DNA of 49,016 nucleotides, taken from NCBI GenBank assembly GCA_016871535.1, contig VHCZ01000015.1, forward strand, positions 1 through 49,016. The letters run 5' to 3'. The notes beneath the pieces were generated by a model. The model did no database searches. It worked only from the letters and a program-made list of their open reading frames with translations, and was not told where the DNA came from. This DNA comes from Verrucomicrobiota bacterium (lineage in GTDB: Bacteria > Verrucomicrobiota > Verrucomicrobiia > Limisphaerales > SIBE01). The first letter of the stretch is position 1. Each line of letters opens with the position of its first letter. Positions 1 through 49,016 of the stretch are shown here, piece by piece. The position numbers were made by a program, and so were the translations under genes.

Positions 1-126
1 GGCGCCTGGCCGGCTGCGGCGTTGCTCGTCGGTCACAGCCCCAAAACGGGGATGCTCCCTCCTCGCGCCTTGCATCCGGCCAGGCGGCGCTCCCGCCAAA
101 ACCGGAAGTTATTTTTGCACAGACCC
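1..126 (-). repeat. Terminal repeat family C, left copy (truncated by window edge)
   Basis: Read on the minus strand this begins GGGTCTGTGCAAAAATAACT, and all 126 bases are identical to positions 48764-48889 on the plus strand. Both copies are bordered by TAA next to the GGG end (127-129 here). The GGG terminus and TNA-type border resemble the ends of IS5-family elements and their MITEs. The other end of the element lies outside the window, so length and terminal inverted repeats cannot be judged. No coding capacity is visible. Confidence 0.75.
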
Positions 127-283
127 TAAGGTGGGGCGAGGACTCCCGCCGAGCCAATGCCATCGAGGAAAAGCTCCGCAGGAGCGTCGCTCCACCGACG
201 TGAACTGAGGGGTTACTGGGACCCAAATTTGGAATGCCGCCTGCGCCGCGTCGTGTTAAGGATGAGCAAACATCCGCTAACTT

Positions 284-2368
284 ATGAAACAATTCCCGTT
301 TGGATTGCACCTCGCCAAAACCGCCATTGTCGCTGGCCTGGCGTTGTTCTGCGCTCCCGCGCCGATCCTGTGCGCGCAGGATCAACCCGGGCAAGCGGCC
401 GGGTCCGCGGGCATTAGCCCCGTGGCGCAACTTCTGAAACGCGAGATCATCGGCCCTAACCTGTCTCTCGCTGAAGTGCAGGACTTCGTCGAGAGCCGCC
501 TCCCGCGCATGCCGGCGTCCAGATCCGCCGCCGAATGGCAAAAACACGCCGAACAATTGCGGACGCAGATGCTCGATCAGGTCGTCTTTCGAGGTCAGGC
601 CGCGGCCTGGCGCAGTGCGAAAACAAAAGTCGATTGGTTGGAAACCATCGACGGCGGCCCCGGTTATCGCATCCGAAAGCTCCGTTACGAAGCGTTGCCC
701 GGCTTGTGGATGCCCGCCGTGCTTTATCTGCCGGAGAATCTTTCCGGGAAAGTCCCCGTCGCCCTCAACGTGAACGGCCACGACCCAAATGGCAAAGCCG
801 CGCCTTACAAACAAATCCGCTGCATCAACCTGGCCAAACGCGGCGTGCTCGTGCTGAACCCGGAATGGTTCGGCATGGGCCAGTTGCGCGGGCAAATGTC
901 CGAGCATTATCGGATGAACCAGATCGATCTCTGCGGCGCCAGCGGCCTGGCGCCGTTTTTTCTCGCAATGAGCCGCGGCCTGGACGCCTTGTTGTCGCTC
1001 GAAAACGCCGACCCCGAACGCGTGGTGGTCTCCGGACTTTCCGGGGGCGGTTGGCAAACGATTTACCTCAGCGCGCTGGATACCCGCGTCACGCTCGCCA
1101 ATCCCGTCGCGGGTTATTCCAGTTTCCTGACGCGGGTGCGGCATGTGTCCGACCTGGGCGATTCCGAGCAAACACCCTCGGACATGGCGACCGTTGCGGA
1201 TTATGCGCATTTGACCGCGATGCTGGCGCCCCGGCCAGCCTTGCTCACTTACAACGCCAAAGACGATTGTTGTTTTGCTTCGGACCATGCTTTGCCGCCG
1301 TTGCTCGAAGCCGCCGCGCCGATTTACAAGCTGTTCGGACACGAGAGCCGCCTTCGGTCTCACGTCAATTACGATCCGGGCACGCATAACTACGAAAAGG
1401 ATAACCGCGAGCAGTTCTACCGAATGGTCGAAGAATATTTCTGGGGGCGGAAATCCGAGGAGCACTGGAAAGAGATTCCGTCCGAGAGCGAAGTGAAAAC
1501 GAAAGAACAACTGCAGGTCGAACTGCCGTCCGAGAACGCGGACTTTCATTCACTGGCCCTGGATTTGAGCAAGTCCTTGCCTCGCGATGCCGCGCTCCCC
1601 GCTGATGCGACGGCCGCGAAACGCTGGCAACAAGCGCGCCGCCTGACGCTCCACCAGATCGTTCGCACGCGCAACTACACCGCGCAAGCCGAGCGCGCGG
1701 GTGAGGACGAAACCAACGGGGTCAAAGCCGTGTTCTGGCGCGTGAAGCTCGCCGGCCTTTGGACCGTGCCCGTCGTGGAATTGACTCGCGATCAACCGAA
1801 AGCCACGGCGATTTTGGTCGCGGACGGCGGGCGCACCAACGCGCTGGAGCAAGTCAACCGGTTGCTCGCTCTGGGCAACCGCGTGCTGGCTGTCGATCCG
1901 TTTTACGTGGGCGAGTCGAAGATCAAGAGCCGCGATTTTCTTTACGCGCTGTTGGTCGCGGCGGTGGGTGAACGTCCGCTGGGAATTCAGGCCAGCCAGT
2001 TGACTGCGATTGCGCGCTGGTCGCAAGCCGCGCACCAGAGCGGTCCCGTGGCGATTGTCGCGGTCGGCGCGCGGTGCAGTCTGGCGGCCTTGGTGGCGTC
2101 CGCTTTGGAAGCGCAAGCGATCGACGGCGTGGAACTCCACGGCGCGCTCGGCAGTTTGAAGGAGATCATCGAGCAGAACTGGGCCGTAAACGAGAAGCCG
2201 GAATTGTTTTGCTTTGGGCTGCTGGAAGCGTTCGACGTGAAACAACTGGCGGCCCTGGCCGCGCCCACGCCGGTTGTTTTCCAAAACGCGAGCGATCGCG
2301 TGAAGAAGGAACTGGCCGGCCTCAAGGACTGGTACAAACTCTTCGGCGTCGAGTACCAGCCGTGGTGA
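284..2368 (+). CDS. Exported tandem alpha/beta-hydrolase (acetyl-xylan-esterase-like)
   Basis: A 694-residue protein with a signal peptide (hydrophobic stretch about 13-30, cleavage near Ala31-Gln32). The first half is a prolyl-oligopeptidase/acetyl-xylan-esterase type alpha/beta-hydrolase. Its nucleophile elbow is G-L-S253-G-G-G, preceded by a conserved NVNGHDPNGK segment that would shape the oxyanion hole. The likely Asp is in YNAKDD and the likely His in DPGTHNY. The second half (about 430-690) looks like a second hydrolase fold, but its elbow reads VGARCSLAAL, so the nucleophile is degenerate. It probably acts in the periplasm or outer membrane on ester-substituted polysaccharide. The neighbouring sugar importer and sulfatases fit that, but the substrate is inference. 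The ATG follows a repeat-filled leader region. Confidence 0.7.
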   Translation: MKQFPFGLHLAKTAIVAGLALFCAPAPILCAQDQPGQAAGSAGISPVAQLLKREIIGPNLSLAEVQDFVESRLPRMPASRSAAEWQKHAEQLRTQMLDQVVFRGQAAAWRSAKTKVDWLETIDGGPGYRIRKLRYEALPGLWMPAVLYLPENLSGKVPVALNVNGHDPNGKAAPYKQIRCINLAKRGVLVLNPEWFGMGQLRGQMSEHYRMNQIDLCGASGLAPFFLAMSRGLDALLSLENADPERVVVSGLSGGGWQTIYLSALDTRVTLANPVAGYSSFLTRVRHVSDLGDSEQTPSDMATVADYAHLTAMLAPRPALLTYNAKDDCCFASDHALPPLLEAAAPIYKLFGHESRLRSHVNYDPGTHNYEKDNREQFYRMVEEYFWGRKSEEHWKEIPSESEVKTKEQLQVELPSENADFHSLALDLSKSLPRDAALPADATAAKRWQQARRLTLHQIVRTRNYTAQAERAGEDETNGVKAVFWRVKLAGLWTVPVVELTRDQPKATAILVADGGRTNALEQVNRLLALGNRVLAVDPFYVGESKIKSRDFLYALLVAAVGERPLGIQASQLTAIARWSQAAHQSGPVAIVAVGARCSLAALVASALEAQAIDGVELHGALGSLKEIIEQNWAVNEKPELFCFGLLEAFDVKQLAALAAPTPVVFQNASDRVKKELAGLKDWYKLFGVEYQPW

Positions 2369-2517
2369 GAAGGGTCAGGACTCTTCGCAGTCGTAACGGA
2401 TCCCTAATTCATCTGAAGGCACCATTTGAAAAGAGTGCACTTCTTCCGAACTGTCTGCTGGCCGTGAGCCGAGCCTTTCCTATGGACCCTCACGAAGGGC
2501 TTCGCTAATTTCGCTGC

Positions 2518-4023
2518 GTGTCCGAGCCGTTGCTGAAACTCGACTCCGTGGCGAAAGCGTTCGCCGGCCTCCTCGCGTTGAAGCCGATCCATCTCGAAAT
2601 CTCTTCCGGGGAAGTGCGGGGGTTGATCGGCGAGAACGGCGCGGGTAAATCGACGCTCATCAAAATCCTCAGCGGCGTTCACGCTCCGGACCAAGGGACA
2701 ATTCTCTGGAACGGCGCGGCGGTCCGCTTCGATTCACCGCGGGCGGCCCTGGCGGGGGGAATCGCGACGATTCACCAGGAACTGGCTTATTTTGGCCAAC
2801 TGTCCGTCACGGAGAATTTGCTGATGGGCGAACGCTGGCCGCGGCATTGGTGGGGCGGGGTGAATTGGGGCGCCTTGCACTCCGAGGCGCGGTCGCAACT
2901 GGCACGTTTCGATCTCGACCTTTCTCCGCGCGCTTGTTTCCACGAACTGAGCGCCGCGCAACGGCAGGAAGTCGCGATTGCTCACGCGCTTTGCCGGCGC
3001 GCGCGGCTGCTGATCCTGGACGAACCAACTGCGAGCCTGAGCGAGCCGGAGGCGCAACGCCTGTTCGCTCAATTGCAGCGCCTCCGCCGCGAAGGCGTGG
3101 CGATCCTTTATGTCTCGCATCGCCTGGACGAAATTCTGCAACTGACGGATCGCATCGCCGTCCTGCGCGACGGCGAGTTGGTCGCCAACTATCGCACGTC
3201 CGAAACGGATCTGAACCAGCTCGTGCGGGACATGGTGGGACGCGCGCTGGAACAGATTTATCCGCGCACGCGGCCGGCCCGGAAAAGCGAACCGTTGCTG
3301 GAGCTGAACGGCGTGAGCTGCGCCGACCTGTTCCGGCGAATCAGTTTCCGCGTGCATGCCGGTGAAATCGTCGGGCTGGCCGGGTTGGTGGGCGCGGGGC
3401 GTTCGGAATTGGGCCGCGCCATTTACGGCTTGTACCCGATCGACGGCGGCGCGATGCGGCTGTGCGGCCGTTCCTGGAGACCTTCCGCGCCTCATCAGGC
3501 CTTGCAGGCGGGGCTCGTTTATTTGCCCGAGGAACGCAAGCGCCAGGGGCTGGTGCTCGATCATTCGGTGCGCGACTCGATCAGCATCGGCTTCTCCGAA
3601 TTGATCTCGCGTTTTGGGTTGATCAAGAGTTCCGAGGAAACAAATCGGGTCGGGCAAGCGCTGGAGCGTTTTGCGATCCGCAGCCGGAGCCCAAGCCAGG
3701 AGGTCGGCACGCTCAGCGGGGGTAATCAACAAAAGGCCCTGCTCGCGCGCTGGCTGGAACGCGGGCCAACGGTGATCGTCCTGGACGAACCGACGCGCGG
3801 TGTGGACGTGGCCGCGAAAGCCGAGATCCACGCGCTGATTGACCGGCTCGCAGGCCAGGGCAAGGCCGTGCTCCTGATCTCCAGCGATCTGCCCGAAGTC
3901 CTGGGCATGAGCGACCGCGTGCTCGTGATGCACCGCGGCGAGATTGCGGCCGAACTCAGCGGTGGGAACATGACCCAGGAGAACGTCCTCCTGGCGGCAT
4001 CCGGGCTCTGGACTTTGAAATGA
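2518..4023 (+). CDS. Sugar ABC transporter ATP-binding protein (RbsA/MglA-like)
   Basis: A 501-residue protein with two ABC nucleotide-binding domains, the usual arrangement of the RbsA/MglA/XylG family. Domain 1 has Walker A GENGAGKST near residue 40, a Q-loop at IHQELAY, a signature around LSAAQRQEVAIA and Walker B LLILDEPTASLS. Domain 2 has the degenerate Walker A GLVGAGRSE typical of this family, signature LSGGNQQK, and VIVLDEPTRGVDVAAK. The start is GTG at 2518. It overlaps the next gene by ATGA, so translation is coupled to the permease. It powers uptake of a monosaccharide or related ligand; the ligand cannot be told from sequence. No binding protein gene is adjacent. Confidence 0.93.
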   Translation: MSEPLLKLDSVAKAFAGLLALKPIHLEISSGEVRGLIGENGAGKSTLIKILSGVHAPDQGTILWNGAAVRFDSPRAALAGGIATIHQELAYFGQLSVTENLLMGERWPRHWWGGVNWGALHSEARSQLARFDLDLSPRACFHELSAAQRQEVAIAHALCRRARLLILDEPTASLSEPEAQRLFAQLQRLRREGVAILYVSHRLDEILQLTDRIAVLRDGELVANYRTSETDLNQLVRDMVGRALEQIYPRTRPARKSEPLLELNGVSCADLFRRISFRVHAGEIVGLAGLVGAGRSELGRAIYGLYPIDGGAMRLCGRSWRPSAPHQALQAGLVYLPEERKRQGLVLDHSVRDSISIGFSELISRFGLIKSSEETNRVGQALERFAIRSRSPSQEVGTLSGGNQQKALLARWLERGPTVIVLDEPTRGVDVAAKAEIHALIDRLAGQGKAVLLISSDLPEVLGMSDRVLVMHRGEIAAELSGGNMTQENVLLAASGLWTLK

Positions 4024-4991
4024 AAGACCGCTACTCGCGCGCGTTGCTCCAGCGGCTCATCTTTTTGCTGGCGGGGAATCTTCTCCTTTTGGTCGCGATT
4101 CGATTTTACATGAAGGAAGGCGGTTCGTTCAGCCAGGTTTTGTGGCGGGCCGGCCCGAACGTGGCCCCCGTCGCCATCGCGGGACTGGGCATGACGGGCA
4201 TCATCTTCGCCGGCGCCATCGATCTCTCCGTTGCTTCCATCATTGTCGTGGCGGGCACGGTGTTTGGCATTCTCGTTTCTCACGGCGCCGCGCCTTGGGC
4301 GTGCTTTGCCGCGTGCCTGGCGACGGCGTGGAGCCTGTCGATGGCCAATGGCTATCTGGTCCGGCTTCTCAAGATTCCCGCGATCATTGTCACGTTGGCT
4401 GGACTGGCCTTTTACCGGGGTCTGGCGCTCATCATCGCGGACCTGGGTGTTCCCGGCTTTAGCGGCAACATCTCCGTGCCGGACGAACGGTATCACGGCC
4501 CGGGAAAAATGTACGCGGGCTGGATTCTGATCGGAGTGCTGGTTCTCGCGGCGATATGGGAACTGTTCGCGAAATCGCCTCGGCGCTGGCTTGCGCTGGG
4601 GAACTCCGAGGAGGCGTGCCGGTTGCTCGGCGTCAGTCCAGGAAAGGTGCTGCAAAGCGCGTTCTGCGCGGGCGGGGTTTTTCTCGGGCTGGCCGCACTG
4701 ATTTTCACCACGCGCGTGCAAGCCATCGAACCGGCGCGCATGGCGCTGGGCTTCGAACTGCAAGTCATCGGCGCGGTGGTCCTGGGCGGGACGAATATCT
4801 TTGGGGGGGAAGGCAGTTACGCCGGGACGCTTCTCGGCGCGATCTTTCTATATCTGATTCTCGAATTGCTGATCTACGCCGGGGTCAGTCCGTATTTCCA
4901 GGAACTCATCGCCGGAGCCATCATCGTTGCGGTGATCGGCCTCGACTGCGCGCTGCACCGGAAGGAAAAGTTGCTGGCCGAACTGGCGTGA
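4020..4991 (+). CDS. Sugar ABC transporter permease 1 (RbsC-like)
   Basis: A 323-residue, strongly hydrophobic BPD_transp_2-family permease with about eight to ten membrane segments. Family marks are GLGMTGIIFAGAIDLSVAS near residues 55-75 (the GxDLSVGS-like block), KIPAIIVTLAGLAFYRG and the C-terminal IGAVVLGGTNIFGGEGSY block, which corresponds to the EAA-like coupling loop. It starts within the stop codon of the ATPase gene (ATGA), so the two are cotranslated. It should form a heterodimeric channel with the permease encoded at 5059-6021. Confidence 0.92.
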   Translation: MKDRYSRALLQRLIFLLAGNLLLLVAIRFYMKEGGSFSQVLWRAGPNVAPVAIAGLGMTGIIFAGAIDLSVASIIVVAGTVFGILVSHGAAPWACFAACLATAWSLSMANGYLVRLLKIPAIIVTLAGLAFYRGLALIIADLGVPGFSGNISVPDERYHGPGKMYAGWILIGVLVLAAIWELFAKSPRRWLALGNSEEACRLLGVSPGKVLQSAFCAGGVFLGLAALIFTTRVQAIEPARMALGFELQVIGAVVLGGTNIFGGEGSYAGTLLGAIFLYLILELLIYAGVSPYFQELIAGAIIVAVIGLDCALHRKEKLLAELA

Positions 4992-5006
4992 AAAGCCCGC
5001 GAGAGT

Positions 5007-5040
5007 GTTAAATGGGTTAAATGGGTTAAATCGTTAAATT
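5007..5040 (+). repeat. Short direct repeat (GTTAAATGG) between permease genes
   Basis: Three to four direct copies of a unit close to GGTTAAATG occupy most of the gap between the two permease genes. The AT-rich tract stands out in GC-rich surroundings. It may be a slippage product; no hairpin or operator symmetry was seen. Confidence 0.6.
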
Positions 5041-5058
5041 GAATTTAGGGTTTGCTCC

Positions 5059-6021
5059 ATGAAACGTTGGGCATTGCCATCCTTGCTGGCCGCCGAGATC
5101 GCGTTCTTTACCTGGGTCAGCGCTCCAAAAATCCATTCGCTCAATGGATGGGCGGTCTATTTCCAGAATTACTTTGGTGATCTCGTGGCGCAATCCGCGC
5201 CGGTCATGTTGCTGGCGGCGGGGATGACGTTCGTGCTCATGACCGCTGGCATCGATCTTTCGGTGGGATCGATGGTCGCGCTGGTCGCTTGCGTGATGTC
5301 TTCCTTTCAGGCCGGGCCCGGATTCTGGTGGACCGCCGTGCCGGTGGGTTTAGCGCTGGCGCTGACACTTGGATTGACGAACGGCGTCCTGATTGCGGGG
5401 CTGAACATTCCCCCCATCATCGCGACGCTGGGCACGATGATCCTTTATCGGGGAATGTGTTTTGTGGTCATGGGCGATCTGGAAAAAGCGCCGTTTGTCT
5501 CGGTGCCGGGATATGAAAGCCTCGGACAATTCTCCGGCGCATTGGTTCTCATAGCGCTCGTGTTTCTCTTGGGGGGAAGCTGGTTCGAACGCTCGCGCTG
5601 GCGGCGCGAAATTCTCATGCTGGGCGGCAATCGAGTCGCGGCACGGTATGCGGGCATTCCGGTGACGCGCCGGCTCTGCGAGGTCTATGGCGCGATGGGC
5701 GTGCTGGCGTTCCTGGCGGCGCTGTGCTTCACGGCGCGGAACAGTTCGGTCAGCGCCAGTTCTCTCACGGGATTGGAATTGCACGTGATCGTCGCCGTCG
5801 TGCTCGGTGGAACCCGCGTGCAAGGCGGCGCGGGCTCGCTCTGGGGAAGCTTCCTGGGCGTCTTGCTAATCGCGGTGTTGGATGAAGGCTTGCGCGGCGC
5901 GGCCATCTGGGGCGAGCAAAACCTGCCGTTCAAAATCAGCCATCTGGAATATGTGCTCCTCGGTATTCTGTTGGTCGCCGGCGTCTGGCTAAATACACGG
6001 TTCGGCCGGCCGTCGCGGTAA
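5059..6021 (+). CDS. Sugar ABC transporter permease 2 (RbsC-like)
   Basis: A 320-residue BPD_transp_2 permease paralogous to the preceding gene. It carries the AAGMTFVLMTAGIDLSVGSM block near residues 52-72, NIPPIIATLGTMILYRGMCF, and VIVAVVLGGTRVQGGAGSLW near the C-terminus. About nine hydrophobic segments are visible. It sits 67 bp after permease 1 on the same strand and is presumably cotranscribed. Two non-identical permeases with one double ATPase suggest a heterodimeric transporter, as in several pentose and autoinducer-type systems. Ligand unknown. Confidence 0.92.
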   Translation: MKRWALPSLLAAEIAFFTWVSAPKIHSLNGWAVYFQNYFGDLVAQSAPVMLLAAGMTFVLMTAGIDLSVGSMVALVACVMSSFQAGPGFWWTAVPVGLALALTLGLTNGVLIAGLNIPPIIATLGTMILYRGMCFVVMGDLEKAPFVSVPGYESLGQFSGALVLIALVFLLGGSWFERSRWRREILMLGGNRVAARYAGIPVTRRLCEVYGAMGVLAFLAALCFTARNSSVSASSLTGLELHVIVAVVLGGTRVQGGAGSLWGSFLGVLLIAVLDEGLRGAAIWGEQNLPFKISHLEYVLLGILLVAGVWLNTRFGRPSR

Positions 6022-6059
6022 TTCGACCTCCGTTGTCCGACAACTCCTTCTCTTTCGTT

Positions 6060-6185
6060 CCTGTGTATCGTGGACCCTACTGCCAAGACCGTGAGATGGA
6101 CGACACGGAAACGGTTTGCAGTCCCACCTTTAGGCGGCCAGGACCGGCTAAAGCCCGGACTACAAACGCTGGGCTGCCGTCCCCC
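6060..6185. repeat. REP-like palindromic sequence between convergent genes
   Basis: The gap between the convergent permease and phosphatase genes holds a sequence with arms around CACCTTTAGGCGGCCAGGAC and GGCTAAAGCCCGGACTAC. A similar motif, inverted (GTAGTCCCGGCTTCAGCC), lies at about 45885-45915. It may also serve as a bidirectional transcription end, but no U-tract was seen. Confidence 0.45.
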
Positions 6186-6196
6186 CCACGGTTTCC

Positions 6197-7600
6197 TCAG
6201 TAAGTTCCCAAAACCGCCTCGCGGATCACCGCATAAACCTCGGTCGAATCGAGTTGCGCTTTCGCGAGCGGCGCGCGGTTTTGTGCGATGCAGATCGGCC
6301 AGTGCGCGGGATCGGAAGGCCGCCCGCCATGCGACCCTTTCACCAGGCTCGCGTCCAGCGGGATGACATCCATGAGCATCCGGAAGCCAAGTTTTTTTTG
6401 CAGCAGCCGCCAGGCAATTTTCAGCTTGATCAACGGCTGCGCCGGATCGAGGAACAACTCGACTGGATCGTAGCCCGGCTTGCGATGAATATCGACGCAG
6501 CGCGCAAAGTCCGGAGCGATCCGATCTTCCAGCCAGTAGTAGTAGGTGAACCAGGCGCGCTCCGACGCAACGGCGATCAGGTCACCCGCGCGGGGATGAT
6601 CGATGCCGAGCGCGGCTTGTTGCTGGCGTCCCAGCACCTGGGCGATGCCGTCCTGTTTTTCCAGCAAGCTGCGCGCTTTGTTCTCCAACGTCCGGTCGTT
6701 CACATAGACGTGCGCGACCTGATGATCCGCCACGGCGAAGACTTTGCTCGCGCCGCTATCGAGCAGTTCCAGGCCCAGTTCGTCTTTGATCGCCAGCCAG
6801 CCTTGCGCGCGGAACAGGCGATTCAAGTGGATCGGCGTGTCCGCGTCGATGATTCCGTATTCGGACAACAGCAGCACCTGCACGGAACGGGCGCGGAAAA
6901 AATCAATCAGATCGCCAATGATGGCGTCGATGTGCTGCACGTCCCGAACCAGGGCCGGATTCGCCGGGCCGAGCCGTTGCAGGTTGTAATCCAGGTGTGG
7001 CAAATAAATGAGCGAAAGCGTCGGGTGGTATCTGTTTTCAATCCATTGTGCCGATTCGGCGATCCAGCGCGACGCGGCGTCGGCGCGGCCTTGCGGAGAA
7101 TCCACGCCCGCCGCCGGTCCCCAAAACGCCGGGAATGGAAACTCCCCGAGGTCCTTCTTGATTTCGGAGCGAATGGACAACGGCGACGCGTAGATGTCGA
7201 AGACCTTGCGGCCATCGGCCGGGTACATCGGGCGCGGGGTGATGGAGTAATCGGCGGTGGAATACATGTTGTGCCACCAAAAAAGTTTTGCGCACGTGAA
7301 GGCGGGGTCTTGCGCGCGGAGTTCGTCCCAGATTTTGCGGCCCTGGACGAGGTGATTGGATTGTTTCCAGAACTGAACTTCGGCCAACTCGCGGTGGTAC
7401 CACCCATTGCCCACGATTCCGTGCCGGTTCGGCAAAGTGCCGGTGAGATAATTCGATTGCGCGGTGCACGTGACGGCGGGGAACGCGGGGACAATTGTGG
7501 CCAGCCCGCCTTTCCCGGCGAATTCATTGATTCTCGGCGTCGCCGGTCCCAGAAGCGACCGGCAGAGCCCCACGACGTCAATGACCGCGGTCCGCTTCAT
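6197..7600 (-). CDS. Alkaline-phosphatase-superfamily protein (nucleotide pyrophosphatase/phosphodiesterase-like)
   Basis: About 467 residues starting at MKRTAVIDVVGL; the frame is open further upstream to 7636, but this start places the first metal-binding Asp (IDVVGL) at the N-terminus as is usual. The superfamily nucleophile region reads PAVTCTAQSNYLTGTLPNRHGIVGN, close to the NPP/type I phosphodiesterase pattern with a catalytic Thr. Further metal ligands are likely in LLLSEYGI and VADHQVAHV. There is no signal peptide. The UbiA-like gene lies immediately upstream on the same strand, about 160 bp away. Phosphodiesterase proteins of this kind paired with UbiA-like proteins occur in ebo-type clusters, thought to move metabolites to the periplasm. 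Assignment to that system is inference, since the other ebo genes are not here. Confidence 0.75.
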   Translation of the reverse strand: MKRTAVIDVVGLCRSLLGPATPRINEFAGKGGLATIVPAFPAVTCTAQSNYLTGTLPNRHGIVGNGWYHRELAEVQFWKQSNHLVQGRKIWDELRAQDPAFTCAKLFWWHNMYSTADYSITPRPMYPADGRKVFDIYASPLSIRSEIKKDLGEFPFPAFWGPAAGVDSPQGRADAASRWIAESAQWIENRYHPTLSLIYLPHLDYNLQRLGPANPALVRDVQHIDAIIGDLIDFFRARSVQVLLLSEYGIIDADTPIHLNRLFRAQGWLAIKDELGLELLDSGASKVFAVADHQVAHVYVNDRTLENKARSLLEKQDGIAQVLGRQQQAALGIDHPRAGDLIAVASERAWFTYYYWLEDRIAPDFARCVDIHRKPGYDPVELFLDPAQPLIKLKIAWRLLQKKLGFRMLMDVIPLDASLVKGSHGGRPSDPAHWPICIAQNRAPLAKAQLDSTEVYAVIREAVLGTY

Positions 7601-7651
7601 GCAGTCCAAGGAGAGCATCCAAGGTTGCGGAACCATACACCGCCCATGAAC

Positions 7652-7738
7652 GGGTAAGGACGCGTTCCACCGCGTCCCTGGAATTGCTCCTTCGATGGCT
7701 CAGTAAGGTCAGGGACGGAGTGGAATCCGTCCCTACCC
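7652..7738. repeat. Palindromic repeat family E
   Basis: Inverted arms GGGTAAGGACGCGTTCC and GGAATCCGTCCCTACCC, each itself partly palindromic, lie in the gap between the UbiA-like and phosphatase genes. The same type of sequence (GATGCGTTCCACCGCGTCCC / GGGACGCGGTGGAACGCGTC) recurs at 36862-37024. Confidence 0.65.
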
Positions 7739-7760
7739 TGGAGAATGGCACGGAAAGACT

Positions 7761-8639
7761 TCATGTCGCCGGGATAAAACGCTGAAACAAAAGCGCCGCG
7801 ACGAAAAACAGCGCAAAGATCCAACCCATCGACGCCGCGGCGTCCGCCACCGCCAGCAGATCCACCAACACGATGCCCGCCAGCAATCCGGAGACCGTCA
7901 GGCCAATGCTCCGGTTCGGGCCGCCGAAGGTATAGCGGAGACACCGAATGATCCACGCACCCAGGATAGCCGAGAGCACCAGGGCGCGCATCCGGTAGGC
8001 GCCGTCATTCACGAGCAGAGCCAGCAGCACGGGAGCCGCCAGCAAATAACAAGGCCAATGCCGCAGCGGACCGCGCGGGCTTTCCTTTCGCGCGAGGTAG
8101 CTCAAGCCGACGATGTAGGCGCCCAGCACGAGCGCACTCCAACCCGCGAGCCCGGTCACGCCTTGCCGCCCCGTTGAGGCGGCGACGAGATAAAGCAAAA
8201 ACCGGCACGCGGCCATCAGCACAGGGGAGAAGGTGATGATTTTGTGGACGGCATCGTAGAGGACGATGGTTCCCGCCAGCACGAGTCCCAAAAACGCCGG
8301 CGTGGCTCCCAGAAGGGCGAGGAAAAGAGTTCCCACCGCGAGCCAGGAGAAACCCCAGATCCACACTTCGCCGACGTCGATGGCGGCGGAAGGAATGGGC
8401 CGTTCCTTGCGGTGTTGACGGTCGAAGTCGGTGTCGAACGCGTCATTCAAAAACATCCCGCCGAGATAAAGGCACGTCGTGCCCGCGCAGAGCGCGGCGA
8501 ACTTCAGGCCGCTCTCGCCCCCGCCTCCCAGCAGCCAGCCCGCGAGGCAATTCGACCAGACCGTCGGGAGATTCGAGACCCGCCCGAGGAGCAGCAACGT
8601 CCGAAACTGAGTGAGCGTGTCGGTTTTGGCCAAAGGCAT
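7761..8639 (-). CDS. UbiA-family prenyltransferase-like membrane protein (EboC-like)
   Basis: A 292-residue polytopic protein with about eight membrane segments. The first UbiA aspartate-rich motif is visible as N65-DAFDTDFD followed by RKERPIPS. The second motif region reads VLYDAVHKI, with only one Asp. UbiA enzymes transfer prenyl chains to aromatic or other acceptors. Lack of a clean second DxxxD box and pairing with the phosphodiesterase gene recall the EboC branch rather than ubiquinone or menaquinone enzymes. It is divergent from the sulfatase gene at 8749 and is probably the first gene of the two-gene minus-strand unit. Confidence 0.75.
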   Translation of the reverse strand: MPLAKTDTLTQFRTLLLLGRVSNLPTVWSNCLAGWLLGGGGESGLKFAALCAGTTCLYLGGMFLNDAFDTDFDRQHRKERPIPSAAIDVGEVWIWGFSWLAVGTLFLALLGATPAFLGLVLAGTIVLYDAVHKIITFSPVLMAACRFLLYLVAASTGRQGVTGLAGWSALVLGAYIVGLSYLARKESPRGPLRHWPCYLLAAPVLLALLVNDGAYRMRALVLSAILGAWIIRCLRYTFGGPNRSIGLTVSGLLAGIVLVDLLAVADAAASMGWIFALFFVAALLFQRFIPAT

Positions 8640-8748
8640 CGCCCTGGAAGGAAATCAGGAAAGCCGAAAAAAGCAACACGAGCCGAGGCCCAAATCGTTA
8701 CCACGTTAATTCGGTGAAAAGTCTTCGCCAAAAGGGTCGAATCAGACT

Positions 8749-10173
8749 ATGAAACTGACCATGCTTGCCCTTCTTCTCAGTTTGCTGTTGCTGGGGAGCT
8801 TCTCCCTGGCCGAGGCGGCTTCATCCTCGCCGCCCAATGTCCTCTTCATCGCGGTCGATGACTTGAACCATTGGGTCGGTTATCTCGGCCGCAACGCGCA
8901 GACGAGCACGCCGAACATCGACAAACTGGCCGCGCGCGGCGTGCGGTTCACACGGAGTTATTGCGCGGCGCCTGTCTGCAATCCGTCTCGCGCTGCGCTC
9001 ATGTCCGGACTACGCCCTTCCACCACGGGCGTGTACGAGAACAACAACGACTGGCGCACTGCCATCCCGGAAGACTTGCCTCTCACAACCGCATTTCGCA
9101 AAGCCGGCTACTACATCTGCGGCGCGGGCAAGATTTATCATGAGGCGTACCGCCGCCGCAGCGAATGGGATGACTATCTCGCTGGCGCCGGACAAGACCC
9201 GGCGCCGACCGGCGACACCGGCGTTGGCGGCATCAAGTTCGCCCCGCTCGACTGCAAGGACGAAGATTTGCGCGAGTGGAGAATCGTCCAGTACGGGATC
9301 GATCAATTGCAGAAGAAACAGGACAAGCCGTTCTTCCTCGCGGTCGGCCTGCACAAGCCGCACATGCCTTGGAACGTGCCGCGCAAATATTACGACTTGC
9401 ACCCGCTCGACAAGATCCAGCTTCCGCCGCGCCTCGAAAAGGATCTCGATGACATCCCGCCCGCCGGCGTGCGCATGGCGAGACCCGAAGGCGACCACGC
9501 CGCGATGCTGAAGTCGGGCCGCTGGAAAGAAGCGGTCCAAGCGTACCTGGCGGCGATCTCCTATGCCGACGCGATGATTGGCCGGTTGCTCGACGCGCTC
9601 GACCGAAGCGCTTACAAGGACAACACGATTATTTGCTTCTGGGGCGATCACGGCTGGCACCTCGGCGAGAAGGAGCACTGGCGCAAGTTCGCGCTCTGGG
9701 AAGAAGCGACTCGCGCGCCGCTCATTTGGGTCGCGCCCGGCCTGACCAAACCGGGCAGCGTTTGCGATCGCACCGTGGATTTCATGACGATTTATCCCAC
9801 ACTCACGGATCTCTGCGGAATCCCGACGCCGAAGCACGTGCAAGGCGAGAGCATTCGTCGGCTGCTGGCCGATCCGAAAGCGCCGTGGGACAAGCCCGCG
9901 ATCACCACGCACAAATTCATGAATCACGCGGTCCGCACGGAGAACTGGCGCTTCATCCGCTACGCGAACGGTGACGAGGAACTCTACGACGAATCCAAAG
10001 ATCCGTATGAGTGGACCAACCTGGCGACGAAGCCAGAATTCGCCATTACGAAAACCGAACTGGCCAAACACCTGCCTGCGGTGAACCACGCGGACATCGG
10101 CGGCACGGAGCGGCCCGCGGCCAGGAAGCCAGGCAATGCCGGAAGGAAACCCGGCGCGAACCGAAAACCCTGA
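8749..10173 (+). CDS. Exported sulfatase (iduronate-2-sulfatase-like)
   Basis: A 474-residue protein with a clear signal peptide (residues 1-24, ending AEAA). The sulfatase catalytic site C77-N-P-S-R is followed by LMSGLRPSTTG; Cys77 would be converted to formylglycine by an FGE enzyme not present in this window. Metal ligands are visible in FIAVDDLN and FWGDHGWHLGE. The C-terminal ELYDESKDPYEWTNLA block is typical of the S1 family. It probably removes sulfate esters from polysaccharides such as algal or host glycans in the periplasm. The next sulfatase begins 17 bp after the stop, so the two likely form an operon. Confidence 0.93.
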   Translation: MKLTMLALLLSLLLLGSFSLAEAASSSPPNVLFIAVDDLNHWVGYLGRNAQTSTPNIDKLAARGVRFTRSYCAAPVCNPSRAALMSGLRPSTTGVYENNNDWRTAIPEDLPLTTAFRKAGYYICGAGKIYHEAYRRRSEWDDYLAGAGQDPAPTGDTGVGGIKFAPLDCKDEDLREWRIVQYGIDQLQKKQDKPFFLAVGLHKPHMPWNVPRKYYDLHPLDKIQLPPRLEKDLDDIPPAGVRMARPEGDHAAMLKSGRWKEAVQAYLAAISYADAMIGRLLDALDRSAYKDNTIICFWGDHGWHLGEKEHWRKFALWEEATRAPLIWVAPGLTKPGSVCDRTVDFMTIYPTLTDLCGIPTPKHVQGESIRRLLADPKAPWDKPAITTHKFMNHAVRTENWRFIRYANGDEELYDESKDPYEWTNLATKPEFAITKTELAKHLPAVNHADIGGTERPAARKPGNAGRKPGANRKP

Positions 10174-10190
10174 GCGATCTGGAGAAGTTT

Positions 10191-11996
10191 ATGTCCGCGG
10201 TGAAAGCTCAATTCGAACAGGAGCCAACAGAGAGAATGGAGGCTGAGGCTGAGCGAACTGGCCCATTCGGAAAACAATCCTGCGGTTGGTGTCGCTTTTT
10301 CAAGTTCTGGATTTCCGGTTTGTCTCGGATTTCGGATTTCGGATTTCGGATTCCGGCTGTTCCTCAGCCGAGCGCGTTCAGAGCCTGTCTGAAAAATGGG
10401 TGGAACGGGCTACCAGCCCGTTTTTGGGGGCAACCTGCCGCCAAAAGGCCCGGCGGGCTGGTAGCCCGCCGCAACAGGCCGGTGGCCTGTTCCACCCAGA
10501 AGACAGTTTTCAGACAGGCTCTCAGTCGCCCGGCGTTGAGCCATTGCTCCCTCGTGCTCTGGGCATTGCTTGGCATAAACGTGATCGGCGCACTTTCCCC
10601 AGCCGCCGCCGCCGCGCCCCGCCAACCCAACGTCCTCTTTATCGCCGTGGATGACATGAACAACGATTTGGGCTGCTACGGCCATCTGATGGTGAAGTCG
10701 CCGAACATCGACCGCTTGGCGCGGATGGGCGTCAAATTTGACCGCGCCTATTGCCAGTTTCCGCTGTGCAGTCCGAGCCGTTCTTCGCTCATGACCGGAT
10801 TGCGTCCGAGCCAGACGCGCGTCTTCAATTTGCAGTATCATTTCCGCACCGGCCTGCCCGACGTTGTGACCCTGTCGCAGTTGTTCAAGAACAACGGCTA
10901 CTTCGCCGCGCGCGTGGGGAAGATTTATCACTACGGCAATCCGGGCCAGATCGGAACCAGCGGCCTTGATGATCCGCCTTCGTGGAGCCAGGTCATCAAC
11001 CCGGCTGGCCGCGACAAGACCGTCATCGAAACCAACATCCTCAATTACACGCCCAAGCGCGGGCTCGGCAGCGCCATGTGCTACCTTCCCGACGCGGAAG
11101 GCCGCGATGAAGACCACACCGATGGCAAAGTCGCGCTCGAAACCATCAAGCTCCTTGAAGCGCACCGGGACAAACCGTTCTTCATCGCGACCGGCTTCTA
11201 CAAACCCCACACGCCGTATGTCGCGCCGAAGAAATATTTCGATCTCTATCCGCTTGATTCCATCAAGCTACCGGCCATCCCTGCCGATGAACAGGCCCGC
11301 GCGCCGAAACCCGCGCTCGCGTCCAACGCGCCCTGGCCATATTTCGGTGTGACCGAAGATCAGGCGCGCGAGTGCAAGCGCGCGTACTATGCGACGATCT
11401 CATTCGTGGACGCCCAGATCGGCAAAGTGCTCGAAGCGATGGACCGGCTGCAACTTTGGGACAACACCATCGTCGTGTTCTGGAGCGACCACGGCTATCA
11501 CCTTGGCGAACACGGCCTGTGGATGAAGCAAAGTTTGTTCGAGGAATCTGCGCGCGTGCCTTTGATCATCGTGGCGCCGGGAACAAAGGCCCGCGGCAAA
11601 ACTTCGCCGCGCGTGGTCGAGTTCGTCGATCTTTATCCGACGCTGGCAGACCTGGCGGAACTCACGCCCCCGGCGAACCTGGCGGGCGCAAGCTTGCGGC
11701 CCTTGCTCAACAATCCGATCCGGCGCTGGAATCGCCCGGCGTTCACGCAAGTCCAGCGCGGCCAGTTTCCCGGCTACTCCGTGCGGACGGAACGATGGCG
11801 TTACATCGAGTGGGATGATGGCGCGAAGGGAACTCAACTTTACGACCACAGAACCGATCCGCGCGAATTGAACAACCTCGCGGCGAACCCGAAATACGCG
11901 AAGACCGTTGCCGAGATGAAAGCGCTGATCAAAAGGAATTGGCCCGTGCGCGTGGAAGGCGGCCGCGCGCCGGACGCAAGAAAACCAGGCGCATGA
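10191..11996 (+). CDS. Exported sulfatase with a repeat-extended N-terminus
   Basis: The sulfatase domain starts at about RQPNVLFIAVDDMN and carries C-S-P-S-R (Cys193 from this start), LMTGLRPSQT, FWSDHGYHLGEHG and a C-terminal TQLYDHRTDPRELNNLA block. A signal-peptide-like segment (LVLWALLGINVIGALS followed by PAAAAA) precedes it but has no good start codon of its own. I chose ATG 10191 because GGAGAAG lies 4 bp upstream and the gene begins just after the first sulfatase. The leader then runs in frame through a GGATTTC tandem and a 141-bp MITE (10381-10521). TTG 10536 or GTG 10554 are alternatives. Function is likely as for the previous gene, with a different sulfated substrate. Confidence 0.8.
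   Translation: MSAVKAQFEQEPTERMEAEAERTGPFGKQSCGWCRFFKFWISGLSRISDFGFRIPAVPQPSAFRACLKNGWNGLPARFWGQPAAKRPGGLVARRNRPVACSTQKTVFRQALSRPALSHCSLVLWALLGINVIGALSPAAAAAPRQPNVLFIAVDDMNNDLGCYGHLMVKSPNIDRLARMGVKFDRAYCQFPLCSPSRSSLMTGLRPSQTRVFNLQYHFRTGLPDVVTLSQLFKNNGYFAARVGKIYHYGNPGQIGTSGLDDPPSWSQVINPAGRDKTVIETNILNYTPKRGLGSAMCYLPDAEGRDEDHTDGKVALETIKLLEAHRDKPFFIATGFYKPHTPYVAPKKYFDLYPLDSIKLPAIPADEQARAPKPALASNAPWPYFGVTEDQARECKRAYYATISFVDAQIGKVLEAMDRLQLWDNTIVVFWSDHGYHLGEHGLWMKQSLFEESARVPLIIVAPGTKARGKTSPRVVEFVDLYPTLADLAELTPPANLAGASLRPLLNNPIRRWNRPAFTQVQRGQFPGYSVRTERWRYIEWDDGAKGTQLYDHRTDPRELNNLAANPKYAKTVAEMKALIKRNWPVRVEGGRAPDARKPGA
10381..10521. mobile_element. MITE-like element B inside a sulfatase leader
   Basis: The terminal inverted repeats are GAGCCTGTCTGAAAA and TTTTCAGACAGGCTC. 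The element is directly flanked by TCA on both sides (10378-10380 and 10522-10524), a 3-bp target duplication of TNA type. GAG termini with TNA duplications are those of the IS1031 subgroup of the IS5 family. The interior is a set of smaller palindromes (GGTGGAACGGGCTACCAGCCC and relatives). Its 141 bp plus 3 bp duplication is a multiple of three, so the sulfatase frame is kept. Confidence 0.75.
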
Positions 11997-12049
11997 CCGC
12001 ACCAAACACCAACCGCGCTTTTATGCGAATCACCTCGACCGTGTCCGTG

Positions 12050-12400
12050 AAGCCTTCCCATGAACCGTTCCTCCGGACCGTGGCCTTTAGGCCGCTTCAA
12101 CGCTGGACTCCGGAGAGTGCGCGGAAGCAGCCTGAAGGCTGCGGTCCGCACGATTTTCGGTTCAAGGGCCATGTGCAGGGCCCTGAGGCCAATGCAGCTT
12201 CCCATGAACCGGACGGTAGGGCGAGCCTGTCCCCAGCGAGCCGAGTCGGACGTGTTCCAGGCGCGTGGACCGGCTCGCCGGGACGGACTCGCCCTACCTC
12301 CTTCATGAGTCCTGTGCAGGGTGCGGTGGCCATGGAAACTTCCCATGAACCAATCCACCCCTTCGCCCCTCCCAGGAGGGGAAGGGTGGGTTCGGACCCG
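12050..12400. repeat. Cassette-like palindromic array 1
   Basis: Three different palindromic modules are separated by linkers ending CCCATGAACC. Module i (12074-12148, 75 bp) has arms GGACCGTGGCCTTTAGGCC and GCCTGAAGGCTGCGGTCC. Module ii (12215-12298, 84 bp) has arms GGTAGGGCGAGCCTGTCCCC and GGGACGGACTCGCCCTACC. Module iii starts near 12355 with CCCCTCCCAGGAGGGGAAGG. The linkers contain GTGCAGGG and GGCCATGG-like cores. The same modules and linkers recur near 32.8 and 43.7 kb. Confidence 0.75.
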
Positions 12401-12515
12401 AGCGCGCTCAACTGGCTCATTCCGAACTTTGCCCCTCGTTCCCGGCGCAGATCGAACTCCGCTGAATTCCTCGTTCGTTCGCCATCAAAACTATTGACAG
12501 ACGCGCCGGGTCTAA

Positions 12516-12788
12516 GAGCGTGTCCGAAAATTGCGCGGGGTCCTGCGGCGAGGGATTTTGGCTGTGGCCAAGGCGGCGAGGTCCGAGCATCCCCAACGCG
12601 GGCTGTAAGGACCGAGCCAACGCAGGCCACGGACAAAAGACCCGCCGCCCGGAGGGTTTTCGCGCCAAAGGCCGCCTGGCTTCGTTGCTCCTCAGTCGAA
12701 GATCCAGGGAGGATATTCTCCTTCGTTGCGCCTCGCCATCCGGCCTTTGGCGCAAAAACAGGACCCCGCGGAATTTTCGGACACGCTC
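12516..12788. mobile_element. MITE-like element A, copy 1 (273 bp)
   Basis: Terminal inverted repeats of about 30 bp begin GAGCGTGTCCGAAAATT and end AATTTTCGGACACGCTC, with a single mismatch inside. TAA flanks both ends directly (12513-12515 and 12789-12791). It is nearly identical, with one base difference noticed, to 18347-18619. No transposase is encoded, so it would need one in trans. GAG ends plus 3-bp TNA duplication point to the IS1031 subgroup of IS5. Confidence 0.85.
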
Positions 12789-12808
12789 TAAGGCCTCATA
12801 CATGTAAT

Positions 12809-12927
12809 CCCAACGGAAAGCCCGTTTGTCGCCCGGTTCGTGGATCGACGTTTTGTGTTTAGCAGGCGCGTCCAGTCCAACGAGCCAAGCCGGCGACGAC
12901 GTGGACTGGAAATGGGCTTCCGGTTGG
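12809..12927. repeat. Long imperfect inverted repeat
   Basis: Arms CCAACGGAAAGCCCGTTT and AAATGGGCTTCCGGTTGG enclose a second nested pair (GCGTCCAGTCC / GGACTGG). No second copy was recognised in the window. Confidence 0.6.
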
Positions 12928-13185
12928 ACTTATTTCAAATAAGCCTGGGACGCGGTTCGTCCAACAGCGTGTTGATGAACGAACCCTGTGTTCTGAAGAA
13001 GTCGACTGACAAGCATCCATTCATGTCGGCAAGCGTTCGACCGATATTCAATGGAGTCCATCGGCAGTTGCGATTGCACTCCATGCGTCTGGGCGAGGAC
13101 TGGCAAATCGAAGTCCGTCCTCTGACCCTGACGCATCAGCCGCCCAAGGTGCTTCATATCAAAAATTCAATCCCCGTATCCGACC

Positions 13186-14502
13186 ATGAACAAGACCTCC
13201 AACCTCCGCCCGTCCACGTCCCGCCGCCAATTCCTTAAAGCTTCCTCAACCGTCGCCCTCGGCGGCGTCGTCGGCACCCGGCTGGCGCTTTCCGGAAACG
13301 CCTTTGCCCAGAACAGCGAAACCCTCCGCATCGGCCTCATTGGCTGCGGCGGGCGCGGTTCCGGCGCCGCCAGCCAGGCGCTTCACGCAGACAAAAACGT
13401 CGTCTTGACCGCGATGGGCGACGCGTTCTCCAACAAACTCCACGGCAGCCTCAATGCGCTTCAAAAAGATTTCCCTGATCGCGTGAAAGTGGATCCCGAC
13501 CATTGTTTCGTCGGCCTGGACGCCTATCAAAAGGTCCTCGCCAGCGGCGTGGACGTGGTCATTCTGGCGACGCCGCCCGGATTCCGCCCCTTGCACTTCA
13601 AGGCCGCCGTGGACTCGAACAAACACATCTTCTGCGAGAAACCGATGGCCACGGATTCGCCCGGCGTCCGCACAGTTATGGCCGCAGCCGAGGAAGCCAG
13701 GAAGAAGAAGCTCGCGGTCGTGGCCGGTTTCTGCTGGCGCTATGACTACGCCCGGCGCGCGTTGTTCCAACGCATCCACGACGGCGCCATTGGCGATCTG
13801 CGCGCGCTTTATCACTGTTACTACACCGGACCGGTGAAGCCGATGCCGCCCGCGGCGAGTCGCCCCGCAGGCATGAGCGATGTCGAGTGGCAATTGCGGA
13901 ACTGGTACAACTTCGTCTGGCTAAGCGGCGACGGCTATGTCGAGCAGGCTGTCCACAGCGTCGATAAACTCGCCTGGGCCATGCGCGACATGCCCCCCGT
14001 GAAATGCACCGCCGTCGGCGGGCGGCAGATTCCGAACAATGAAGGCAACATCTACGACCACATCGAGGTGAACTACGAATATCCCAACGGCGTCCGCGGT
14101 TTCGTCGTCCATCGGCAAATCACCAACTGCGATGGCGGCGTTTACGACCACATCATGGGCAGCAAAGGCATCGCCAATATCACCGGGCGACGCGGACGCC
14201 AGGTGGATATCACCGGCGCCGATGAGTGGTTCTACAACGGCCCCACGCCGGACATGTATCAGGTCGAGCACGACGAGTTGTTCGCCTCCATCCGCGCCGG
14301 CACACCGATCAACGACGGCGTCCGCATGTGTACGAGCACGTTGCTCGCGATCATGGGACGGACCTCGGCCTACACCGGACAGGAGATCACTTGGGATCAG
14401 GCGCTCAATTCCCAGGAGAAACTCGTCCCGGAACCGCTCGAATGGAACATGTCTTTGCCCATCGCTCCCATGGCCATGCCTGGACGAACGCGCTTGGGCT
14501 GA
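13186..14502 (+). CDS. Tat-exported Gfo/Idh/MocA-family oxidoreductase
   Basis: A 438-residue protein. The N-terminus has a twin-arginine signal (SRRQFLKAS followed by a hydrophobic stretch ending NAFAQ), so it is folded with its cofactor before export. The Rossmann site reads IGLIGCGGRGSG near residue 50, and the family block HIFCEKPMATD holds the conserved Glu-Lys-Pro. Such proteins are NAD(P)-dependent sugar or inositol oxidoreductases, or non-redox sugar-modifying relatives, and are highly expanded in PVC bacteria. It is followed by a Tat-exported TIM-barrel isomerase on the same strand, suggesting a periplasmic sugar-modifying pair. Confidence 0.92.
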   Translation: MNKTSNLRPSTSRRQFLKASSTVALGGVVGTRLALSGNAFAQNSETLRIGLIGCGGRGSGAASQALHADKNVVLTAMGDAFSNKLHGSLNALQKDFPDRVKVDPDHCFVGLDAYQKVLASGVDVVILATPPGFRPLHFKAAVDSNKHIFCEKPMATDSPGVRTVMAAAEEARKKKLAVVAGFCWRYDYARRALFQRIHDGAIGDLRALYHCYYTGPVKPMPPAASRPAGMSDVEWQLRNWYNFVWLSGDGYVEQAVHSVDKLAWAMRDMPPVKCTAVGGRQIPNNEGNIYDHIEVNYEYPNGVRGFVVHRQITNCDGGVYDHIMGSKGIANITGRRGRQVDITGADEWFYNGPTPDMYQVEHDELFASIRAGTPINDGVRMCTSTLLAIMGRTSAYTGQEITWDQALNSQEKLVPEPLEWNMSLPIAPMAMPGRTRLG

Positions 14503-14611
14503 GAGTTGGTCAGGCATCCTGCCTGACCAAAGCTTCCATTGTTGAAAACCATCAAAAGAGGCAAGCTGGAAGCCTGCCTCAAGCCAAAGCAGTTGCCATT
14601 CGGAATCTGAT
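14503..14611. repeat. Short palindromes between Tat-exported genes
   Basis: Two simple hairpins are visible: GGTCAGGCATCCTGCCTGACC-like (14512-14532) and GAGGCAAGCTGGAAGCCTGCCTC-like (14560-14582). They resemble the palindrome pairs found elsewhere in the window. They could slow or stop transcription, but neither has a U-tract. Confidence 0.55.
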
Positions 14612-15505
14612 ATGAAGACGAACATGAACCGCCGTGATTTTCTAAAGGCCAGCGGATTTGCCGCTACCGCAACGGCCATCCTCCCCGCTACGCTTAATAC
14701 CGCCGCCGCCGCCGCCGGCAAAAAGCGCGCGATCAAGAAAGCCATCATGTGGGGCACAATCGGTTTCAAAGGTTCCGTCCTGGAAAAGATGCGGGCCGTC
14801 AAAGCGGCCGGATTCGAGGGCGTTGAACCCAACGGCGGAATGGACCGGAACGAAGTGAAGGAAGCACTCGACGCGACGGGCTTGAAAGCCGCGAGTGTCT
14901 GCTGTCACACCCATTGGGCCAAGCCGTTATCCGACCCCAATCCCGCCGCGCGCGAAGTTGGATTGGAAGGATTGAAGCTGTCGCTCCAGGACGCGAAGCA
15001 TTACGGTGCGACCTCGGTATTGCTCGTGCCGGGCGTTGTGAATGACAACGTCACTTACGACCAATGCTTCGAGCGTTCGATCGTGGAGATTCGCAAGGCC
15101 ATTCCGGTGGCCGCGGAATTGGGGGTGAAGATCGCCATCGAAAACGTCTGGAATAATTTCATCACGAAGCCCGAACAAGCCGTCCGGTATCTCCAGGAAA
15201 TCAACAGCCCTCATGTGGGTTGGCATTTCGACATCGGCAACATCATTCGTTACGGGCTGCCCGAGGAATGGATCCCGGCCCTGGGCAATCACATCCTCAA
15301 GCTGCACATCAAGGAATTCGGCCAGGCAAAGCGCTTCAGCGTGAAACTGCTCGAAGGCGACAACCATTGGCCGGCGATCATGAAAGCGCTGGACGCAGTC
15401 GGCTACGACGGCTGGGGCATTTCCGAACAACCCGGCGACCAGGCCAAAGACGCCGAGAGCTTGAAGGACCTCTCCGACCGCATGAGCCGCATCTTCGCCA
15501 TGTGA
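14612..15505 (+). CDS. Tat-exported sugar phosphate isomerase/epimerase (TIM barrel)
   Basis: A 297-residue xylose-isomerase-like TIM-barrel protein (AP_endonuc_2 fold). The twin-arginine signal is MNRRDFLKASGF with cleavage after a run of alanines. Metal-site segments typical of the fold are visible: IAIENVWNN (Glu), VGWHFDIGNI (His/Asp), LKLHIKEF and WGISEQPGD (Glu). Members are sugar epimerases or isomerases such as hydroxypyruvate isomerase or tagatose epimerase relatives. It lies 109 bp after the Gfo/Idh/MocA gene, an association common in PVC sugar-catabolism clusters. The exact substrate is unknown. Confidence 0.9.
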   Translation: MKTNMNRRDFLKASGFAATATAILPATLNTAAAAAGKKRAIKKAIMWGTIGFKGSVLEKMRAVKAAGFEGVEPNGGMDRNEVKEALDATGLKAASVCCHTHWAKPLSDPNPAAREVGLEGLKLSLQDAKHYGATSVLLVPGVVNDNVTYDQCFERSIVEIRKAIPVAAELGVKIAIENVWNNFITKPEQAVRYLQEINSPHVGWHFDIGNIIRYGLPEEWIPALGNHILKLHIKEFGQAKRFSVKLLEGDNHWPAIMKALDAVGYDGWGISEQPGDQAKDAESLKDLSDRMSRIFAM

Positions 15506-15509
15506 GGGT

Positions 15510-15728
15510 TCACTGAACGATAAATTCCGTGATAATCACTTCCTGAATCGTTCCGTGTCCCAGCACGTCATTGAAAAGCCCCAGCAATTGCTGTCGCAGG
15601 AGATTCCGAAAGCCAGGTTTCTCCACGTCGTTCAACGTCAGACTCGAAAGCGCGCCCACTGCAACATCCATTAAGCGCTCTCGATTGAAGTTCACCCGCC
15701 GAATCAGTTCCGGGTGATCGCCGAGAAC
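15510..15728 (-). pseudogene. FliL C-terminal-like remnant
   Basis: Directly after the stop codon of the VWA gene, the same strand encodes about 72 residues beginning VLGDHPELIRRVNFNRERLM and ending QEVIITEFIVQ before a stop. This resembles the end of the flagellar basal-body protein FliL (charged segment, helix with LLRQQLL, N-VL, then V-TEF-VQ). There is no ATG at the front and no hydrophobic N-terminus. A GTG at 15695 could start a 61-residue product. It is either a 5'-truncated fliL fragment or a small free-standing FliL-like domain. No other flagellar gene is present here. Homology was judged by eye. Confidence 0.45.
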
Positions 15729-18344
15729 CTAAATCCGAGCCACGGCAAACCGCGTGGCGGAGGTTCCGGAGAGATTGACGACGATCTTATCGGATCGGGC
15801 TTCGTCCAGGATTTCGCCCAGGATTTCGCCATTGGCGCTCACCACCACAAATCTGTCGGCGTCGCCTGGTCTGCTTGGATCTCCCGCCACGAAGGCCACT
15901 TGCTCGCGGGTCAGCGGCACGGGCAATTTGGGATTTCGGACGGCTTTGGATGGCGTTGTCATCGACGCGTTCTGGGTCGCGCCCCTGCGAATCCAGTTCA
16001 GATGCTCTGCGGGCGCCGCCGGAGGCGTTTCGCCGCGTTGTGAGAAGACCGGGACCATGCGCGTGCCTGCAATCGCTTTGGCCTTCTTCACCAGGTTGAC
16101 AAATTCGGGGCGGTAGCCTTCTTCGTCCGCGCCTTTCCCTTCCTGGGCAAGTTCCAGAATGCTGTCGAAGTTCGCGGCGCCTTTAAAGCTGGAATCGCGA
16201 AGGATCAAGCCAAAGCCCGCCACCGCGGCGGCGAATTTGAAATCGGGCGAAGCCTGGCCAAAGCTCGCTTCGCTGTCCGCGGCGGTAAATTCCAGCAATT
16301 GGCTCTCGTTCGCCTCGGGCCTTTTGTAACGCAGTTTCAGCGTCAACAGTTCGCGCTCGGCATTTGCCACTCGGATTTGAAACCGTGGGCCGGATTGATA
16401 CTTCAGATTGTCGGTGGCCGCGCGGTTCTCGGAGGCGCCCGCGGGCACCACTTCATACAACGCGGTGACCGCGTGGCCGGCTCCGACCTCGCCGGCGTCC
16501 TTGGCGTCGTTGTTGAAGTCCTCCGTCCGCAACAACCGCTTCTCGTAACCGATCAAGCGATACTGGCTGACTTGCGCCGGGTTGAACTCGATCTGGACTT
16601 TTACATCCTTGGCGACCGCGACGAGCGTGCTGTTCATTTGGTCCAGCAACACCTTCTGCGCTTCTTCAATCGAATCGAGGTAATGGTAATTCCCGTTGCC
16701 TTTGTCCGCGAGCTTTTGCAGCAGCGCGTCTTTGTAATTGTCTGTGCCGACCCCCACGGCGCTCAGAAAAACTCCGCTCCGCGCTTTGTCCTGCAAGAGA
16801 CGGACCAGCGCCGTTTGATCTGTGATCCCGACGTTGAAATCGCCGTCCGTGCACAGGATGACACGGTTGACACCGTTCGGGATGAAATGGCGCGCCGCCA
16901 TGGCGTAGGCCTGTTGAATGCCCTCGCCGCCATTCGTCGAGCCGTTCGCTTCGAGCCGGTCGATCACGGCCAGGATTTGTTCTTTGTCCGCGCCCGAAGT
17001 GGAAGGCAGCGGGACCCCGGAATTGTTCGCATAGACGACGATGGCGACGCGATCGTGCTCCGACAATCTCTTGGTCAAGAGCCGCAGCGCTTGCTTGAGC
17101 AGCGGCAGGCGTTCGGGCGGCCGCATGGAACCGGACACGTCGATCAGGAAAACCAGATTGCTCGGTGGCCGTTTGCCGGGAGTAAGTGCCCGCGCTTTCA
17201 AGCCCACGGAGATCAACCGGTGCCCGGAATTCCAGGGGCAACCCGCCGTTTCCAGGCTCACCGCGAACGGCTCGTTGCCTTTAGGCGCGGGATAGGCATA
17301 GGTGAAGTAATTGATCATTTCCTCGATCCGCACCGCGTCCCCCGGCGGCAACTGGCCTTGGTTGAGGAATCGAAGGATGTTCGCGTACGATGCCGTATCG
17401 ACATCCAGCGAGAAGGTCGAGATCGGATTCTCCAGAGCCGTCTGAAACGGATTCTCCGGATAATACGGATACGTCGCGGTATTGCCCGGAGCCGAGCGGA
17501 TGGACTCGGCGCCATTGGCACCCGAATAACCATAACGGCGCACCGGCGTGGAATCGGGCCGCCCAGAGCGCGCGTACGGATCGGCGAGCGGTCCGGACGG
17601 AGCCAGGCCGTAACGACGCATCATTTCGGGGGACATTCCTCGGGAAGTCGCCGGACGGTTCTCAGCAACGAGAGTCTCGCGAGCGGACGACAGCGCGCCT
17701 TGCTCGGTCAATTGAGCCGGTTCAGCGCTTTGCGCACGTTCAACCTCCCGCACTAGCCCGTAACGCTTCAAGAGATTCTGATCCATTTTGAAATGGTAAG
17801 ATCGACTATCTTCAGCGGGTGTCGCCGGACCCTGGCTTGGCGCTGATGCGCGGCTGTCGCCGGACGAGGACGTGGGGGTGAGTTCGACTCTGGCCCCTGC
17901 ATCCGCAGGCTGGGGATCGCGGGCCGGTCTGGAGTCCAGCAGGGTTATGCGTTGCGCCTTGGCCTTGGCCTTTGACAGTGCGGGAAGTAAAAACGAACCC
18001 GCAACCAGCAAGACCAGGCACGCGGCAGCCGCCAGCCCACCCCACGAAACGAACCGGTTCCACGGCCCGCGGACCCCGACTTCCGGTTCCTCCTCTACGC
18101 CCGCGACCGTTGCTTCCGGGTCCACCGCCTCGCTAATGGTCTGCCGCTGCTCGTCGGAAAGACCCACGCAAGTTTCTTGTCCGAGTTCCTGCGCCAGGAG
18201 AGCCGCCGCTTGCTGGACTTCCTCAACGGCCTGGCGCCACTCGGCGGATTCCTCGAGCGCCAGTTCGACTTCCGCGCGCGCCGGCTCGTCGAGTTCGCCG
18301 AGCGCGTAGGCCGTCAAATGGGGATCATCGGGATCAATTTTCAT
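15729..18344 (-). CDS. Anti-sigma-like/VWA (YfbK-type) membrane protein
   Basis: An 871-residue protein starting MKIDPDDPHLTAYALGELDE. The N-terminus matches the short acidic anti-sigma-type segment used by PVC regulators. A single membrane segment (LAAAACLVLLVAGSFLLPAL) follows at about 125-150. The rest resembles E. coli YfbK: an N-terminal STFSLDVDTASYANILRFL block, a VWA domain with MIDAS motif FLIDVSGSM, and a C-terminal domain. The frame stays open upstream through a MITE, but this ATG is preferred because it restores the family's normal start. The ECF sigma gene lies upstream on the same strand, so the protein probably binds or senses for that sigma factor. A substrate for the VWA domain is unknown. 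Confidence 0.85.
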   Translation of the reverse strand: MKIDPDDPHLTAYALGELDEPARAEVELALEESAEWRQAVEEVQQAAALLAQELGQETCVGLSDEQRQTISEAVDPEATVAGVEEEPEVGVRGPWNRFVSWGGLAAAACLVLLVAGSFLLPALSKAKAKAQRITLLDSRPARDPQPADAGARVELTPTSSSGDSRASAPSQGPATPAEDSRSYHFKMDQNLLKRYGLVREVERAQSAEPAQLTEQGALSSARETLVAENRPATSRGMSPEMMRRYGLAPSGPLADPYARSGRPDSTPVRRYGYSGANGAESIRSAPGNTATYPYYPENPFQTALENPISTFSLDVDTASYANILRFLNQGQLPPGDAVRIEEMINYFTYAYPAPKGNEPFAVSLETAGCPWNSGHRLISVGLKARALTPGKRPPSNLVFLIDVSGSMRPPERLPLLKQALRLLTKRLSEHDRVAIVVYANNSGVPLPSTSGADKEQILAVIDRLEANGSTNGGEGIQQAYAMAARHFIPNGVNRVILCTDGDFNVGITDQTALVRLLQDKARSGVFLSAVGVGTDNYKDALLQKLADKGNGNYHYLDSIEEAQKVLLDQMNSTLVAVAKDVKVQIEFNPAQVSQYRLIGYEKRLLRTEDFNNDAKDAGEVGAGHAVTALYEVVPAGASENRAATDNLKYQSGPRFQIRVANAERELLTLKLRYKRPEANESQLLEFTAADSEASFGQASPDFKFAAAVAGFGLILRDSSFKGAANFDSILELAQEGKGADEEGYRPEFVNLVKKAKAIAGTRMVPVFSQRGETPPAAPAEHLNWIRRGATQNASMTTPSKAVRNPKLPVPLTREQVAFVAGDPSRPGDADRFVVVSANGEILGEILDEARSDKIVVNLSGTSATRFAVARI

Positions 18345-18346
18345 AA

Positions 18347-18619
18347 GAGCGTGTCCGAAAATTGCGCGGGGTCCTGCGGCGAGGGATTTTGGCTGTGGCC
18401 AAGGCGGCGAGGTCCGAGCATCCCCAACGCGGGCTGTAAGGACCGAGCCAACGCAGGCCACGGACAAAAGACCCGCCGCCCGGAGGGTTTTCGCGCCAAA
18501 GGCCGCCTGGCTTCGTTGCTCCTCAGTCGAAGATCCAGGGAGGATATTCTCCTTCGTTGCGCCTCGCCATCCGGCCTTTGGCGCGAAAACAGGACCCCGC
18601 GGAATTTTCGGACACGCTC
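18347..18619. mobile_element. MITE-like element A, copy 2, between sigma and anti-sigma genes
   Basis: A 273-bp element nearly identical to 12516-12788, with the same GAGCGTGTCCGAAAATT-type ends and TAA on both sides (18344-18346 and 18620-18622). It fills essentially the whole gap between the sigma stop codon and the VWA start codon. The target duplication uses the last base of the start codon complement, so the VWA gene has lost its native upstream region. Confidence 0.87.
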
Positions 18620-18626
18620 TAAGACC

Positions 18627-19160
18627 TCAGTGAACTTTGTTCAGGCCGAACTCCGTTCTGAGTTCGCGCCGCAAGGTTTTCAGAGCGCTGTGCAGGAGAA
18701 AGCCCACGTTCGTCACGGTCAGGTTTGTGACTCGGCTGATTTCTTTGTAACTCAGGCCGCACTGGAATTTCAGCCTGACGACCTCCTGCTGATTCGCCGG
18801 CAAACCATGGAGCGCCTGCAAGACGTGGTTCGCCGCGTCCGCCCGCTCCGCCGCGAGAGCAGGGGAAGGTTCGTCGCTTGCCTGGGACGCGGTTTCAAGT
18901 TCGGCCAGCGGTTTCATGCGATTCTCCTTTCGGCCAAGATCCACCGCGCGATGACGGCAGACCGTGAAGAGCCATTCGACGACGTAAGTCTGCACGTCAT
19001 CCGGATCTTCGGCGCAGAGGCGCAGAAAAGTATCTTGGACCACGTCACGCGCCTGGTCCGGATCACCGGTGAGCCAGGCATACCGCATGAGCGAGCTTTC
19101 GTGTTGATCGATAATCTGGCTGACCCACTCGCTTTTGCTCAGATGCCCGTTGTTGCTCAT
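18627..19160 (-). CDS. ECF-type RNA polymerase sigma factor
   Basis: A 177-residue sigma-70 family protein. Region 2 is visible as SLMRYAWLTGDPDQARDVVQDTFLRL, and region 4 as LPANQQEVVRLKFQCGLSYKEISRVTNLTVTNV. A helix-turn-helix (YKEISRVTNLTVTNVGFLLH) would read the -35 element. It was presumably cotranscribed with the anti-sigma/VWA gene before the MITE entered between them. The target promoters are unknown. Confidence 0.92.
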   Translation of the reverse strand: MSNNGHLSKSEWVSQIIDQHESSLMRYAWLTGDPDQARDVVQDTFLRLCAEDPDDVQTYVVEWLFTVCRHRAVDLGRKENRMKPLAELETASQASDEPSPALAAERADAANHVLQALHGLPANQQEVVRLKFQCGLSYKEISRVTNLTVTNVGFLLHSALKTLRRELRTEFGLNKVH

Positions 19161-19295
19161 TGGCTTCGTGGAGTTGGACGCAAGCCTGTCACACTTTGTT
19201 AACGGGCGGGGAGGAATTTTCTTAGAAGAAAAATCTTTAGGGAGCAGCCAAGGTCACGAGGCTCCGATTCCTGTCAAATTTCGGTGGCAGTGTAC

Positions 19296-20870
19296 TCACG
19301 GCTGCGGCGGTTTGCGGGCCTTCTCGGGATTGCTGCACAGGAAGCGATTCACCGCATTGAGATACGCGCGCGCGCTGGCTTCGATCACGTCCGTGCTCGC
19401 GCCTTTGCCCGTGACCAGTTCGCCGTCGCCGAAATCCACCTTCACGGTTACTTCGCCCAACGCGTCCTTGCCTTGAGACACGGCGCGCAAGGAGTAATCG
19501 ATCAGCCTGCCGCGCGTCTTGGTGAGGCGATCCACCGCTTTCAGCGTGGCATCGACCGGTCCATCGCCAATCCCGGCGTCTTGCAAGACTTCGTCGCCCG
19601 TCTTTTGGCCGTTGCGCCGCTTCAAGCGGACCGTGGCGGTCGGGACCGTCTGGCTGCCGCTGGTGACGCTGAGGTAATCCAGCGACCACGTCTCCGGCAC
19701 TTCAGTGATGTGCCCTTCGACCAGCGCGGTCAAATCATCGTCATAGACGAACTTCTTCTTGTCCCCGACTTCTTTGAAGCGCGCAAAGATCGCGCTGACG
19801 TCCGCGTCGGTCATTTTGAAGCCAAGATGCCGCAAGCGCGCGGCGACGGCCGCGCGGCCACTGTGCTTGGTCAACGGCAAATCCGTATGTCCCCAGCCCA
19901 CTTCCTGCGGATCCATGATTTCGTAGGTTTCGCGTTTCTTGAGAATGCCGTCCTGGTGAATGCCGCTGGCGTGGGCGAAAGCGTTTTCGCCAACGATCGC
20001 CTTGCTGCGTTGCACCACCAGGCCGCACATGCGCGAAACCAACCGGGACGACTTCACAATCTCCCGCGTGTTGACTCCGCAATGGACGCCGCCAAAGAAA
20101 TCGCGCCGCGTTTTGATCGCCATCACGATTTCCTCCAATGCCGCATTGCCGGCGCGCTCGCCGATGCCATTCACGGTGCATTCGACCTGTCGCGCGCCCG
20201 CCTTGACCGCCGCGAGCGAATTGGCGACGGCCAAACCCAAATCGTCGTGACAATGCACGCTGATGATGGCTTGCCCGGTTTGGAATTCTCGAACCTCGTC
20301 GTAAAGACGCCCAATCAACGCGGCATATTGTTCCGGCACCGCCCAGCCGACCGTGTCCGGGATGTTGAGCGTGGTCGCGCCGGCGGCGATGGCGGCTTTG
20401 CACACCTGGATCAAAAACTCTGGCTCGGTCCGGGAACCGTCTTCGGGAGAAAACTCCACGTCATCGACGTACGATTTGGCGCGCTTCACGCCTTCGACTG
20501 CGAGGCGAAGAATTTCGTGCTGCGCTTTGCCGAGTTTGAATTCTCGATGGATCTTAGACGTGGCCAGAAAAACATGAATGCGCGCCCGGCGGCCAGCGGG
20601 TTTGACGGCGGCGCCGGCGGCGTCGATGTCCTTCGCCACACAGCGGGCCAACCCGGCGATGATGGGTCCCTTGATCTCTTTGGCGATGGATTGGACCGAT
20701 TCGAAGTCTCCCTCGCTGATCACCGGAAATCCGGCTTCGATCACATCGACCTTCAGGCGAGCGAGCTGGCGGGCGACTTCCAGTTTCTCGCGCAAGTTCA
20801 TGGAAGCGCCGGGGCACTGCTCGCCGTCGCGGAGCGTGGTGTCGAAGATGAGGATATGTTTGTTTTTCAT
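19296..20870 (-). CDS. leuA: 2-isopropylmalate synthase
   Basis: A 524-residue LeuA, close to the usual size of the long form. It condenses acetyl-CoA with 2-oxoisovalerate, the first committed step of leucine synthesis, in the cytoplasm. The DRE-TIM catalytic start is FDTTLRDGEQCPG at residues 8-20. The metal-binding HCHDD and the NGIGERAGN block are present, and the C-terminal leucine-binding dimer domain begins near residue 395 (LDYLSVTSGS). The family's feedback domain is intact. Upstream on the same strand lie a leucine-rich leader ORF and an attenuator-like terminator, so expression is probably controlled by leucyl-tRNA charging. No other leu genes are adjacent. Confidence 0.95.
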   Translation of the reverse strand: MKNKHILIFDTTLRDGEQCPGASMNLREKLEVARQLARLKVDVIEAGFPVISEGDFESVQSIAKEIKGPIIAGLARCVAKDIDAAGAAVKPAGRRARIHVFLATSKIHREFKLGKAQHEILRLAVEGVKRAKSYVDDVEFSPEDGSRTEPEFLIQVCKAAIAAGATTLNIPDTVGWAVPEQYAALIGRLYDEVREFQTGQAIISVHCHDDLGLAVANSLAAVKAGARQVECTVNGIGERAGNAALEEIVMAIKTRRDFFGGVHCGVNTREIVKSSRLVSRMCGLVVQRSKAIVGENAFAHASGIHQDGILKKRETYEIMDPQEVGWGHTDLPLTKHSGRAAVAARLRHLGFKMTDADVSAIFARFKEVGDKKKFVYDDDLTALVEGHITEVPETWSLDYLSVTSGSQTVPTATVRLKRRNGQKTGDEVLQDAGIGDGPVDATLKAVDRLTKTRGRLIDYSLRAVSQGKDALGEVTVKVDFGDGELVTGKGASTDVIEASARAYLNAVNRFLCSNPEKARKPPQP

Positions 20871-20906
20871 AGCTTTGGTTTTTCCGTGAGGGGTTTAAGG
20901 GTCGTC

Positions 20907-20945
20907 AAGAAAACAAAAACCCCACTGCCGGGTTCGGCAGTGGGG
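20907..20945 (-). terminator. Attenuator terminator upstream of leuA
   Basis: On the minus strand, CCCCACTGCCG and CGGCAGTGGGG form a perfect 11-bp GC-rich stem with loop AACC, followed directly by GTTTTTGTTTTCTT. It lies 37 bp before the leuA start and just after the leader ORF, the position of a classical amino-acid attenuator. Confidence 0.85.
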
Positions 20946-20968
20946 TGGAAAGCTGGTTCTGAATCGCG

Positions 20969-21040
20969 TTACAACCCGACTGCCGCCCCGCACAGCAGGG
21001 CCAGCCGCAGCGCCAGCAGGTTGTTTCCGATGCGATTCAC
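20969..21040 (-). CDS. leuA leader peptide
   Basis: A 23-residue ORF from GTG 21040 to TAA 20969. The translation begins MNRIGNNLLALRLALLC and ends AAVGL; 7 of 23 residues are leucine, in the cluster LLALRLALL. It precedes a Rho-independent terminator and leuA, as in leucine-operon attenuators. Stalling at the leucine codons would leave the 3' part of the ORF free for an alternative fold. There is no clear Shine-Dalgarno sequence, so the start codon is less certain than the ORF. Confidence 0.72.
   Translation of the reverse strand: MNRIGNNLLALRLALLCGAAVGL
20975..20985 (-). promoter_or_regulatory. Antiterminator arm within the leuA leader ORF
   Basis: The transcript segment CGGCAGTCGGG near the end of the leader ORF almost duplicates the terminator's 3' arm (CGGCAGTGGGG). 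It can therefore pair with the terminator's 5' arm CCCCACTGCCG instead. A ribosome reaching the stop codon would cover it and allow termination; one stalled at the upstream leucine codons would not. Confidence 0.65.
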
Positions 21041-21125
21041 GGGGAGACTAGTAACCGCGACCTGACACCGCGTCAAATGGAAAATCCACACGTTCCACAC
21101 GTTTGTATCCCCCCCAGTTACTGCT

Positions 21126-21226
21126 GGTCCGCGGGATGGACGACAAAGCTCGTAGCGCAGAGTTGCACTCTGCCGTATCGCAGAATTGTATTCTGCGGGG
21201 CGTCTCCCAGTCCGAGCACGCTGGGA
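21126..21226. repeat. Palindromic repeat family D, copy 1
   Basis: This 101-bp segment is near-identical to 45624-45724, with about two differences noticed. It contains two compact hairpins, GCAGAGTTGCACTCTGC and CGCAGAATTGTATTCTGCG, joined by CGTATCG. It sits between the leuA leader and the Ala/Lys-rich protein gene. Confidence 0.8.
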
Positions 21227-21247
21227 CTGGTCTGAGGTGAGTCCGAC

Positions 21248-21745
21248 TCAGTTGGAGGGCTTGGGCTTGGTGGGCGCAGGAGGCGGAGTGGTTGTCGCGG
21301 GTTTTTCAACCGGCTTGCGGACTGAGGTTGAAGCGGCGGTTCCCATCGCATCGGCGGCGGCTTTCTTGGCAGTTTCTGCGGCTTTCTTGGTCACATAGGC
21401 CGCCTTCTTGGCGGCGTCCGTGGCTTTGGCGAGGGCGTGTTTGCGCGCTTCGGCGGCTGAGTGCTTCGCCTGGTCAGCGGCTTTCCTGGACTCCTCGGCC
21501 GCCTTTTTCGCTTCTTTGGTTGCCGTGGCTACGGCGGTCGCTTTCGCGGCGTCCGACGCATATTTCACCGCTTCTGCGGCGTCTTTGTTCGCCTGGTCAG
21601 CGGCTTGATTGGCTTCATCAAGCGCCTTATTTCCCGAGTCGATCTTGATGGTAGTGCCGGGTTTTGCCGTTTGGATGGGATCAGCGGCTTGGGTTTGCCA
21701 AGCCAGGACCGCCGCAAGCGCGATCATCCAGGAAAGGAGTTTCAT
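21248..21745 (-). CDS. Exported Ala/Lys-rich helical protein, unknown function
   Basis: A 165-residue protein starting MKLLSWMIALAAVLAW, with a signal peptide cut near AQA/ADP. The mature part from about residue 40 to 130 is a run of A-, K-, D- and E-rich repeats (patterns such as AADQAN, KAAEES, KKAAETA). These predict one long amphipathic helix or coiled coil, followed by a Pro/Thr-rich tail ending KPKPSN. The composition resembles LEA-like or TolA-stalk-like proteins. It is divergent from the gene at 22061. No catalytic motif is visible. A periplasmic stress or spacer role is a guess. Confidence 0.65.
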   Translation of the reverse strand: MKLLSWMIALAAVLAWQTQAADPIQTAKPGTTIKIDSGNKALDEANQAADQANKDAAEAVKYASDAAKATAVATATKEAKKAAEESRKAADQAKHSAAEARKHALAKATDAAKKAAYVTKKAAETAKKAAADAMGTAASTSVRKPVEKPATTTPPPAPTKPKPSN

Positions 21746-22060
21746 ATGCTTTTTTAGAAGTAGGCGGGTTCTGACGGCCGTTTCTCTCTCGCCGTTTGTT
21801 GGACGTTCCAACGCTGCGTGCCATTCATAACGCATAGTAGGCAGGGTCTCCGAAGAGTCAAGCGCGCAAAATCTGCGCACAGCCAAGTGGCGGTTTGAGA
21901 AGAAAGTGCGCAACCCTTCTCGAAATGAACGGTTTAAGGCGTGAATTCCGTGATGGCACCTCAGGTGCTTAAGTGTAGTCAAACCGTGGCAAGCAAAGCA
22001 CCTGGGCGGCGCTTTGGCGCCAGGGAAACTAAAACAAAACACCAGATGTCGGATAATCAC
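21746..22060. other. Divergent promoter region
   Basis: The 315-bp gap between two divergently read secreted-protein genes. It is less GC-rich than its surroundings, and the palindrome GCACCTCAGGTGC lies at about 21957-21969. No recognisable -35/-10 pair could be fixed by eye, but both genes must have their promoters here. Confidence 0.45.
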
Positions 22061-22558
22061 ATGAAAAGATTCGTTAAATCACTCGTATTGGCAGGCGTCG
22101 CCAGCGCGATGCTCGGAGGAGCGACCAGCGTGATGGCGCAACGCGGGGGTTTCGATCCCGAAGAAATGCGCCAGCGCATAATGGAACGCTACCAGGAGCA
22201 ACTCGGCATGACCGCTGAGGAATTCAAGGCCGTGCAACCGCTGATCGAAGGTGTCCAAACCAAGCAACGGGAAACGGCGGCCTTCAACCGCGGCGGCTTC
22301 GCTTTCGGACGCGGCGGCGGCCGAGGCGGCGGTGGCGGCGGCGGATTTGGTTTTGGCGGACCGCCTCCGGCTGAAGTCGAAGCGCTGCAGAAGGCCGTAG
22401 AGTCCGGCACGCCTGCCGAGGTTAAGGCCAAGCTCGAGGCGTATCGGGAAGCCCGCAAGAAAAAGGAAAGCGAATATACAGAAGCCCGCGAGAAACTTCG
22501 CAAGGTTGTGACGCCGAAACAAGAAGCCCAGCTCGTGTTGGCGGGCCTGCTCAACTAG
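22061..22558 (+). CDS. Exported Gly-rich, Spy/CpxP-like small protein
   Basis: A 165-residue protein starting MKRFVKSLVLAGVASAML, with a signal peptide ending VMAQ. The mature part has a helical segment (FDPEEMRQRIMERYQEQLGMTAEEFKAV in outline), a glycine run of RGGG/GGGFGFGG type around residues 80-105, and a charged C-terminal helix (KLEAYREARKKKESEY). The LGMTAEE pattern and helical charge resemble Verrucomicrobia proteins related to periplasmic Spy/CpxP chaperones. It lies just before the type II secretion operon and may be a periplasmic accessory; that role is inference. Confidence 0.6.
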   Translation: MKRFVKSLVLAGVASAMLGGATSVMAQRGGFDPEEMRQRIMERYQEQLGMTAEEFKAVQPLIEGVQTKQRETAAFNRGGFAFGRGGGRGGGGGGGFGFGGPPPAEVEALQKAVESGTPAEVKAKLEAYREARKKKESEYTEAREKLRKVVTPKQEAQLVLAGLLN

Positions 22559-22655
22559 CGTTTCAAACCGATTGAGAAGTCGTAACTCAAAGCCGTAACC
22601 AAAACCGAACGGGTGGCAGCCGTTGCCGCCCGCTCGGCCCAATCATTTCCACGCC

Positions 22656-24413
22656 ATGCCAAAAACCTCGTCCACCGGTTCGACCCAGGATTCCGCGGAA
22701 GTTCAAGGCCCGACGATCAAAGAGTTGCTGGAGAAAATGGTCGAAGCCAAGCAACTGTCGTCCATGGACGCCGAGGCGCTGGCCCGCCAATGCCGGAACG
22801 GCTCCGCGTCTGCGATCCAAACCGAAGAAGACGTCCTGCGCTGGCTGGCCGAGGAATACGATTTGTCCTTCACTAATTTGGAAGACGTCGAGCTGGATCG
22901 CCAGCTTCTCTCGCTTTTTCCGGCCCGTGTGCTTCTCAAGGAGGAGGTGCTTCCGCTCAAGCGAATCAATGGGACGGTCGAGGTAGCCACGAGCCGGCTC
23001 TTTGCCACGCAAGGGCTCGACACGCTGAAAACATTGACCGGTTTGAAGCTCAAGCCCGTCCTGGCGCCGCGCGAAGCCATCCAGCGGGAAATGAAGAAAC
23101 GGCTCGGCGTCGGCGCCGATACCATCGATACCCTCGGCGAAGAAGCTTCGTTCCAGGTCGTGGATGAAGATCGCGACGAGGATACCAACCTGGACACCGC
23201 CGCCGAGGACGCGTCCATCATCCGGTTCGTGAACCAGGTGTTGCGGGATGCGATCGAACTCCGCGCGTCCGATATTCATCTTGAGCCGTTCGAGGATGAG
23301 TTGCGGATTCGCTACCGCATTGACGGCGTGCTGCAGGAAGTGCCCGTGCCGTCGCAGGTCAAGCGTTTCCAGCCCGCCATCGTGTCGCGCGTCAAGATTC
23401 TGAGCCACCTCAACATCGCGGAAAAACGGCTGCCCCAGGACGGGCGCATCAAAATCCGCCTGGACAACAGCGAAGTCGATATCCGCGTTTCGGTCATTCC
23501 GATGCTCCACGGCGAAGCGGTCGTGATGCGTCTGTTGCGCCAGGACGCCACGCTGCTGGGCATGCCCGAATTGGGGATGGACAAGCGCGAACTCAAGCTG
23601 TTCCGAAAAATGCTGGGTTTGCCGCACGGAATCATCCTTGTCACCGGCCCGACCGGCAGTGGCAAAACCACGACGCTTTACACCGCGTTGAGCGAAATCA
23701 ACGACTCGGTCCGCAAGATCATCACGATTGAAGACCCGATCGAATACCAATTGAAGGGCGTCAACCAGATCCAGGTGTCCGAGAAATCCGGTCTCACCTT
23801 TGCGCGCGGCTTGCGCTCGATTCTGCGGCATGACCCGGACGTGATTCTGGTCGGCGAAATTCGCGACCGCGAGACCGCGCAGATCGCGGTCCAGGCGTCG
23901 CTCACGGGCCACCTTGTTTTCTCGACGTTGCACACGAACGACGCGCCCGGCGCGCTGACGCGGTTGGTCGATATGGGCGTCGAGCCGTATCTGGTCGCGT
24001 CCTCGTTGGAAGGCGTTTTAGCGCAGCGGTTGGTGCGCGTGCTGTGCCCGCAGTGCAAAGAGGAAGATCCTTCGCAGACGGCGCAGGCCTTCAAGGAACA
24101 GGTGGATTCCTTGCAGGGCGCGACGATTCTCCGGGCGGTCGGTTGCCGCGAATGCCGGCAGACCGGTTATTTCGGACGCCACGCCATCTTCGAGATGATG
24201 GATTTGAATTACGATATCCGGCAGATGATCCTCAAATCCTGTTCGAGCGGCGAAATCGGCGCGGTCGCCCGGCGCAGCGGAATGCGCACGCTCGCGGAGG
24301 ATGGCTGGCGGCTGGTTTGCGAAGGCGTGACGACACCTGAAGAAGTGCTGCGCGTGACCAAAGACCAGGCGCTGAATGGGCTTTCTGAACCGGAGACGGA
24401 GGAAGCCAAGTAG
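22656..24413 (+). CDS. gspE: Type II secretion / type IV pilus assembly ATPase GspE
   Basis: A 585-residue GspE/PilB-family ATPase. It has an N-terminal MshEN-like domain, the block LRASDIHLEP near residue 205, Walker A GPTGSGKTTT at about 332-340, the Asp box ITIEDPIEYQL, Walker B DVILVGEIRDRETA and the His box FSTLHTNDAP. A tetracysteine zinc motif (CPQC and CREC) follows near 465-510. It drives pseudopilus assembly from the cytoplasmic face. It opens a same-strand operon running to 36.8 kb. ATG 22656 is preferred over TTG 22623. Confidence 0.95.
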   Translation: MPKTSSTGSTQDSAEVQGPTIKELLEKMVEAKQLSSMDAEALARQCRNGSASAIQTEEDVLRWLAEEYDLSFTNLEDVELDRQLLSLFPARVLLKEEVLPLKRINGTVEVATSRLFATQGLDTLKTLTGLKLKPVLAPREAIQREMKKRLGVGADTIDTLGEEASFQVVDEDRDEDTNLDTAAEDASIIRFVNQVLRDAIELRASDIHLEPFEDELRIRYRIDGVLQEVPVPSQVKRFQPAIVSRVKILSHLNIAEKRLPQDGRIKIRLDNSEVDIRVSVIPMLHGEAVVMRLLRQDATLLGMPELGMDKRELKLFRKMLGLPHGIILVTGPTGSGKTTTLYTALSEINDSVRKIITIEDPIEYQLKGVNQIQVSEKSGLTFARGLRSILRHDPDVILVGEIRDRETAQIAVQASLTGHLVFSTLHTNDAPGALTRLVDMGVEPYLVASSLEGVLAQRLVRVLCPQCKEEDPSQTAQAFKEQVDSLQGATILRAVGCRECRQTGYFGRHAIFEMMDLNYDIRQMILKSCSSGEIGAVARRSGMRTLAEDGWRLVCEGVTTPEEVLRVTKDQALNGLSEPETEEAK

Positions 24414-24768
24414 AGCATGCCGAACCGCAAGATTCCAGGAGCCGTAGCGCAGGTTTGCAACCTACAGTATCGCCGATCTGCAATCGGCCGGGCCTTTGAA
24501 TGCACGCATGTTCTCGACCGGCGAGGCGCCGGTTATTTGTTCCGTGTGTGGTCAGGATTCCCGCGCGTCAGACCGGACGACGCGTCCTTTCCCCTGGCCC
24601 TCTCCCCCAGGAGAGGGTTCGCCGGTCGCGATCTCAGCTTGATCCGGGAGCGTGGGCCCATTCCAGCGCAGGATAGAATGCTCCCTCTCCCCGGGGGAGA
24701 GGGCCGGGGTGGGCGGAAAGGGGACTCGGAACCACCCAGGAATTCAGAATTGTCGAAGGCGCGAAACT
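24414..24768. repeat. Repeat-filled gspE-gspF spacer
   Basis: The 355-bp gap contains a family-D type palindrome (GTAGCGCAGGTTTGCAACCTAC, then CCGATCTGCAATCGG), a fragment GACCGGCGAGGCGCCGGT shared with the gspJ/gspK repeats, and two copies of the CCCTCTCCC/GGGAGAGGG type (about 24590-24715). No gene is seen. Spacers this long are unexpected inside a secretion operon. Confidence 0.7.
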
Positions 24769-26004
24769 ATGCCGCTGTTTCAATATAGAGCCCTTCAGTC
24801 CGACGGCACGATTGCCGAAGGCCGAGTCGAGGCCGGCGGACGGCAGGAAGCCTTCCGCCAGATCGAAGGCCGCGGCTTGCGGCCCATCAGCCTGGCGGAG
24901 CGTGCCAACGGGAAGCCGGAAGCACAGATCGCTTCTACGGCCGCGCCCGGATTGTGGAAGTCGGGCAAAGTCACGGGACGAATGCTGGAGAATTTCACGC
25001 GCTTGCTCTCCAGCTTGCTGGCCGCGGGAGTGCCGCTCAGCCGCGCGCTCGTCATCCTCCACAAAGAAGCCACTGCGCCCGCGGCCAAAGAAAAATGGAA
25101 AGAAATCCACGACTTGGTGATCGATGGCATGTCGCTCGCCGACGCGATGGCCAAGTCGCCGGAGACCTTCCCGCGCGTTTATGTGGCGATGGTGCAAGCG
25201 GGCGAGACCGGCGGCTTTCTGGATTTGGTGCTGGCGCAGATCGCGGACTTTCAAGCGCGGGAGAAGGAATTGCGGGCAAAGGTCCTGACGGCGTTGCTTT
25301 ATCCGAGCATCCTGCTGGTGCTTGCGCTCGGCGTGCTGGTGTTTCTGCTTGTTTTCTTCATCCCGCGATTCCAGGCGATTTTCTCCGGGTTCGGCGCTGC
25401 GCTGCCGCTGCTCACGCAAGTCATCGTGACCATCAGCCACGTCGTGCGCGCCTACGGATTGTACGTTGCCCTCGGTCTGGGTTTGGGGGCGTATCTCGTG
25501 AGAACGTGGCTCACGTCCGAACAAGGGCGGCGCACGTGGGAACGCTGGATTTTGCAGGCGCCTGTCATCGGACCGTTGCTGGCGCAATTCGCCATGGCGC
25601 GTTTTTGCCGGATGCTCGGCACGTTGCTGGGCGCGGGCGTGCCGTTGATCAACGGGCTGAACGTGGCGCGCAAATCCATCGGCAACCAGATTCTCGTCGA
25701 TGCCGTTTCCAATTCCATCGAGCGCGTGAAGGAAGGCGATGCGCTGGGGCCGAGCCTTTCCGATTGCAAAGAGCTTTTCACCGGATCGGTCCTGGAAATG
25801 GTTTCCGTGGCCGAGGAAAGCGGGCGGCTGGACCAAGAGCTCGTGCGGTTGGCGAACGTGACCGAAGCGGATCTGGACCGGCAATTGAAGACGGCGGTCG
25901 CGTTCGCGGAACCGCTCATGCTGTTCTTCATCGCGGCTTTCATCGGGACCATCTTCATCGGCATGGTGATCCCGATCTTTACGATCCAAGATTACATTAA
26001 GTGA
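24769..26004 (+). CDS. gspF: Type II secretion inner-membrane protein GspF
   Basis: A 411-residue GspF/PilC-family platform protein starting MPLFQYRALQSDGTIAEGRV, the standard family N-terminus. Two copies of the T2SSF domain are visible: FTRLLSSLLAAGVPLSRAL near 75-95 and FCRMLGTLLGAGVPLINGL near 280-300. Each is followed by membrane helices (YPSILLVLALGVLVFLLVFF and the C-terminal PLMLFFIAAFIGTIFIGMV). It couples the ATPase to pseudopilin assembly. The frame is open upstream to 24652 through repeat sequence; the chosen ATG gives the family length. Confidence 0.95.
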   Translation: MPLFQYRALQSDGTIAEGRVEAGGRQEAFRQIEGRGLRPISLAERANGKPEAQIASTAAPGLWKSGKVTGRMLENFTRLLSSLLAAGVPLSRALVILHKEATAPAAKEKWKEIHDLVIDGMSLADAMAKSPETFPRVYVAMVQAGETGGFLDLVLAQIADFQAREKELRAKVLTALLYPSILLVLALGVLVFLLVFFIPRFQAIFSGFGAALPLLTQVIVTISHVVRAYGLYVALGLGLGAYLVRTWLTSEQGRRTWERWILQAPVIGPLLAQFAMARFCRMLGTLLGAGVPLINGLNVARKSIGNQILVDAVSNSIERVKEGDALGPSLSDCKELFTGSVLEMVSVAEESGRLDQELVRLANVTEADLDRQLKTAVAFAEPLMLFFIAAFIGTIFIGMVIPIFTIQDYIK

Positions 26005-26014
26005 GAAACAACGG

Positions 26015-26353
26015 ATGAGATTTATGAAACTGAACACGCAGAACAAGGATTTTGAATGGGCTTTCTGCAGGACAGCCCTCTATGCTAAGCCGTATCTATT
26101 CAGTCCGACGGCTCCGTTCCCCTCACCCCGGCCCTCTCCCCAGGGGAGAGGGAGAACATTTCCTGGCCCGTGGTTCAATTCACCATTCGAGGACCATTCC
26201 TGCGTTGGAAAAAATAGCTCCCTCTCCCTTGGGGAAAGGGAGAACACGGCGACATCGGCAGCAGGTCTTGAGGGGATCGAAGTTCCACGGCGTCCCAAGC
26301 GCAGTTCCCTCTCCCTGAGGGAGAGGGCCAGGGTGAGGGGGAACGGGACGTGC
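26015..26353. repeat. CCCTCTCCC-type repeats before gspG
   Basis: At least three copies of a hairpin with arms like CCCTCTCCCCAGGGGAGAGGG lie at about 26112-26341, joined by unrelated spacers. The reading frame of gspG stays open through all of them up to an ATG at 26015, 10 bp after the gspF stop. They may therefore be either untranslated spacer or part of a 135-residue prepilin leader. Confidence 0.65.
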
Positions 26354-26830
26354 ATGAACCCGGCCGCGCTCAATCAAACCCGGAACTCCCGAACTAACCG
26401 TCACTCTGTGCAACAGGGGTTTACTCTGGTGGAACTGCTGCTGGTGCTGGTGATTCTCGGCACGCTGGCGGCCATCGTGGTTCCCAAGTTCGCGGGGCGA
26501 ACCGAACAGGCGCGAATCACAGCCGCGCAAACGCAAATCGCCAACTTCGAAGTGGCCCTTAACGCCTTCGAGGTTGATAACGGCTATTATCCGAAAGGCA
26601 AAGACGGTCTGATGGACCTGGTTCAGGCGCCGAAGGACGCTCAGAATTGGCGCGGACCGTACCTCAAAGATATCCCCGTGGATCCGTGGAGAAATCCTTA
26701 CGTCTATGAGTGTCCGGGCCGGCACAACGAAGACAGCTTCGATATTGCGTCGGGCGGACCGGACGGCCGCACGGGCAACGAGGACGACATCACCAACTGG
26801 GATTCGCAGGGGCAGAATCGGAAACGCTAA
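26354..26830 (+). CDS. gspG: Major pseudopilin GspG
   Basis: The prepilin cleavage site QQG/FTLVELLLVLVILGTLAAIVVP has Glu at +5 and the usual hydrophobic helix. The mature part has the GspG hallmarks: DNGYYP, LKDIPVDPWRNPYVYECPG and a C-terminal GGPDGRTGNEDDITNWD calcium-binding segment. ATG 26354 gives a 22-residue leader. ATG 26015, close behind gspF, would give a 135-residue leader through repeats; both are in frame. It forms the shaft of the type II pseudopilus. Confidence 0.92.
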   Translation: MNPAALNQTRNSRTNRHSVQQGFTLVELLLVLVILGTLAAIVVPKFAGRTEQARITAAQTQIANFEVALNAFEVDNGYYPKGKDGLMDLVQAPKDAQNWRGPYLKDIPVDPWRNPYVYECPGRHNEDSFDIASGGPDGRTGNEDDITNWDSQGQNRKR

Positions 26831-26842
26831 GGCGAACGATCG

Positions 26843-27754
26843 ATGCGAGTGGATCGTACATTGCCGCCGAATGCAGCACGAATTCTGCGGTGTGGGTTGC
26901 ACGACAAGCAGCGACGCCAGACCGTAGCGCAGATTTGCAATCTGCTGTACCGCGGAATTGCATTCCGCAAGCGCCCGGCAAAGTCGGGCGTTCGGCAACT
27001 TGCCGGAGCCGCGCCGATTTCAAATCGGCGATACGGCAGAGTGCAACTCTGCGCTACGGCGCAGCGCGGTGGAGCCGCGCTCCAGCCAAATCGTCGCGGC
27101 TTACAATGTCGGGCGATACCGCAAGCTTGCAGATCGGCACGAGGGGGTGGACGGGGATTTACCCTGATCGAGTTCATTCTGGTCATGGCGTTGCTGGCGG
27201 TCGTGATCGCGATTGCCGCGCCCTCGCTTCCCAACTTCTTTCGCGGGCGCAAGCTGGAATCCGAAGCGCGACGCTTCGTGGCTCTGGCGCGCTACGGCCA
27301 AAGCCAGGCTGTCTCCGAGGGCGTTCCCATGATGTTGTGGATGGATCAGGTGGAGGGAACCTACGGTGTCCGCCAGCCAGACGGATTCAATCTGGACCCG
27401 CTGCAGCCGGATTCCGCGGCGCCGGCCCGGCAAGGCTATGAGAAAGGCGCTGCCACGCAACCGACCTTTCGCCTGGCACAGAATCTTCGCTTCGAACTGG
27501 AAGGCAGCGACAGCCGCACCAACGGGCGCGTGGTGACGATCCGTTTTCTGCCGGACGGTTCGATTGATGAAGCGGCCCTGCGCGTGCTGAAGCTTTTGCA
27601 GGAAGACCCTGAAAAACGGCGCGAACCGCACACGGTCTGGATCGCGCAGTCGTGGGACAACACTCGATATGAAATTGTGGATCAAACCAACGCGTGGCAA
27701 AGGCTCTCCCTGGAGACCAGTCTCGCGGGCCCGGGCCGGCTTTACGCTCGCTGA
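26843..27754 (+). CDS. gspH: GspH-like pseudopilin with a long repeat-bearing leader
   Basis: The prepilin helix GRG/FTLIEFILVMALLAVVIAIAAPSL marks the mature start at residue 106. The mature domain (about 197 residues) has the GspH-like ARRFVALARYGQSQAVSEG block and a beta-rich C-terminus. There is no ATG between 26843 and the cleavage site. ATG 26843 lies 12 bp after gspG, and the 105-residue leader runs in frame across a 138-bp palindrome cluster (26922-27059). GTG 27041 is an alternative with a 39-residue leader. The minor pseudopilin would cap the pseudopilus tip. The 3' end overlaps gspI by 86 bp. Confidence 0.8.
   Translation: MRVDRTLPPNAARILRCGLHDKQRRQTVAQICNLLYRGIAFRKRPAKSGVRQLAGAAPISNRRYGRVQLCATAQRGGAALQPNRRGLQCRAIPQACRSARGGGRGFTLIEFILVMALLAVVIAIAAPSLPNFFRGRKLESEARRFVALARYGQSQAVSEGVPMMLWMDQVEGTYGVRQPDGFNLDPLQPDSAAPARQGYEKGAATQPTFRLAQNLRFELEGSDSRTNGRVVTIRFLPDGSIDEAALRVLKLLQEDPEKRREPHTVWIAQSWDNTRYEIVDQTNAWQRLSLETSLAGPGRLYAR
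26922..27059. repeat. Palindromic repeat family D cluster in the gspH leader
   Basis: Outer arms CCGTAGCGCAGA and TCTGCGCTACGG enclose a chain of small hairpins: GCAGATTTGCAATCTGC, GCGGAATTGCATTCCGC, CGCCCGGCAAAGTCGGGCG, CGGCAACTTGCCG and GCCGATTTCAAATCGGC. The cluster is 138 bp by eye, 46 codons, and leaves the gspH frame open. Confidence 0.8.
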
Positions 27755-28085
27755 AGTCCTGGCGGCGCTGGTGATCATGGCGATTGTCATTCCGGCCGCG
27801 GTCGAGGGTTTGCGCATCGCGAACCGCGCGGGCGTGGTGGCCCAGCGGAAAGGCGTGGCGACGCAGTTGGCCGACAGTTTGCTCAATGAACTGATTGTGA
27901 CGAAAAACTGGTACAATTCTGCGCAAAGCGGAACCTTCAGCCCGGAGTGGCCGGGATACCGCTGGCGCGTGCAAAGCGAGCCTTGGGGCCGCGAAACGAT
28001 GCGGCTGGTTTCGGTCGAGGTCACTTACGAAGTGCAAAACAAAGAATATCGGGTCGTGCTGAGCACCCTGGCGCCGCCGCTGTGA
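27669..28085 (+). CDS. gspI: Minor pseudopilin GspI
   Basis: A 138-residue pseudopilin. A 24-residue leader ends RARAG/FTLAEVLAALVIMAIVIPA, with Glu at +5. The mature part contains NRAGVVAQRKGVATQLADSLLNELI, typical of GspI. ATG 27669 lies inside the 3' end of gspH, so the genes overlap by 86 bp. This is the only pseudopilin in the operon with a normal short leader and no repeat. It begins inside coding sequence, where a repeat would have disturbed gspH. Confidence 0.9.
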   Translation: MKLWIKPTRGKGSPWRPVSRARAGFTLAEVLAALVIMAIVIPAAVEGLRIANRAGVVAQRKGVATQLADSLLNELIVTKNWYNSAQSGTFSPEWPGYRWRVQSEPWGRETMRLVSVEVTYEVQNKEYRVVLSTLAPPL

Positions 28086-29218
28086 ATGTGACACGGGGAA
28101 GTCAACAATGCAGGGGAGCACACGCGCCCTCGCGTGTTCCGACCGGGGCCTCGCCGGTCGGAATGAACGCGTCGATCGATGCCTTGATGATGACCTGTTC
28201 GAGCGAAACACGGTGGTCGGCGAGGGCGCCGACTGCAGCACGCGGGGCGCGTGCGCTCCCCCGAAACGCTTTCACCCTGCTGGAATTGCTCCTGGCTGTC
28301 GCCGTGTTTTCCGTCGTGATCCTGGCGATCAATGTTGTTTTCTTCAGCGGGCTGCGTTTGCGCGCGGCGACTTCGCGGATCGTGGAGGATTCCATTCCAG
28401 TGAACCGCGCCGTTTCTGTGATCAAGAACGACCTGCGCTCGGTGCTTCCGCCGGGAGGGACGCTGGCCAGGACGTTCACCGGCGGCATCCAGAGCAGCAT
28501 GTTCAACAACACGATGCTGAGCCAGGGCGGGGTCGATTCCAGTTCCGGTCTGCAATTCTGCACCACAACCGGTGTCACGGATGACTCGAACTTCGTTCTG
28601 TTCAATCAGACACAAATCGAACCCTGGCCGGAGATCCAGAAGGTGTCGTACTATCTGCGGAACCCTCTTTACTCGACCAACCAATGGGGCAAGGAACTCG
28701 TGCGCGCGGTCACGCGCAATCTTTTGCCCGTGATGGAAGATATGCCGGTCGAACAGCCGCTGCTCGACGGCGTGGAGCGGATCGAATTCCTGTTCTACGA
28801 CGGTCTGTCGTGGTTGTACACGTGGGACCTTGCCACAATGCAGACGTCCTTCCAAACGACCGAGGGCCAGAGTCAAACCAACGCATTGCCGCAAGCGGTC
28901 AAAATCCTGATCGAATTCGCCGCCGTGGGCCGCGATGAGCGTCTGCGCAAACCGCCGATTCAATTGGTCGTGCCCATCGTGGCGGAAGCGCGAACCAACC
29001 AACTCGCGTCCGCCAGCACGAACAGTTCGGCGCAAGTTACAAGCCGCGGGAATACAACGCCGGGCGGCAATCAGAACACGAGCGGCGGCAATCAGAACAC
29101 GAGCGGCGGCAATCAGAACACCGGGCGCGGCGGTGCAACCACGCCCCCGGCTTCCAACCCTTCTTCCGGCGGTCAGCGCGGAGGAAGCGGCGGCGGCGGA
29201 CGAGGAGGTGGGCGGTGA
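28082..29218 (+). CDS. gspJ: Minor pseudopilin GspJ with repeat-bearing leader and Asn/Gly-rich tail
   Basis: GTG 28082 overlaps the gspI stop (GTGA), a typical coupled start. The leader of about 63 residues crosses a 149-bp palindromic element (28113-28261) and ends RNA/FTLLELLLAVAVFSVVILAI, with Ala rather than Gly at -1. ATG 28163 or 28190 within the leader are alternatives. The mature domain matches GspJ (NRAVSVIKNDLRSVL, VERIEFLFYDG, LPQAVKILIEF). The C-terminus is a low-complexity tail with GGNQNTS repeats and a Gly-rich end, which is not usual for GspJ. It is part of the pseudopilus tip complex. Confidence 0.85.
   Translation: MNVTRGSQQCRGAHAPSRVPTGASPVGMNASIDALMMTCSSETRWSARAPTAARGARALPRNAFTLLELLLAVAVFSVVILAINVVFFSGLRLRAATSRIVEDSIPVNRAVSVIKNDLRSVLPPGGTLARTFTGGIQSSMFNNTMLSQGGVDSSSGLQFCTTTGVTDDSNFVLFNQTQIEPWPEIQKVSYYLRNPLYSTNQWGKELVRAVTRNLLPVMEDMPVEQPLLDGVERIEFLFYDGLSWLYTWDLATMQTSFQTTEGQSQTNALPQAVKILIEFAAVGRDERLRKPPIQLVVPIVAEARTNQLASASTNSSAQVTSRGNTTPGGNQNTSGGNQNTSGGNQNTGRGGATTPPASNPSSGGQRGGSGGGGRGGGR
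28113..28261 (+). repeat. Palindromic repeat family G, copy in gspJ leader
   Basis: Arms GGGGAGCACACGCGCCCTCG and GCGGGGCGCGTGCGCTCCCC enclose a second pair around CCGACCGGGGCCTCGCCGG and GGTCGGCGAGGGCGCCGAC and a centre of about 50 bp. It aligns along its whole length with the reverse complement of 29250-29399. Confidence 0.82.
29063..29122 (+). repeat. 21-bp tandem repeat in gspJ
   Basis: Three copies of GGCGGCAATCAGAACACGAG plus C, the last one diverging at its end, encode GGNQNTS repeats in the GspJ tail. Being a multiple of three, copy-number change keeps the frame. Confidence 0.85.
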
Positions 29219-30741
29219 AAACCGTTCGTTGTTTCCGTCCGCTTCAATTGGGGAGCGCACGCGCCCTCGCGTGCAGTGGTCGGCGCCCTCGCCGGCCTCT
29301 GAGTTTCCTCCGAAGAAGCCATCGCTACGAGACCGCCCGACGTGTGGGTTTCGACCGGCGAGGCGCCGGTCGGGACACGCGAGGGCGCGTGTGCTCCCCA
29401 ATGTCGCCCGAACACGCCTCAGTTCTCATCATCGTGCTCTGGATCACGTTCGGGTTGGTGAGCACGGCGCTCTACTTCGGCCATTCCATGCTGTTTGAAT
29501 TCCGCGCGTCGGACAATCACACCGCGGGCGTCGAAGCTGAGCAAGCGATCGAAGGCGCGGCCCGGTATGTGGCCTACGCTCTGACTAACCTCACCCAGCC
29601 GGGCCAGTTCCCGGAACTCCAATGGTACGACGTCGAGAACGTGCCCGTAGGCGAATCCCTTTACTGGCTGATCGGGCGCACCAACGTGTCCATGCAACTA
29701 GACCGGAACGAAACCCCGCGCTTCGGATTGATCGATGAAGCCTCCAAGTTGAACCTCAACACGGCGACGCTGGAGATGCTTCAGAACCTCCCGCGCATGA
29801 CACCGCAACTGGCGGCCGCGATCATCGATTGGCGCGACGAAGACACCAACCCTTCGCAGGACGGCGCGGAGACGGAAACTTACTCGCGCCTCAATCCGCC
29901 TTACCAGAGCAAGAACGCGCGATTCGAATCGATCGAGGAACTGCGGCTCCTGTTCGGCGCGGACCCGGAAATTCTTTACGGCGAGGACTACAACCGGAAC
30001 GGGATTCTCGACCCGAACGAGAACGACGGCGACTTGTCGTGGCCCGTGGATAACCGCGACGGCAAGCTGGATCCGGGAATTCTGGAATTTGTCACGATCT
30101 TCAGCCTGGAAGCAAACACGCGCACCAACGGCTCGCCGCGCGTGAATGTCAGCGGCGGCGGGACGAACCTCGCCGAATTGCTCCAGGAAAAGTTCGACCA
30201 GGCCCGCGTGAATGCAATTCAGCAGCGCGTCGCGAGCGCGACCAATCGGAGCGTGCTCGAATTTTTCCTGCGCAGCGGGATGACGGCAGAGGAGTTTGCC
30301 GAGATCGAAGGCGACCTGACCACGACCAACGCCGCGGTGATCGAAGGACTGATCAACGTGAACACAGCGCCCGTCGAGGTGCTGGCTTGTGTCCCGGGCA
30401 TCGGCTGGGATAAGGCGCAACAAGTCGTGGACTACCGGCAATCTCAGAGCGCCGTTTTGACCAGCCTGGCGTGGGTCGCCGAGATCCTGGACCAGGCGAG
30501 CGCAATTCAGGCCGGGCCTTACCTGACGTCCCGGAGCTACCAGTTCACCGCCGACATCGCGGCGGTGGGCCACCACGGACGCGGCTATCGGCGGACGGCG
30601 TTTGTGTTCGATACCAGCGAAGGCGCTCCGAAAATCATCTACCGCCGCGATCTGGGCCGGCTGGGTTGGGCGCTCGGCCCGCTCGTGCGGCAGGAACTGG
30701 CGCAAGCGAAAGAGACCGGAATTACCACGAGAATGCGATGA
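29215..30741 (+). CDS. gspK: GspK-like minor pseudopilin with repeat-bearing leader
   Basis: GTG 29215 overlaps the gspJ stop (GTGA). The frame then crosses a 150-bp palindromic element (29250-29399) before the helix HASVLIIVLWITFGLVSTALYF; ATG 29401 directly after the element is an alternative. The mature protein is GspK-like: LNLNTATLEMLQNLP and LINVNTAPVEVLACVPGI are the helix-hairpin-helix segments of the SAM-like domain. DYNRNGILDPNEND and DNRDGKLDPG look like EF-hand-type calcium loops. GspK caps the pseudopilus tip with I and J and limits its length. Confidence 0.87.
   Translation: MKTVRCFRPLQLGSARALACSGRRPRRPLSFLRRSHRYETARRVGFDRRGAGRDTRGRVCSPMSPEHASVLIIVLWITFGLVSTALYFGHSMLFEFRASDNHTAGVEAEQAIEGAARYVAYALTNLTQPGQFPELQWYDVENVPVGESLYWLIGRTNVSMQLDRNETPRFGLIDEASKLNLNTATLEMLQNLPRMTPQLAAAIIDWRDEDTNPSQDGAETETYSRLNPPYQSKNARFESIEELRLLFGADPEILYGEDYNRNGILDPNENDGDLSWPVDNRDGKLDPGILEFVTIFSLEANTRTNGSPRVNVSGGGTNLAELLQEKFDQARVNAIQQRVASATNRSVLEFFLRSGMTAEEFAEIEGDLTTTNAAVIEGLINVNTAPVEVLACVPGIGWDKAQQVVDYRQSQSAVLTSLAWVAEILDQASAIQAGPYLTSRSYQFTADIAAVGHHGRGYRRTAFVFDTSEGAPKIIYRRDLGRLGWALGPLVRQELAQAKETGITTRMR
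29250..29399 (-). repeat. Palindromic repeat family G, copy in gspK leader
   Basis: A 150-bp copy of the element at 28113-28261 in the opposite orientation, with arms GGGGAGCGCACGCGCCCTCG and CGAGGGCGCGTGTGCTCCCC. It occupies exactly 50 codons between the coupled GTG start and an ATG. Confidence 0.82.
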
Positions 30742-30751
30742 AACGAATCCG

Positions 30752-32191
30752 ATGATTTCCCTCACTAAAAACAAACCGCCCTCTGCGTTGATGGGGTTGA
30801 CGCTCGACAAGAGCCGGATCGAGGGCGTGGTGCTGCGCCGGCTCAATGGAGCCGTTCAAGTGCACCGATCCTTTCAAACTTCGCTTTCGCTGGACCCGCT
30901 GACGAACGATCCCGAATTGGTCGGGCGCGAAATCCGCAATCATTTGAATGAGGCCGGCGTGCGCGTGAAGCCGTGCGCGGTCTCCGTGCCGTTGAACTGG
31001 GCGCTGACTTTGCAGACCAAGATCCCGGCCATTCCCGAAGCGGACGTCGCGGACTTTCTCACCATCGAAGCGGAAAAGGGATTTCCGTACGCGCCCGAAG
31101 ATTTGTTCATCTCGATTTCACGATTTCGCGCTCCGAACGGGGATCAATACGCGACGATCGTGGCCATACCGCGGAATCACCTGACGCTTCTGGAGCGGGC
31201 GCTGCGGGCCGCGCAACTCAAGCCGCTGAGTTTTTCTTTGGGCATCTCCGCATTGCAGGACCTCGGCAAAGATCCCGCCTTCGGCTTGCTCGCGCTCGTG
31301 GTGGGCGAAAGTAGCGTTGAACTCCAGGTGTCCTCCGGTGGCGGCGTCGCGGCACTGCGCTCGCTGGAAGGCGCCATTGAAGCCAACGGTTTCGAACGCG
31401 ACATCGACGCCGACCTCATCGCGCGGGAAATCAAGATCACCCTGGGGCAATTGCCCAGGGAACTGCGCGAGACCGTGCGCAAAATCAAGGTGTTCGGCCG
31501 CCCCGAACTGGCGCAGCGCCTGGTGAAGGAACTTCAGGAGCGTCTGGACACCATGGGCCTGGAGATTGGCCTGGGCACCGCCCAGCCCGTGAATGGATTT
31601 CCGGTGCCGGTCACTTCTGACAAGGGTCTCTCCCCCGCGCTCGGCATGGCGGCCCGATACATCGTGGGCAAGCCGGGCGGATTCGAATTTCTGCCGCCCC
31701 GGGTGAGTCCGTGGACGCAGTTCACCGCGCGTTTTGCCTCGCGGAAGATGGTGTCGTGGGGCGCGCTGGCGGGCGCGACCGTGGTTTTGATCGCCGGAAC
31801 CTTCCTGTGGCAGCAGGTCCGGTTGTCCGGCCTGGAGTCGCGCTGGAAAGCGATTCAACCTCAAGTGACGGAGCTCGAAGATTTGCAGCAACGCATCCGA
31901 AAGTTCCGCCCGTGGTTCGACAACACCGCGCGCACGCTCGTCATCGTGCGCAAGCTGACGGAAGCGTTTCCGCTCGACGGCGCGGTTACCGCGAAAACGG
32001 TGGAGATCAAAGACCTTTCCACAGTCTCCTGTTCCGGCCAGGCCAAGGACCGCGAATCGTTGTTGAAAGTGCTCGAACGGTTGCGCGGCGCCAAAGAAGT
32101 GGCAGACCTGAAGCTGGGCCAGATCCGCGGGAATTCGCCGTTGCAGTTTTCCTTCGACTTGCGCTGGCGGGAAGGATCTCATGAAAATTAG
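30752..32191 (+). CDS. gspL: GspL-like (PilM/PilN-type) assembly protein
   Basis: A 479-residue protein starting MISLTKNKPPSALMGLTLDK. The N-terminal 330 residues have the actin-like PilM/GspL pattern (GLTLDKSRIEGVVL, AVSVPLNWALT, EAEKGFPYAPED, LLALVVGESSVELQV). A single membrane helix (MVSWGALAGATVVLIAGTFLWQQ) follows near 375-400. After it come a coiled-coil segment and a ferredoxin-like periplasmic domain, as in GspL/PilN. It should link the GspE ATPase to GspM and the outer complex. It begins 10 bp after gspK and overlaps gspM by 11 bp. Confidence 0.85.
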   Translation: MISLTKNKPPSALMGLTLDKSRIEGVVLRRLNGAVQVHRSFQTSLSLDPLTNDPELVGREIRNHLNEAGVRVKPCAVSVPLNWALTLQTKIPAIPEADVADFLTIEAEKGFPYAPEDLFISISRFRAPNGDQYATIVAIPRNHLTLLERALRAAQLKPLSFSLGISALQDLGKDPAFGLLALVVGESSVELQVSSGGGVAALRSLEGAIEANGFERDIDADLIAREIKITLGQLPRELRETVRKIKVFGRPELAQRLVKELQERLDTMGLEIGLGTAQPVNGFPVPVTSDKGLSPALGMAARYIVGKPGGFEFLPPRVSPWTQFTARFASRKMVSWGALAGATVVLIAGTFLWQQVRLSGLESRWKAIQPQVTELEDLQQRIRKFRPWFDNTARTLVIVRKLTEAFPLDGAVTAKTVEIKDLSTVSCSGQAKDRESLLKVLERLRGAKEVADLKLGQIRGNSPLQFSFDLRWREGSHEN

Positions 32192-32726
32192 GAACCGCGA
32201 AAAACTTCTGACGATCGGCGCCATTGCCGCCGTGGCCATTCTGGCCGGGGACCGGCTCGTTTACCCCCCGCTGGTGCGGACCTGGAATGACAAGAACACT
32301 CGGATCACGGAGTTGAATCGCTCCATCAACAAAGGCGAAGGTTTGCTCCGAAGCGAACGCTCCATCCGCGAGCGCTGGGACGATATGAAGAAACGCTCGC
32401 TGCCGGCCGATGTATCCAAAGCGGAAAACGACGTGCTTCAGGCGGTCGTCCGCTGGCAGCAGGAAAGCCAGATCGGGTTGACCTCCATCAAGCCGCAGTG
32501 GAAACGGACCGACGAAGATTTTGCGACGCTGGAATGCCGGGCCGATGCGGGCGGCGCCGCCGGCGGCAGCATCGAAGCAGTGTCGCGTTTTCTTTACGAA
32601 CTCGAAAAAGATCCCCTGGCGCTGAAGATCGAGGGCGTGGAAATCACGTCGCGCGATACCGCCGGCCAGCAAATCTCCGTCGCGGTCCGGTTCAGCGGAT
32701 TGCAGCTTGCCCGGGAGGAACGATGA
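32181..32726 (+). CDS. GspM/PilO-like protein
   Basis: A 181-residue bitopic protein: short cytoplasmic start MKIRNREKL, membrane helix LLTIGAIAAVAILAGDRLVY, coiled coil (NKNTRITELNRSINKGEGLL in outline) and a C-terminal ferredoxin-like domain. This is the layout of GspM and PilO. It overlaps the L gene by 11 bp and the next gene by ATGA. It is expected to pair with GspL in the inner-membrane platform. Confidence 0.78.
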   Translation: MKIRNREKLLTIGAIAAVAILAGDRLVYPPLVRTWNDKNTRITELNRSINKGEGLLRSERSIRERWDDMKKRSLPADVSKAENDVLQAVVRWQQESQIGLTSIKPQWKRTDEDFATLECRADAGGAAGGSIEAVSRFLYELEKDPLALKIEGVEITSRDTAGQQISVAVRFSGLQLAREER

Positions 32727-33838
32727 AAGCGGCGCTTTTCAAAATGAACCTGGCAGAGATCGCAACCCGAGTGGCGTGTTCTCTCACGCGCGGACCGCAG
32801 CCTTTAGGCTGCTTCCGCGCGCTCTCCGCAGTCGAGCGTCGAAGCGGCCTAAAGGCCGCGGTCCGGAAGAATGGTTCATGCGAAGCTTCCTGTTCCTTAC
32901 GAACCTGCCCAAGGCCCACGAACCGAAAACCGCGCGGACCTCAACCTTTAGGCTGCTTCCGCGCGCAATTTGGAGTTCGGCGTGGAAGCGGCCTGAAGGC
33001 CGCGGCCCGAGGAGTTGGTTCATGGGAAGACACCCGCGCGGCCATTCTGTGCGCTCTCTTGTGCGTGCTGCTTTCTTGCATGATCCCCACGGCGTTCGGC
33101 GCCAATGAATCCACGAATGCGCCTGCGAGCACGGACGCGCCACGCTCCGAACCCGCATTGGTGGCGGGCGAATCCACCAACGCGCCTTCACTTCAGGGCT
33201 TCGCGGAATTCAAGATCGTTGCGGAGCGGAATATCTTCAACGCCAACCGGCGTCCGGGCACAGCCAATCGGCCACCTAGAACCGAACGCCCGCCCAGAAC
33301 CGAAGCGTTCTCTCTGGTCGGCACCTTCCTCTACGAAGACGGCAACTTTGCCTTTTTCGCCGGGACGGAATCGGGCTACAATAAAGTGTTGAAAGAAGGC
33401 GAGACGATTGGCGACTGCGAGATCACGAGCATCACGCAAGATTCGGTCAAACTGCTGAGCGGCGAGATGGAGATTGATCTGCCGCTGGGGCTTCAGATGA
33501 AGCGGCCAGAAGGAGGCAGATGGGAACTGGTTGTTGGCGCGGTCGCCTCGACCTCAGCAGCTCCTTCAACTTCGACATCGGCATCGGGAGGACGCGATCG
33601 GGGCTTCGGTTCCGATAACCGGCGGGATCGTGGTGGGTTCGGCTCGGACCTGCGGCGTCCGGGTGGAGACACTCGACGGGATCGCAGTTTCTGGGGGCGC
33701 GAACGCAGCGCGCCTTCCGCACCAGTCACGGAGGCGGCGCCGGAATCGAAACCGGCCGAGGCACCAGGCAATCCAGGTCCTGCGGACGACATTCTACAAA
33801 AACTGATGCAAAAACGGGAACAGGAGTTAAACAAATGA
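32723..33838 (+). CDS. GspC/PilP-like protein with in-frame palindromic repeats before its signal peptide
   Basis: ATG 32723 overlaps the M stop (ATGA). After MKAALFKMNLAEIATR the frame crosses two 75-bp palindromic modules and a linker (32791-33009). It then reaches the hydrophobic export segment AAILCALLCVLLSCMIPTAF, which has no suitable start codon of its own. The mature part contains FKIVAERNIFNANRRP and a small beta domain (FSLVGTFLYEDGNFAFFAGT), matching the HR domain of GspC or PilP. It ends in a Gly/Arg/Pro-rich tail. It should contact the secretin, encoded immediately downstream with another ATGA overlap. The in-frame repeats are best supported here. Confidence 0.75.
   Translation: MKAALFKMNLAEIATRVACSLTRGPQPLGCFRALSAVERRSGLKAAVRKNGSCEASCSLRTCPRPTNRKPRGPQPLGCFRAQFGVRRGSGLKAAARGVGSWEDTRAAILCALLCVLLSCMIPTAFGANESTNAPASTDAPRSEPALVAGESTNAPSLQGFAEFKIVAERNIFNANRRPGTANRPPRTERPPRTEAFSLVGTFLYEDGNFAFFAGTESGYNKVLKEGETIGDCEITSITQDSVKLLSGEMEIDLPLGLQMKRPEGGRWELVVGAVASTSAAPSTSTSASGGRDRGFGSDNRRDRGGFGSDLRRPGGDTRRDRSFWGRERSAPSAPVTEAAPESKPAEAPGNPGPADDILQKLMQKREQELNK
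32791..33009. repeat. Cassette-like palindromic array 2 inside a coding leader
   Basis: Two module-i copies (32791-32865 and 32935-33009, 75 bp each) with arms CAGCCTTTAGGCTGCTTCC and GAAGCGGCCTAAAGGCCGCG are joined by a linker starting GGTTCATGCGAAGCTTCC and ending CACGAACC. GGTTCATGGGAAG follows at 33017. The same module is at 12074-12148 and 45557-45629. Confidence 0.8.
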
Positions 33839-35547
33839 AAACCTCGAAGATTCGTGCAGCGGTCCTGACCCTTGCGGCAGGAGCATTCATCGCTTTCGCT
33901 CAAGAAACGGCGCCGCCTGCCCAAACCCCGGCGCCGCCCGCGGCAGCCCAGGAGCAGCCGGCGGCGGCAGACAAGCCTGCCGGAGACAAGGCAGCAGCGG
34001 CTCCGGCAAACGCCGCGGCTCCAGCCGAGAAACCCGCAACCACGCCAGCCAACGGCAACGCGGCAAACGGGAATGGCATTCGGCTCAATTTCCGCGGCGC
34101 GCCGTTGGAAGAGGTTTTGAATTACCTGAGCAAAGCCGCCGGCTTCATCATCGTTCCGGAGACCGACGTGAAGGGCAAAGTGGATGTCTGGAGCGGCCAG
34201 CCCTTGACCAAGGACGAGGCCTACGACCTGCTCAACACGATCCTCAAGAAAAATGGCATGGCCGCGCTGCGCAATGGCCGGACCTTGACCATCGTCAGCC
34301 TGGAAGAAGCGCGCAAACGCGACATCCCGGTTGTCCAAGGCAGAGAGCCCGAAGAGATTCCCAAGACGGATCAGATGGTCACGCAGGTGATTCCGATTCG
34401 TTACGCGGACGCCACGCAGATGACGCGAGACCTGCAGCCGCTGCTCCGGGATTACGCGACTTTGACCGCCAACCAGAGCGGCAACGCGCTGGTGCTCACC
34501 GCGACGCAAACCGATGTCAAACGAATGGTTGAAATCGTCAAAGCGCTCGACACTTCAATCTCCAGCATTTCCGGGATTCGCGTTTTCCAACTCCAGTACG
34601 CGGACGCGAAAGACCTGGCGAATGTGATCAAGGAATTGTTCGACACGTCGGCCACGCAGAGAAATCAAGGCCGGGGCGGCGCGGTGGGGGATCGGATCCA
34701 GCAACTCTTCAACACAGTCGGGGGGTTCGGGGGCGCTTTTGGCGGCGGGCCAGGCGACCGCGGCGGCGGCCCGGGCGGATTCGGCGGGCGCGCTGGAGGC
34801 GCGGGCGGCGCAAGCGAGGCGCGGCAGGCTGCTTCCAGAGTCGTGGCCGTGGCCGATGAGCGCACCAACTCCCTCGTGGTCAGTGCGCCTGACGAGTACC
34901 TGCCGACGATCGAACAAATGATCAAGCAGATCGACATCGTCATGGACGACCTCACCGTGCTGCGCGTGTTCCGTCTGAAGAACGCCGACCCGACTTATAT
35001 GGCCCAGCAATTGGGGGCGCTGTTTCCGGATGAGACCCGCAGCCAGAATAATCAATTCGGCCGGGGCGGATTTCAGTTCCTGGGAGGCGGACCCTTTGGA
35101 GGAGGCCGGGGCGGATTTGGCGGCCGGGGCGGCGCAGCCAGCACGGCCAATCAGAGCGAACGCATGAAGAAGCTGGGCCGTGTTCTCTCGGTCCCGGACG
35201 CGCGCACCAGCTCCCTCATCGTCAGCGCGTCGGCGGAACTCATGCCGCAAATCGCCCAGATGATCGAAGAACTCGACGCCGATCCGGCTCGGAAAGAGAA
35301 GGTGTTCGTTTTCTCGGTTGAGAACGCGAACATCCAGGACGTGGAAGAGCTCCTGAGCGACATGTTTCTCGGAAACAACAGTCAGTTGTCCAGCCGGAGG
35401 CGGACCCAGCAGCAGAATAACAACGCCTTGAACAATCGGCAGTTTAACACCACGCGGAATCTTGGAACGGGCGGCAACTTCGGCGGCGGACGCGGGGGGA
35501 CCGGAGGCGGTTTGCCCACCTTCGGCAGCGGCAACTTCGGGCCTTAG
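33835..35547 (+). CDS. Secretin N-domain protein (split GspD, part 1)
   Basis: A 570-residue exported protein: signal peptide 1-22, Ala/Pro-rich linker to about 78, then an N0/STN-like domain (IRLNFRGAPLEEVLNYLSKA). Three NolW-type N domains follow at about 183-240, 247-368 and 374-481 (each ending in a V-V-A-T-VK-M/I-LD pattern). A fourth begins at FVFSVENANIQDVEELLSDM (491-510) and stops in a Gly-rich tail. Long Gly-rich loops interrupt N domains 2 and 3. There is no beta-barrel secretin domain. The barrel is encoded separately at 35615. It overlaps the C-like gene by ATGA. It should form the periplasmic gate ring of the type II channel. Confidence 0.87.
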   Translation: MKTSKIRAAVLTLAAGAFIAFAQETAPPAQTPAPPAAAQEQPAAADKPAGDKAAAAPANAAAPAEKPATTPANGNAANGNGIRLNFRGAPLEEVLNYLSKAAGFIIVPETDVKGKVDVWSGQPLTKDEAYDLLNTILKKNGMAALRNGRTLTIVSLEEARKRDIPVVQGREPEEIPKTDQMVTQVIPIRYADATQMTRDLQPLLRDYATLTANQSGNALVLTATQTDVKRMVEIVKALDTSISSISGIRVFQLQYADAKDLANVIKELFDTSATQRNQGRGGAVGDRIQQLFNTVGGFGGAFGGGPGDRGGGPGGFGGRAGGAGGASEARQAASRVVAVADERTNSLVVSAPDEYLPTIEQMIKQIDIVMDDLTVLRVFRLKNADPTYMAQQLGALFPDETRSQNNQFGRGGFQFLGGGPFGGGRGGFGGRGGAASTANQSERMKKLGRVLSVPDARTSSLIVSASAELMPQIAQMIEELDADPARKEKVFVFSVENANIQDVEELLSDMFLGNNSQLSSRRRTQQQNNNALNNRQFNTTRNLGTGGNFGGGRGGTGGGLPTFGSGNFGP

Positions 35548-35614
35548 TCCGTCGATATCGTCCGGTGGCTCTGAGTTTGAAATCTGAAATCCGAAATCTG
35601 AAGTGGATCAGCCT

Positions 35615-36841
35615 ATGACATTCATGACGACAATACGTTTCTGGCACTTCTGCCTGGCTCTGGCCCTTGCACTGGGCTGCGCGCTGGATGCCTTCGCCCA
35701 ATTTGGCGGCGGCGGCTTTGGGGGTGGCGGCTTCGGCGGCGGCGGCGGGTTTGGCGGCGGCGGCGCCCTCGGGCGTGGCACGCTTCCTCAGTATCCCGCC
35801 GGCGGCCAGATCGGTTCCGCAATGTTTTCCTCCGACCCCGAATCCAGGAAACTGGTCGTCCGAACCGACGAGGATACGGCGAAGTACATCAGCATGGTCA
35901 TTTCCAACCTGGACCGCCCCAAACCGCAGGTCCTCATCAAGGTCGTTTTTATGGAAGTGTCCTACACGAAAGGATCCGATATCGGCGTGGAAGGATCGTT
36001 GGTCAAAAAGTTCGGAGGCGGAGGCTCCAGCAGCACGGGCATCGTCAATCAGGTGTTCGGGAGCGGGCTTTTGTCTCAGGCGCCCAGCGCGCTGGCGCCG
36101 GGAGCCGGCCTCTATACTGTTCTCGGCAATGATTTCCAGGCGACCTTGCGCGCCATTGCTCAAGCCGGAAAAACAGAAATCCTTTCGCGGCCGTCCATTC
36201 TCGCCCGCAACAACCAGCAAGCGACCATCAGCATCGGCCAACAAGTTCCATTGATCACCGGCACGCAAATCAGCGCGCTGGGGACCCAGAGCAGCAGTGT
36301 TTCCTACGCCAATGTCGGGATCATTCTCCAGGTGACGCCGTTCATCACGTCGGACGGGCTGGTGGAAATGATCGTCTCGCCACAGACCTCGGAACTGGCG
36401 GACCGGGCGCAGTGGGTTGCGACCGGGAACGGCGTCAGCGCGCCGGTCATCAATTCGCGCTCGGCGGACACCGTCGTCGTGGTTCCCGACGGCCAGCCGG
36501 TGGTCATCGGCGGCATGATGAAAAATCAGAAGCTTCAATCGGACAGCAAGATTCCGATTCTGGGCGACATCCCGCTGTTGGGCGCGGCCTTCAAACGAAA
36601 GATCACGGACAACGTCAAGACCGAGCTGTTGATTTTCCTGACGCCGCACATCGTCCGCGATCCGGTCGAACTTGCGCAAATGACGCAGAAGGAAAGAGGC
36701 GATCAGGAAATGGTCCCGAAATCCTTTTCGGAGCAAGAACTGGATAAGTTCCTGGACGGCGTGCCGGTCAAAGATCCGTCCACGATTGGCCTGCCGCCGC
36801 CGGAGCCGGCCAAACCGAAGCCGAATTCGAAGCGAAGGTAG
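35615..36841 (+). CDS. Secretin barrel protein (split GspD, part 2)
   Basis: A 408-residue exported protein with its own signal peptide (FWHFCLALALALGCALDAFA). A Gly-rich segment is followed by SRKLVVRTDEDTAKYISMVI, the second half of an N domain. Then comes the secretin family core: PQVLIKVVFMEVSYTKG, LSRPSILARNNQQATISIGQ, VPLITG, VGIILQVTPFI, and the signature VIGGMMKNQKLQSDSKIPIL leading to LGDIPLLGAAFK and ELLIFLTPHIV. It forms the outer-membrane pore. ATG 35615 is chosen over GTG 35603. It lies 67 bp after part 1, behind a GAAATCTGAAATCCGAAATC repeat. Confidence 0.9.
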   Translation: MTFMTTIRFWHFCLALALALGCALDAFAQFGGGGFGGGGFGGGGGFGGGGALGRGTLPQYPAGGQIGSAMFSSDPESRKLVVRTDEDTAKYISMVISNLDRPKPQVLIKVVFMEVSYTKGSDIGVEGSLVKKFGGGGSSSTGIVNQVFGSGLLSQAPSALAPGAGLYTVLGNDFQATLRAIAQAGKTEILSRPSILARNNQQATISIGQQVPLITGTQISALGTQSSSVSYANVGIILQVTPFITSDGLVEMIVSPQTSELADRAQWVATGNGVSAPVINSRSADTVVVVPDGQPVVIGGMMKNQKLQSDSKIPILGDIPLLGAAFKRKITDNVKTELLIFLTPHIVRDPVELAQMTQKERGDQEMVPKSFSEQELDKFLDGVPVKDPSTIGLPPPEPAKPKPNSKRR

Positions 36842-36861
36842 GCCTTCACAGGGTTTAGCGT

Positions 36862-37024
36862 GGGTGGGGATGCGTTCCACCGCGTCCCAAACTGAACCTT
36901 GAAGCAGACGGCTACCGGAAGGTGACGATGGGACGTCTGAGGTCTCGGGTATTCCCGTCCTCCGCTTTCGATTGGCCGAACGTCTTCCGGGTGAGATCAG
37001 GGACGCGGTGGAACGCGTCCGCGC
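36862..37024. repeat. Palindromic repeat family E after the secretin gene
   Basis: GATGCGTTCCACCGCGTCCC at the left and GGGACGCGGTGGAACGCGTC at the right form widely spaced inverted arms around about 110 bp, each arm itself a hairpin. Same family as 7652-7738. Confidence 0.7.
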
Positions 37025-37071
37025 CGAACGCAAAGCTTCCTTTGCCTGAAAAGATCAGTTAAACTCAAGTT

Positions 37072-38655
37072 ATGATCAGCCGGACCTCCCTCATTTATGC
37101 GCTGCTCGCCGCGGTCTGGGGAATCGTGATCGGCTGGCAGACCCTGGAGCATCAGCGAGTCAAGGAATCCAAGCGCACGGCCTTGCTGAACCGCCCGGTG
37201 GCTACGGCCAAAACGCTGGGCAAAGTCATCCAGTCGATCGCGTGGGACATGAAGTCGGGCCGCCTGGTCGCAAAGGAACGGTTGGAAACGGCGCTCAAAG
37301 GCCTCGTGACTGATGGCGAGCTAAGTTCGATTGCCCTCTTGAATGCCGCCGGAGAACAGGTCGTCGCCGCGGGCGCGCCGGTTGATCTCGATTCCATCGA
37401 CGGGTTGCTCCCGGGCGAATACTGGGGCGCTCGAACCCTGACCGTGGTCCGGCGCGTCGATCTGGACGCAAACAACGCGTCGGCCGGAGAAACGAATCGC
37501 CCGGCGATCGTCGTGCCATCAGCGCCCCCCAGATTCGGCTCGCCGCGGGACTGGACTCGATCCGGTGATGGCGGAACGAATTCCTCGGCCGTTCGCCCCG
37601 CGAACGCCTCGACGGGCAACCTGACGAACGCGACTGGCGACGTCAGTAATGCTTCGACAGCCAGTCTTGCCGGAAGCCAGCCTGGCAGTTCTTCAATCCG
37701 GATTCAAAACGATCGTTCTCCCGACCCTGGGCAGGGCGATGGCCGCCGGCGCAGAGGACCTCCGCCTTTCGTCATCAGCGAAGAGGAACGCATGTCGCGC
37801 GGACTTCACGACGTCGTCATCGCGATGTCCACGGAGTCGTTCCGGCAAGCGTGCATCCAGGATCTCTGGCTGCGGCTCGTCATTGGACTGTTCGCGGGTG
37901 TCTCGGTCGCGGGACTTGCCTTCGCCTGGCGCAACACGCAGAAATCTTCCGATTTGCAAATGCGGCTTCTGCGCGCCAGCGAGTTGAACTCGCATCTGAG
38001 GCAAATGAACGTCGCCGCGGCCGGTCTGGCGCACGAAACCCGCAATCCGCTCAACATCATCCGCGGCGTGGCGCAGATGATTTCCCGGGATGCCAGCACG
38101 TCGCAGGAAATCCGGAAGAAAACCTCCGAGATCACGGACGAGGTCGATCGGGTGACCGCGCAACTGAACGAATTCATCAATTACTCCAGGCCGCGCGACA
38201 TTCGCCGAGCGCACGTGGTCCTGAACGCCGTCGTGGCGGACGTGGCGCGCGCTTTGCAGAGCGATCTGGAGGACAAATCGATTCGGTTGAGCCGGACGGA
38301 GGAGCATCTGACCGTGGAAGCGGACGAGCAATTCCTCCGGCAGGTCCTTTTCAATCTGCTGCTCAACGCAGTCCAGGCTGTGGACAAGAACGGGGAAATT
38401 CAGATCGTGGCCAAGAAAACCAGCCCCTCCGAGGCTTGCCTGGAAGTGCGCGACAACGGTCCAGGCGTCCCCCCGGAACAGCGCAAGGAAATATTCAAAC
38501 CCTACTTCACGACGCATCAAAAGGGGACCGGGCTAGGTCTGGCGGTGGTGCAACAGATCGTCCTGGCGCACGGCTGGGAAATCGAGTGCCTGTCGAACGA
38601 CAGCCAGGGAGCGGTTTTCAGCATCAGCCGCATGCAACTGGCCGCGAAGGCGTAA
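37072..38655 (+). CDS. Membrane sensor histidine kinase
   Basis: A 527-residue kinase. Two membrane helices (about 5-22 and 267-286) enclose a periplasmic region of about 240 residues, whose distal part is low-complexity Asn/Ser/Thr-rich. The H-box AAAGLAHETRNPLNIIRGV carries phospho-acceptor His321. The ATPase shows the N-box FNLLLNAVQAV, G1 DNGPGVPPE and G2 GTGLGLAVVQ. It lacks a PAS domain. The NtrC-type regulator follows 130 bp later, so the pair forms a two-component system of AtoSC/ZraSR type. Because it lies just behind the secretion operon it may control it, but no target site was identified. Confidence 0.92.
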   Translation: MISRTSLIYALLAAVWGIVIGWQTLEHQRVKESKRTALLNRPVATAKTLGKVIQSIAWDMKSGRLVAKERLETALKGLVTDGELSSIALLNAAGEQVVAAGAPVDLDSIDGLLPGEYWGARTLTVVRRVDLDANNASAGETNRPAIVVPSAPPRFGSPRDWTRSGDGGTNSSAVRPANASTGNLTNATGDVSNASTASLAGSQPGSSSIRIQNDRSPDPGQGDGRRRRGPPPFVISEEERMSRGLHDVVIAMSTESFRQACIQDLWLRLVIGLFAGVSVAGLAFAWRNTQKSSDLQMRLLRASELNSHLRQMNVAAAGLAHETRNPLNIIRGVAQMISRDASTSQEIRKKTSEITDEVDRVTAQLNEFINYSRPRDIRRAHVVLNAVVADVARALQSDLEDKSIRLSRTEEHLTVEADEQFLRQVLFNLLLNAVQAVDKNGEIQIVAKKTSPSEACLEVRDNGPGVPPEQRKEIFKPYFTTHQKGTGLGLAVVQQIVLAHGWEIECLSNDSQGAVFSISRMQLAAKA

Positions 38656-38785
38656 ATCCCCCTCGTGCGCAAGAGCCGCATTACCTGCGTTGCCTGGTTA
38701 ACTCATGTAATGCCCTGACGACTTTCATTGCGGCTTTTGGACGCACGGGTAAATTCTCCAGCAAAACGCGAAGCCGCTGCGCCCC

Positions 38786-40159
38786 ATGCCGACGAAAGCT
38801 CACTCGCCTTCCCCGAAACCGCCGAAGATTCTGATCGTCGATGACGACGCGGGCCAGCGGAGCTTGTTGGACTCGTTCCTGAGGCGCCAGGGCTTTGAAA
38901 CGGTCATCGCCTCTTCCGGAGAACAAGCGCTGGAAATTCTGAAGGGCGAAGGCATTCAAATGATGATCTCCGACGTGCGGATGCCCGGAATGACCGGCCT
39001 GGCAACATTGCGGGAGGCGCGGCGCCAGCACTCCGTGCTCCCGGTCTTGCTCATCACGGCGTTTCCCGACATTCGCGACGCGGTGGGTGCAATGCGCGAC
39101 GGCGCGGTGAATTATCTGGAAAAACCGATTGACCTGGATGAATTGCTGTCCGCCGTGCGCAAGGCCATCGGAATCCAGGAGCAAACAGCACCCGCGTACG
39201 GGCAAGACAAGCCGCTCCCGCCTTATGTCGTGGCCAAGAGCCCGCTCATGGAAAACGTCTTTCGGGACGTCTCGCTGGTCGCGCCCTCGGACAGCCGGAT
39301 CCTGATCACCGGCGAGAGCGGCGTGGGCAAGGAGATCGTGGCCGGCGTGATCCACCAGTGGAGCGGCCGCGCGGCCGGACCGCTGGTCATCGTGAATTGC
39401 GCCGCCATTCCCGAGACGCTGTTGGAAAGCGAGTTGTTCGGCCACGAGAAAGGCGCGTTCACAGGCGCCACCAATCCGAGAGTGGGCCGTTTCGAGGAGG
39501 CCAACGGCGGCACCATTTTTCTGGATGAAATCACCGAGATGTCGCCGCCGCTTCAGGCCAAACTCTTGCGCGTGACGCAGGATGGCAGCTTCCAGCGCCT
39601 CGGCTCGAACAAGGAACGGCAAACCAACGCGCGACTCCTCGCCGCGACCAATCGCAATCTCGAAGAGGTCGTGAAGAAGGGAAGTTTCCGGGAGGATTTG
39701 TACTATCGGCTGAACGTCATGGAGATTTCCGTTCCACCGCTGCGGGAACGGACCGAAGACATCGTGCCTCTGGCCGGATTTTTCGTCGAACAATTCTCCA
39801 AACGCAAAGCGCGCTTCTCGGCCGCAGTGATCGCCATCCTGGAAAGCTATCAATGGCCGGGCAACGTGCGCGAGCTCCGCAACGCGATGGAACGCGCCAC
39901 GCTTCTCTCGCACGGGGAATTGATCCTGCCCGAACATTTGCCCGGCCGCATTCGCCAGGCCACCCAGAGCGAAAAGCCCCCTGAAACGACGCCGGCCAGC
40001 CGGCTGGAAGACATCGAACGCCAGGCCATTTTGCAGGTCTTGCGGGAAACCCACTTCAACCGCACGGAGGCCGCCAAGGTCCTCGGCATCAGCCGCCGCG
40101 CGCTGACCTACAAACTCCAGCACATGCGCGAGCAAGGCTACGCAGTGGATGCGCGCTAG
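38786..40159 (+). CDS. Sigma-54-dependent response regulator (NtrC family)
   Basis: A 457-residue regulator. The receiver domain has acidic pocket VDDD near 18-21, phospho-acceptor Asp63 (ISDVRMPG) and K113 (EKP). The AAA+ domain has Walker A GESGVGKE at 176-183 and the sigma-54-contacting loop GAFTGA at 223-228, with Walker B IFLDEI. The Fis-type helix-turn-helix near 415-450 reads FNRTEAAKVLGISRRALTYK. It activates sigma-54 promoters when phosphorylated by the neighbouring kinase. No -24/-12 promoter could be assigned confidently in this window. Confidence 0.95.
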   Translation: MPTKAHSPSPKPPKILIVDDDAGQRSLLDSFLRRQGFETVIASSGEQALEILKGEGIQMMISDVRMPGMTGLATLREARRQHSVLPVLLITAFPDIRDAVGAMRDGAVNYLEKPIDLDELLSAVRKAIGIQEQTAPAYGQDKPLPPYVVAKSPLMENVFRDVSLVAPSDSRILITGESGVGKEIVAGVIHQWSGRAAGPLVIVNCAAIPETLLESELFGHEKGAFTGATNPRVGRFEEANGGTIFLDEITEMSPPLQAKLLRVTQDGSFQRLGSNKERQTNARLLAATNRNLEEVVKKGSFREDLYYRLNVMEISVPPLRERTEDIVPLAGFFVEQFSKRKARFSAAVIAILESYQWPGNVRELRNAMERATLLSHGELILPEHLPGRIRQATQSEKPPETTPASRLEDIERQAILQVLRETHFNRTEAAKVLGISRRALTYKLQHMREQGYAVDAR

Positions 40160-40210
40160 GTATTCTATTGGAAAGCCAGCAACGAATGGTGTCGTGAAAA
40201 ACTGGATAGA

Positions 40211-40534
40211 CGAACAGGAAGGCACGAGAACATGAAAACAGTGTCTGTGACGGAGCTGACGATCCGTTCGCCGCCGCGGCTAAGCGTCTCGCCAAGCCTC
40301 GCTCGCATCTGCCGAACGATTATGCACTCAACCACGGTCACTACGTTCGCGGCGCCCTTGATCAGATCAAGAACCAACCGCGCGCTATCTGCCCGTCGCC
40401 GTTGTTCGTGGATAGCAAGCTGACGAGCATGATTCAATGCGCGGACTTGTGTGCGTTTGCCGTCCGTTCATGCTTGACCAGGAAGGAGGCGCACCGCTTT
40501 GATCGCATTGGCCAGATTCAAAAAAGTCCAGGGC
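40211..40534 (+). pseudogene. DUF3800-like C-terminal remnant
   Basis: One frame is open from a stop near 40205 and reads LPNDYALNHGHYVRGALDQI, then PLFVDSKLTSMIQCADLCAF and AVRS. The FVDS-hydrophobic-Q-ADL-A pattern resembles the C-terminus of DUF3800 proteins, RNase H-like proteins common in mobile and defence regions. The first ATG in this frame is only at 40402, after most of the conserved part, so the gene has lost its 5' end. A second frame from ATG 40232 begins MKTVSVTEL, like a Phd/YefM antitoxin start, then degenerates. Identified by eye only. Confidence 0.45.
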
Positions 40535-40717
40535 TTAAGCCTTGTCACGCGGAGGCAGAATATGAAGTTCCCGGCAAATCGTTTCCACCGAAGCCCTCAA
40601 ATCCTCCAAGCATTCCTTTCGCGTCTTGCCCTGGCCATTGGCTCCCTTAATTTCTGGACACCAGCCGACATACCAGCCGCCATCCTTGAAAATCACGGCT
40701 GTGTACTCCGGTTTCAT
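40535..40717 (-). CDS. HicB-like antitoxin, orphan
   Basis: A 60-residue protein: MKPEYTAVIFKDGGWYVGWC, then PEIKGANGQGKTRKECLEDL. This is the short HicB domain, a partly RNase H-like fold, without the C-terminal DNA-binding segment of longer HicB proteins. It would neutralise a HicA mRNA interferase, but no HicA gene is visible on either side. It lies tail to tail with the DUF3800-like remnant, in a small decayed region between the regulator and the dehydrogenase genes. It may act with a HicA elsewhere or be a leftover. Confidence 0.65.
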   Translation of the reverse strand: MKPEYTAVIFKDGGWYVGWCPEIKGANGQGKTRKECLEDLRASVETICRELHILPPRDKA

Positions 40718-41007
40718 CGCGACAATTTAGGCGGCGGACGAGATGACTTCAACCGGCAAAATGGCTCCAGGAGAAAATTCGGCTGGAAAATCGACAGCGT
40801 TCCATCGAAAAACTGTTTTGGCCCAGCCAATGGCTCAGTATGATGCCGCCATGAATACGCGTCGCGGGTACCGACCACGGATTTCGCGGAGGACACGGAT
40901 CAGAAATGGTTTTTCTGGAATGGTATCCGTGTTTATCCGAGGGATCCGTGGTTAGGAATCGGGATGACGGTCTTAAGAACAACATCTTGAAGCATCGAAC
41001 CAAGCGT
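40718..41007. other. Intergenic region upstream of the PVC dehydrogenase gene
   Basis: No gene is seen. The sequence ACGGATTTCGCGGAGGACACGGATCAG and nearby CACGGAT/ATCCGTG pairs (about 40876-40955) form a common bacterial-type imperfect palindrome. The remainder should hold the promoter of the downstream gene. Confidence 0.5.
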
Positions 41008-43497
41008 ATGAGCGAAACAACTTTTCCCCCATCCACCTTTCTCTCTCTTGCCCTGTCTTTGACGCTGTGCACCCAAGCGTTCGCGGCCCCTGCTCCCGCT
41101 GGAATCAAACCGACCGGCGCCGACGACCGTCCGCTCAATCTCGACCTTGAGGACGGCACGCTCAAGGACTGGAAGGTTGAGGGCAGCGCGTTTGGCAGGC
41201 AGCCAATTAAGGGCGACACCGTGGCCAGGCGGCGCGATGACATGAAGAGCAATCACGCGGGCGAATACTGGATCGGCACGTACGAAATCGCCGGTGACGA
41301 TCCGACCGGGACGCTCACCTCCGTGCCGTTCAAGGTCACGCATCCGTTCGCCAGTTTCTTGATCGGCGGCGGCTCAACGGAGTTGAATCGGGTCGAATTG
41401 GTCCGCGCGGATACGAAGCAAGCGTTCTTCAAAGTATCCGGCTTCGACGCGGAGAACATGCGGCCCGCGGTCGTGGATTTGCAGCCGCACCTGGGGAAAG
41501 AAATCTTCGTTCGGGTAATCGATCACCAGATTGGCGCGTGGGGCCACATTAACTTTGACGACTTCAAATTCTTCGCCGCCAGGCCGGCCTTGCCGAATGA
41601 GATCACCGCCGCCGAACTGGCCAGACAAGCGGAAGTTCCTCCGGCCGACGTCGTCAAATATGCCGGGCTTTCGCCGGAAGAAGCCGCCAAAGCCATCACG
41701 CTGCCGCCCGGGTTTTCCGCCAGACTTTTCGCGGGCGAACCGGACGTGAAGCAGCCCATCGCTTTTGCCATCGACGACCGCGCGCGGCTCTGGGTCGCGG
41801 AAGCTTACACGTATCCGCGCCGCGCGCCGGAGGGCCAGGGCAAGGATCGCATTCTGATTTTCGAGGACACGGACGGCGACGGCCGATTCAACAAACGCAC
41901 CGTCTTCATGGAAGGGCTAAACTTGGTGAGCGGATTGGAAGTCGGCTTTGGCGGCGTCTGGGTGGGCGCCGCGCCGTACTTGATGTTTATCCCGGACAAA
42001 GACGGCGACGACAAACCCGACGGCCCGCCGGAGATTCTGCTCGACGGCTGGGATTTCCGGGCGGACACGCACGAGACGCTGAACACGTTCACCTGGGGGC
42101 CGGATGGCTGGCTGTACGGGTGCCACGGCGTTTTCTGCCCGTCGAACGTCGGCAAACCCGGCGCGCCGGCGAGCGAGCGGCAATGGGTCGATGCCGCAGT
42201 GTGGCGGTATCATCCAACCAAGCATCGGTTCGAGGTCTTTGCCGAAGGGGCGAGCAATCAATGGGGCGTGGATTTCGACGACTACGGCCAGTGTTTCATC
42301 GAAGCCTGCGTGATCCCGCACCTCTGGCACATGATCCAGGGCGGACGCTATCAGCGCCAGGGGGGCGAACACTACGCGATCAGCCTGGAGGAGATTCGCC
42401 GCAATGAACGCGCGCGAAATCCCAATTCACGGAAGCCGACCTATCCCTTTTTCTACGACGACATCAAAACCATCGGCGATCACGTTCACTGGGCCGGCAG
42501 CAAAGGTCCGCACGCGGCCAATGCGCGCTCCGATTCGGCGGGCGGCGGCCACGCGCACGCCGGATTGATGGTTTATCTGGGGGACAGTTTCCCGGCGGAT
42601 TACCGGGGAAAACTTTTCATGAACAACATCCACGGCCAGCGGATTAACATGGACATTCCCGAACGCCGCGGTTCGGGCTTCGTGGGCAAACACGGCGCGG
42701 ATTTTGCCAACTTCAACGACACCTGGTCGCAGACGATGAATCTACTCTACGATCAGAACGGCTCAGTTTATGTCATCGATTGGTACGACAAGAACCAGTG
42801 CCACCACAACAACGTCGAGGGCCACGACCGCTCGAATGGCCGCATTTTCAAGATCGTTTATGGGGACACCAAATGGACGCCGGTGGATTTGCAGAAGAAG
42901 AGCGACGACGAACTGGTCCAGCTTCAATTGCACCCGAATGATTGGTACGTCCGGCATGCGCGCCGCCTCTTGCAGGAGCGTGGCCCGAATCCAAAAGTTC
43001 ACGAGGCGCTACTCATGATTCTCAGCGAGAACCCGGATGTGACGCGCAGGCTTCGGGCGCTTTGGGCGCTGCACGTCACGGGGGGATTGACCGAGAAAAT
43101 CGCACTGGCCCAACTCGATCACGCGAACGAATACATCCGGGCCTGGGCGATTCAACTTATGATGGAGGACAGGAATCCTTCCGCGGCACTCCTCAAGGAA
43201 CTGGCTCGTTTGGCGAAAAGCGATCCTTCACCGTTCGTCCGGCTCTACGTCGCCGCCGCGCTGCAGCGGACGCCGGTGAACCAGCGCCTGGAAGTGCTGG
43301 AAGGGCTGCTCGCTCACGCCGAGGACTCGCAGGATCATAACTTGCCGCTGATGTATTGGTACGCCACGGAGCCGGTCGTCGCCCAGGACATGAAGCTCGC
43401 CGTGGCGCTGATGACAAAGACGAAGATTCCACTCGTGCGCCAGTTCATCACGCGAAGGATGGCATCTTCCGATAAGGTGGCTTCGGCGGGGCGATGA
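41008..43497 (+). CDS. PVC-type membrane-bound dehydrogenase-domain protein
   Basis: An 829-residue exported protein (signal peptide to about AFAAPAPA). An N-terminal jelly-roll-like segment (LNLDLEDGTLKDWKVEG) precedes the PVC dehydrogenase domain (TIGR02604-like), which starts at LPPGFSARLFAGEPDVKQPI. That domain is a beta-propeller with WVAEAYTYP, ILIFEDTDGDGRF, WGPDGWLYGCHGVF and HAHAGLMVYLGD. HEAT-like repeats follow from about residue 640. Many homologues end with a c-type cytochrome CxxCH domain; none is present here. Start ATG 41008 is chosen because it opens the signal peptide. The ATGA overlap couples it to the next gene. A sugar-dehydrogenase role is suggested by the propeller; electron transfer would need a partner. 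Confidence 0.87.
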   Translation: MSETTFPPSTFLSLALSLTLCTQAFAAPAPAGIKPTGADDRPLNLDLEDGTLKDWKVEGSAFGRQPIKGDTVARRRDDMKSNHAGEYWIGTYEIAGDDPTGTLTSVPFKVTHPFASFLIGGGSTELNRVELVRADTKQAFFKVSGFDAENMRPAVVDLQPHLGKEIFVRVIDHQIGAWGHINFDDFKFFAARPALPNEITAAELARQAEVPPADVVKYAGLSPEEAAKAITLPPGFSARLFAGEPDVKQPIAFAIDDRARLWVAEAYTYPRRAPEGQGKDRILIFEDTDGDGRFNKRTVFMEGLNLVSGLEVGFGGVWVGAAPYLMFIPDKDGDDKPDGPPEILLDGWDFRADTHETLNTFTWGPDGWLYGCHGVFCPSNVGKPGAPASERQWVDAAVWRYHPTKHRFEVFAEGASNQWGVDFDDYGQCFIEACVIPHLWHMIQGGRYQRQGGEHYAISLEEIRRNERARNPNSRKPTYPFFYDDIKTIGDHVHWAGSKGPHAANARSDSAGGGHAHAGLMVYLGDSFPADYRGKLFMNNIHGQRINMDIPERRGSGFVGKHGADFANFNDTWSQTMNLLYDQNGSVYVIDWYDKNQCHHNNVEGHDRSNGRIFKIVYGDTKWTPVDLQKKSDDELVQLQLHPNDWYVRHARRLLQERGPNPKVHEALLMILSENPDVTRRLRALWALHVTGGLTEKIALAQLDHANEYIRAWAIQLMMEDRNPSAALLKELARLAKSDPSPFVRLYVAAALQRTPVNQRLEVLEGLLAHAEDSQDHNLPLMYWYATEPVVAQDMKLAVALMTKTKIPLVRQFITRRMASSDKVASAGR

Positions 43498-45536
43498 AAT
43501 GCAGAAGGGACAGAGACCGGCCCGCGCCCCATGATCCCGTTGGGATTCTAAACGGAAGAATTGCGTGTAAGGAGCAGAGGGGACTGGCGCACTCCAAAAC
43601 CTCGCGGTGGAGTGTCGGTTCCTGGGAAGTCTCCACGGCTTCAGAACCAGGCAGTCGGCCCATGAACCCGGTAGGGCGAGTCCGTCCCAGCGAGCCGCTC
43701 GACGTGCGTGGAATACATCCGACTCGGCTCGCTGGGGACAGGCTCGCCCAACCGTCTGGTTCATGGGAAGCTTCCTTGGCCACGGCGCCATGCACATGGA
43801 CCATGAACCCACCCCCAGCCCCTCCCGAGAGGGGAGCCCCGTTTGTCGCGTCAAAATCAAGTTCCCCTCCTGGGAGGGGTAAGGGGTGGGTTGGTTCATG
43901 GGAAGGACTGAGGAGAGAGGCAACCAATAAAGACGGCCCTCCTCTCCCTGGGCAGGGAAGAGAGGGAGTAATCCGAACCCAATCTTCAGTCTCGATCCTG
44001 TCCCCAGCGAGCCGAGCTGGACGTGCTCCAAGCCTGTCGAACGGCTCGCCGGGACGGACTCGCCCTACCTTCTTGATCCTCCTTCTGATTGGCGCAACTG
44101 CCGGTCTCTCCGTGGAGATGTCCGGGGCTGGACCCGAATCCTCAGTGCCAGCCCCGCTGCGAGCCGTTCTGGAGAACACCCGTCCTTTGGAACTCCCGCG
44201 CGGCACCCGGCTTCCCTTATTTGTTCTGCCGATCTCCAATGCGCTGCGTGGTTCAAGCGACGAGTTGGCCGAAAAGGCGCTCTCCGAATTGGCCGTGCGC
44301 GGCATCGGCTATACCGTGGCGTGGAATCCGAACGACCGGGCCCAAACACTGGCCGAGGGATTGCGCAGCGCGAAGTTTGCCCGGCGCGTCGGGCTGCCCG
44401 TGGCCGTGGACGCGACGGCGTGTCTGGACGGATTCTTCAATGGCGATCCTGCTACCCTGCACATCGACGGCGAAGGCCAGCCCTTCGCGGATCTCTCATT
44501 CGATCCAGGGCGGAGGATGGGATGCCCATTCGCCCTGGTCGGACGCGTGCCGGTGATTCGCGAGCGCGTCGAATTTTTCCTGAAGGCTTACGCGAAAGCC
44601 AGGGCCCGAATCGATTTTGTCTTTGCCGACTGGGAAATTGACGGGCCGATTGAATGGAACGACGCCTGGGCGAATTCGCGGAAATGCCAGAGGTGCCGCG
44701 CACGAATCAAAGACCTCGACGACTTTCGCGCGTTTCAACGCCAGTTGCGGGAAGTCCGCAGCGATTTGCAGCGCCGGGTTTTTGCCCAGCCGGTCCGGTC
44801 CCGTTTTCCGAAAGCTCTGGTCGGAAACTACGGCGTCTATCCGCACAACGGACGCCGGCACTGGTACGATTATTACGAACGTCTGCCGGAGGGGGCGCCA
44901 TTCGTGGAGGATCAGCGGGCGCGCTATCGCGAGTGGGCGCATGAATTCGGTCCGTGTCGCTACTCTCTGGCGATGCCGGTTGTGTACACGTGGTATCCGA
45001 TCTATCACTGGTACGACTTTGCGAACTCGGATTACCGCTGGTTCTACAACCTCCTCCTGGTCGGCTCGAACGCCGGCCAGTCCACGCCGCGCTCCACCCC
45101 CATCGTGACCTTCGTGCACCGCAACACCACGGCGCCGCCTCCGAATGCGGATCCCGGCGTGAGGCCCTTCAGTCCGGAGCAATACCAGGAGTTGCTCTGG
45201 CACCTGCTTTTGCGCGGCCACGACGGGTTCTTCGTCTGGTGCCTGCAGGAGGAGTTGGCCGAAGAGACGCGGCTCGTTCATGAAGTGTATGCCGCCTCGC
45301 TGGCCTATCGGGAATTCCTGGATCGCGGGCAACCCGTGACTTTTGAAGTGCCGAAACAGCCGGCCCCAATTGTCTCCGGCTTGCGCCTGGGAAGCCGAGT
45401 CCTCGTTCGCCGCACCGATTTCGAACCGAATTCAGGCGCAGTGCGATTGAAAGTCGGCAAACAAGAATTGAAAATCCCGCGTTCGGAACAGAGCCAAGTC
45501 ATACCGATTCAACTTCGCAGGGCGGCGAAGCCGTAA
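43494..45536 (+). CDS. Exported TIM-barrel-like protein with a repeat-filled leader
   Basis: ATG 43494 overlaps the previous stop (ATGA). About 190 codons then run through cassette-type repeats (43607-44069) with no stop, until a hydrophobic segment FLILLLIGATAGLS near 44073. The mature part (about 480 residues) contains SELAVRGIGYTVAWNPND, RIDFVFADWEIDGPIEW, FPKALVGNYGVYPHNG and LLLRGHDGFFVWCLQE. This is the rhythm of a glycosidase-like TIM barrel, with a possible acidic D-W-E pair, and a short beta C-terminus. The family was not recognised. Translation could instead begin at TTG 44072, but coupling favours the upstream start. Confidence 0.6.
   Translation: MKCRRDRDRPAPHDPVGILNGRIACKEQRGLAHSKTSRWSVGSWEVSTASEPGSRPMNPVGRVRPSEPLDVRGIHPTRLAGDRLAQPSGSWEASLATAPCTWTMNPPPAPPERGAPFVASKSSSPPGRGKGWVGSWEGLRREATNKDGPPLPGQGREGVIRTQSSVSILSPASRAGRAPSLSNGSPGRTRPTFLILLLIGATAGLSVEMSGAGPESSVPAPLRAVLENTRPLELPRGTRLPLFVLPISNALRGSSDELAEKALSELAVRGIGYTVAWNPNDRAQTLAEGLRSAKFARRVGLPVAVDATACLDGFFNGDPATLHIDGEGQPFADLSFDPGRRMGCPFALVGRVPVIRERVEFFLKAYAKARARIDFVFADWEIDGPIEWNDAWANSRKCQRCRARIKDLDDFRAFQRQLREVRSDLQRRVFAQPVRSRFPKALVGNYGVYPHNGRRHWYDYYERLPEGAPFVEDQRARYREWAHEFGPCRYSLAMPVVYTWYPIYHWYDFANSDYRWFYNLLLVGSNAGQSTPRSTPIVTFVHRNTTAPPPNADPGVRPFSPEQYQELLWHLLLRGHDGFFVWCLQEELAEETRLVHEVYAASLAYREFLDRGQPVTFEVPKQPAPIVSGLRLGSRVLVRRTDFEPNSGAVRLKVGKQELKIPRSEQSQVIPIQLRRAAKP
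43607..44069. repeat. Cassette-like palindromic array 3 inside a coding leader
   Basis: In order: a linker ending CCCATGAACC; module ii (43670-43753, 84 bp, reversed relative to 12215-12298); the linker GGTTCATGGGAAGCTTCC...CCATGAACC (about 43758-43808); module iii (CCCCTCCCGAGAGGGG / CCCCTCCTGGGAGGGG, about 43809-43890); GGTTCATGGGAAGG; a CTCTCCCTGGGCAGGGAAG hairpin; and a 5'-truncated module ii (about 43997-44069). Confidence 0.78.
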
Positions 45537-46116
45537 CCGAAGAGCCGCAAGCTGCACGGACCGCAGCCTTCAGGCTGCTTCCCGCCCCGCTCTGGAGTTC
45601 GGCGCTGAGGCGGCCGACTGCTTGGTCCGCAGGATGGACGACAAAGCTCGTAGCGCAGAGTGGCACTCTGCCGTATCGCAGAATTGTATTCTGCGGGGCG
45701 TCTCCCAGTCCGAGCACGCTGGGATTTGCCGGCGCCCTGCCGATTGGAAATCGGCGATACAGCAGATTGAAAATCTGCGCTACAGTTCTCCGGTCGATCT
45801 GTCGTCAATCCCACGGTCTGCACAGTAAAGGCCACGGTCCGAACAGACGGTTCATGGGGAGAGGATGGCGGCGCGGAGGTATGTAGTCCCGGCTTCAGCC
45901 GGCTTCAGCCGGTCTGGCGATGCAAAGACTGAGCGAGTTTGGCAAAGAACCAGGGTCGATTACGCCTATGGACGGGGCGTTCGGGACCCCAGTGGGTTGG
46001 GAGTGTCGGAGTAACGGAGTGTCGGGGTGGCAGGACTTGGCAAGCTGTAGGGATTTCAGTTTGCAACCTTTGGTCGGCCGATTGTATCGTCGCCTGGTTC
46101 TCCTGAAGCACGACTT
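45537..46116. other. Intergenic repeat region
   Basis: This 580-bp gap contains module i (45557-45629), fused to family-D copy 2 (45624-45724). Two further small hairpins follow, GCCGATTGGAAATCGGC and GCAGATTGAAAATCTGC (about 45739-45780). Then come GGTTCATGGGGAG (45851) and a REP-like GTAGTCCCGGCTTCAGCC (about 45882). The last 200 bp before 46117 show no repeat and no gene and probably hold the promoter of the enolase-superfamily pair. Confidence 0.7.
45624..45724. repeat. Palindromic repeat family D, copy 2
   Basis: Near-identical over 101 bp to 21126-21226, including the hairpin CGCAGAATTGTATTCTGCG. Its first bases GGTCCGC are shared with the end of a module-i copy, showing that repeat families are joined end to end. 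Confidence 0.82.
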
Positions 46117-47292
46117 ATGTCCACTGCGCCCACATCGCGATCCACATCCCGCTTCATCCACCGGCGGAGGATTCGGCTCGCGGCTGTGGTTCAGGCGCAG
46201 ATAGCCGATTCCGCCAAGCCGTCCGATTCGAGGTCTCTCGAAATCGTCGCGCTGGACGCATTCCGGCTGCGCGAACCGGGGTCGCGCCGCCGCTACACCG
46301 TGATCAGAGTGCGGACACGTTCGGGCCTTTCCGGTTTTGGAGAGACCAGTGTGGTTTCGTCGGAAGATCTGAGCCAGGCGAAGGGAATCCTTTTGGGCCT
46401 TGCGGCAACCGCATACGAAATCGCGCGCCAACGCCTCGCGGCACTGTCCGGCATTCAGGCCGCCGTGAACATCGCGCTCCTGGATATCCTCGGCAAATCC
46501 ACCGGCGCGCCTATCCATCATGTCCTTGGTGGACCCACGCGACACAAGGTGCGAGTTCTGACGGCGTTGGCGGGCAATTCAAACGAAGACTTGCTCGATT
46601 CCATGCAACGCGCGCGGAAAGCCGGGTTCCGCGCTTTTCTCGTTCCGCTTCCTGCGCCGTCGGCGGCGAACCAAGGCCAGGCTTATGCGCAAGCCGTGCG
46701 CCGGCGTCTCGAGAAACTGCGCGAGGCTGGCGGAGAGGAAGTCGATTTCGCGCTCGATGCCGCGGGCTCGCTTTCGCCAGGCGATGCCTCCAGCCTGGCG
46801 GCAGCGCTGGAACGATTTCATCTGCTCTGGTTCGACGAACCTTGCCGGATTTCGAATCTAAGCGCGCTGCGGAAGATTTCGAGTGAAAGCGTCACTCCGA
46901 TCGGACTGGGCCGCCACATCCATCTCGCGGCGGATTTCCAGGATCTGTTGCGGGAGGAAGTGATCGACGTGCTGCGCCCCAGCCTGGCCGCGAATGGCCT
47001 GAGCCAAATCCGAAAGATGGCTGCGTTTGCGGAGGCCTACTACGTAGCGGTCGCGCCGTATCACGATGGCGGACAGATCGGCGTGGCTGCGGGCCTGCAC
47101 CTCGCGGCCAGCCTGCCGAATTTTTTCATCCAACAAGTGCCCTTCGCAGTCGCGGAGGCGGATCAGAAGATGCGCGCCGAATTGCTGGGCGGGTGGGACA
47201 CACAAATCGTAGATGGATTTGCCGCGCTGCCGGCGGGATCCGGGCTGGGCATCACCGTCAACGAAACGGTCCTCGATAAACTCCGGGAATGA
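46117..47292 (+). CDS. Enolase-superfamily protein with degenerate active site
   Basis: A 391-residue protein of the mandelate racemase/muconate lactonizing fold: N-terminal capping domain (VIRVRTRSGLSGFGETS), AAVNIALLDILGKSTGAPIHHVLGG, and a barrel with DAAGSLSPG and WFDEPCRI. The usual K-x-K motif is replaced by FRAFLVPLPAP. The third metal-ligand segment, normally GE, reads IGLGRHI. Only one or two of three metal ligands remain, so catalysis by the standard mechanism is unlikely. It has a basic N-terminus (FIHRRRIRLAAVV) that might act as an export signal. It is coupled by ATGA to the intact paralogue downstream and may act as its partner. Confidence 0.82.
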   Translation: MSTAPTSRSTSRFIHRRRIRLAAVVQAQIADSAKPSDSRSLEIVALDAFRLREPGSRRRYTVIRVRTRSGLSGFGETSVVSSEDLSQAKGILLGLAATAYEIARQRLAALSGIQAAVNIALLDILGKSTGAPIHHVLGGPTRHKVRVLTALAGNSNEDLLDSMQRARKAGFRAFLVPLPAPSAANQGQAYAQAVRRRLEKLREAGGEEVDFALDAAGSLSPGDASSLAAALERFHLLWFDEPCRISNLSALRKISSESVTPIGLGRHIHLAADFQDLLREEVIDVLRPSLAANGLSQIRKMAAFAEAYYVAVAPYHDGGQIGVAAGLHLAASLPNFFIQQVPFAVAEADQKMRAELLGGWDTQIVDGFAALPAGSGLGITVNETVLDKLRE

Positions 47293-48611
47293 GAAGACGA
47301 GACTTTTTCGCAGCATTGAGTGCCGCAGGCGCAGCCGGCGCGCTTGGTGGGCGACGGGCCCGAGCCGCGGACGCGAGCCAAGGGGCACCCGCGGCCTTGC
47401 GAAGTCCTCTGGGCGCCGAGGCCTTTCGGGAGGTCGGATCGAAGATCAGAGTCACCAACATGAAAGTCTTCGGCGTCTCGCTCACGCCGGAATCGGATCG
47501 GCCTTACGTGTTCGTAAAGCTCGAAACCAATTCCGGAGTCGTGGGCTGGGGCGAAGCCACGCTTGAAGGCAAGGCCGGCGCGGTCATGGCGTGCGTGGAT
47601 GACTTCAAGGAATTCATCCTCGGGAGCGATCCGATGCAGGTCGAGCACCACTGGCAATCGATGTACGTTCACAGTTTCTACCGCGCCGGTCCCGTGATCG
47701 GCTCGGCGATTTCCGGGATCGATCAGGCGCTTTGGGATATTCGGGGCAAAGCGCTGGGCTTGCCGGTTTACAAGCTCCTCGGCGGCCCGTTCGATCCCCA
47801 GGGTGTGCGCGGTTATTACCACGCTTCGGGTCGAACCCGCGAAGAACTGGCGCGTCTTCGGGAGACCTTGCGCCAACACGGGATTACCTGCATCAAAACG
47901 GGAATCCCCGGATATTACGAGTGGATCGAAACGCACGCGGCCATCAAGCGAGCCGTGGGCGCGCTCGAATTGCTGCGCGAAGGCATCGGACCGGAGATCG
48001 ACATCGGCGTGGATTTCCACGCCAAGACCAGTCCGAGCGTGGCGACAATTCTGGTGAAGGAAGTCGAGCCGTTGAATCTCCTTTTCGTCGAAGAACCTTG
48101 CCCGCCGGAAAACGTGAAGGCCATGGCGCGGATCGCGCGGCGTTCCACAACACCGATCGCCACCGGAGAGCGGTTAATTGCCTCTTACTCTTGCCGCGAG
48201 CTGATCGAGTTGGGCGTGGTGGACATCTTACAGACGGACATCAATCACGTCGGCGGCATCACGGCGCTGTGGAAAGTCGCGGCCATGGCCGAACCGTCCG
48301 GCATCACGCTCGCGCCACACGCTTGTGAAGGGCCGATCGGCGGACTGGCCACCTTGCACGTGGACGCGGCCATGCCGAATTTTCTCGTCCAGGAAATCTG
48401 CAGCGGAATCGAACCGGGGCCGAAGGAGAAAGTCTGGGCGGAATGGCTGGGTTTCCCGGCGATGCGCATGGTGAACGGAAAGTTTCCTTTGCCCGACAAG
48501 CCAGGTCTGGGCTTCGATCTCTCTGAGAGCGCGTTCAAGAAGTATCCGTTTGGCGGGACACGGCCCATGGCGCGGGTGTTTCACAAGGACGGCTCCGTCG
48601 CGGCGTGGTAG
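47289..48611 (+). CDS. Tat-exported enolase-superfamily sugar-acid dehydratase (DgoD-like)
   Basis: A 440-residue protein with a twin-arginine start MRRRDFFAALSAAGAAGALG. The capping domain reads VFVKLETNSGVVGWGEAT. The barrel keeps the metal ligands in IGVDFHAK, FVEEPCPPEN and IATGERL, and a C-terminal APHACEGPIG His, the pattern of D-galactonate/mannonate-type dehydratases. It would dehydrate a sugar acid to a 2-keto-3-deoxy acid, here in the periplasm. It starts within the stop codon of the degenerate paralogue (ATGA). Substrate assignment within the family is uncertain. Confidence 0.88.
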   Translation: MRRRDFFAALSAAGAAGALGGRRARAADASQGAPAALRSPLGAEAFREVGSKIRVTNMKVFGVSLTPESDRPYVFVKLETNSGVVGWGEATLEGKAGAVMACVDDFKEFILGSDPMQVEHHWQSMYVHSFYRAGPVIGSAISGIDQALWDIRGKALGLPVYKLLGGPFDPQGVRGYYHASGRTREELARLRETLRQHGITCIKTGIPGYYEWIETHAAIKRAVGALELLREGIGPEIDIGVDFHAKTSPSVATILVKEVEPLNLLFVEEPCPPENVKAMARIARRSTTPIATGERLIASYSCRELIELGVVDILQTDINHVGGITALWKVAAMAEPSGITLAPHACEGPIGGLATLHVDAAMPNFLVQEICSGIEPGPKEKVWAEWLGFPAMRMVNGKFPLPDKPGLGFDLSESAFKKYPFGGTRPMARVFHKDGSVAAW

Positions 48612-48763
48612 AGTGATGAGGAATGGCGCCGGCTACAGCATCGGTCCACCGGCCAATCCTGAGCCCGGCTCGACCGGACTTCCCAAGGACTTTGAAGAAC
48701 TGCCACGCGAGGCGTCGGCACACGTGCCAGGGATCGAGTCTGCCGGCGAAGTTCCAAGTCTAA

Positions 48764-48942
48764 GGGTCTGTGCAAAAATAACTTCCGGTTTTGGCGGGAG
48801 CGCCGCCTGGCCGGATGCAAGGCGCGAGGAGGGAGCATCCCCGTTTTGGGGCTGTGACCGACGAGCAACGCCGCAGCCGGCCAGGCGCCGCCCCGCCCCG
48901 GAGGGCTGGGGCGATTTCGCTTTCTGGCTTCGTTTCTCCTCA
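48764..48942 (+). repeat. Terminal repeat family C, right copy, interrupted by element A
   Basis: Positions 48764-48889 repeat positions 1-126 exactly in reverse complement, beginning GGGTCTGTGCAAAAATAACT after TAA (48761-48763). The sequence continues through GGAGGGCTGGGGCGATTTCG to CGTTTCTCCTCA and is then cut by a family-A element at 48943. Its internal plan (GAGCATCCCC, GGCTGTGACCGACGAGCAAC) resembles the interior of element A, so the families are related. Confidence 0.78.
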
Positions 48943-49016
48943 GAGCGTGTCCGAAAATTCCGCGGGGTCCTGTTTTCGCGCCAAAGGCCGGATGGCGAGG
49001 CGCAACGAAGGAGAAT
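48943..49016 (-). mobile_element. MITE-like element A, copy 3 (partial, reversed)
   Basis: The last 74 bases start GAGCGTGTCCGAAAATTCCG and match the reverse complement of the right end of the 273-bp elements at 12516 and 18347. It is preceded by TCA, a TNA-type target. The element runs off the window, so its other end and target duplication cannot be checked. Confidence 0.8.

Follow-up and report, generated by a model that had tools for sequence, protein, structure and literature searches.

Palindromic repeats in open frames between coupled start codons and export signals in a gsp operon of a Verrucomicrobiota bacterium and its relatives

In the DNA of a Verrucomicrobiota bacterium, several genes of a gsp operon carry palindromic repeats between a start codon placed at the preceding stop and the prepilin or signal helix, with the frame running through the repeats. 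This raises the question of whether the ribosome reads through the repeats from the coupled start or whether the genes start past them, and, if the former is true, why the repeats are found there. The window, by which we mean the whole stretch of 49,016 nucleotides analysed here, corresponds to contig C15 of a draft assembly of 6.67 Mb, which consists of 460 contigs and is 96.8% complete. The gene order gspF-G-H-I-J-K-L-M-C-like-D is kept in relatives, and for GspK the best relatives are mostly deposited as Verrucomicrobia, Pedosphaera or Limisphaerales. The matches of GspG, GspJ and GspK to PF08334, PF11612, PF03934 and PF21687 exceed the curated cut-off, while those of GspH and GspI to PF12019, PF02501 and PF07963 (the N-methylation motif) are weak, with E about 0.001-0.002, and fall below it. 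The genome also has a prepilin peptidase gene (PF01478, contig C54), where a single 391-aa open frame has two segments above the cut-off. The leaders in the window are as follows.

10191-10550, + strand: sulfatase 2 leader (Sulfatase domain), 120 aa; repeat 10380-10525 ahead of the signal helix; SD match 4
26015-26416, + strand: gspG leader, 134 aa before GFTLVELLL; ATG 10 nt past the gspF stop
26096-26157 and 26304-26346, + strand: repeats of the gspG leader, with a further copy near 26218-26246
26843-27154, + strand: gspH leader, 104 aa before GFTLIEFIL; repeat 26921-27061; SD match 5 at 26843
28082-28267, + strand: gspJ leader, 62 aa before AFTLLELLL; repeat 28113-28266; GTG overlapping the gspI stop
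29215-29412, + strand: gspK leader, 66 aa; repeat 29246-29406; GTG overlapping the gspJ stop; SD match 8
32723-33031, + strand: leader of the C-like gene; two repeat copies at 32787-33030, then the helix TRAAILCALLCVLL; ATG overlapping the gspM stop; SD match 5
43494-44069, + strand: leader of the 43.5-kb gene, 192 aa; repeats 43616-43905 and 43993-44072, then the helix FLILLLIGATAGLSV; ATG overlapping the preceding stop

A sequence-only reading of this DNA had described in-frame repeats between a coupled start and the export helix in gspJ, gspK, the C-like gene and the 43.5-kb gene, and this description is borne out, with the start codons at 28082, 29215, 32723 and 43494 overlapping the preceding stop. 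The same plan had been extended to gspH and, as a possibility, to gspG and sulfatase 2, and there too it holds, with the starts lying 12, 10 and 17 nt, respectively, past the preceding stop. In all seven genes the frame stays open across the repeats as far as the prepilin or signal helix. It is noted that at the coupled starts of gspJ (28082) and the 43.5-kb gene (43494) an SD sequence is absent.

That at least four unrelated families of palindromic elements are involved, as had also been proposed, is confirmed. The repeats are multicopy, and in self-matches over 1.25 Mb of the genome the depth per base peaks at 29 and 32 in the gspG leader, 65 in gspH, 29 in gspJ, 36 in gspK, 33 in the C-like gene and 79 and 62 in the 43.5-kb gene. 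The elements of several families are about 150 bp in size, those in gspG being smaller at 43-62 bp. One common family is present in gspJ and gspK, in opposite orientations, and this element has at least 96 matched pieces with 40 of the 196 candidate places scored. When leaders of relatives were searched in their own genomes, all four of the four tried had numerous matches (71, 26, 53 and 45 pieces), and by eye one motif recurs in several leaders of one genome (H, J and C-like of L053; I/J and K/C-like of L068). A fold z below −2, relative to shuffled DNA, is reached by 43 of 79 long junctions versus 3 of 80 in-gene control stretches; some long leaders are without a palindrome. In these counts, as in the charge and pN/pS analyses below, the preceding stop was located from where the alignment of the neighbouring gene begins, a delimitation that misplaces the gspG stops of three loci (L061, L062 and L069), where the real gaps are 62-75 nt. 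The Rfam search of the window gave zero families at the gathering score. It is also observed that both ends of the contig (window 1-216 and 48760-49016) fall in repeats, the draft assembly probably breaking at them, and that the genome contains 13 matches to PF01797 (Y1/RAYT-type transposase), which are candidate movers of repeats.

Across the gsp operons compared, gaps of at least 90 nt are found ahead of GspH in 22 of 79 cases, GspJ in 27 of 83 and GspK in 21 of 91, and are rare elsewhere, being present in 1 of 85 for GspM, 2 of 49 for GspF (where the window's own gspF gap is not among the long ones, a spurious ORF having been taken as the neighbour) and 0 of 12 for GspD; the three M and F cases have no coupled open frame. 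The gene gspI serves as a natural control, its leader being coded mostly inside the 3' end of gspH in the window (27669-27754) and in relatives, and a long gap is present in only 2 of 81 cases. Most of the gsp operons that were examined have short leaders.

These observations bear on the proposal, made as one of two possibilities in the sequence-only reading, that the repeats have been recruited to tune expression. In such a role, leader hairpins would slow or protect the message or time the membrane targeting and in this way set the dose of the minor pseudopilins. That the leaders fold better than shuffled DNA, that H, J and K are the most affected genes and that some leaders are kept between related genomes speaks for this role, but strong folding is inherent to the repeats anyway, the families are unrelated and occur in either orientation (gspJ and gspK), and the leaders of most operons are short. 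Moreover, at the C-like leader two congeners, the window and L070, carry different peptide motifs and apparently different families, as judged by eye. The tuning part of the earlier proposal is unsupported by the measurements, and we regard recruitment as unlikely. The other part, that the leader tolerates insertions, is supported, as the following comparisons indicate.

At every junction, the two shifted frames were scored alongside the mature frame on the same DNA. Junctions of at least 90 nt count as long, and a start counts as coupled if it is an ATG or GTG that lies between −6 and +25 relative to the preceding stop. The first set comprises 20 operons, namely the window and 19 relatives (L051-L069; L070, which covers only the K tail to D, was left out), and the second comprises the 71 additional loci that were left of 80 once 9 duplicates had been taken out; four rows of this set that lack a clear motif are not counted. 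In this way 90 other genomes (19 and 71) are available for replication. Here the preceding stop was set from the end of the neighbour's alignment, where overshoot (negative gaps, mostly of gspI) removes some rows from the long class, and the counts omit the C-like gene, the mature start of which is undefined, and H/I junctions shorter than 20 nt. For G, H, I, J and K of the 20 operons, 29 of 31 long junctions are open and 25 of 31 are open with a coupled start, versus 26 and 6 of 62 shifted frames; with the window removed, 21 of 27 are open and coupled, versus 5 of 54. The six failing junctions consist of four that are open but without an ATG or GTG in −6 to +25, one with an NN gap and one with a second GspG-like copy, the last two being the closed ones (gspJ of L064, open up to the assembly gap, and gspH of L062, with the copy in between). 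In the 71 loci, the long junctions of gspJ and gspK are open in 29 of 30 cases and coupled in 25 of 30 (shifted frames 27/60 and 4/60), and those of gspH and gspI in 12 and 9 of 14 (10/28 and 2/28). The closed junctions of this set are gspJ of L175 (95 nt) and gspH of L221 (274 nt, folding strongly) and L243; that of L243 seems by eye to span a GspG-like stretch, and L175 and L221 remain counter-examples. The open frame and the coupled start are thus conserved features of the long junctions, and this multi-genome comparison of sequences suggests that ribosomes really read through the leader repeats.

The tie to export can be seen within the genome itself. A sample of 1.25 Mb, which is 19% of the genome, was scanned, with genes called by codon usage, repeats by self-comparison and export by a hydrophobic N-terminal stretch. 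Once the window is excluded, 1.2 Mb of this sample remain, and of the exported tandem genes there that have a repeat upstream, 11 of 41 have an open frame with a coupled start, versus 0 of 82 shifted frames, while the other repeat-bearing genes of the same sample are at chance level, with 5 of 83 versus 11 of 166. The exported and the other genes differ with p = 0.003, and the export excess is stable at hydropathy cut-offs of 1.7, 1.9 and 2.2. A lack of genome-wide enrichment in leaders, which the sequence-only reading had named as an outcome against it, is contradicted in the sampled part of this genome. The plan is absent from 30 of the 41 repeat-bearing exported genes. In the gap-length count, three of the five leader-type genes classed as other look exported by eye (C8 35474, C11 7835 and C10 28968), and the counts were left unadjusted. 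A second pilin-type operon (G000 C25:9686-17039, L118) has repeat-bearing leaders of 80-155 residues in three of four successive genes. In three relatives, samples of 400 kb (G005), 266 kb (G032) and 150 kb (G006) yielded 1, 2 and 0 repeat-bearing genes for exported proteins, without any of the leader type, which is too few for power. Judged by gap length alone, the three together give 4 of 38 exported genes versus 2 of 76 shifted frames, while for the other genes the figures are 7 of 91 and 11 of 182. In the lipoprotein-like gene G000 C8:35474-36727, an in-frame repeat lies behind the signal peptide, maybe in a linker, and not ahead of it.

Where translation starts can be examined from the initiation signals. 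At coupled starts the mean SD match is 3.88 for long leaders (n = 59) and 3.78 for short leaders (n = 125), while at downstream in-frame ATG or GTG codons it is 2.13 (n = 84), like the 2.17 of out-of-frame codons (n = 132). Such a downstream ATG or GTG in frame is missing altogether from 27 of 70 long leaders. The initiation signal therefore lies upstream. For 19 leaders of this genome taken by themselves, the advantage is only mild, an SD match of at least 4 being present at 6 of 19 coupled starts, 7 of 48 in-frame codons and 15 of 81 out-of-frame codons; in 11 of these 19 leaders an in-frame ATG or GTG occurs past the last repeat, so that single genes may start there.

These data allow another explanation to be weighed, namely that the repeats are ordinary intergenic ones, that the genes start past or inside them and that the upstream open frame reflects chance in GC-rich DNA and misannotation of the start. 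Two places in the window form a contrast to the leaders.

24439-24493 and 24673-24722, + strand: repeats ahead of gspF, which is without a cleaved leader; its MPLFQYRA start lies past them at 24769
18344-18623, − strand: repeat in an open frame ahead of the VWA/YfbK gene (15729-18344, − strand)

For the VWA/YfbK gene the real start is likely the ATG immediately past the repeat, and together with gspF and the 30 exported genes that lack the plan it speaks for this explanation. In the leaders themselves, gspG has an alternative start at ATG 26354, 3' of its repeats, that would give a normal leader of 21 residues, and gspK has ATG 29401 available five residues ahead of its helix. On the other hand, the shifted frames are seldom open with a start (6/62, 4/60 and 0/82), the SD scores of downstream in-frame starts are those of out-of-frame codons, and neither the C-like gene nor gspH has an ATG, GTG or TTG between its last repeat and the helix, the possible starts of the C-like gene being 32723, 32744 and 32771 only, all upstream of the repeats, and the last one of gspH, 27041, being within the repeat. 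In gspJ, the starts other than 28082 and GTG 28088, including 28190, all lie within the element, and in the 43.5-kb gene no in-frame start lies between 43803 and the helix. The intergenic explanation is thus quite improbable as a general account, and the SD and frame data contradict the rule that starts lie only past the repeats, which had been named as the outcome that would speak against the leaders; for single genes, gspG above all, a start downstream of the repeats is possible.

The sequence constraint on the leaders was analysed in six homologous pairs, where pN is 0.159 and pS 0.165 (pN/pS 0.96) for the leaders, versus 0.054 and 0.343 (0.16) for the first 80 mature codons of the same pairs. 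The amino-acid sequence of the leader thus looks free to evolve, and it is to be noted that a pN/pS near 1 is equally expected of untranslated DNA. Of the indels in the six leader pairs, four of six are multiples of 3, the other two being a pair of 10 and 10. The frame is kept, and the leader peptide looks free to change. An all-versus-all pairwise alignment of long leaders gave mostly spurious pairs, and the stricter set of six was used instead. In the gspH leaders of L203 and L206, the leader pS of 0.07 is lower than the mature synonymous value of 0.45, hinting at conversion between repeat copies or a constraint on the DNA.

That the repeats are kept for positively charged, non-hydrophobic peptides suiting an N-in leader is very improbable, since the net positive charge of the leaders (9.5 per 100 residues in the 62 gsp leaders) does not exceed that of the unused frames (11.4 forward, 10.5 reverse) and the used frame is not less hydrophobic. 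Selection of the used frame for charge or hydropathy is unsupported by this comparison, which covered 62 gsp leaders plus 13 from this genome and in which used and unused frames differ mainly in stop codons.

The explanation that we consider probable is that the leaders are translated from the coupled start through the repeat and are then cut off, the leader being a tolerated harbour for repeats. Initiation would take place at the codon overlapping or closely past the preceding stop, the palindromic repeat would be translated into a peptide of arbitrary sequence, in the window 60-190 residues long, followed by the prepilin or signal helix, and the leader would stay cytoplasmic and be removed by prepilin peptidase or signal peptidase. 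Because the leader is removed, its sequence would be irrelevant provided that the frame is open. In operons with stop-start coupling, an insert between the stop and the start would break the coupling, while one within the mature region would ruin the protein itself; since neither would be tolerated, the leader would be the sole remaining place where repeats can persist. In other organisms, a spacing of about 20 nt between stop and start is reported almost to abolish coupling (PMC10666635). Translation itself, the cleavage and the filtering by selection are steps that we infer; what the sequences show directly is the open frame with its conserved coupled start, the upstream initiation signals, the free change of the amino acids and the excess in exported genes of this genome. 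A wider version, in which an order- or phylum-wide safe harbour lets mobile palindromes be translated as throw-away peptides of up to about 200 residues, some of them co-opted for pacing the translation or targeting of minor pseudopilins, seems doubtful.

The nearest known case is that of the Rickettsia RPE, which form several families of palindromic elements some 150 bp long, nearly half of them in frame inside genes (PMC10969869). The elements considered here are alike in size, in the number of families and in lying in frame in protein-coding genes, where their translation would be the counterpart. Unlike the RPE, which are described in unrelated metabolic genes, they are in excess ahead of export signals; and unlike the RPE, each of which has a conserved peptide, the gspJ/gspK family is read in both orientations and so gives different peptides, with leader pN/pS near unity in relatives. 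The REPs (GTAG/CGTC) are likewise palindromic, of high copy and present in Verrucomicrobia, some lying at the N-termini of ORFs and some within genes in Opitutus terrae, but are 20-40 bp in size, most elements here being longer; the same source judges many N-terminal REPs to be extragenic through wrong starts and states that Rickettsia conorii proteins with an N-terminal RPE-1 are expressed (PMC3733652). Enterobacterial RU-1 to RU-3 are also MITE-like repeats fused to ORFs, but there the repeat forms part of the signal, whereas here the gene apparently has a signal of its own, with the repeat upstream of it. The long signal sequences of autotransporters belong to one protein class, whereas the leaders here consist of unrelated repeats in various proteins. 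No report of an enrichment of translated repeats in cleaved leaders was found in titles and abstracts among the matches listed, subscription journals lying largely outside the scope of that search. In-frame palindromes in Rickettsia and N-terminal REPs are thus known, and the enrichment in cleaved export leaders is apparently new.

While N-terminal repeats are often blamed on wrong starts, several independent lines indicate that many of those ahead of export signals would be real translated leaders. This would explain in simple terms which sites in packed operons let mobile palindromes survive, would change the start-site annotation of exported Verrucomicrobiota proteins and raises the question of how leaders of 60-190 residues are handled by the targeting machinery and by the prepilin and signal peptidases.

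Finally, we note that among the loci collected here, two records titled Akkermansia muciniphila and Klebsiella pneumoniae (L168 and L222) hold a gsp operon of the Verrucomicrobiota type, and these MAG names look wrong.

What the first reader, a model, noticed from the sequence alone, without database searches (positions are those of the whole stretch)
32723..33110. C-like gene: the best single case of translated repeats
The export helix (LCALLCVLLSCMIPTAF) has no in-frame ATG or well-placed GTG/TTG before it. The only good start is ATG 32723, coupled to the M gene. Two 75-bp modules (25 codons each) and a linker lie between them. If the gene is functional, the repeats must be translated.
Basis: partly seen in the sequence, partly recalled or inferred. 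Interest (0 to 1): 0.7.

Follow-up and report, generated by a model that had tools for sequence, protein, structure and literature searches.

The report
Mobile palindromes translated inside gspC
In a draft genome of an unnamed Verrucomicrobia bacterium, short mobile DNA palindromes sit in frame inside ordinary genes, including the start of this secretion gene, so the cell probably makes them as protein; such insertions were already reported in Rickettsia and in another member of this phylum.

Summary
Two 75-bp palindromes (32791-32865, 32935-33009) with a 69-nt linker lie in frame between ATG 32723, coupled to gspM, and the export helix of a GspC-like gene. No in-frame ATG, GTG or TTG occurs from 32774 to 33058. 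The gene is under purifying selection (dN/dS 0.17 against a sister species). The unique n-region before the repeats matches one of six relatives compared (1 of 5000 shuffles scores as high). Reading through the repeats is the best explanation, though not proven.

It is not the best single case. The same palindrome family sits in frame in tilS; another sits inside the catalytic domain of murC. In 2.05 Mb of this genome I found 533 repeat regions of mobile type. Where a gene's frame enters a repeat and coding resumes after it, 39 of 46 keep frame and stay open. Family A has 82 sites there; complete copies are mostly 112 bp, with ends CCCATGAACC...GGTTCATGGG shared with other families.

This resembles Rickettsia palindromic elements and the intragenic REPs reported for the verrucomicrobium Opitutus terrae. 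It is a new family of a known kind.

The main doubt: the repeat's own ATG (33022) is out of frame, and CTG 32993 could be a start.

The parts
32181..32726 (+). gspM-like gene; its stop TGA (32724-32726) overlaps the gspC start (ATGA)
   Evidence: NCBIfam GspM E 5.4e-06, 26 bits, below the curated cut-off of 60
32713..32718 (+). GGGAGG, Shine-Dalgarno-like, before ATG 32723; the 22-nt stretch gcttgcccgggaggaacgatga is identical in sister G001
32723..32786 (+). start codon and unique n-region coding sequence of gspC (MKAALFKMNLAEIATRVACSL...), not repeated elsewhere in the 2.05-Mb sample, similar to G004
32791..32865 (+). family A palindrome, copy 1 (75 bp, 25 codons)
32866..32934 (+). linker, 69 nt, holding the right end of copy 1 (GGTTCATGC, 32873-32881) and the left end of unit 2
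32915..33026 (+). complete 112-bp unit with ends CCCACGAACC and GGTTCATGGG, around copy 2
32935..33009 (+). family A palindrome, copy 2 (75 bp, 25 codons)
33022..33024 (+). ATG in the right end of the element, out of frame with gspC
33041..33103 (+). export helix, AILCALLCVLLSCMIPTAFGA
   Evidence: called an export helix from the sequence, no signal-peptide program was run
33299..33532 (+). GspC homology-region / PilP-like beta domain (core residues 87-164)
32723..33838 (+). gspC-like gene as read through the repeats (371 aa)
33835..35547 (+). gspD N-terminal part (secretin), next gene

Best explanation
Two copies of a mobile, MITE-like palindrome have inserted in frame into the n-region of a type II secretion gspC gene. 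Translation starts at ATG 32723, coupled to gspM, and runs through both copies. The precursor carries about 100 residues (106 from 32723 to 33040, 21 K+R and 5 D+E) before the export helix, where an unstructured cytoplasmic n-region does little harm. Shown: the repeats, the open frame, absence of standard starts after the repeats, selection on the gene, and frame preservation of such repeats in the sampled third of the genome. Inferred: actual initiation at 32723, fate of the extension, and mobility.
For: No in-frame ATG/GTG/TTG from 32774 to 33058. dN/dS of the gspC core against sister G001 is 0.17 over 261 codons. Gene order M-C-D and the start-codon stretch are kept in G001. The n-region before the repeats matches G004, which has no family A match, so the insertion probably split an older coding sequence and both halves still share one frame. 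In 2.05 Mb, 39 of 46 repeats entered by a gene frame with coding after them keep frame and stay open (p 8e-13 against one third). Family A itself is read through in tilS, where none of the 10 relatives with both halves on one contig covers the inserted residues 262-299. A different family lies inside the murC catalytic domain, absent in same-genus G001 and G002.
Against: The codon model calls 32721-33024 non-coding. Random insertion would give an open, matching frame in about 15% of cases, so this single gene is weak on its own. CTG 32993 and ATT 33044 are in frame. Of six relatives compared, only G004 shows the n-region match; G001, G003, G005, G006 and G026 do not. In G001 the sequence after ATG is itself repeat-derived and a GTG follows its repeat, so G001 does not need to translate its element. 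G002, same genus, gave no gspC match at all. The PMC3733652 authors (section 15 read) judge many N-terminal REPs not coding.
Confidence: 0.74

Rival explanations
1. Translation starts at a non-standard codon (CTG 32993 inside copy 2, ATT 33044) or at TTG 33059 inside the helix, so that the repeats are mostly 5' untranslated sequence.
For: CTG 32993 would give LKAAARGVGSWEDTRAAILCALL, a short basic n-region. Most repeats in this genome lie outside coding sequence: 67 of 533 are wholly in coding state.
Against: A start at 33044 or 33059 would leave no basic residue before the helix. The upstream ATG has a good Shine-Dalgarno-like site, is coupled to gspM, and leads into an n-region that matches G004 in the same frame.
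Confidence: 0.12
2. The right end of the element supplied the start (GGTTC-ATG-GGAAGA, Met-Gly-Arg), as it may do for a pseudopilin and a lipoprotein elsewhere, and a 1- or 2-nt indel, real or in the draft assembly, has put ATG 33022 out of frame.
For: At L062 7920 (MGRQPGFTLIELL...) and L077 2886 (MGRTLLVLTGFLVCAVAIGC...) this ATG is in frame with an export-type helix. ATG 33022 lies 19 nt before the helix.
Against: It needs an indel, and then the open frame from 32723 is a coincidence of about 15%. In-phase cases near gene starts are 6 of 10, p 0.08, not significant.
Confidence: 0.09
3. The gene is dying: the insertion disabled its start and it is not made.
For: The extension is long and unlike orthologues outside the genus.
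Against: dN/dS 0.17, open frame, and neighbouring genes L, M and D also constrained, 0.07-0.11; G000 and G001 both keep an open frame through different elements. The sister comparison cannot exclude very recent inactivation.
Confidence: 0.05

Closest known systems
Rickettsia palindromic elements (RPE; Ogata 2000 and 2002, seen here only as cited in PMC10969869 and PMC3733652)
   Same: Dispersed palindromes of about 150 bp (PMC10969869 passage), several families, in frame inside unrelated genes.
   Different: Other phylum; no sequence was compared. Here only 67 of 533 regions are wholly within coding state, against nearly half of RPEs inserted in ORFs in that passage.
Intragenic GTAG/CGTC REPs, the GTAG ones most numerous in Opitutus terrae, a verrucomicrobium (PMC3733652: section 15 read, passages elsewhere)
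   Same: Same phylum, REP dimers inside genes including uvrA, multiple families per genome. UvrA here also carries an insert.
   Different: Family A has no terminal GTAG or CGTC and is longer (75-bp palindrome, 112-bp unit) than the 20-40 bp REPs of that paper. Other families of this genome were not tested for the tag.
REPINs with RAYT (Y1) transposases (recalled; only abstract beginnings seen)
   Same: By eye each arm holds a small hairpin (GCGGCCTTTAGGCCGC in the consensus) and the arms are inverted. Y1 transposase genes are present, 13 matches.
   Different: In 6 loci holding 7 of the 13 matches, family A appears only as a truncated half beside one gene.
GspC / PilP of type II secretion and type IV pili
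   Same: Gene order, NCBIfam GspC_delta match E 4.1e-07, homology-region fold: 3oss_C TM 0.78 by target, PulC 0.69, PilP 2y4y about 0.6.
   Different: Bits (30) are far below the NCBIfam cut-off (150); no Pfam match; no Foldseek E-value at or below 0.001.

Membership tests
Protein-coding palindromic repeats (RPE-like) | Palindromic, dispersed in many copies | tested here: met
   82 sites in 2.05 Mb, 51 of exactly 75 bp; fold and both-strand matches
Protein-coding palindromic repeats (RPE-like) | In-frame insertion inside unrelated protein genes | tested here: met
   tilS, murC, UbiD, epimerase, MFS and others, 9 of 19 scanned proteins with domains on both sides or across; 39 of 46 in frame
Protein-coding palindromic repeats (RPE-like) | Sequence relationship to Rickettsia RPE families | not tested
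   no RPE sequence was fetched or compared
Protein-coding palindromic repeats (RPE-like) | The repeat is present in the made protein | not testable with these tools
   needs proteomics
GTAG/CGTC REP | 20-40 bp hairpin with terminal GTAG or CGTC | tested here: not met
   family A only: 112-bp consensus ends CCCATGAACC/GGTTCATGGG; the only tag-like word is an internal, weakly conserved GACG
REPIN mobilised by RAYT | Element flanks a RAYT gene in the same genome | tested here: inconclusive
   7 of 13 Y1 matches examined; only a 21-nt half-match beside the gene on C9
MITE | Terminal inverted repeats | tested here: met
   57 end pairs 50-260 bp apart against 2 in one shuffled sample; 14 of 18 end-to-end family A units are 112 bp, out of 35 family A sites in that sample
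MITE | Target-site duplication | tested here: inconclusive
   no adjacent direct repeat longer than 1 nt in the 48 units under 131 bp listed, but the true outer ends are not known: the bases just outside are themselves partly conserved
GspC | Place between gspM and gspD, export helix, homology-region domain | tested here: met
   the helix was judged by eye
GspC | Curated family cut-off | tested here: not met
   30 bits against 150

The most novel reading that the evidence does not exclude
One mobilising machinery in this genus moves unrelated palindromic cores through common ends (CCCATGAACC...GGTTCATGGG). Its right end, sometimes with Shine-Dalgarno-like purines, then ATG-GGA-AG, is a portable start and leader (Met-Gly-Arg or Met-Gly-Ser) that can be captured by exported proteins, while in-frame copies become long translated n-regions that are disposed of at the membrane. 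Export leaders would then be a regular landing place for translated mobile DNA.
Probability: 0.15. Interest if true: 0.6.

Novelty: new member of a known kind. Interest (0 to 1): 0.38.

Why it matters
It gives a dense, multi-family example of probably translated mobile palindromes in a large-genome bacterium outside Rickettsia. Inserts in tilS and murC, both normally essential (established knowledge, not tested here), make translation directly testable by proteomics. It also warns that codon-based gene callers may cut such genes short: mine called the gspC repeats non-coding.

Tried and rejected
Rejected: that G001 shares the first nine codons of gspC with the window. Other repeat copies in G001 match from base 4 of that query, so the stretch is repeat-derived, and the shuffle test gave 737 of 5000.

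Rejected as proof: element-donated starts as a general rule; 4 of 7 in phase in the first sample, 6 of 10 in the larger one, p 0.08. A Shine-Dalgarno-like 4-mer stands before the right end in 7 of 18 units.

Led nowhere: Rfam, no match in the window; Pfam on gspC, gspM and gspL, no match; a RAYT linked to family A; target-site duplications.

Limits: the gene caller is a home-made order-4 Markov model, not benchmarked. The 39 read-through cases were not each checked by homology, and two genes (L173 11728-16613, L174 3652-16887) are counted twice among them. Of the 20 candidates, 19 were scanned with Pfam (L055:15853-19701 was not), and 9 of the 19 have domains on both sides of or across the insert (tilS, murC, epimerase, MFS, UbiD, urease gamma/beta, FAD-oxidase/CCG, DUF2339, TPR/glycosyltransferase). 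The first-sample frame test gave 18 of 22 after dropping five regions judged to be true gene families; the larger one dropped 58 of 591 regions whose partners are mostly coding. In it 4 change frame, 3 keep frame but have a stop inside, and 25 enter with no codirectional coding after. The sample is not random: the window holds the finding, and stretches on C24 and C39 were placed to include known hits. In one search the tilS row of L106 was in the wrong frame and the murC row of G010 holds a different stretch of its own. tilS itself was not found in same-genus G001 and G002, only repeat matches. Repeat searches score a capped number of candidates per genome, so counts there are lower bounds. 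I checked no reads; the repeats make misassembly of copy number possible.

Full report
What was seen. Between ATG 32723 and the export helix at 33041 lie two 75-bp palindromes, 32791-32865 and 32935-33009, with a 69-nt linker. The frame is open to 33838 and there is no in-frame ATG, GTG or TTG from 32774 to 33058.

What gene it is. The core (33041-33835) has a match in 53 of 78 genomes searched, the own genome included. NCBIfam gives GspC (E 4.1e-07, 30 bits, cut-off 150). An AlphaFold2 model (mean pLDDT 68.8, pTM 0.41) has a confident beta domain at core residues 87-164 whose top structural matches are PilP and GspC/PulC homology-region domains (3oss_C TM 0.78 by target length; no E-value at or below 0.001). 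Neighbours are GspM-like before it and the secretin GspD after it. One relative is named: the groundwater MAG Verrucomicrobia bacterium isolate NC_groundwater_675 (JACPRI010000389.1).

Is the gene alive? Against G001 the core has dN 0.157, dS 0.92, ratio 0.17 over 261 codons; the flanking genes give 0.07 to 0.11.

Was the repeat inserted into coding sequence? The stretch 32723-32786 is unique in 2.05 Mb of the genome (best other match 15 nt, E 0.27). Its peptide matches the start of the orthologue in G004, where family A has no match: MNLAEIATRVA against MNQIRIASRVA, score 34, reached by 1 of 5000 shuffles. The five other relatives compared showed no such match. In G004 this stretch is followed after 13 residues by the helix. 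So the n-region was probably split, and both halves are still in one frame. In sister G001 a different palindrome occupies the same place, also open in frame, but there a GTG follows the repeat and could be the start.

How common is it? Family A has 82 sites in 2.05 Mb, 51 of them exactly 75 bp. In 78 genomes searched, own included, 13 have a match; the strong ones are in the three members of the genus and the rest are mostly short (capped per genome). Of 35 sites in the first sample 18 lie in an end-to-end unit, 14 of these exactly 112 bp, with ends CCCATGAACC and GGTTCATGGG. The same ends frame other palindrome families: 57 end pairs against 2 in one shuffled sample.

Are such repeats translated in this genome? 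In 2.05 Mb there are 533 repeat regions whose partners are mostly non-coding, 4.3% of the sequence; 67 lie wholly in coding state although about 82% of the sample is coding by the same model, so they avoid genes. Where a gene's frame enters a repeat and coding resumes within 60 nt, 39 of 46 stay in frame and open, 4 change frame and 3 have a stop; p 8e-13 against one third. The first sample alone gave 18 of 22. The model is home-made and not all cases are verified by homology. The clearest cases are tilS and murC. tilS has a family A insert between its ATP-binding and C-terminal domains; none of the 10 relatives with both halves on one contig covers query residues 262-299. murC has an insert inside the Mur ligase middle domain, absent in G001 and G002 of the same genus. 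These are stronger than gspC because protein on both sides is conserved.

How it most likely works (inference). Mobile palindromes with common ends land at many places; mainly in-frame, open landings at tolerant places survive inside genes. The n-region before an export helix is tolerant. A second secretion operon on C36 looks similar. A GspK-like gene there has family A in its leader, though an ATG at the repeat's end could be the start. A GspJ-like gene has another family, with no in-frame start between the repeat and FTLLEV, although a GTG inside the repeat could serve. For gspC the precursor would carry about 100 extra, mostly basic residues. Initiation at 32723 and the fate of the extension are inferred. 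The mobilising enzyme is unknown: 13 Y1 transposase matches exist, but in the 6 loci read, holding 7 of them, family A occurs only as a truncated half next to one.

What is known. PMC10969869 (passages read) describes RPEs fused in frame to Rickettsia genes. PMC3733652 (section 15 read in full; [quoted passage not shown] So the kind is known, in this phylum too. Family A is not a GTAG/CGTC REP. My searches for earlier descriptions were made, seen as listings apart from the two papers named; none of the listings showed this family, which is weak evidence of absence.

Verdict. Observation confirmed; translation through the repeats likely (0.74); a new family of a known kind; not the best single case in the genome.

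Noticed in passing
L041:1219-2754 (tilS), insert 1995-2114: Family A palindrome in frame inside tilS, absent from relatives: a better case than gspC.
   Followed up: yes
L064:5153-7732 (murC-murB fusion), insert 5689-5814: A different palindrome family inside the Mur ligase middle domain; empty in same-genus G001 and G002.
   Followed up: yes
window 10191-11993: Sulfatase gene with a 47-codon dispersed repeat read in frame before the sulfatase domain; a later start was not excluded.
   Followed up: partly
window 28113-28261 and 29243-29406: Two copies of another repeat family (inverted to each other) at the 5' ends of gspJ- and gspK-like genes of the same operon.
   Followed up: partly
L062 7920 and L077 2886: The right end of a family A element gives an in-frame ATG-GGA-AGA (Met-Gly-Arg) just before the helix of a pseudopilin and of a lipoprotein.
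   Followed up: partly
L073 12885-17742 (minus strand): Second type II secretion-like operon in which PilM-, GspK- and GspJ-like genes all carry in-frame repeats.
   Followed up: partly
L075:17406-20000: UvrA (cut by the end of the stretch) with a repeat insert at residues 700-721; uvrA is also the decorated gene in Opitutus terrae (PMC3733652).
   Followed up: no
L003 1-684 (G000:C99): Tandem array of family A units at a contig end, spaced 141-143 nt.
   Followed up: no
L123 1575-1595 (G000:C9): Truncated half of a family A element just before the 5' end of a Y1 transposase gene.
   Followed up: partly
window 12513-12798 and 18344-18629: 286-bp direct repeat, 99% identical, 5.8 kb apart.
   Followed up: no

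What the first reader, a model, noticed from the sequence alone, without database searches (positions are those of the whole stretch)
33835..36841. GspD secretin split into two exported proteins within one N domain
Part 1 ends with the first half of a fourth N domain (FVFSVENANIQDVEELLSDM) and a Gly-rich tail. Part 2 has its own signal peptide, a Gly-rich start, then the matching second half (SRKLVVRTDEDTAKYISM) and the full secretin barrel. Other N domains here have Gly-rich loops at the same position, so the split lies in such a loop. The two chains could complement each other to rebuild the domain.
Basis: partly seen in the sequence, partly recalled or inferred. Interest (0 to 1): 0.7.

Follow-up and report, generated by a model that had tools for sequence, protein, structure and literature searches.

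The report
Secretin gene split inside one domain
In this group of soil and water bacteria the outer-membrane pore protein of the type II secretion machine is always made as two (sometimes three) separately exported pieces that are cut through the middle of one small domain, so the pieces probably have to fold together to rebuild the pore, which is a conserved departure from the textbook one-chain pore.

Summary
The window holds a complete T2SS operon (gspE-F-G-H-I-J-K-L-M-C-D1-D2). gspD is two genes: D1 (N0, three whole N domains and the beta1-alpha1 half of a fourth) and D2 (own signal peptide, Gly-rich stretch, beta2-beta3-alpha2 half, secretin barrel). All 177 orthologous loci examined, from about 93 genera, ~50 families and several classes of Verrucomicrobiota, are split at this point. 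The 69 other secretins fetched from other lineages are single chains. A tree needs one change between the states. Five loci (three independent events) carry a second split, in another N domain, at the same alpha1-beta2 loop and again with a new signal peptide. Put side by side, the window's halves match the whole Secretin_N profile; apart they do not. Across the two chains the halves co-vary as strongly as the halves of an intact N domain. The own genome holds no intact replacement gspD. Best reading: an obligate multi-chain GspD whose last N domain (canonical N3) is rebuilt by fold complementation between chains; physical association is inferred, not shown. Split secretins are known (rhizobial T3SS, mitochondrial T2SS); a clade-wide, within-domain, repeated split in a bacterial T2SS is a new variant.

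The parts
33835..35547 (+). gspD part 1 (D1), 570 aa, exported: N0, N1, N2, N3 and first half of a fourth Secretin_N domain
   Evidence: signal peptide MKTSKIRAAVLTLAAGAFIAFA read directly from sequence
34084..34278 (+). N0 domain (PF21305)
   Evidence: AlphaFold model
34375..34548 (+). first whole Secretin_N domain (N1)
34573..34932 (+). second whole Secretin_N domain (N2) with long Gly-rich alpha1-beta2 loop; the homologous loop is broken in the three-part relatives
34954..35280 (+). third whole Secretin_N domain with Gly-rich loop
35299..35367 (+). half-domain N4a (beta1-alpha1: KVFVFSVENANIQDVEELLSDMF), equivalent to the first half of canonical N3
35368..35544 (+). low-complexity Asn/Gln/Gly-rich tail of D1
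   Evidence: sequence
35428..35439 (+). LxxR motif inside the disordered tail; the Arg column is Arg in all 178 aligned sequences and Leu is 90% (HMM alignment); LxxR found in 162/177 tails, about 45 in shuffled tails
35548..35614 (+). 67-nt intergenic stretch between D1 and D2, containing a genome-dispersed GAAATCYGAAATC repeat
35615..36841 (+). gspD part 2 (D2), 408 aa: second half-domain plus secretin barrel
35615..35698 (+). signal peptide of D2 (...DAFA|Q); A|Q site conserved (A 93%, Q 97%)
35699..35809 (+). Gly-rich linker of D2 with conserved Tyr (92%)
35810..35914 (+). half-domain N4b (beta2-beta3-alpha2: IGSAMFSSDPESRKLVVRTDEDTAKYISMVISNLD)
36152..36658 (+). secretin domain (PF00263), complete 1-169/169
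22623..33838 (+). rest of the T2SS operon: gspE, F, G, H, I, J, K, L (PilM-like), M, C
   Evidence: (gspG passes its curated cut-off; the others match below cut-off but in the expected order)
37072..40159 (+). histidine kinase and sigma-54 response regulator directly downstream

Best explanation
gspD of this T2SS underwent one ancient gene fission in the long flexible alpha1-beta2 loop of its last N domain (the canonical N3, next to the barrel), before the sampled Verrucomicrobiota classes diverged. D2 gained its own signal peptide. D1 and D2 are each exported by Sec. In the periplasm the beta1-alpha1 half at the end of D1 packs on the beta2-beta3-alpha2 half at the start of D2 and rebuilds the N3 domain. 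That non-covalent joint carries the D1 rings (N0 to the third N domain, which bind GspC) on the D2 barrel in the outer membrane. In three lineages a second fission in the N2 loop gave three chains. Shown: the split, its conservation, the position, the signal peptides, the half-domain identities and the covariation. Inferred: that the halves meet and form a stoichiometric ring, and that the channel works.
For: Split in 177/177 orthologous loci, 69/69 other secretins fused; one change on the tree. Joined halves match PF03958 1-69/69 at 30.4 bits (cut-off 28.2); D1 tail alone gives no hit, D2 head alone 17.6 bits at 25-69. Second-split halves meet at the same profile position (2-26 and 25-67; joined 53.3 bits), in three independent lineages. 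Covariation N4a-N4b equals intact N3a-N3b (couplings z>4: 8 vs 8) and exceeds mismatched blocks (2 and 2; Fisher p about 0.01-0.02). Half-domain columns are conserved between low-complexity flanks. D2 carries a signal-peptide-like start in 158 of 164 scored loci by a crude rule. Single-chain relatives have a low-complexity loop, median 32 residues, at the split point. Model of D1: intact N domains are beta-alpha-loop-beta-beta-alpha, the last half has only the helix, beta1 not formed, pLDDT about 64; model of D2 starts with beta2-beta3-alpha2 and matches GspD structures. No replacement gspD in the own genome.
Against: No two-chain model or experiment. The covariation is modest (effective number of sequences 115), pairs are not independent, and phylogeny inflates all blocks (mismatched blocks serve as control). 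Block patterns of N3 and N4 do not correlate position by position (Spearman 0.04). The window's own halves join with a weak profile score. Expression and stoichiometry are unknown.
Confidence: 0.78

Rival explanations
1. The two chains work as separate modules: D2 alone forms the outer-membrane barrel and D1 forms periplasmic rings held by other partners (GspC, peptidoglycan, neighbouring rings); the half-domains are leftovers or bind something else.
For: Mitochondrial GspD works as a bare barrel without N domains (PMC8134430). The Gly-rich tails could be simple spacers. D2 alone is predicted as a complete secretin C domain.
Against: Both half-domains stay conserved in sequence across 177 loci while their flanks are low-complexity, and they co-vary across chains. 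New splits keep both halves too.
Confidence: 0.15
2. The halves pair, but between neighbouring protomers of the ring (domain swap), so the split changes ring connectivity rather than simply rebuilding the ancestral protomer.
For: Sequence and covariation cannot tell intra- from inter-protomer pairing; long flexible tails would allow it.
Against: No positive evidence; simple complementation needs fewer assumptions.
Confidence: 0.1
3. Sequencing error, decayed gene, or programmed frameshift joining the two ORFs.
For: Two adjacent ORFs of one family is the usual look of a frameshift.
Against: Present in 177 of 177 loci from ~93 genera; intergenic gap median 32 nt and up to ~800 nt; frame offset evenly 66/56/55; D2 has a conserved signal peptide with an A|Q site.
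Confidence: 0.01

Closest known systems
Mitochondrial T2SS GspD with GspDN1-3 (heteroloboseans, jakobids and others; PMC8134430, PMC10128026)
   Same: GspD divided over several proteins; the paper states that GspDN2 and GspDN3 correspond to the C- and N-terminal halves of one N domain.
   Different: Eukaryotic genes, highly diverged, N0 missing, barrel truncated, correspondence of halves to a given N domain unknown. Here: bacterial operon, adjacent genes, N0 kept, halves of the same identified domain, signal peptides.
Rhizobial / P. syringae T3SS-2 split secretin RhcC1 (NolW) + RhcC2 (PMC3574062, PMC3973906)
   Same: A secretin encoded in two exported parts, conserved in a clade.
   Different: Tested on pNGR234a: NolW holds a whole N0 and a whole N1, and the annotated secretin beside ttsI (taken as RhcC2) has its own CpaC-type N terminus and BON domain plus the barrel, so the break is between domains and the parts look unlike two halves of one SctC. 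Genes lie apart; T3SS, not T2SS.
Canonical GspD (PulD, XcpQ, EpsD; PDB 6hcg, 5wln, 5wq7, 5wq8)
   Same: D1 aligns to N0-N2 and D2 to the second half of N3 onward; fold matches; T2SS operon.
   Different: Single polypeptide there; two or three here, with one more N domain in many members.
TadB/TadC from fission of an inner-membrane platform gene (PMC6668835)
   Same: Gene fission of a conserved component within the same superfamily of machines.
   Different: Fission between two repeated domains, and of a different component.

Membership tests
T2SS secretin GspD | GspD N0 domain | tested here: met
   PF21305 45.5 bits, cut-off 27, in D1
T2SS secretin GspD | Repeated Secretin_N domains, the last next to the barrel | tested here: met
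   three whole ones in D1; the last only when D1 and D2 halves are joined
T2SS secretin GspD | Secretin barrel domain | tested here: met
   PF00263 1-169/169, 164.4 bits, in D2; Foldseek top hits are GspD structures
T2SS secretin GspD | One polypeptide passing the TIGR02517 cut-off (351 bits) | tested here: not met
   D1 204.9 and D2 234.8 bits; each covers its own part of the model. Filed as a GspD encoded by a pair of genes, not as a one-chain GspD
T2SS secretin GspD | Encoded in a T2SS operon | tested here: met
   gspE to gspC directly upstream; several minor parts score below curated cut-offs
T2SS secretin GspD | Forms an outer-membrane multimer that secretes | not testable with these tools
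   needs biochemistry
Rhizobial-type split secretin (RhcC1/RhcC2) | Break between whole domains | tested here: not met
   break is inside a Secretin_N domain versus whole domains in NolW
Mitochondrial split GspD (GspDN2/GspDN3 type) | Separate chains carrying halves of an N domain | tested here: met
   works alike in this respect; not a member, since this is a bacterial operon with signal peptides and N0 (description)

The most novel reading that the evidence does not exclude
A clade of bacteria has an obligate hetero-oligomeric secretin whose rings are held to the barrel only by fold complementation inside an N domain; repeated fission at N-domain loops (two, then three chains) shows that these rings are a modular, non-covalently stacked assembly, perhaps allowing the barrel to be placed in the outer membrane first and the periplasmic rings to dock later, with the invariant LxxR motif in the D1 tail as a docking element.
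Probability: 0.4. Interest if true: 0.75.

Novelty: new variant of a known kind. Interest (0 to 1): 0.62.

Why it matters
Secretins are taken to be rings of one kind of chain running from N0 to the barrel. A whole bacterial lineage that always cuts the chain through the N domain next to the barrel shows that covalent continuity is not needed. It gives natural split constructs for studying how the N rings assemble on the barrel, and a bacterial parallel to the puzzling split GspD of mitochondria. It also means that annotation pipelines will call two partial gspD genes (neither part passes the GspD equivalog cut-off) and may score these T2SSs as broken.

Tried and rejected
Natural fusions: long open frames (765-1320 aa) in four genomes looked like one-gene forms, but part 1 lies in another frame and they are spurious read-through. 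An alignment of unpaired D1 tails with D2 placed the tails on the wrong half and was not used. Position-by-position correlation of the N3 and N4 coupling maps was null. One-piece HMM search of the rebuilt domain in single-chain secretins gave split hits because of the long loop, then handled as two half hits. L083 and L265 look three-part but may be a frameshift and an assembly gap (N run), so they are not counted among the five clean three-part loci. Two pNGR234a stretches did not hold the T3SS. Literature: no paper in the held library describes a split bacterial GspD; subscription journals are mostly missing.

Full report
Observation. The two ORFs are at the stated coordinates. D1 (33835-35547) holds N0 and three Secretin_N stretches; D2 (ATG 35615 to 36841) holds the whole secretin domain and only positions 25-69 of a Secretin_N. 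TIGR02517 (GspD) is covered 1-267 by D1 and 280-600 by D2. Against solved structures D1 aligns to N0-N2 of GspD and D2 from inside N3 onward (for example 5wq7 residues 280-624). By the usual naming the broken domain is therefore N3, with one extra N domain before it in this lineage. The operon upstream reads gspE-F-G-H-I-J-K-L-M-C (gspG passes its curated cut-off, the others score below theirs but stand in the expected order).

Conservation. Searches of the order, class and phylum and of named GTDB contigs gave loci whose flanks were fetched. In all 177 loci with an orthologous barrel, part 1 is a separate upstream gene on the same strand. They come from about 93 genera and some 50 families, including four families outside the class; a few named loci are the same contigs as fetched ones. 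Median gap from the D1 stop to the first D2 ATG is 32 nt; the frame offset is spread evenly (66/56/55), which excludes frameshifting. Apparent one-gene forms were spurious open frames. In contrast all 69 further secretins from Planctomycetota, Pseudomonadota, Nitrospirota, Omnitrophota and others are single chains. On a tree of the barrel region split and fused are separated by one branch (support 94, FastTree).

Where the split lies. Secretin N domains fold beta-alpha-beta-beta-alpha (PMC12114550). The D1 model shows intact N domains with a long low-confidence Gly-rich loop between alpha1 and beta2. The last element of D1 is alpha1 alone, with beta1 not formed and low confidence. The D2 model begins with beta2-beta3-alpha2 and matches GspD structures. 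Mean confidence of both models is moderate (62.9 and 71.6). In single-chain secretins the same loop is low-complexity with median length 32, for example in the Sedimentisphaerales protein L148, the nearest fused relative. Joined, the window halves reach the full Secretin_N profile above the gathering score; alone they do not.

Repetition. L043 and L067 (one genus), L094, and L125 and L272 (one family) carry gspD in three pieces. The extra break is in the N2 domain, at the same loop, and the middle piece again starts with a signal peptide and a Gly-rich stretch. Joined halves score 51-64 bits and the break falls at profile position 25/26, as in the main split. The tree requires three separate events.

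Do the halves meet? Mean-field direct coupling analysis on 177 paired loci (effective number 115) compared an intact domain (N3a-N3b, one chain), the split domain (N4a-N4b, two chains) and mismatched pairs. Couplings with z>4: 8, 8, and 2 and 2. Among the top 60 pairs: 12, 12, 3 and 5. Fisher p is about 0.01-0.02, with the caution that pairs are not independent and relatedness is only controlled through the mismatched blocks. Some strong pairs fall where beta1-beta3 and alpha1-alpha2 contacts are expected (for example V17-V30 in the split domain, Y16-I31 in the intact one); this was seen after the fact. A direct two-chain prediction could not be made with the tools.

Unexpected detail. In the disordered tail of D1, about 20 residues after alpha1, the column of an Arg is invariant in 178 aligned sequences with Leu three before it in 90% (LxxR in 162/177 tails versus about 45 after shuffling). 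The D2 head has a Tyr at 92%. These are not explained by a passive linker and may be docking or gating elements.

Own genome. Of six secretins, only this one is orthologous; the others are a giant (3112-aa open frame) and paralogues. The D1 sequence has no other close match. The genome is 96.8% complete in 460 contigs, so a missed copy is possible but would not explain the conservation.

Compared with the known. The rhizobial split secretin breaks between domains. The mitochondrial GspD is dispersed over several proteins, two of which are halves of an N domain; this is the nearest parallel in form. No description of a split bacterial GspD was found in the held open library. Verdict: a real, ancient, clade-wide split GspD; new variant of a known kind. 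Complementation is the best-supported mechanism but physically unproven.

Noticed in passing
G000:C36:2605-11559 (own genome), L151, L153, L156, L157, L162, L166: Giant secretins with 10 to 20 or more tandem N domains in one chain (open frames of 2300-5155 aa) in this order and in Planctomycetota.
   Followed up: partly
window 35428-35439 and part-1 tails of 177 loci: Invariant Arg in an LxxR motif inside an otherwise low-complexity C-terminal tail of D1; function unknown.
   Followed up: partly
window 35579-35598, 10328-10354: Short repeat GAAATC[CT]GAAATCCGAAATC, dispersed: 23 sites in the own genome, none for the backwards control pattern; one copy sits in the D1-D2 gap.
   Followed up: partly
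L109 4204-4971, L248 2765-3536, L064 4554-4866, L250, L282: Longer gaps (about 180-810 nt) between D1 and D2 in a few genomes, possibly with an inserted gene.
   Followed up: no
L053, L056, L078, L079, L081 and about 20 more: Part 1 has one N domain fewer (the canonical number); N-domain count varies within the order.
   Followed up: no
L286:21670-23097 (pNGR234a): The annotated secretin next to ttsI (taken as RhcC2) has a CpaC-type N terminus with BON domain, so it looks like a Tad-type secretin rather than the C-terminal half of SctC.
   Followed up: partly
window 37072-40159: Histidine kinase and sigma-54 response regulator lie directly behind gspD; a similar reading frame lies behind D2 in several related loci (e.g. 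L009, L012, L030, L032).
   Followed up: no
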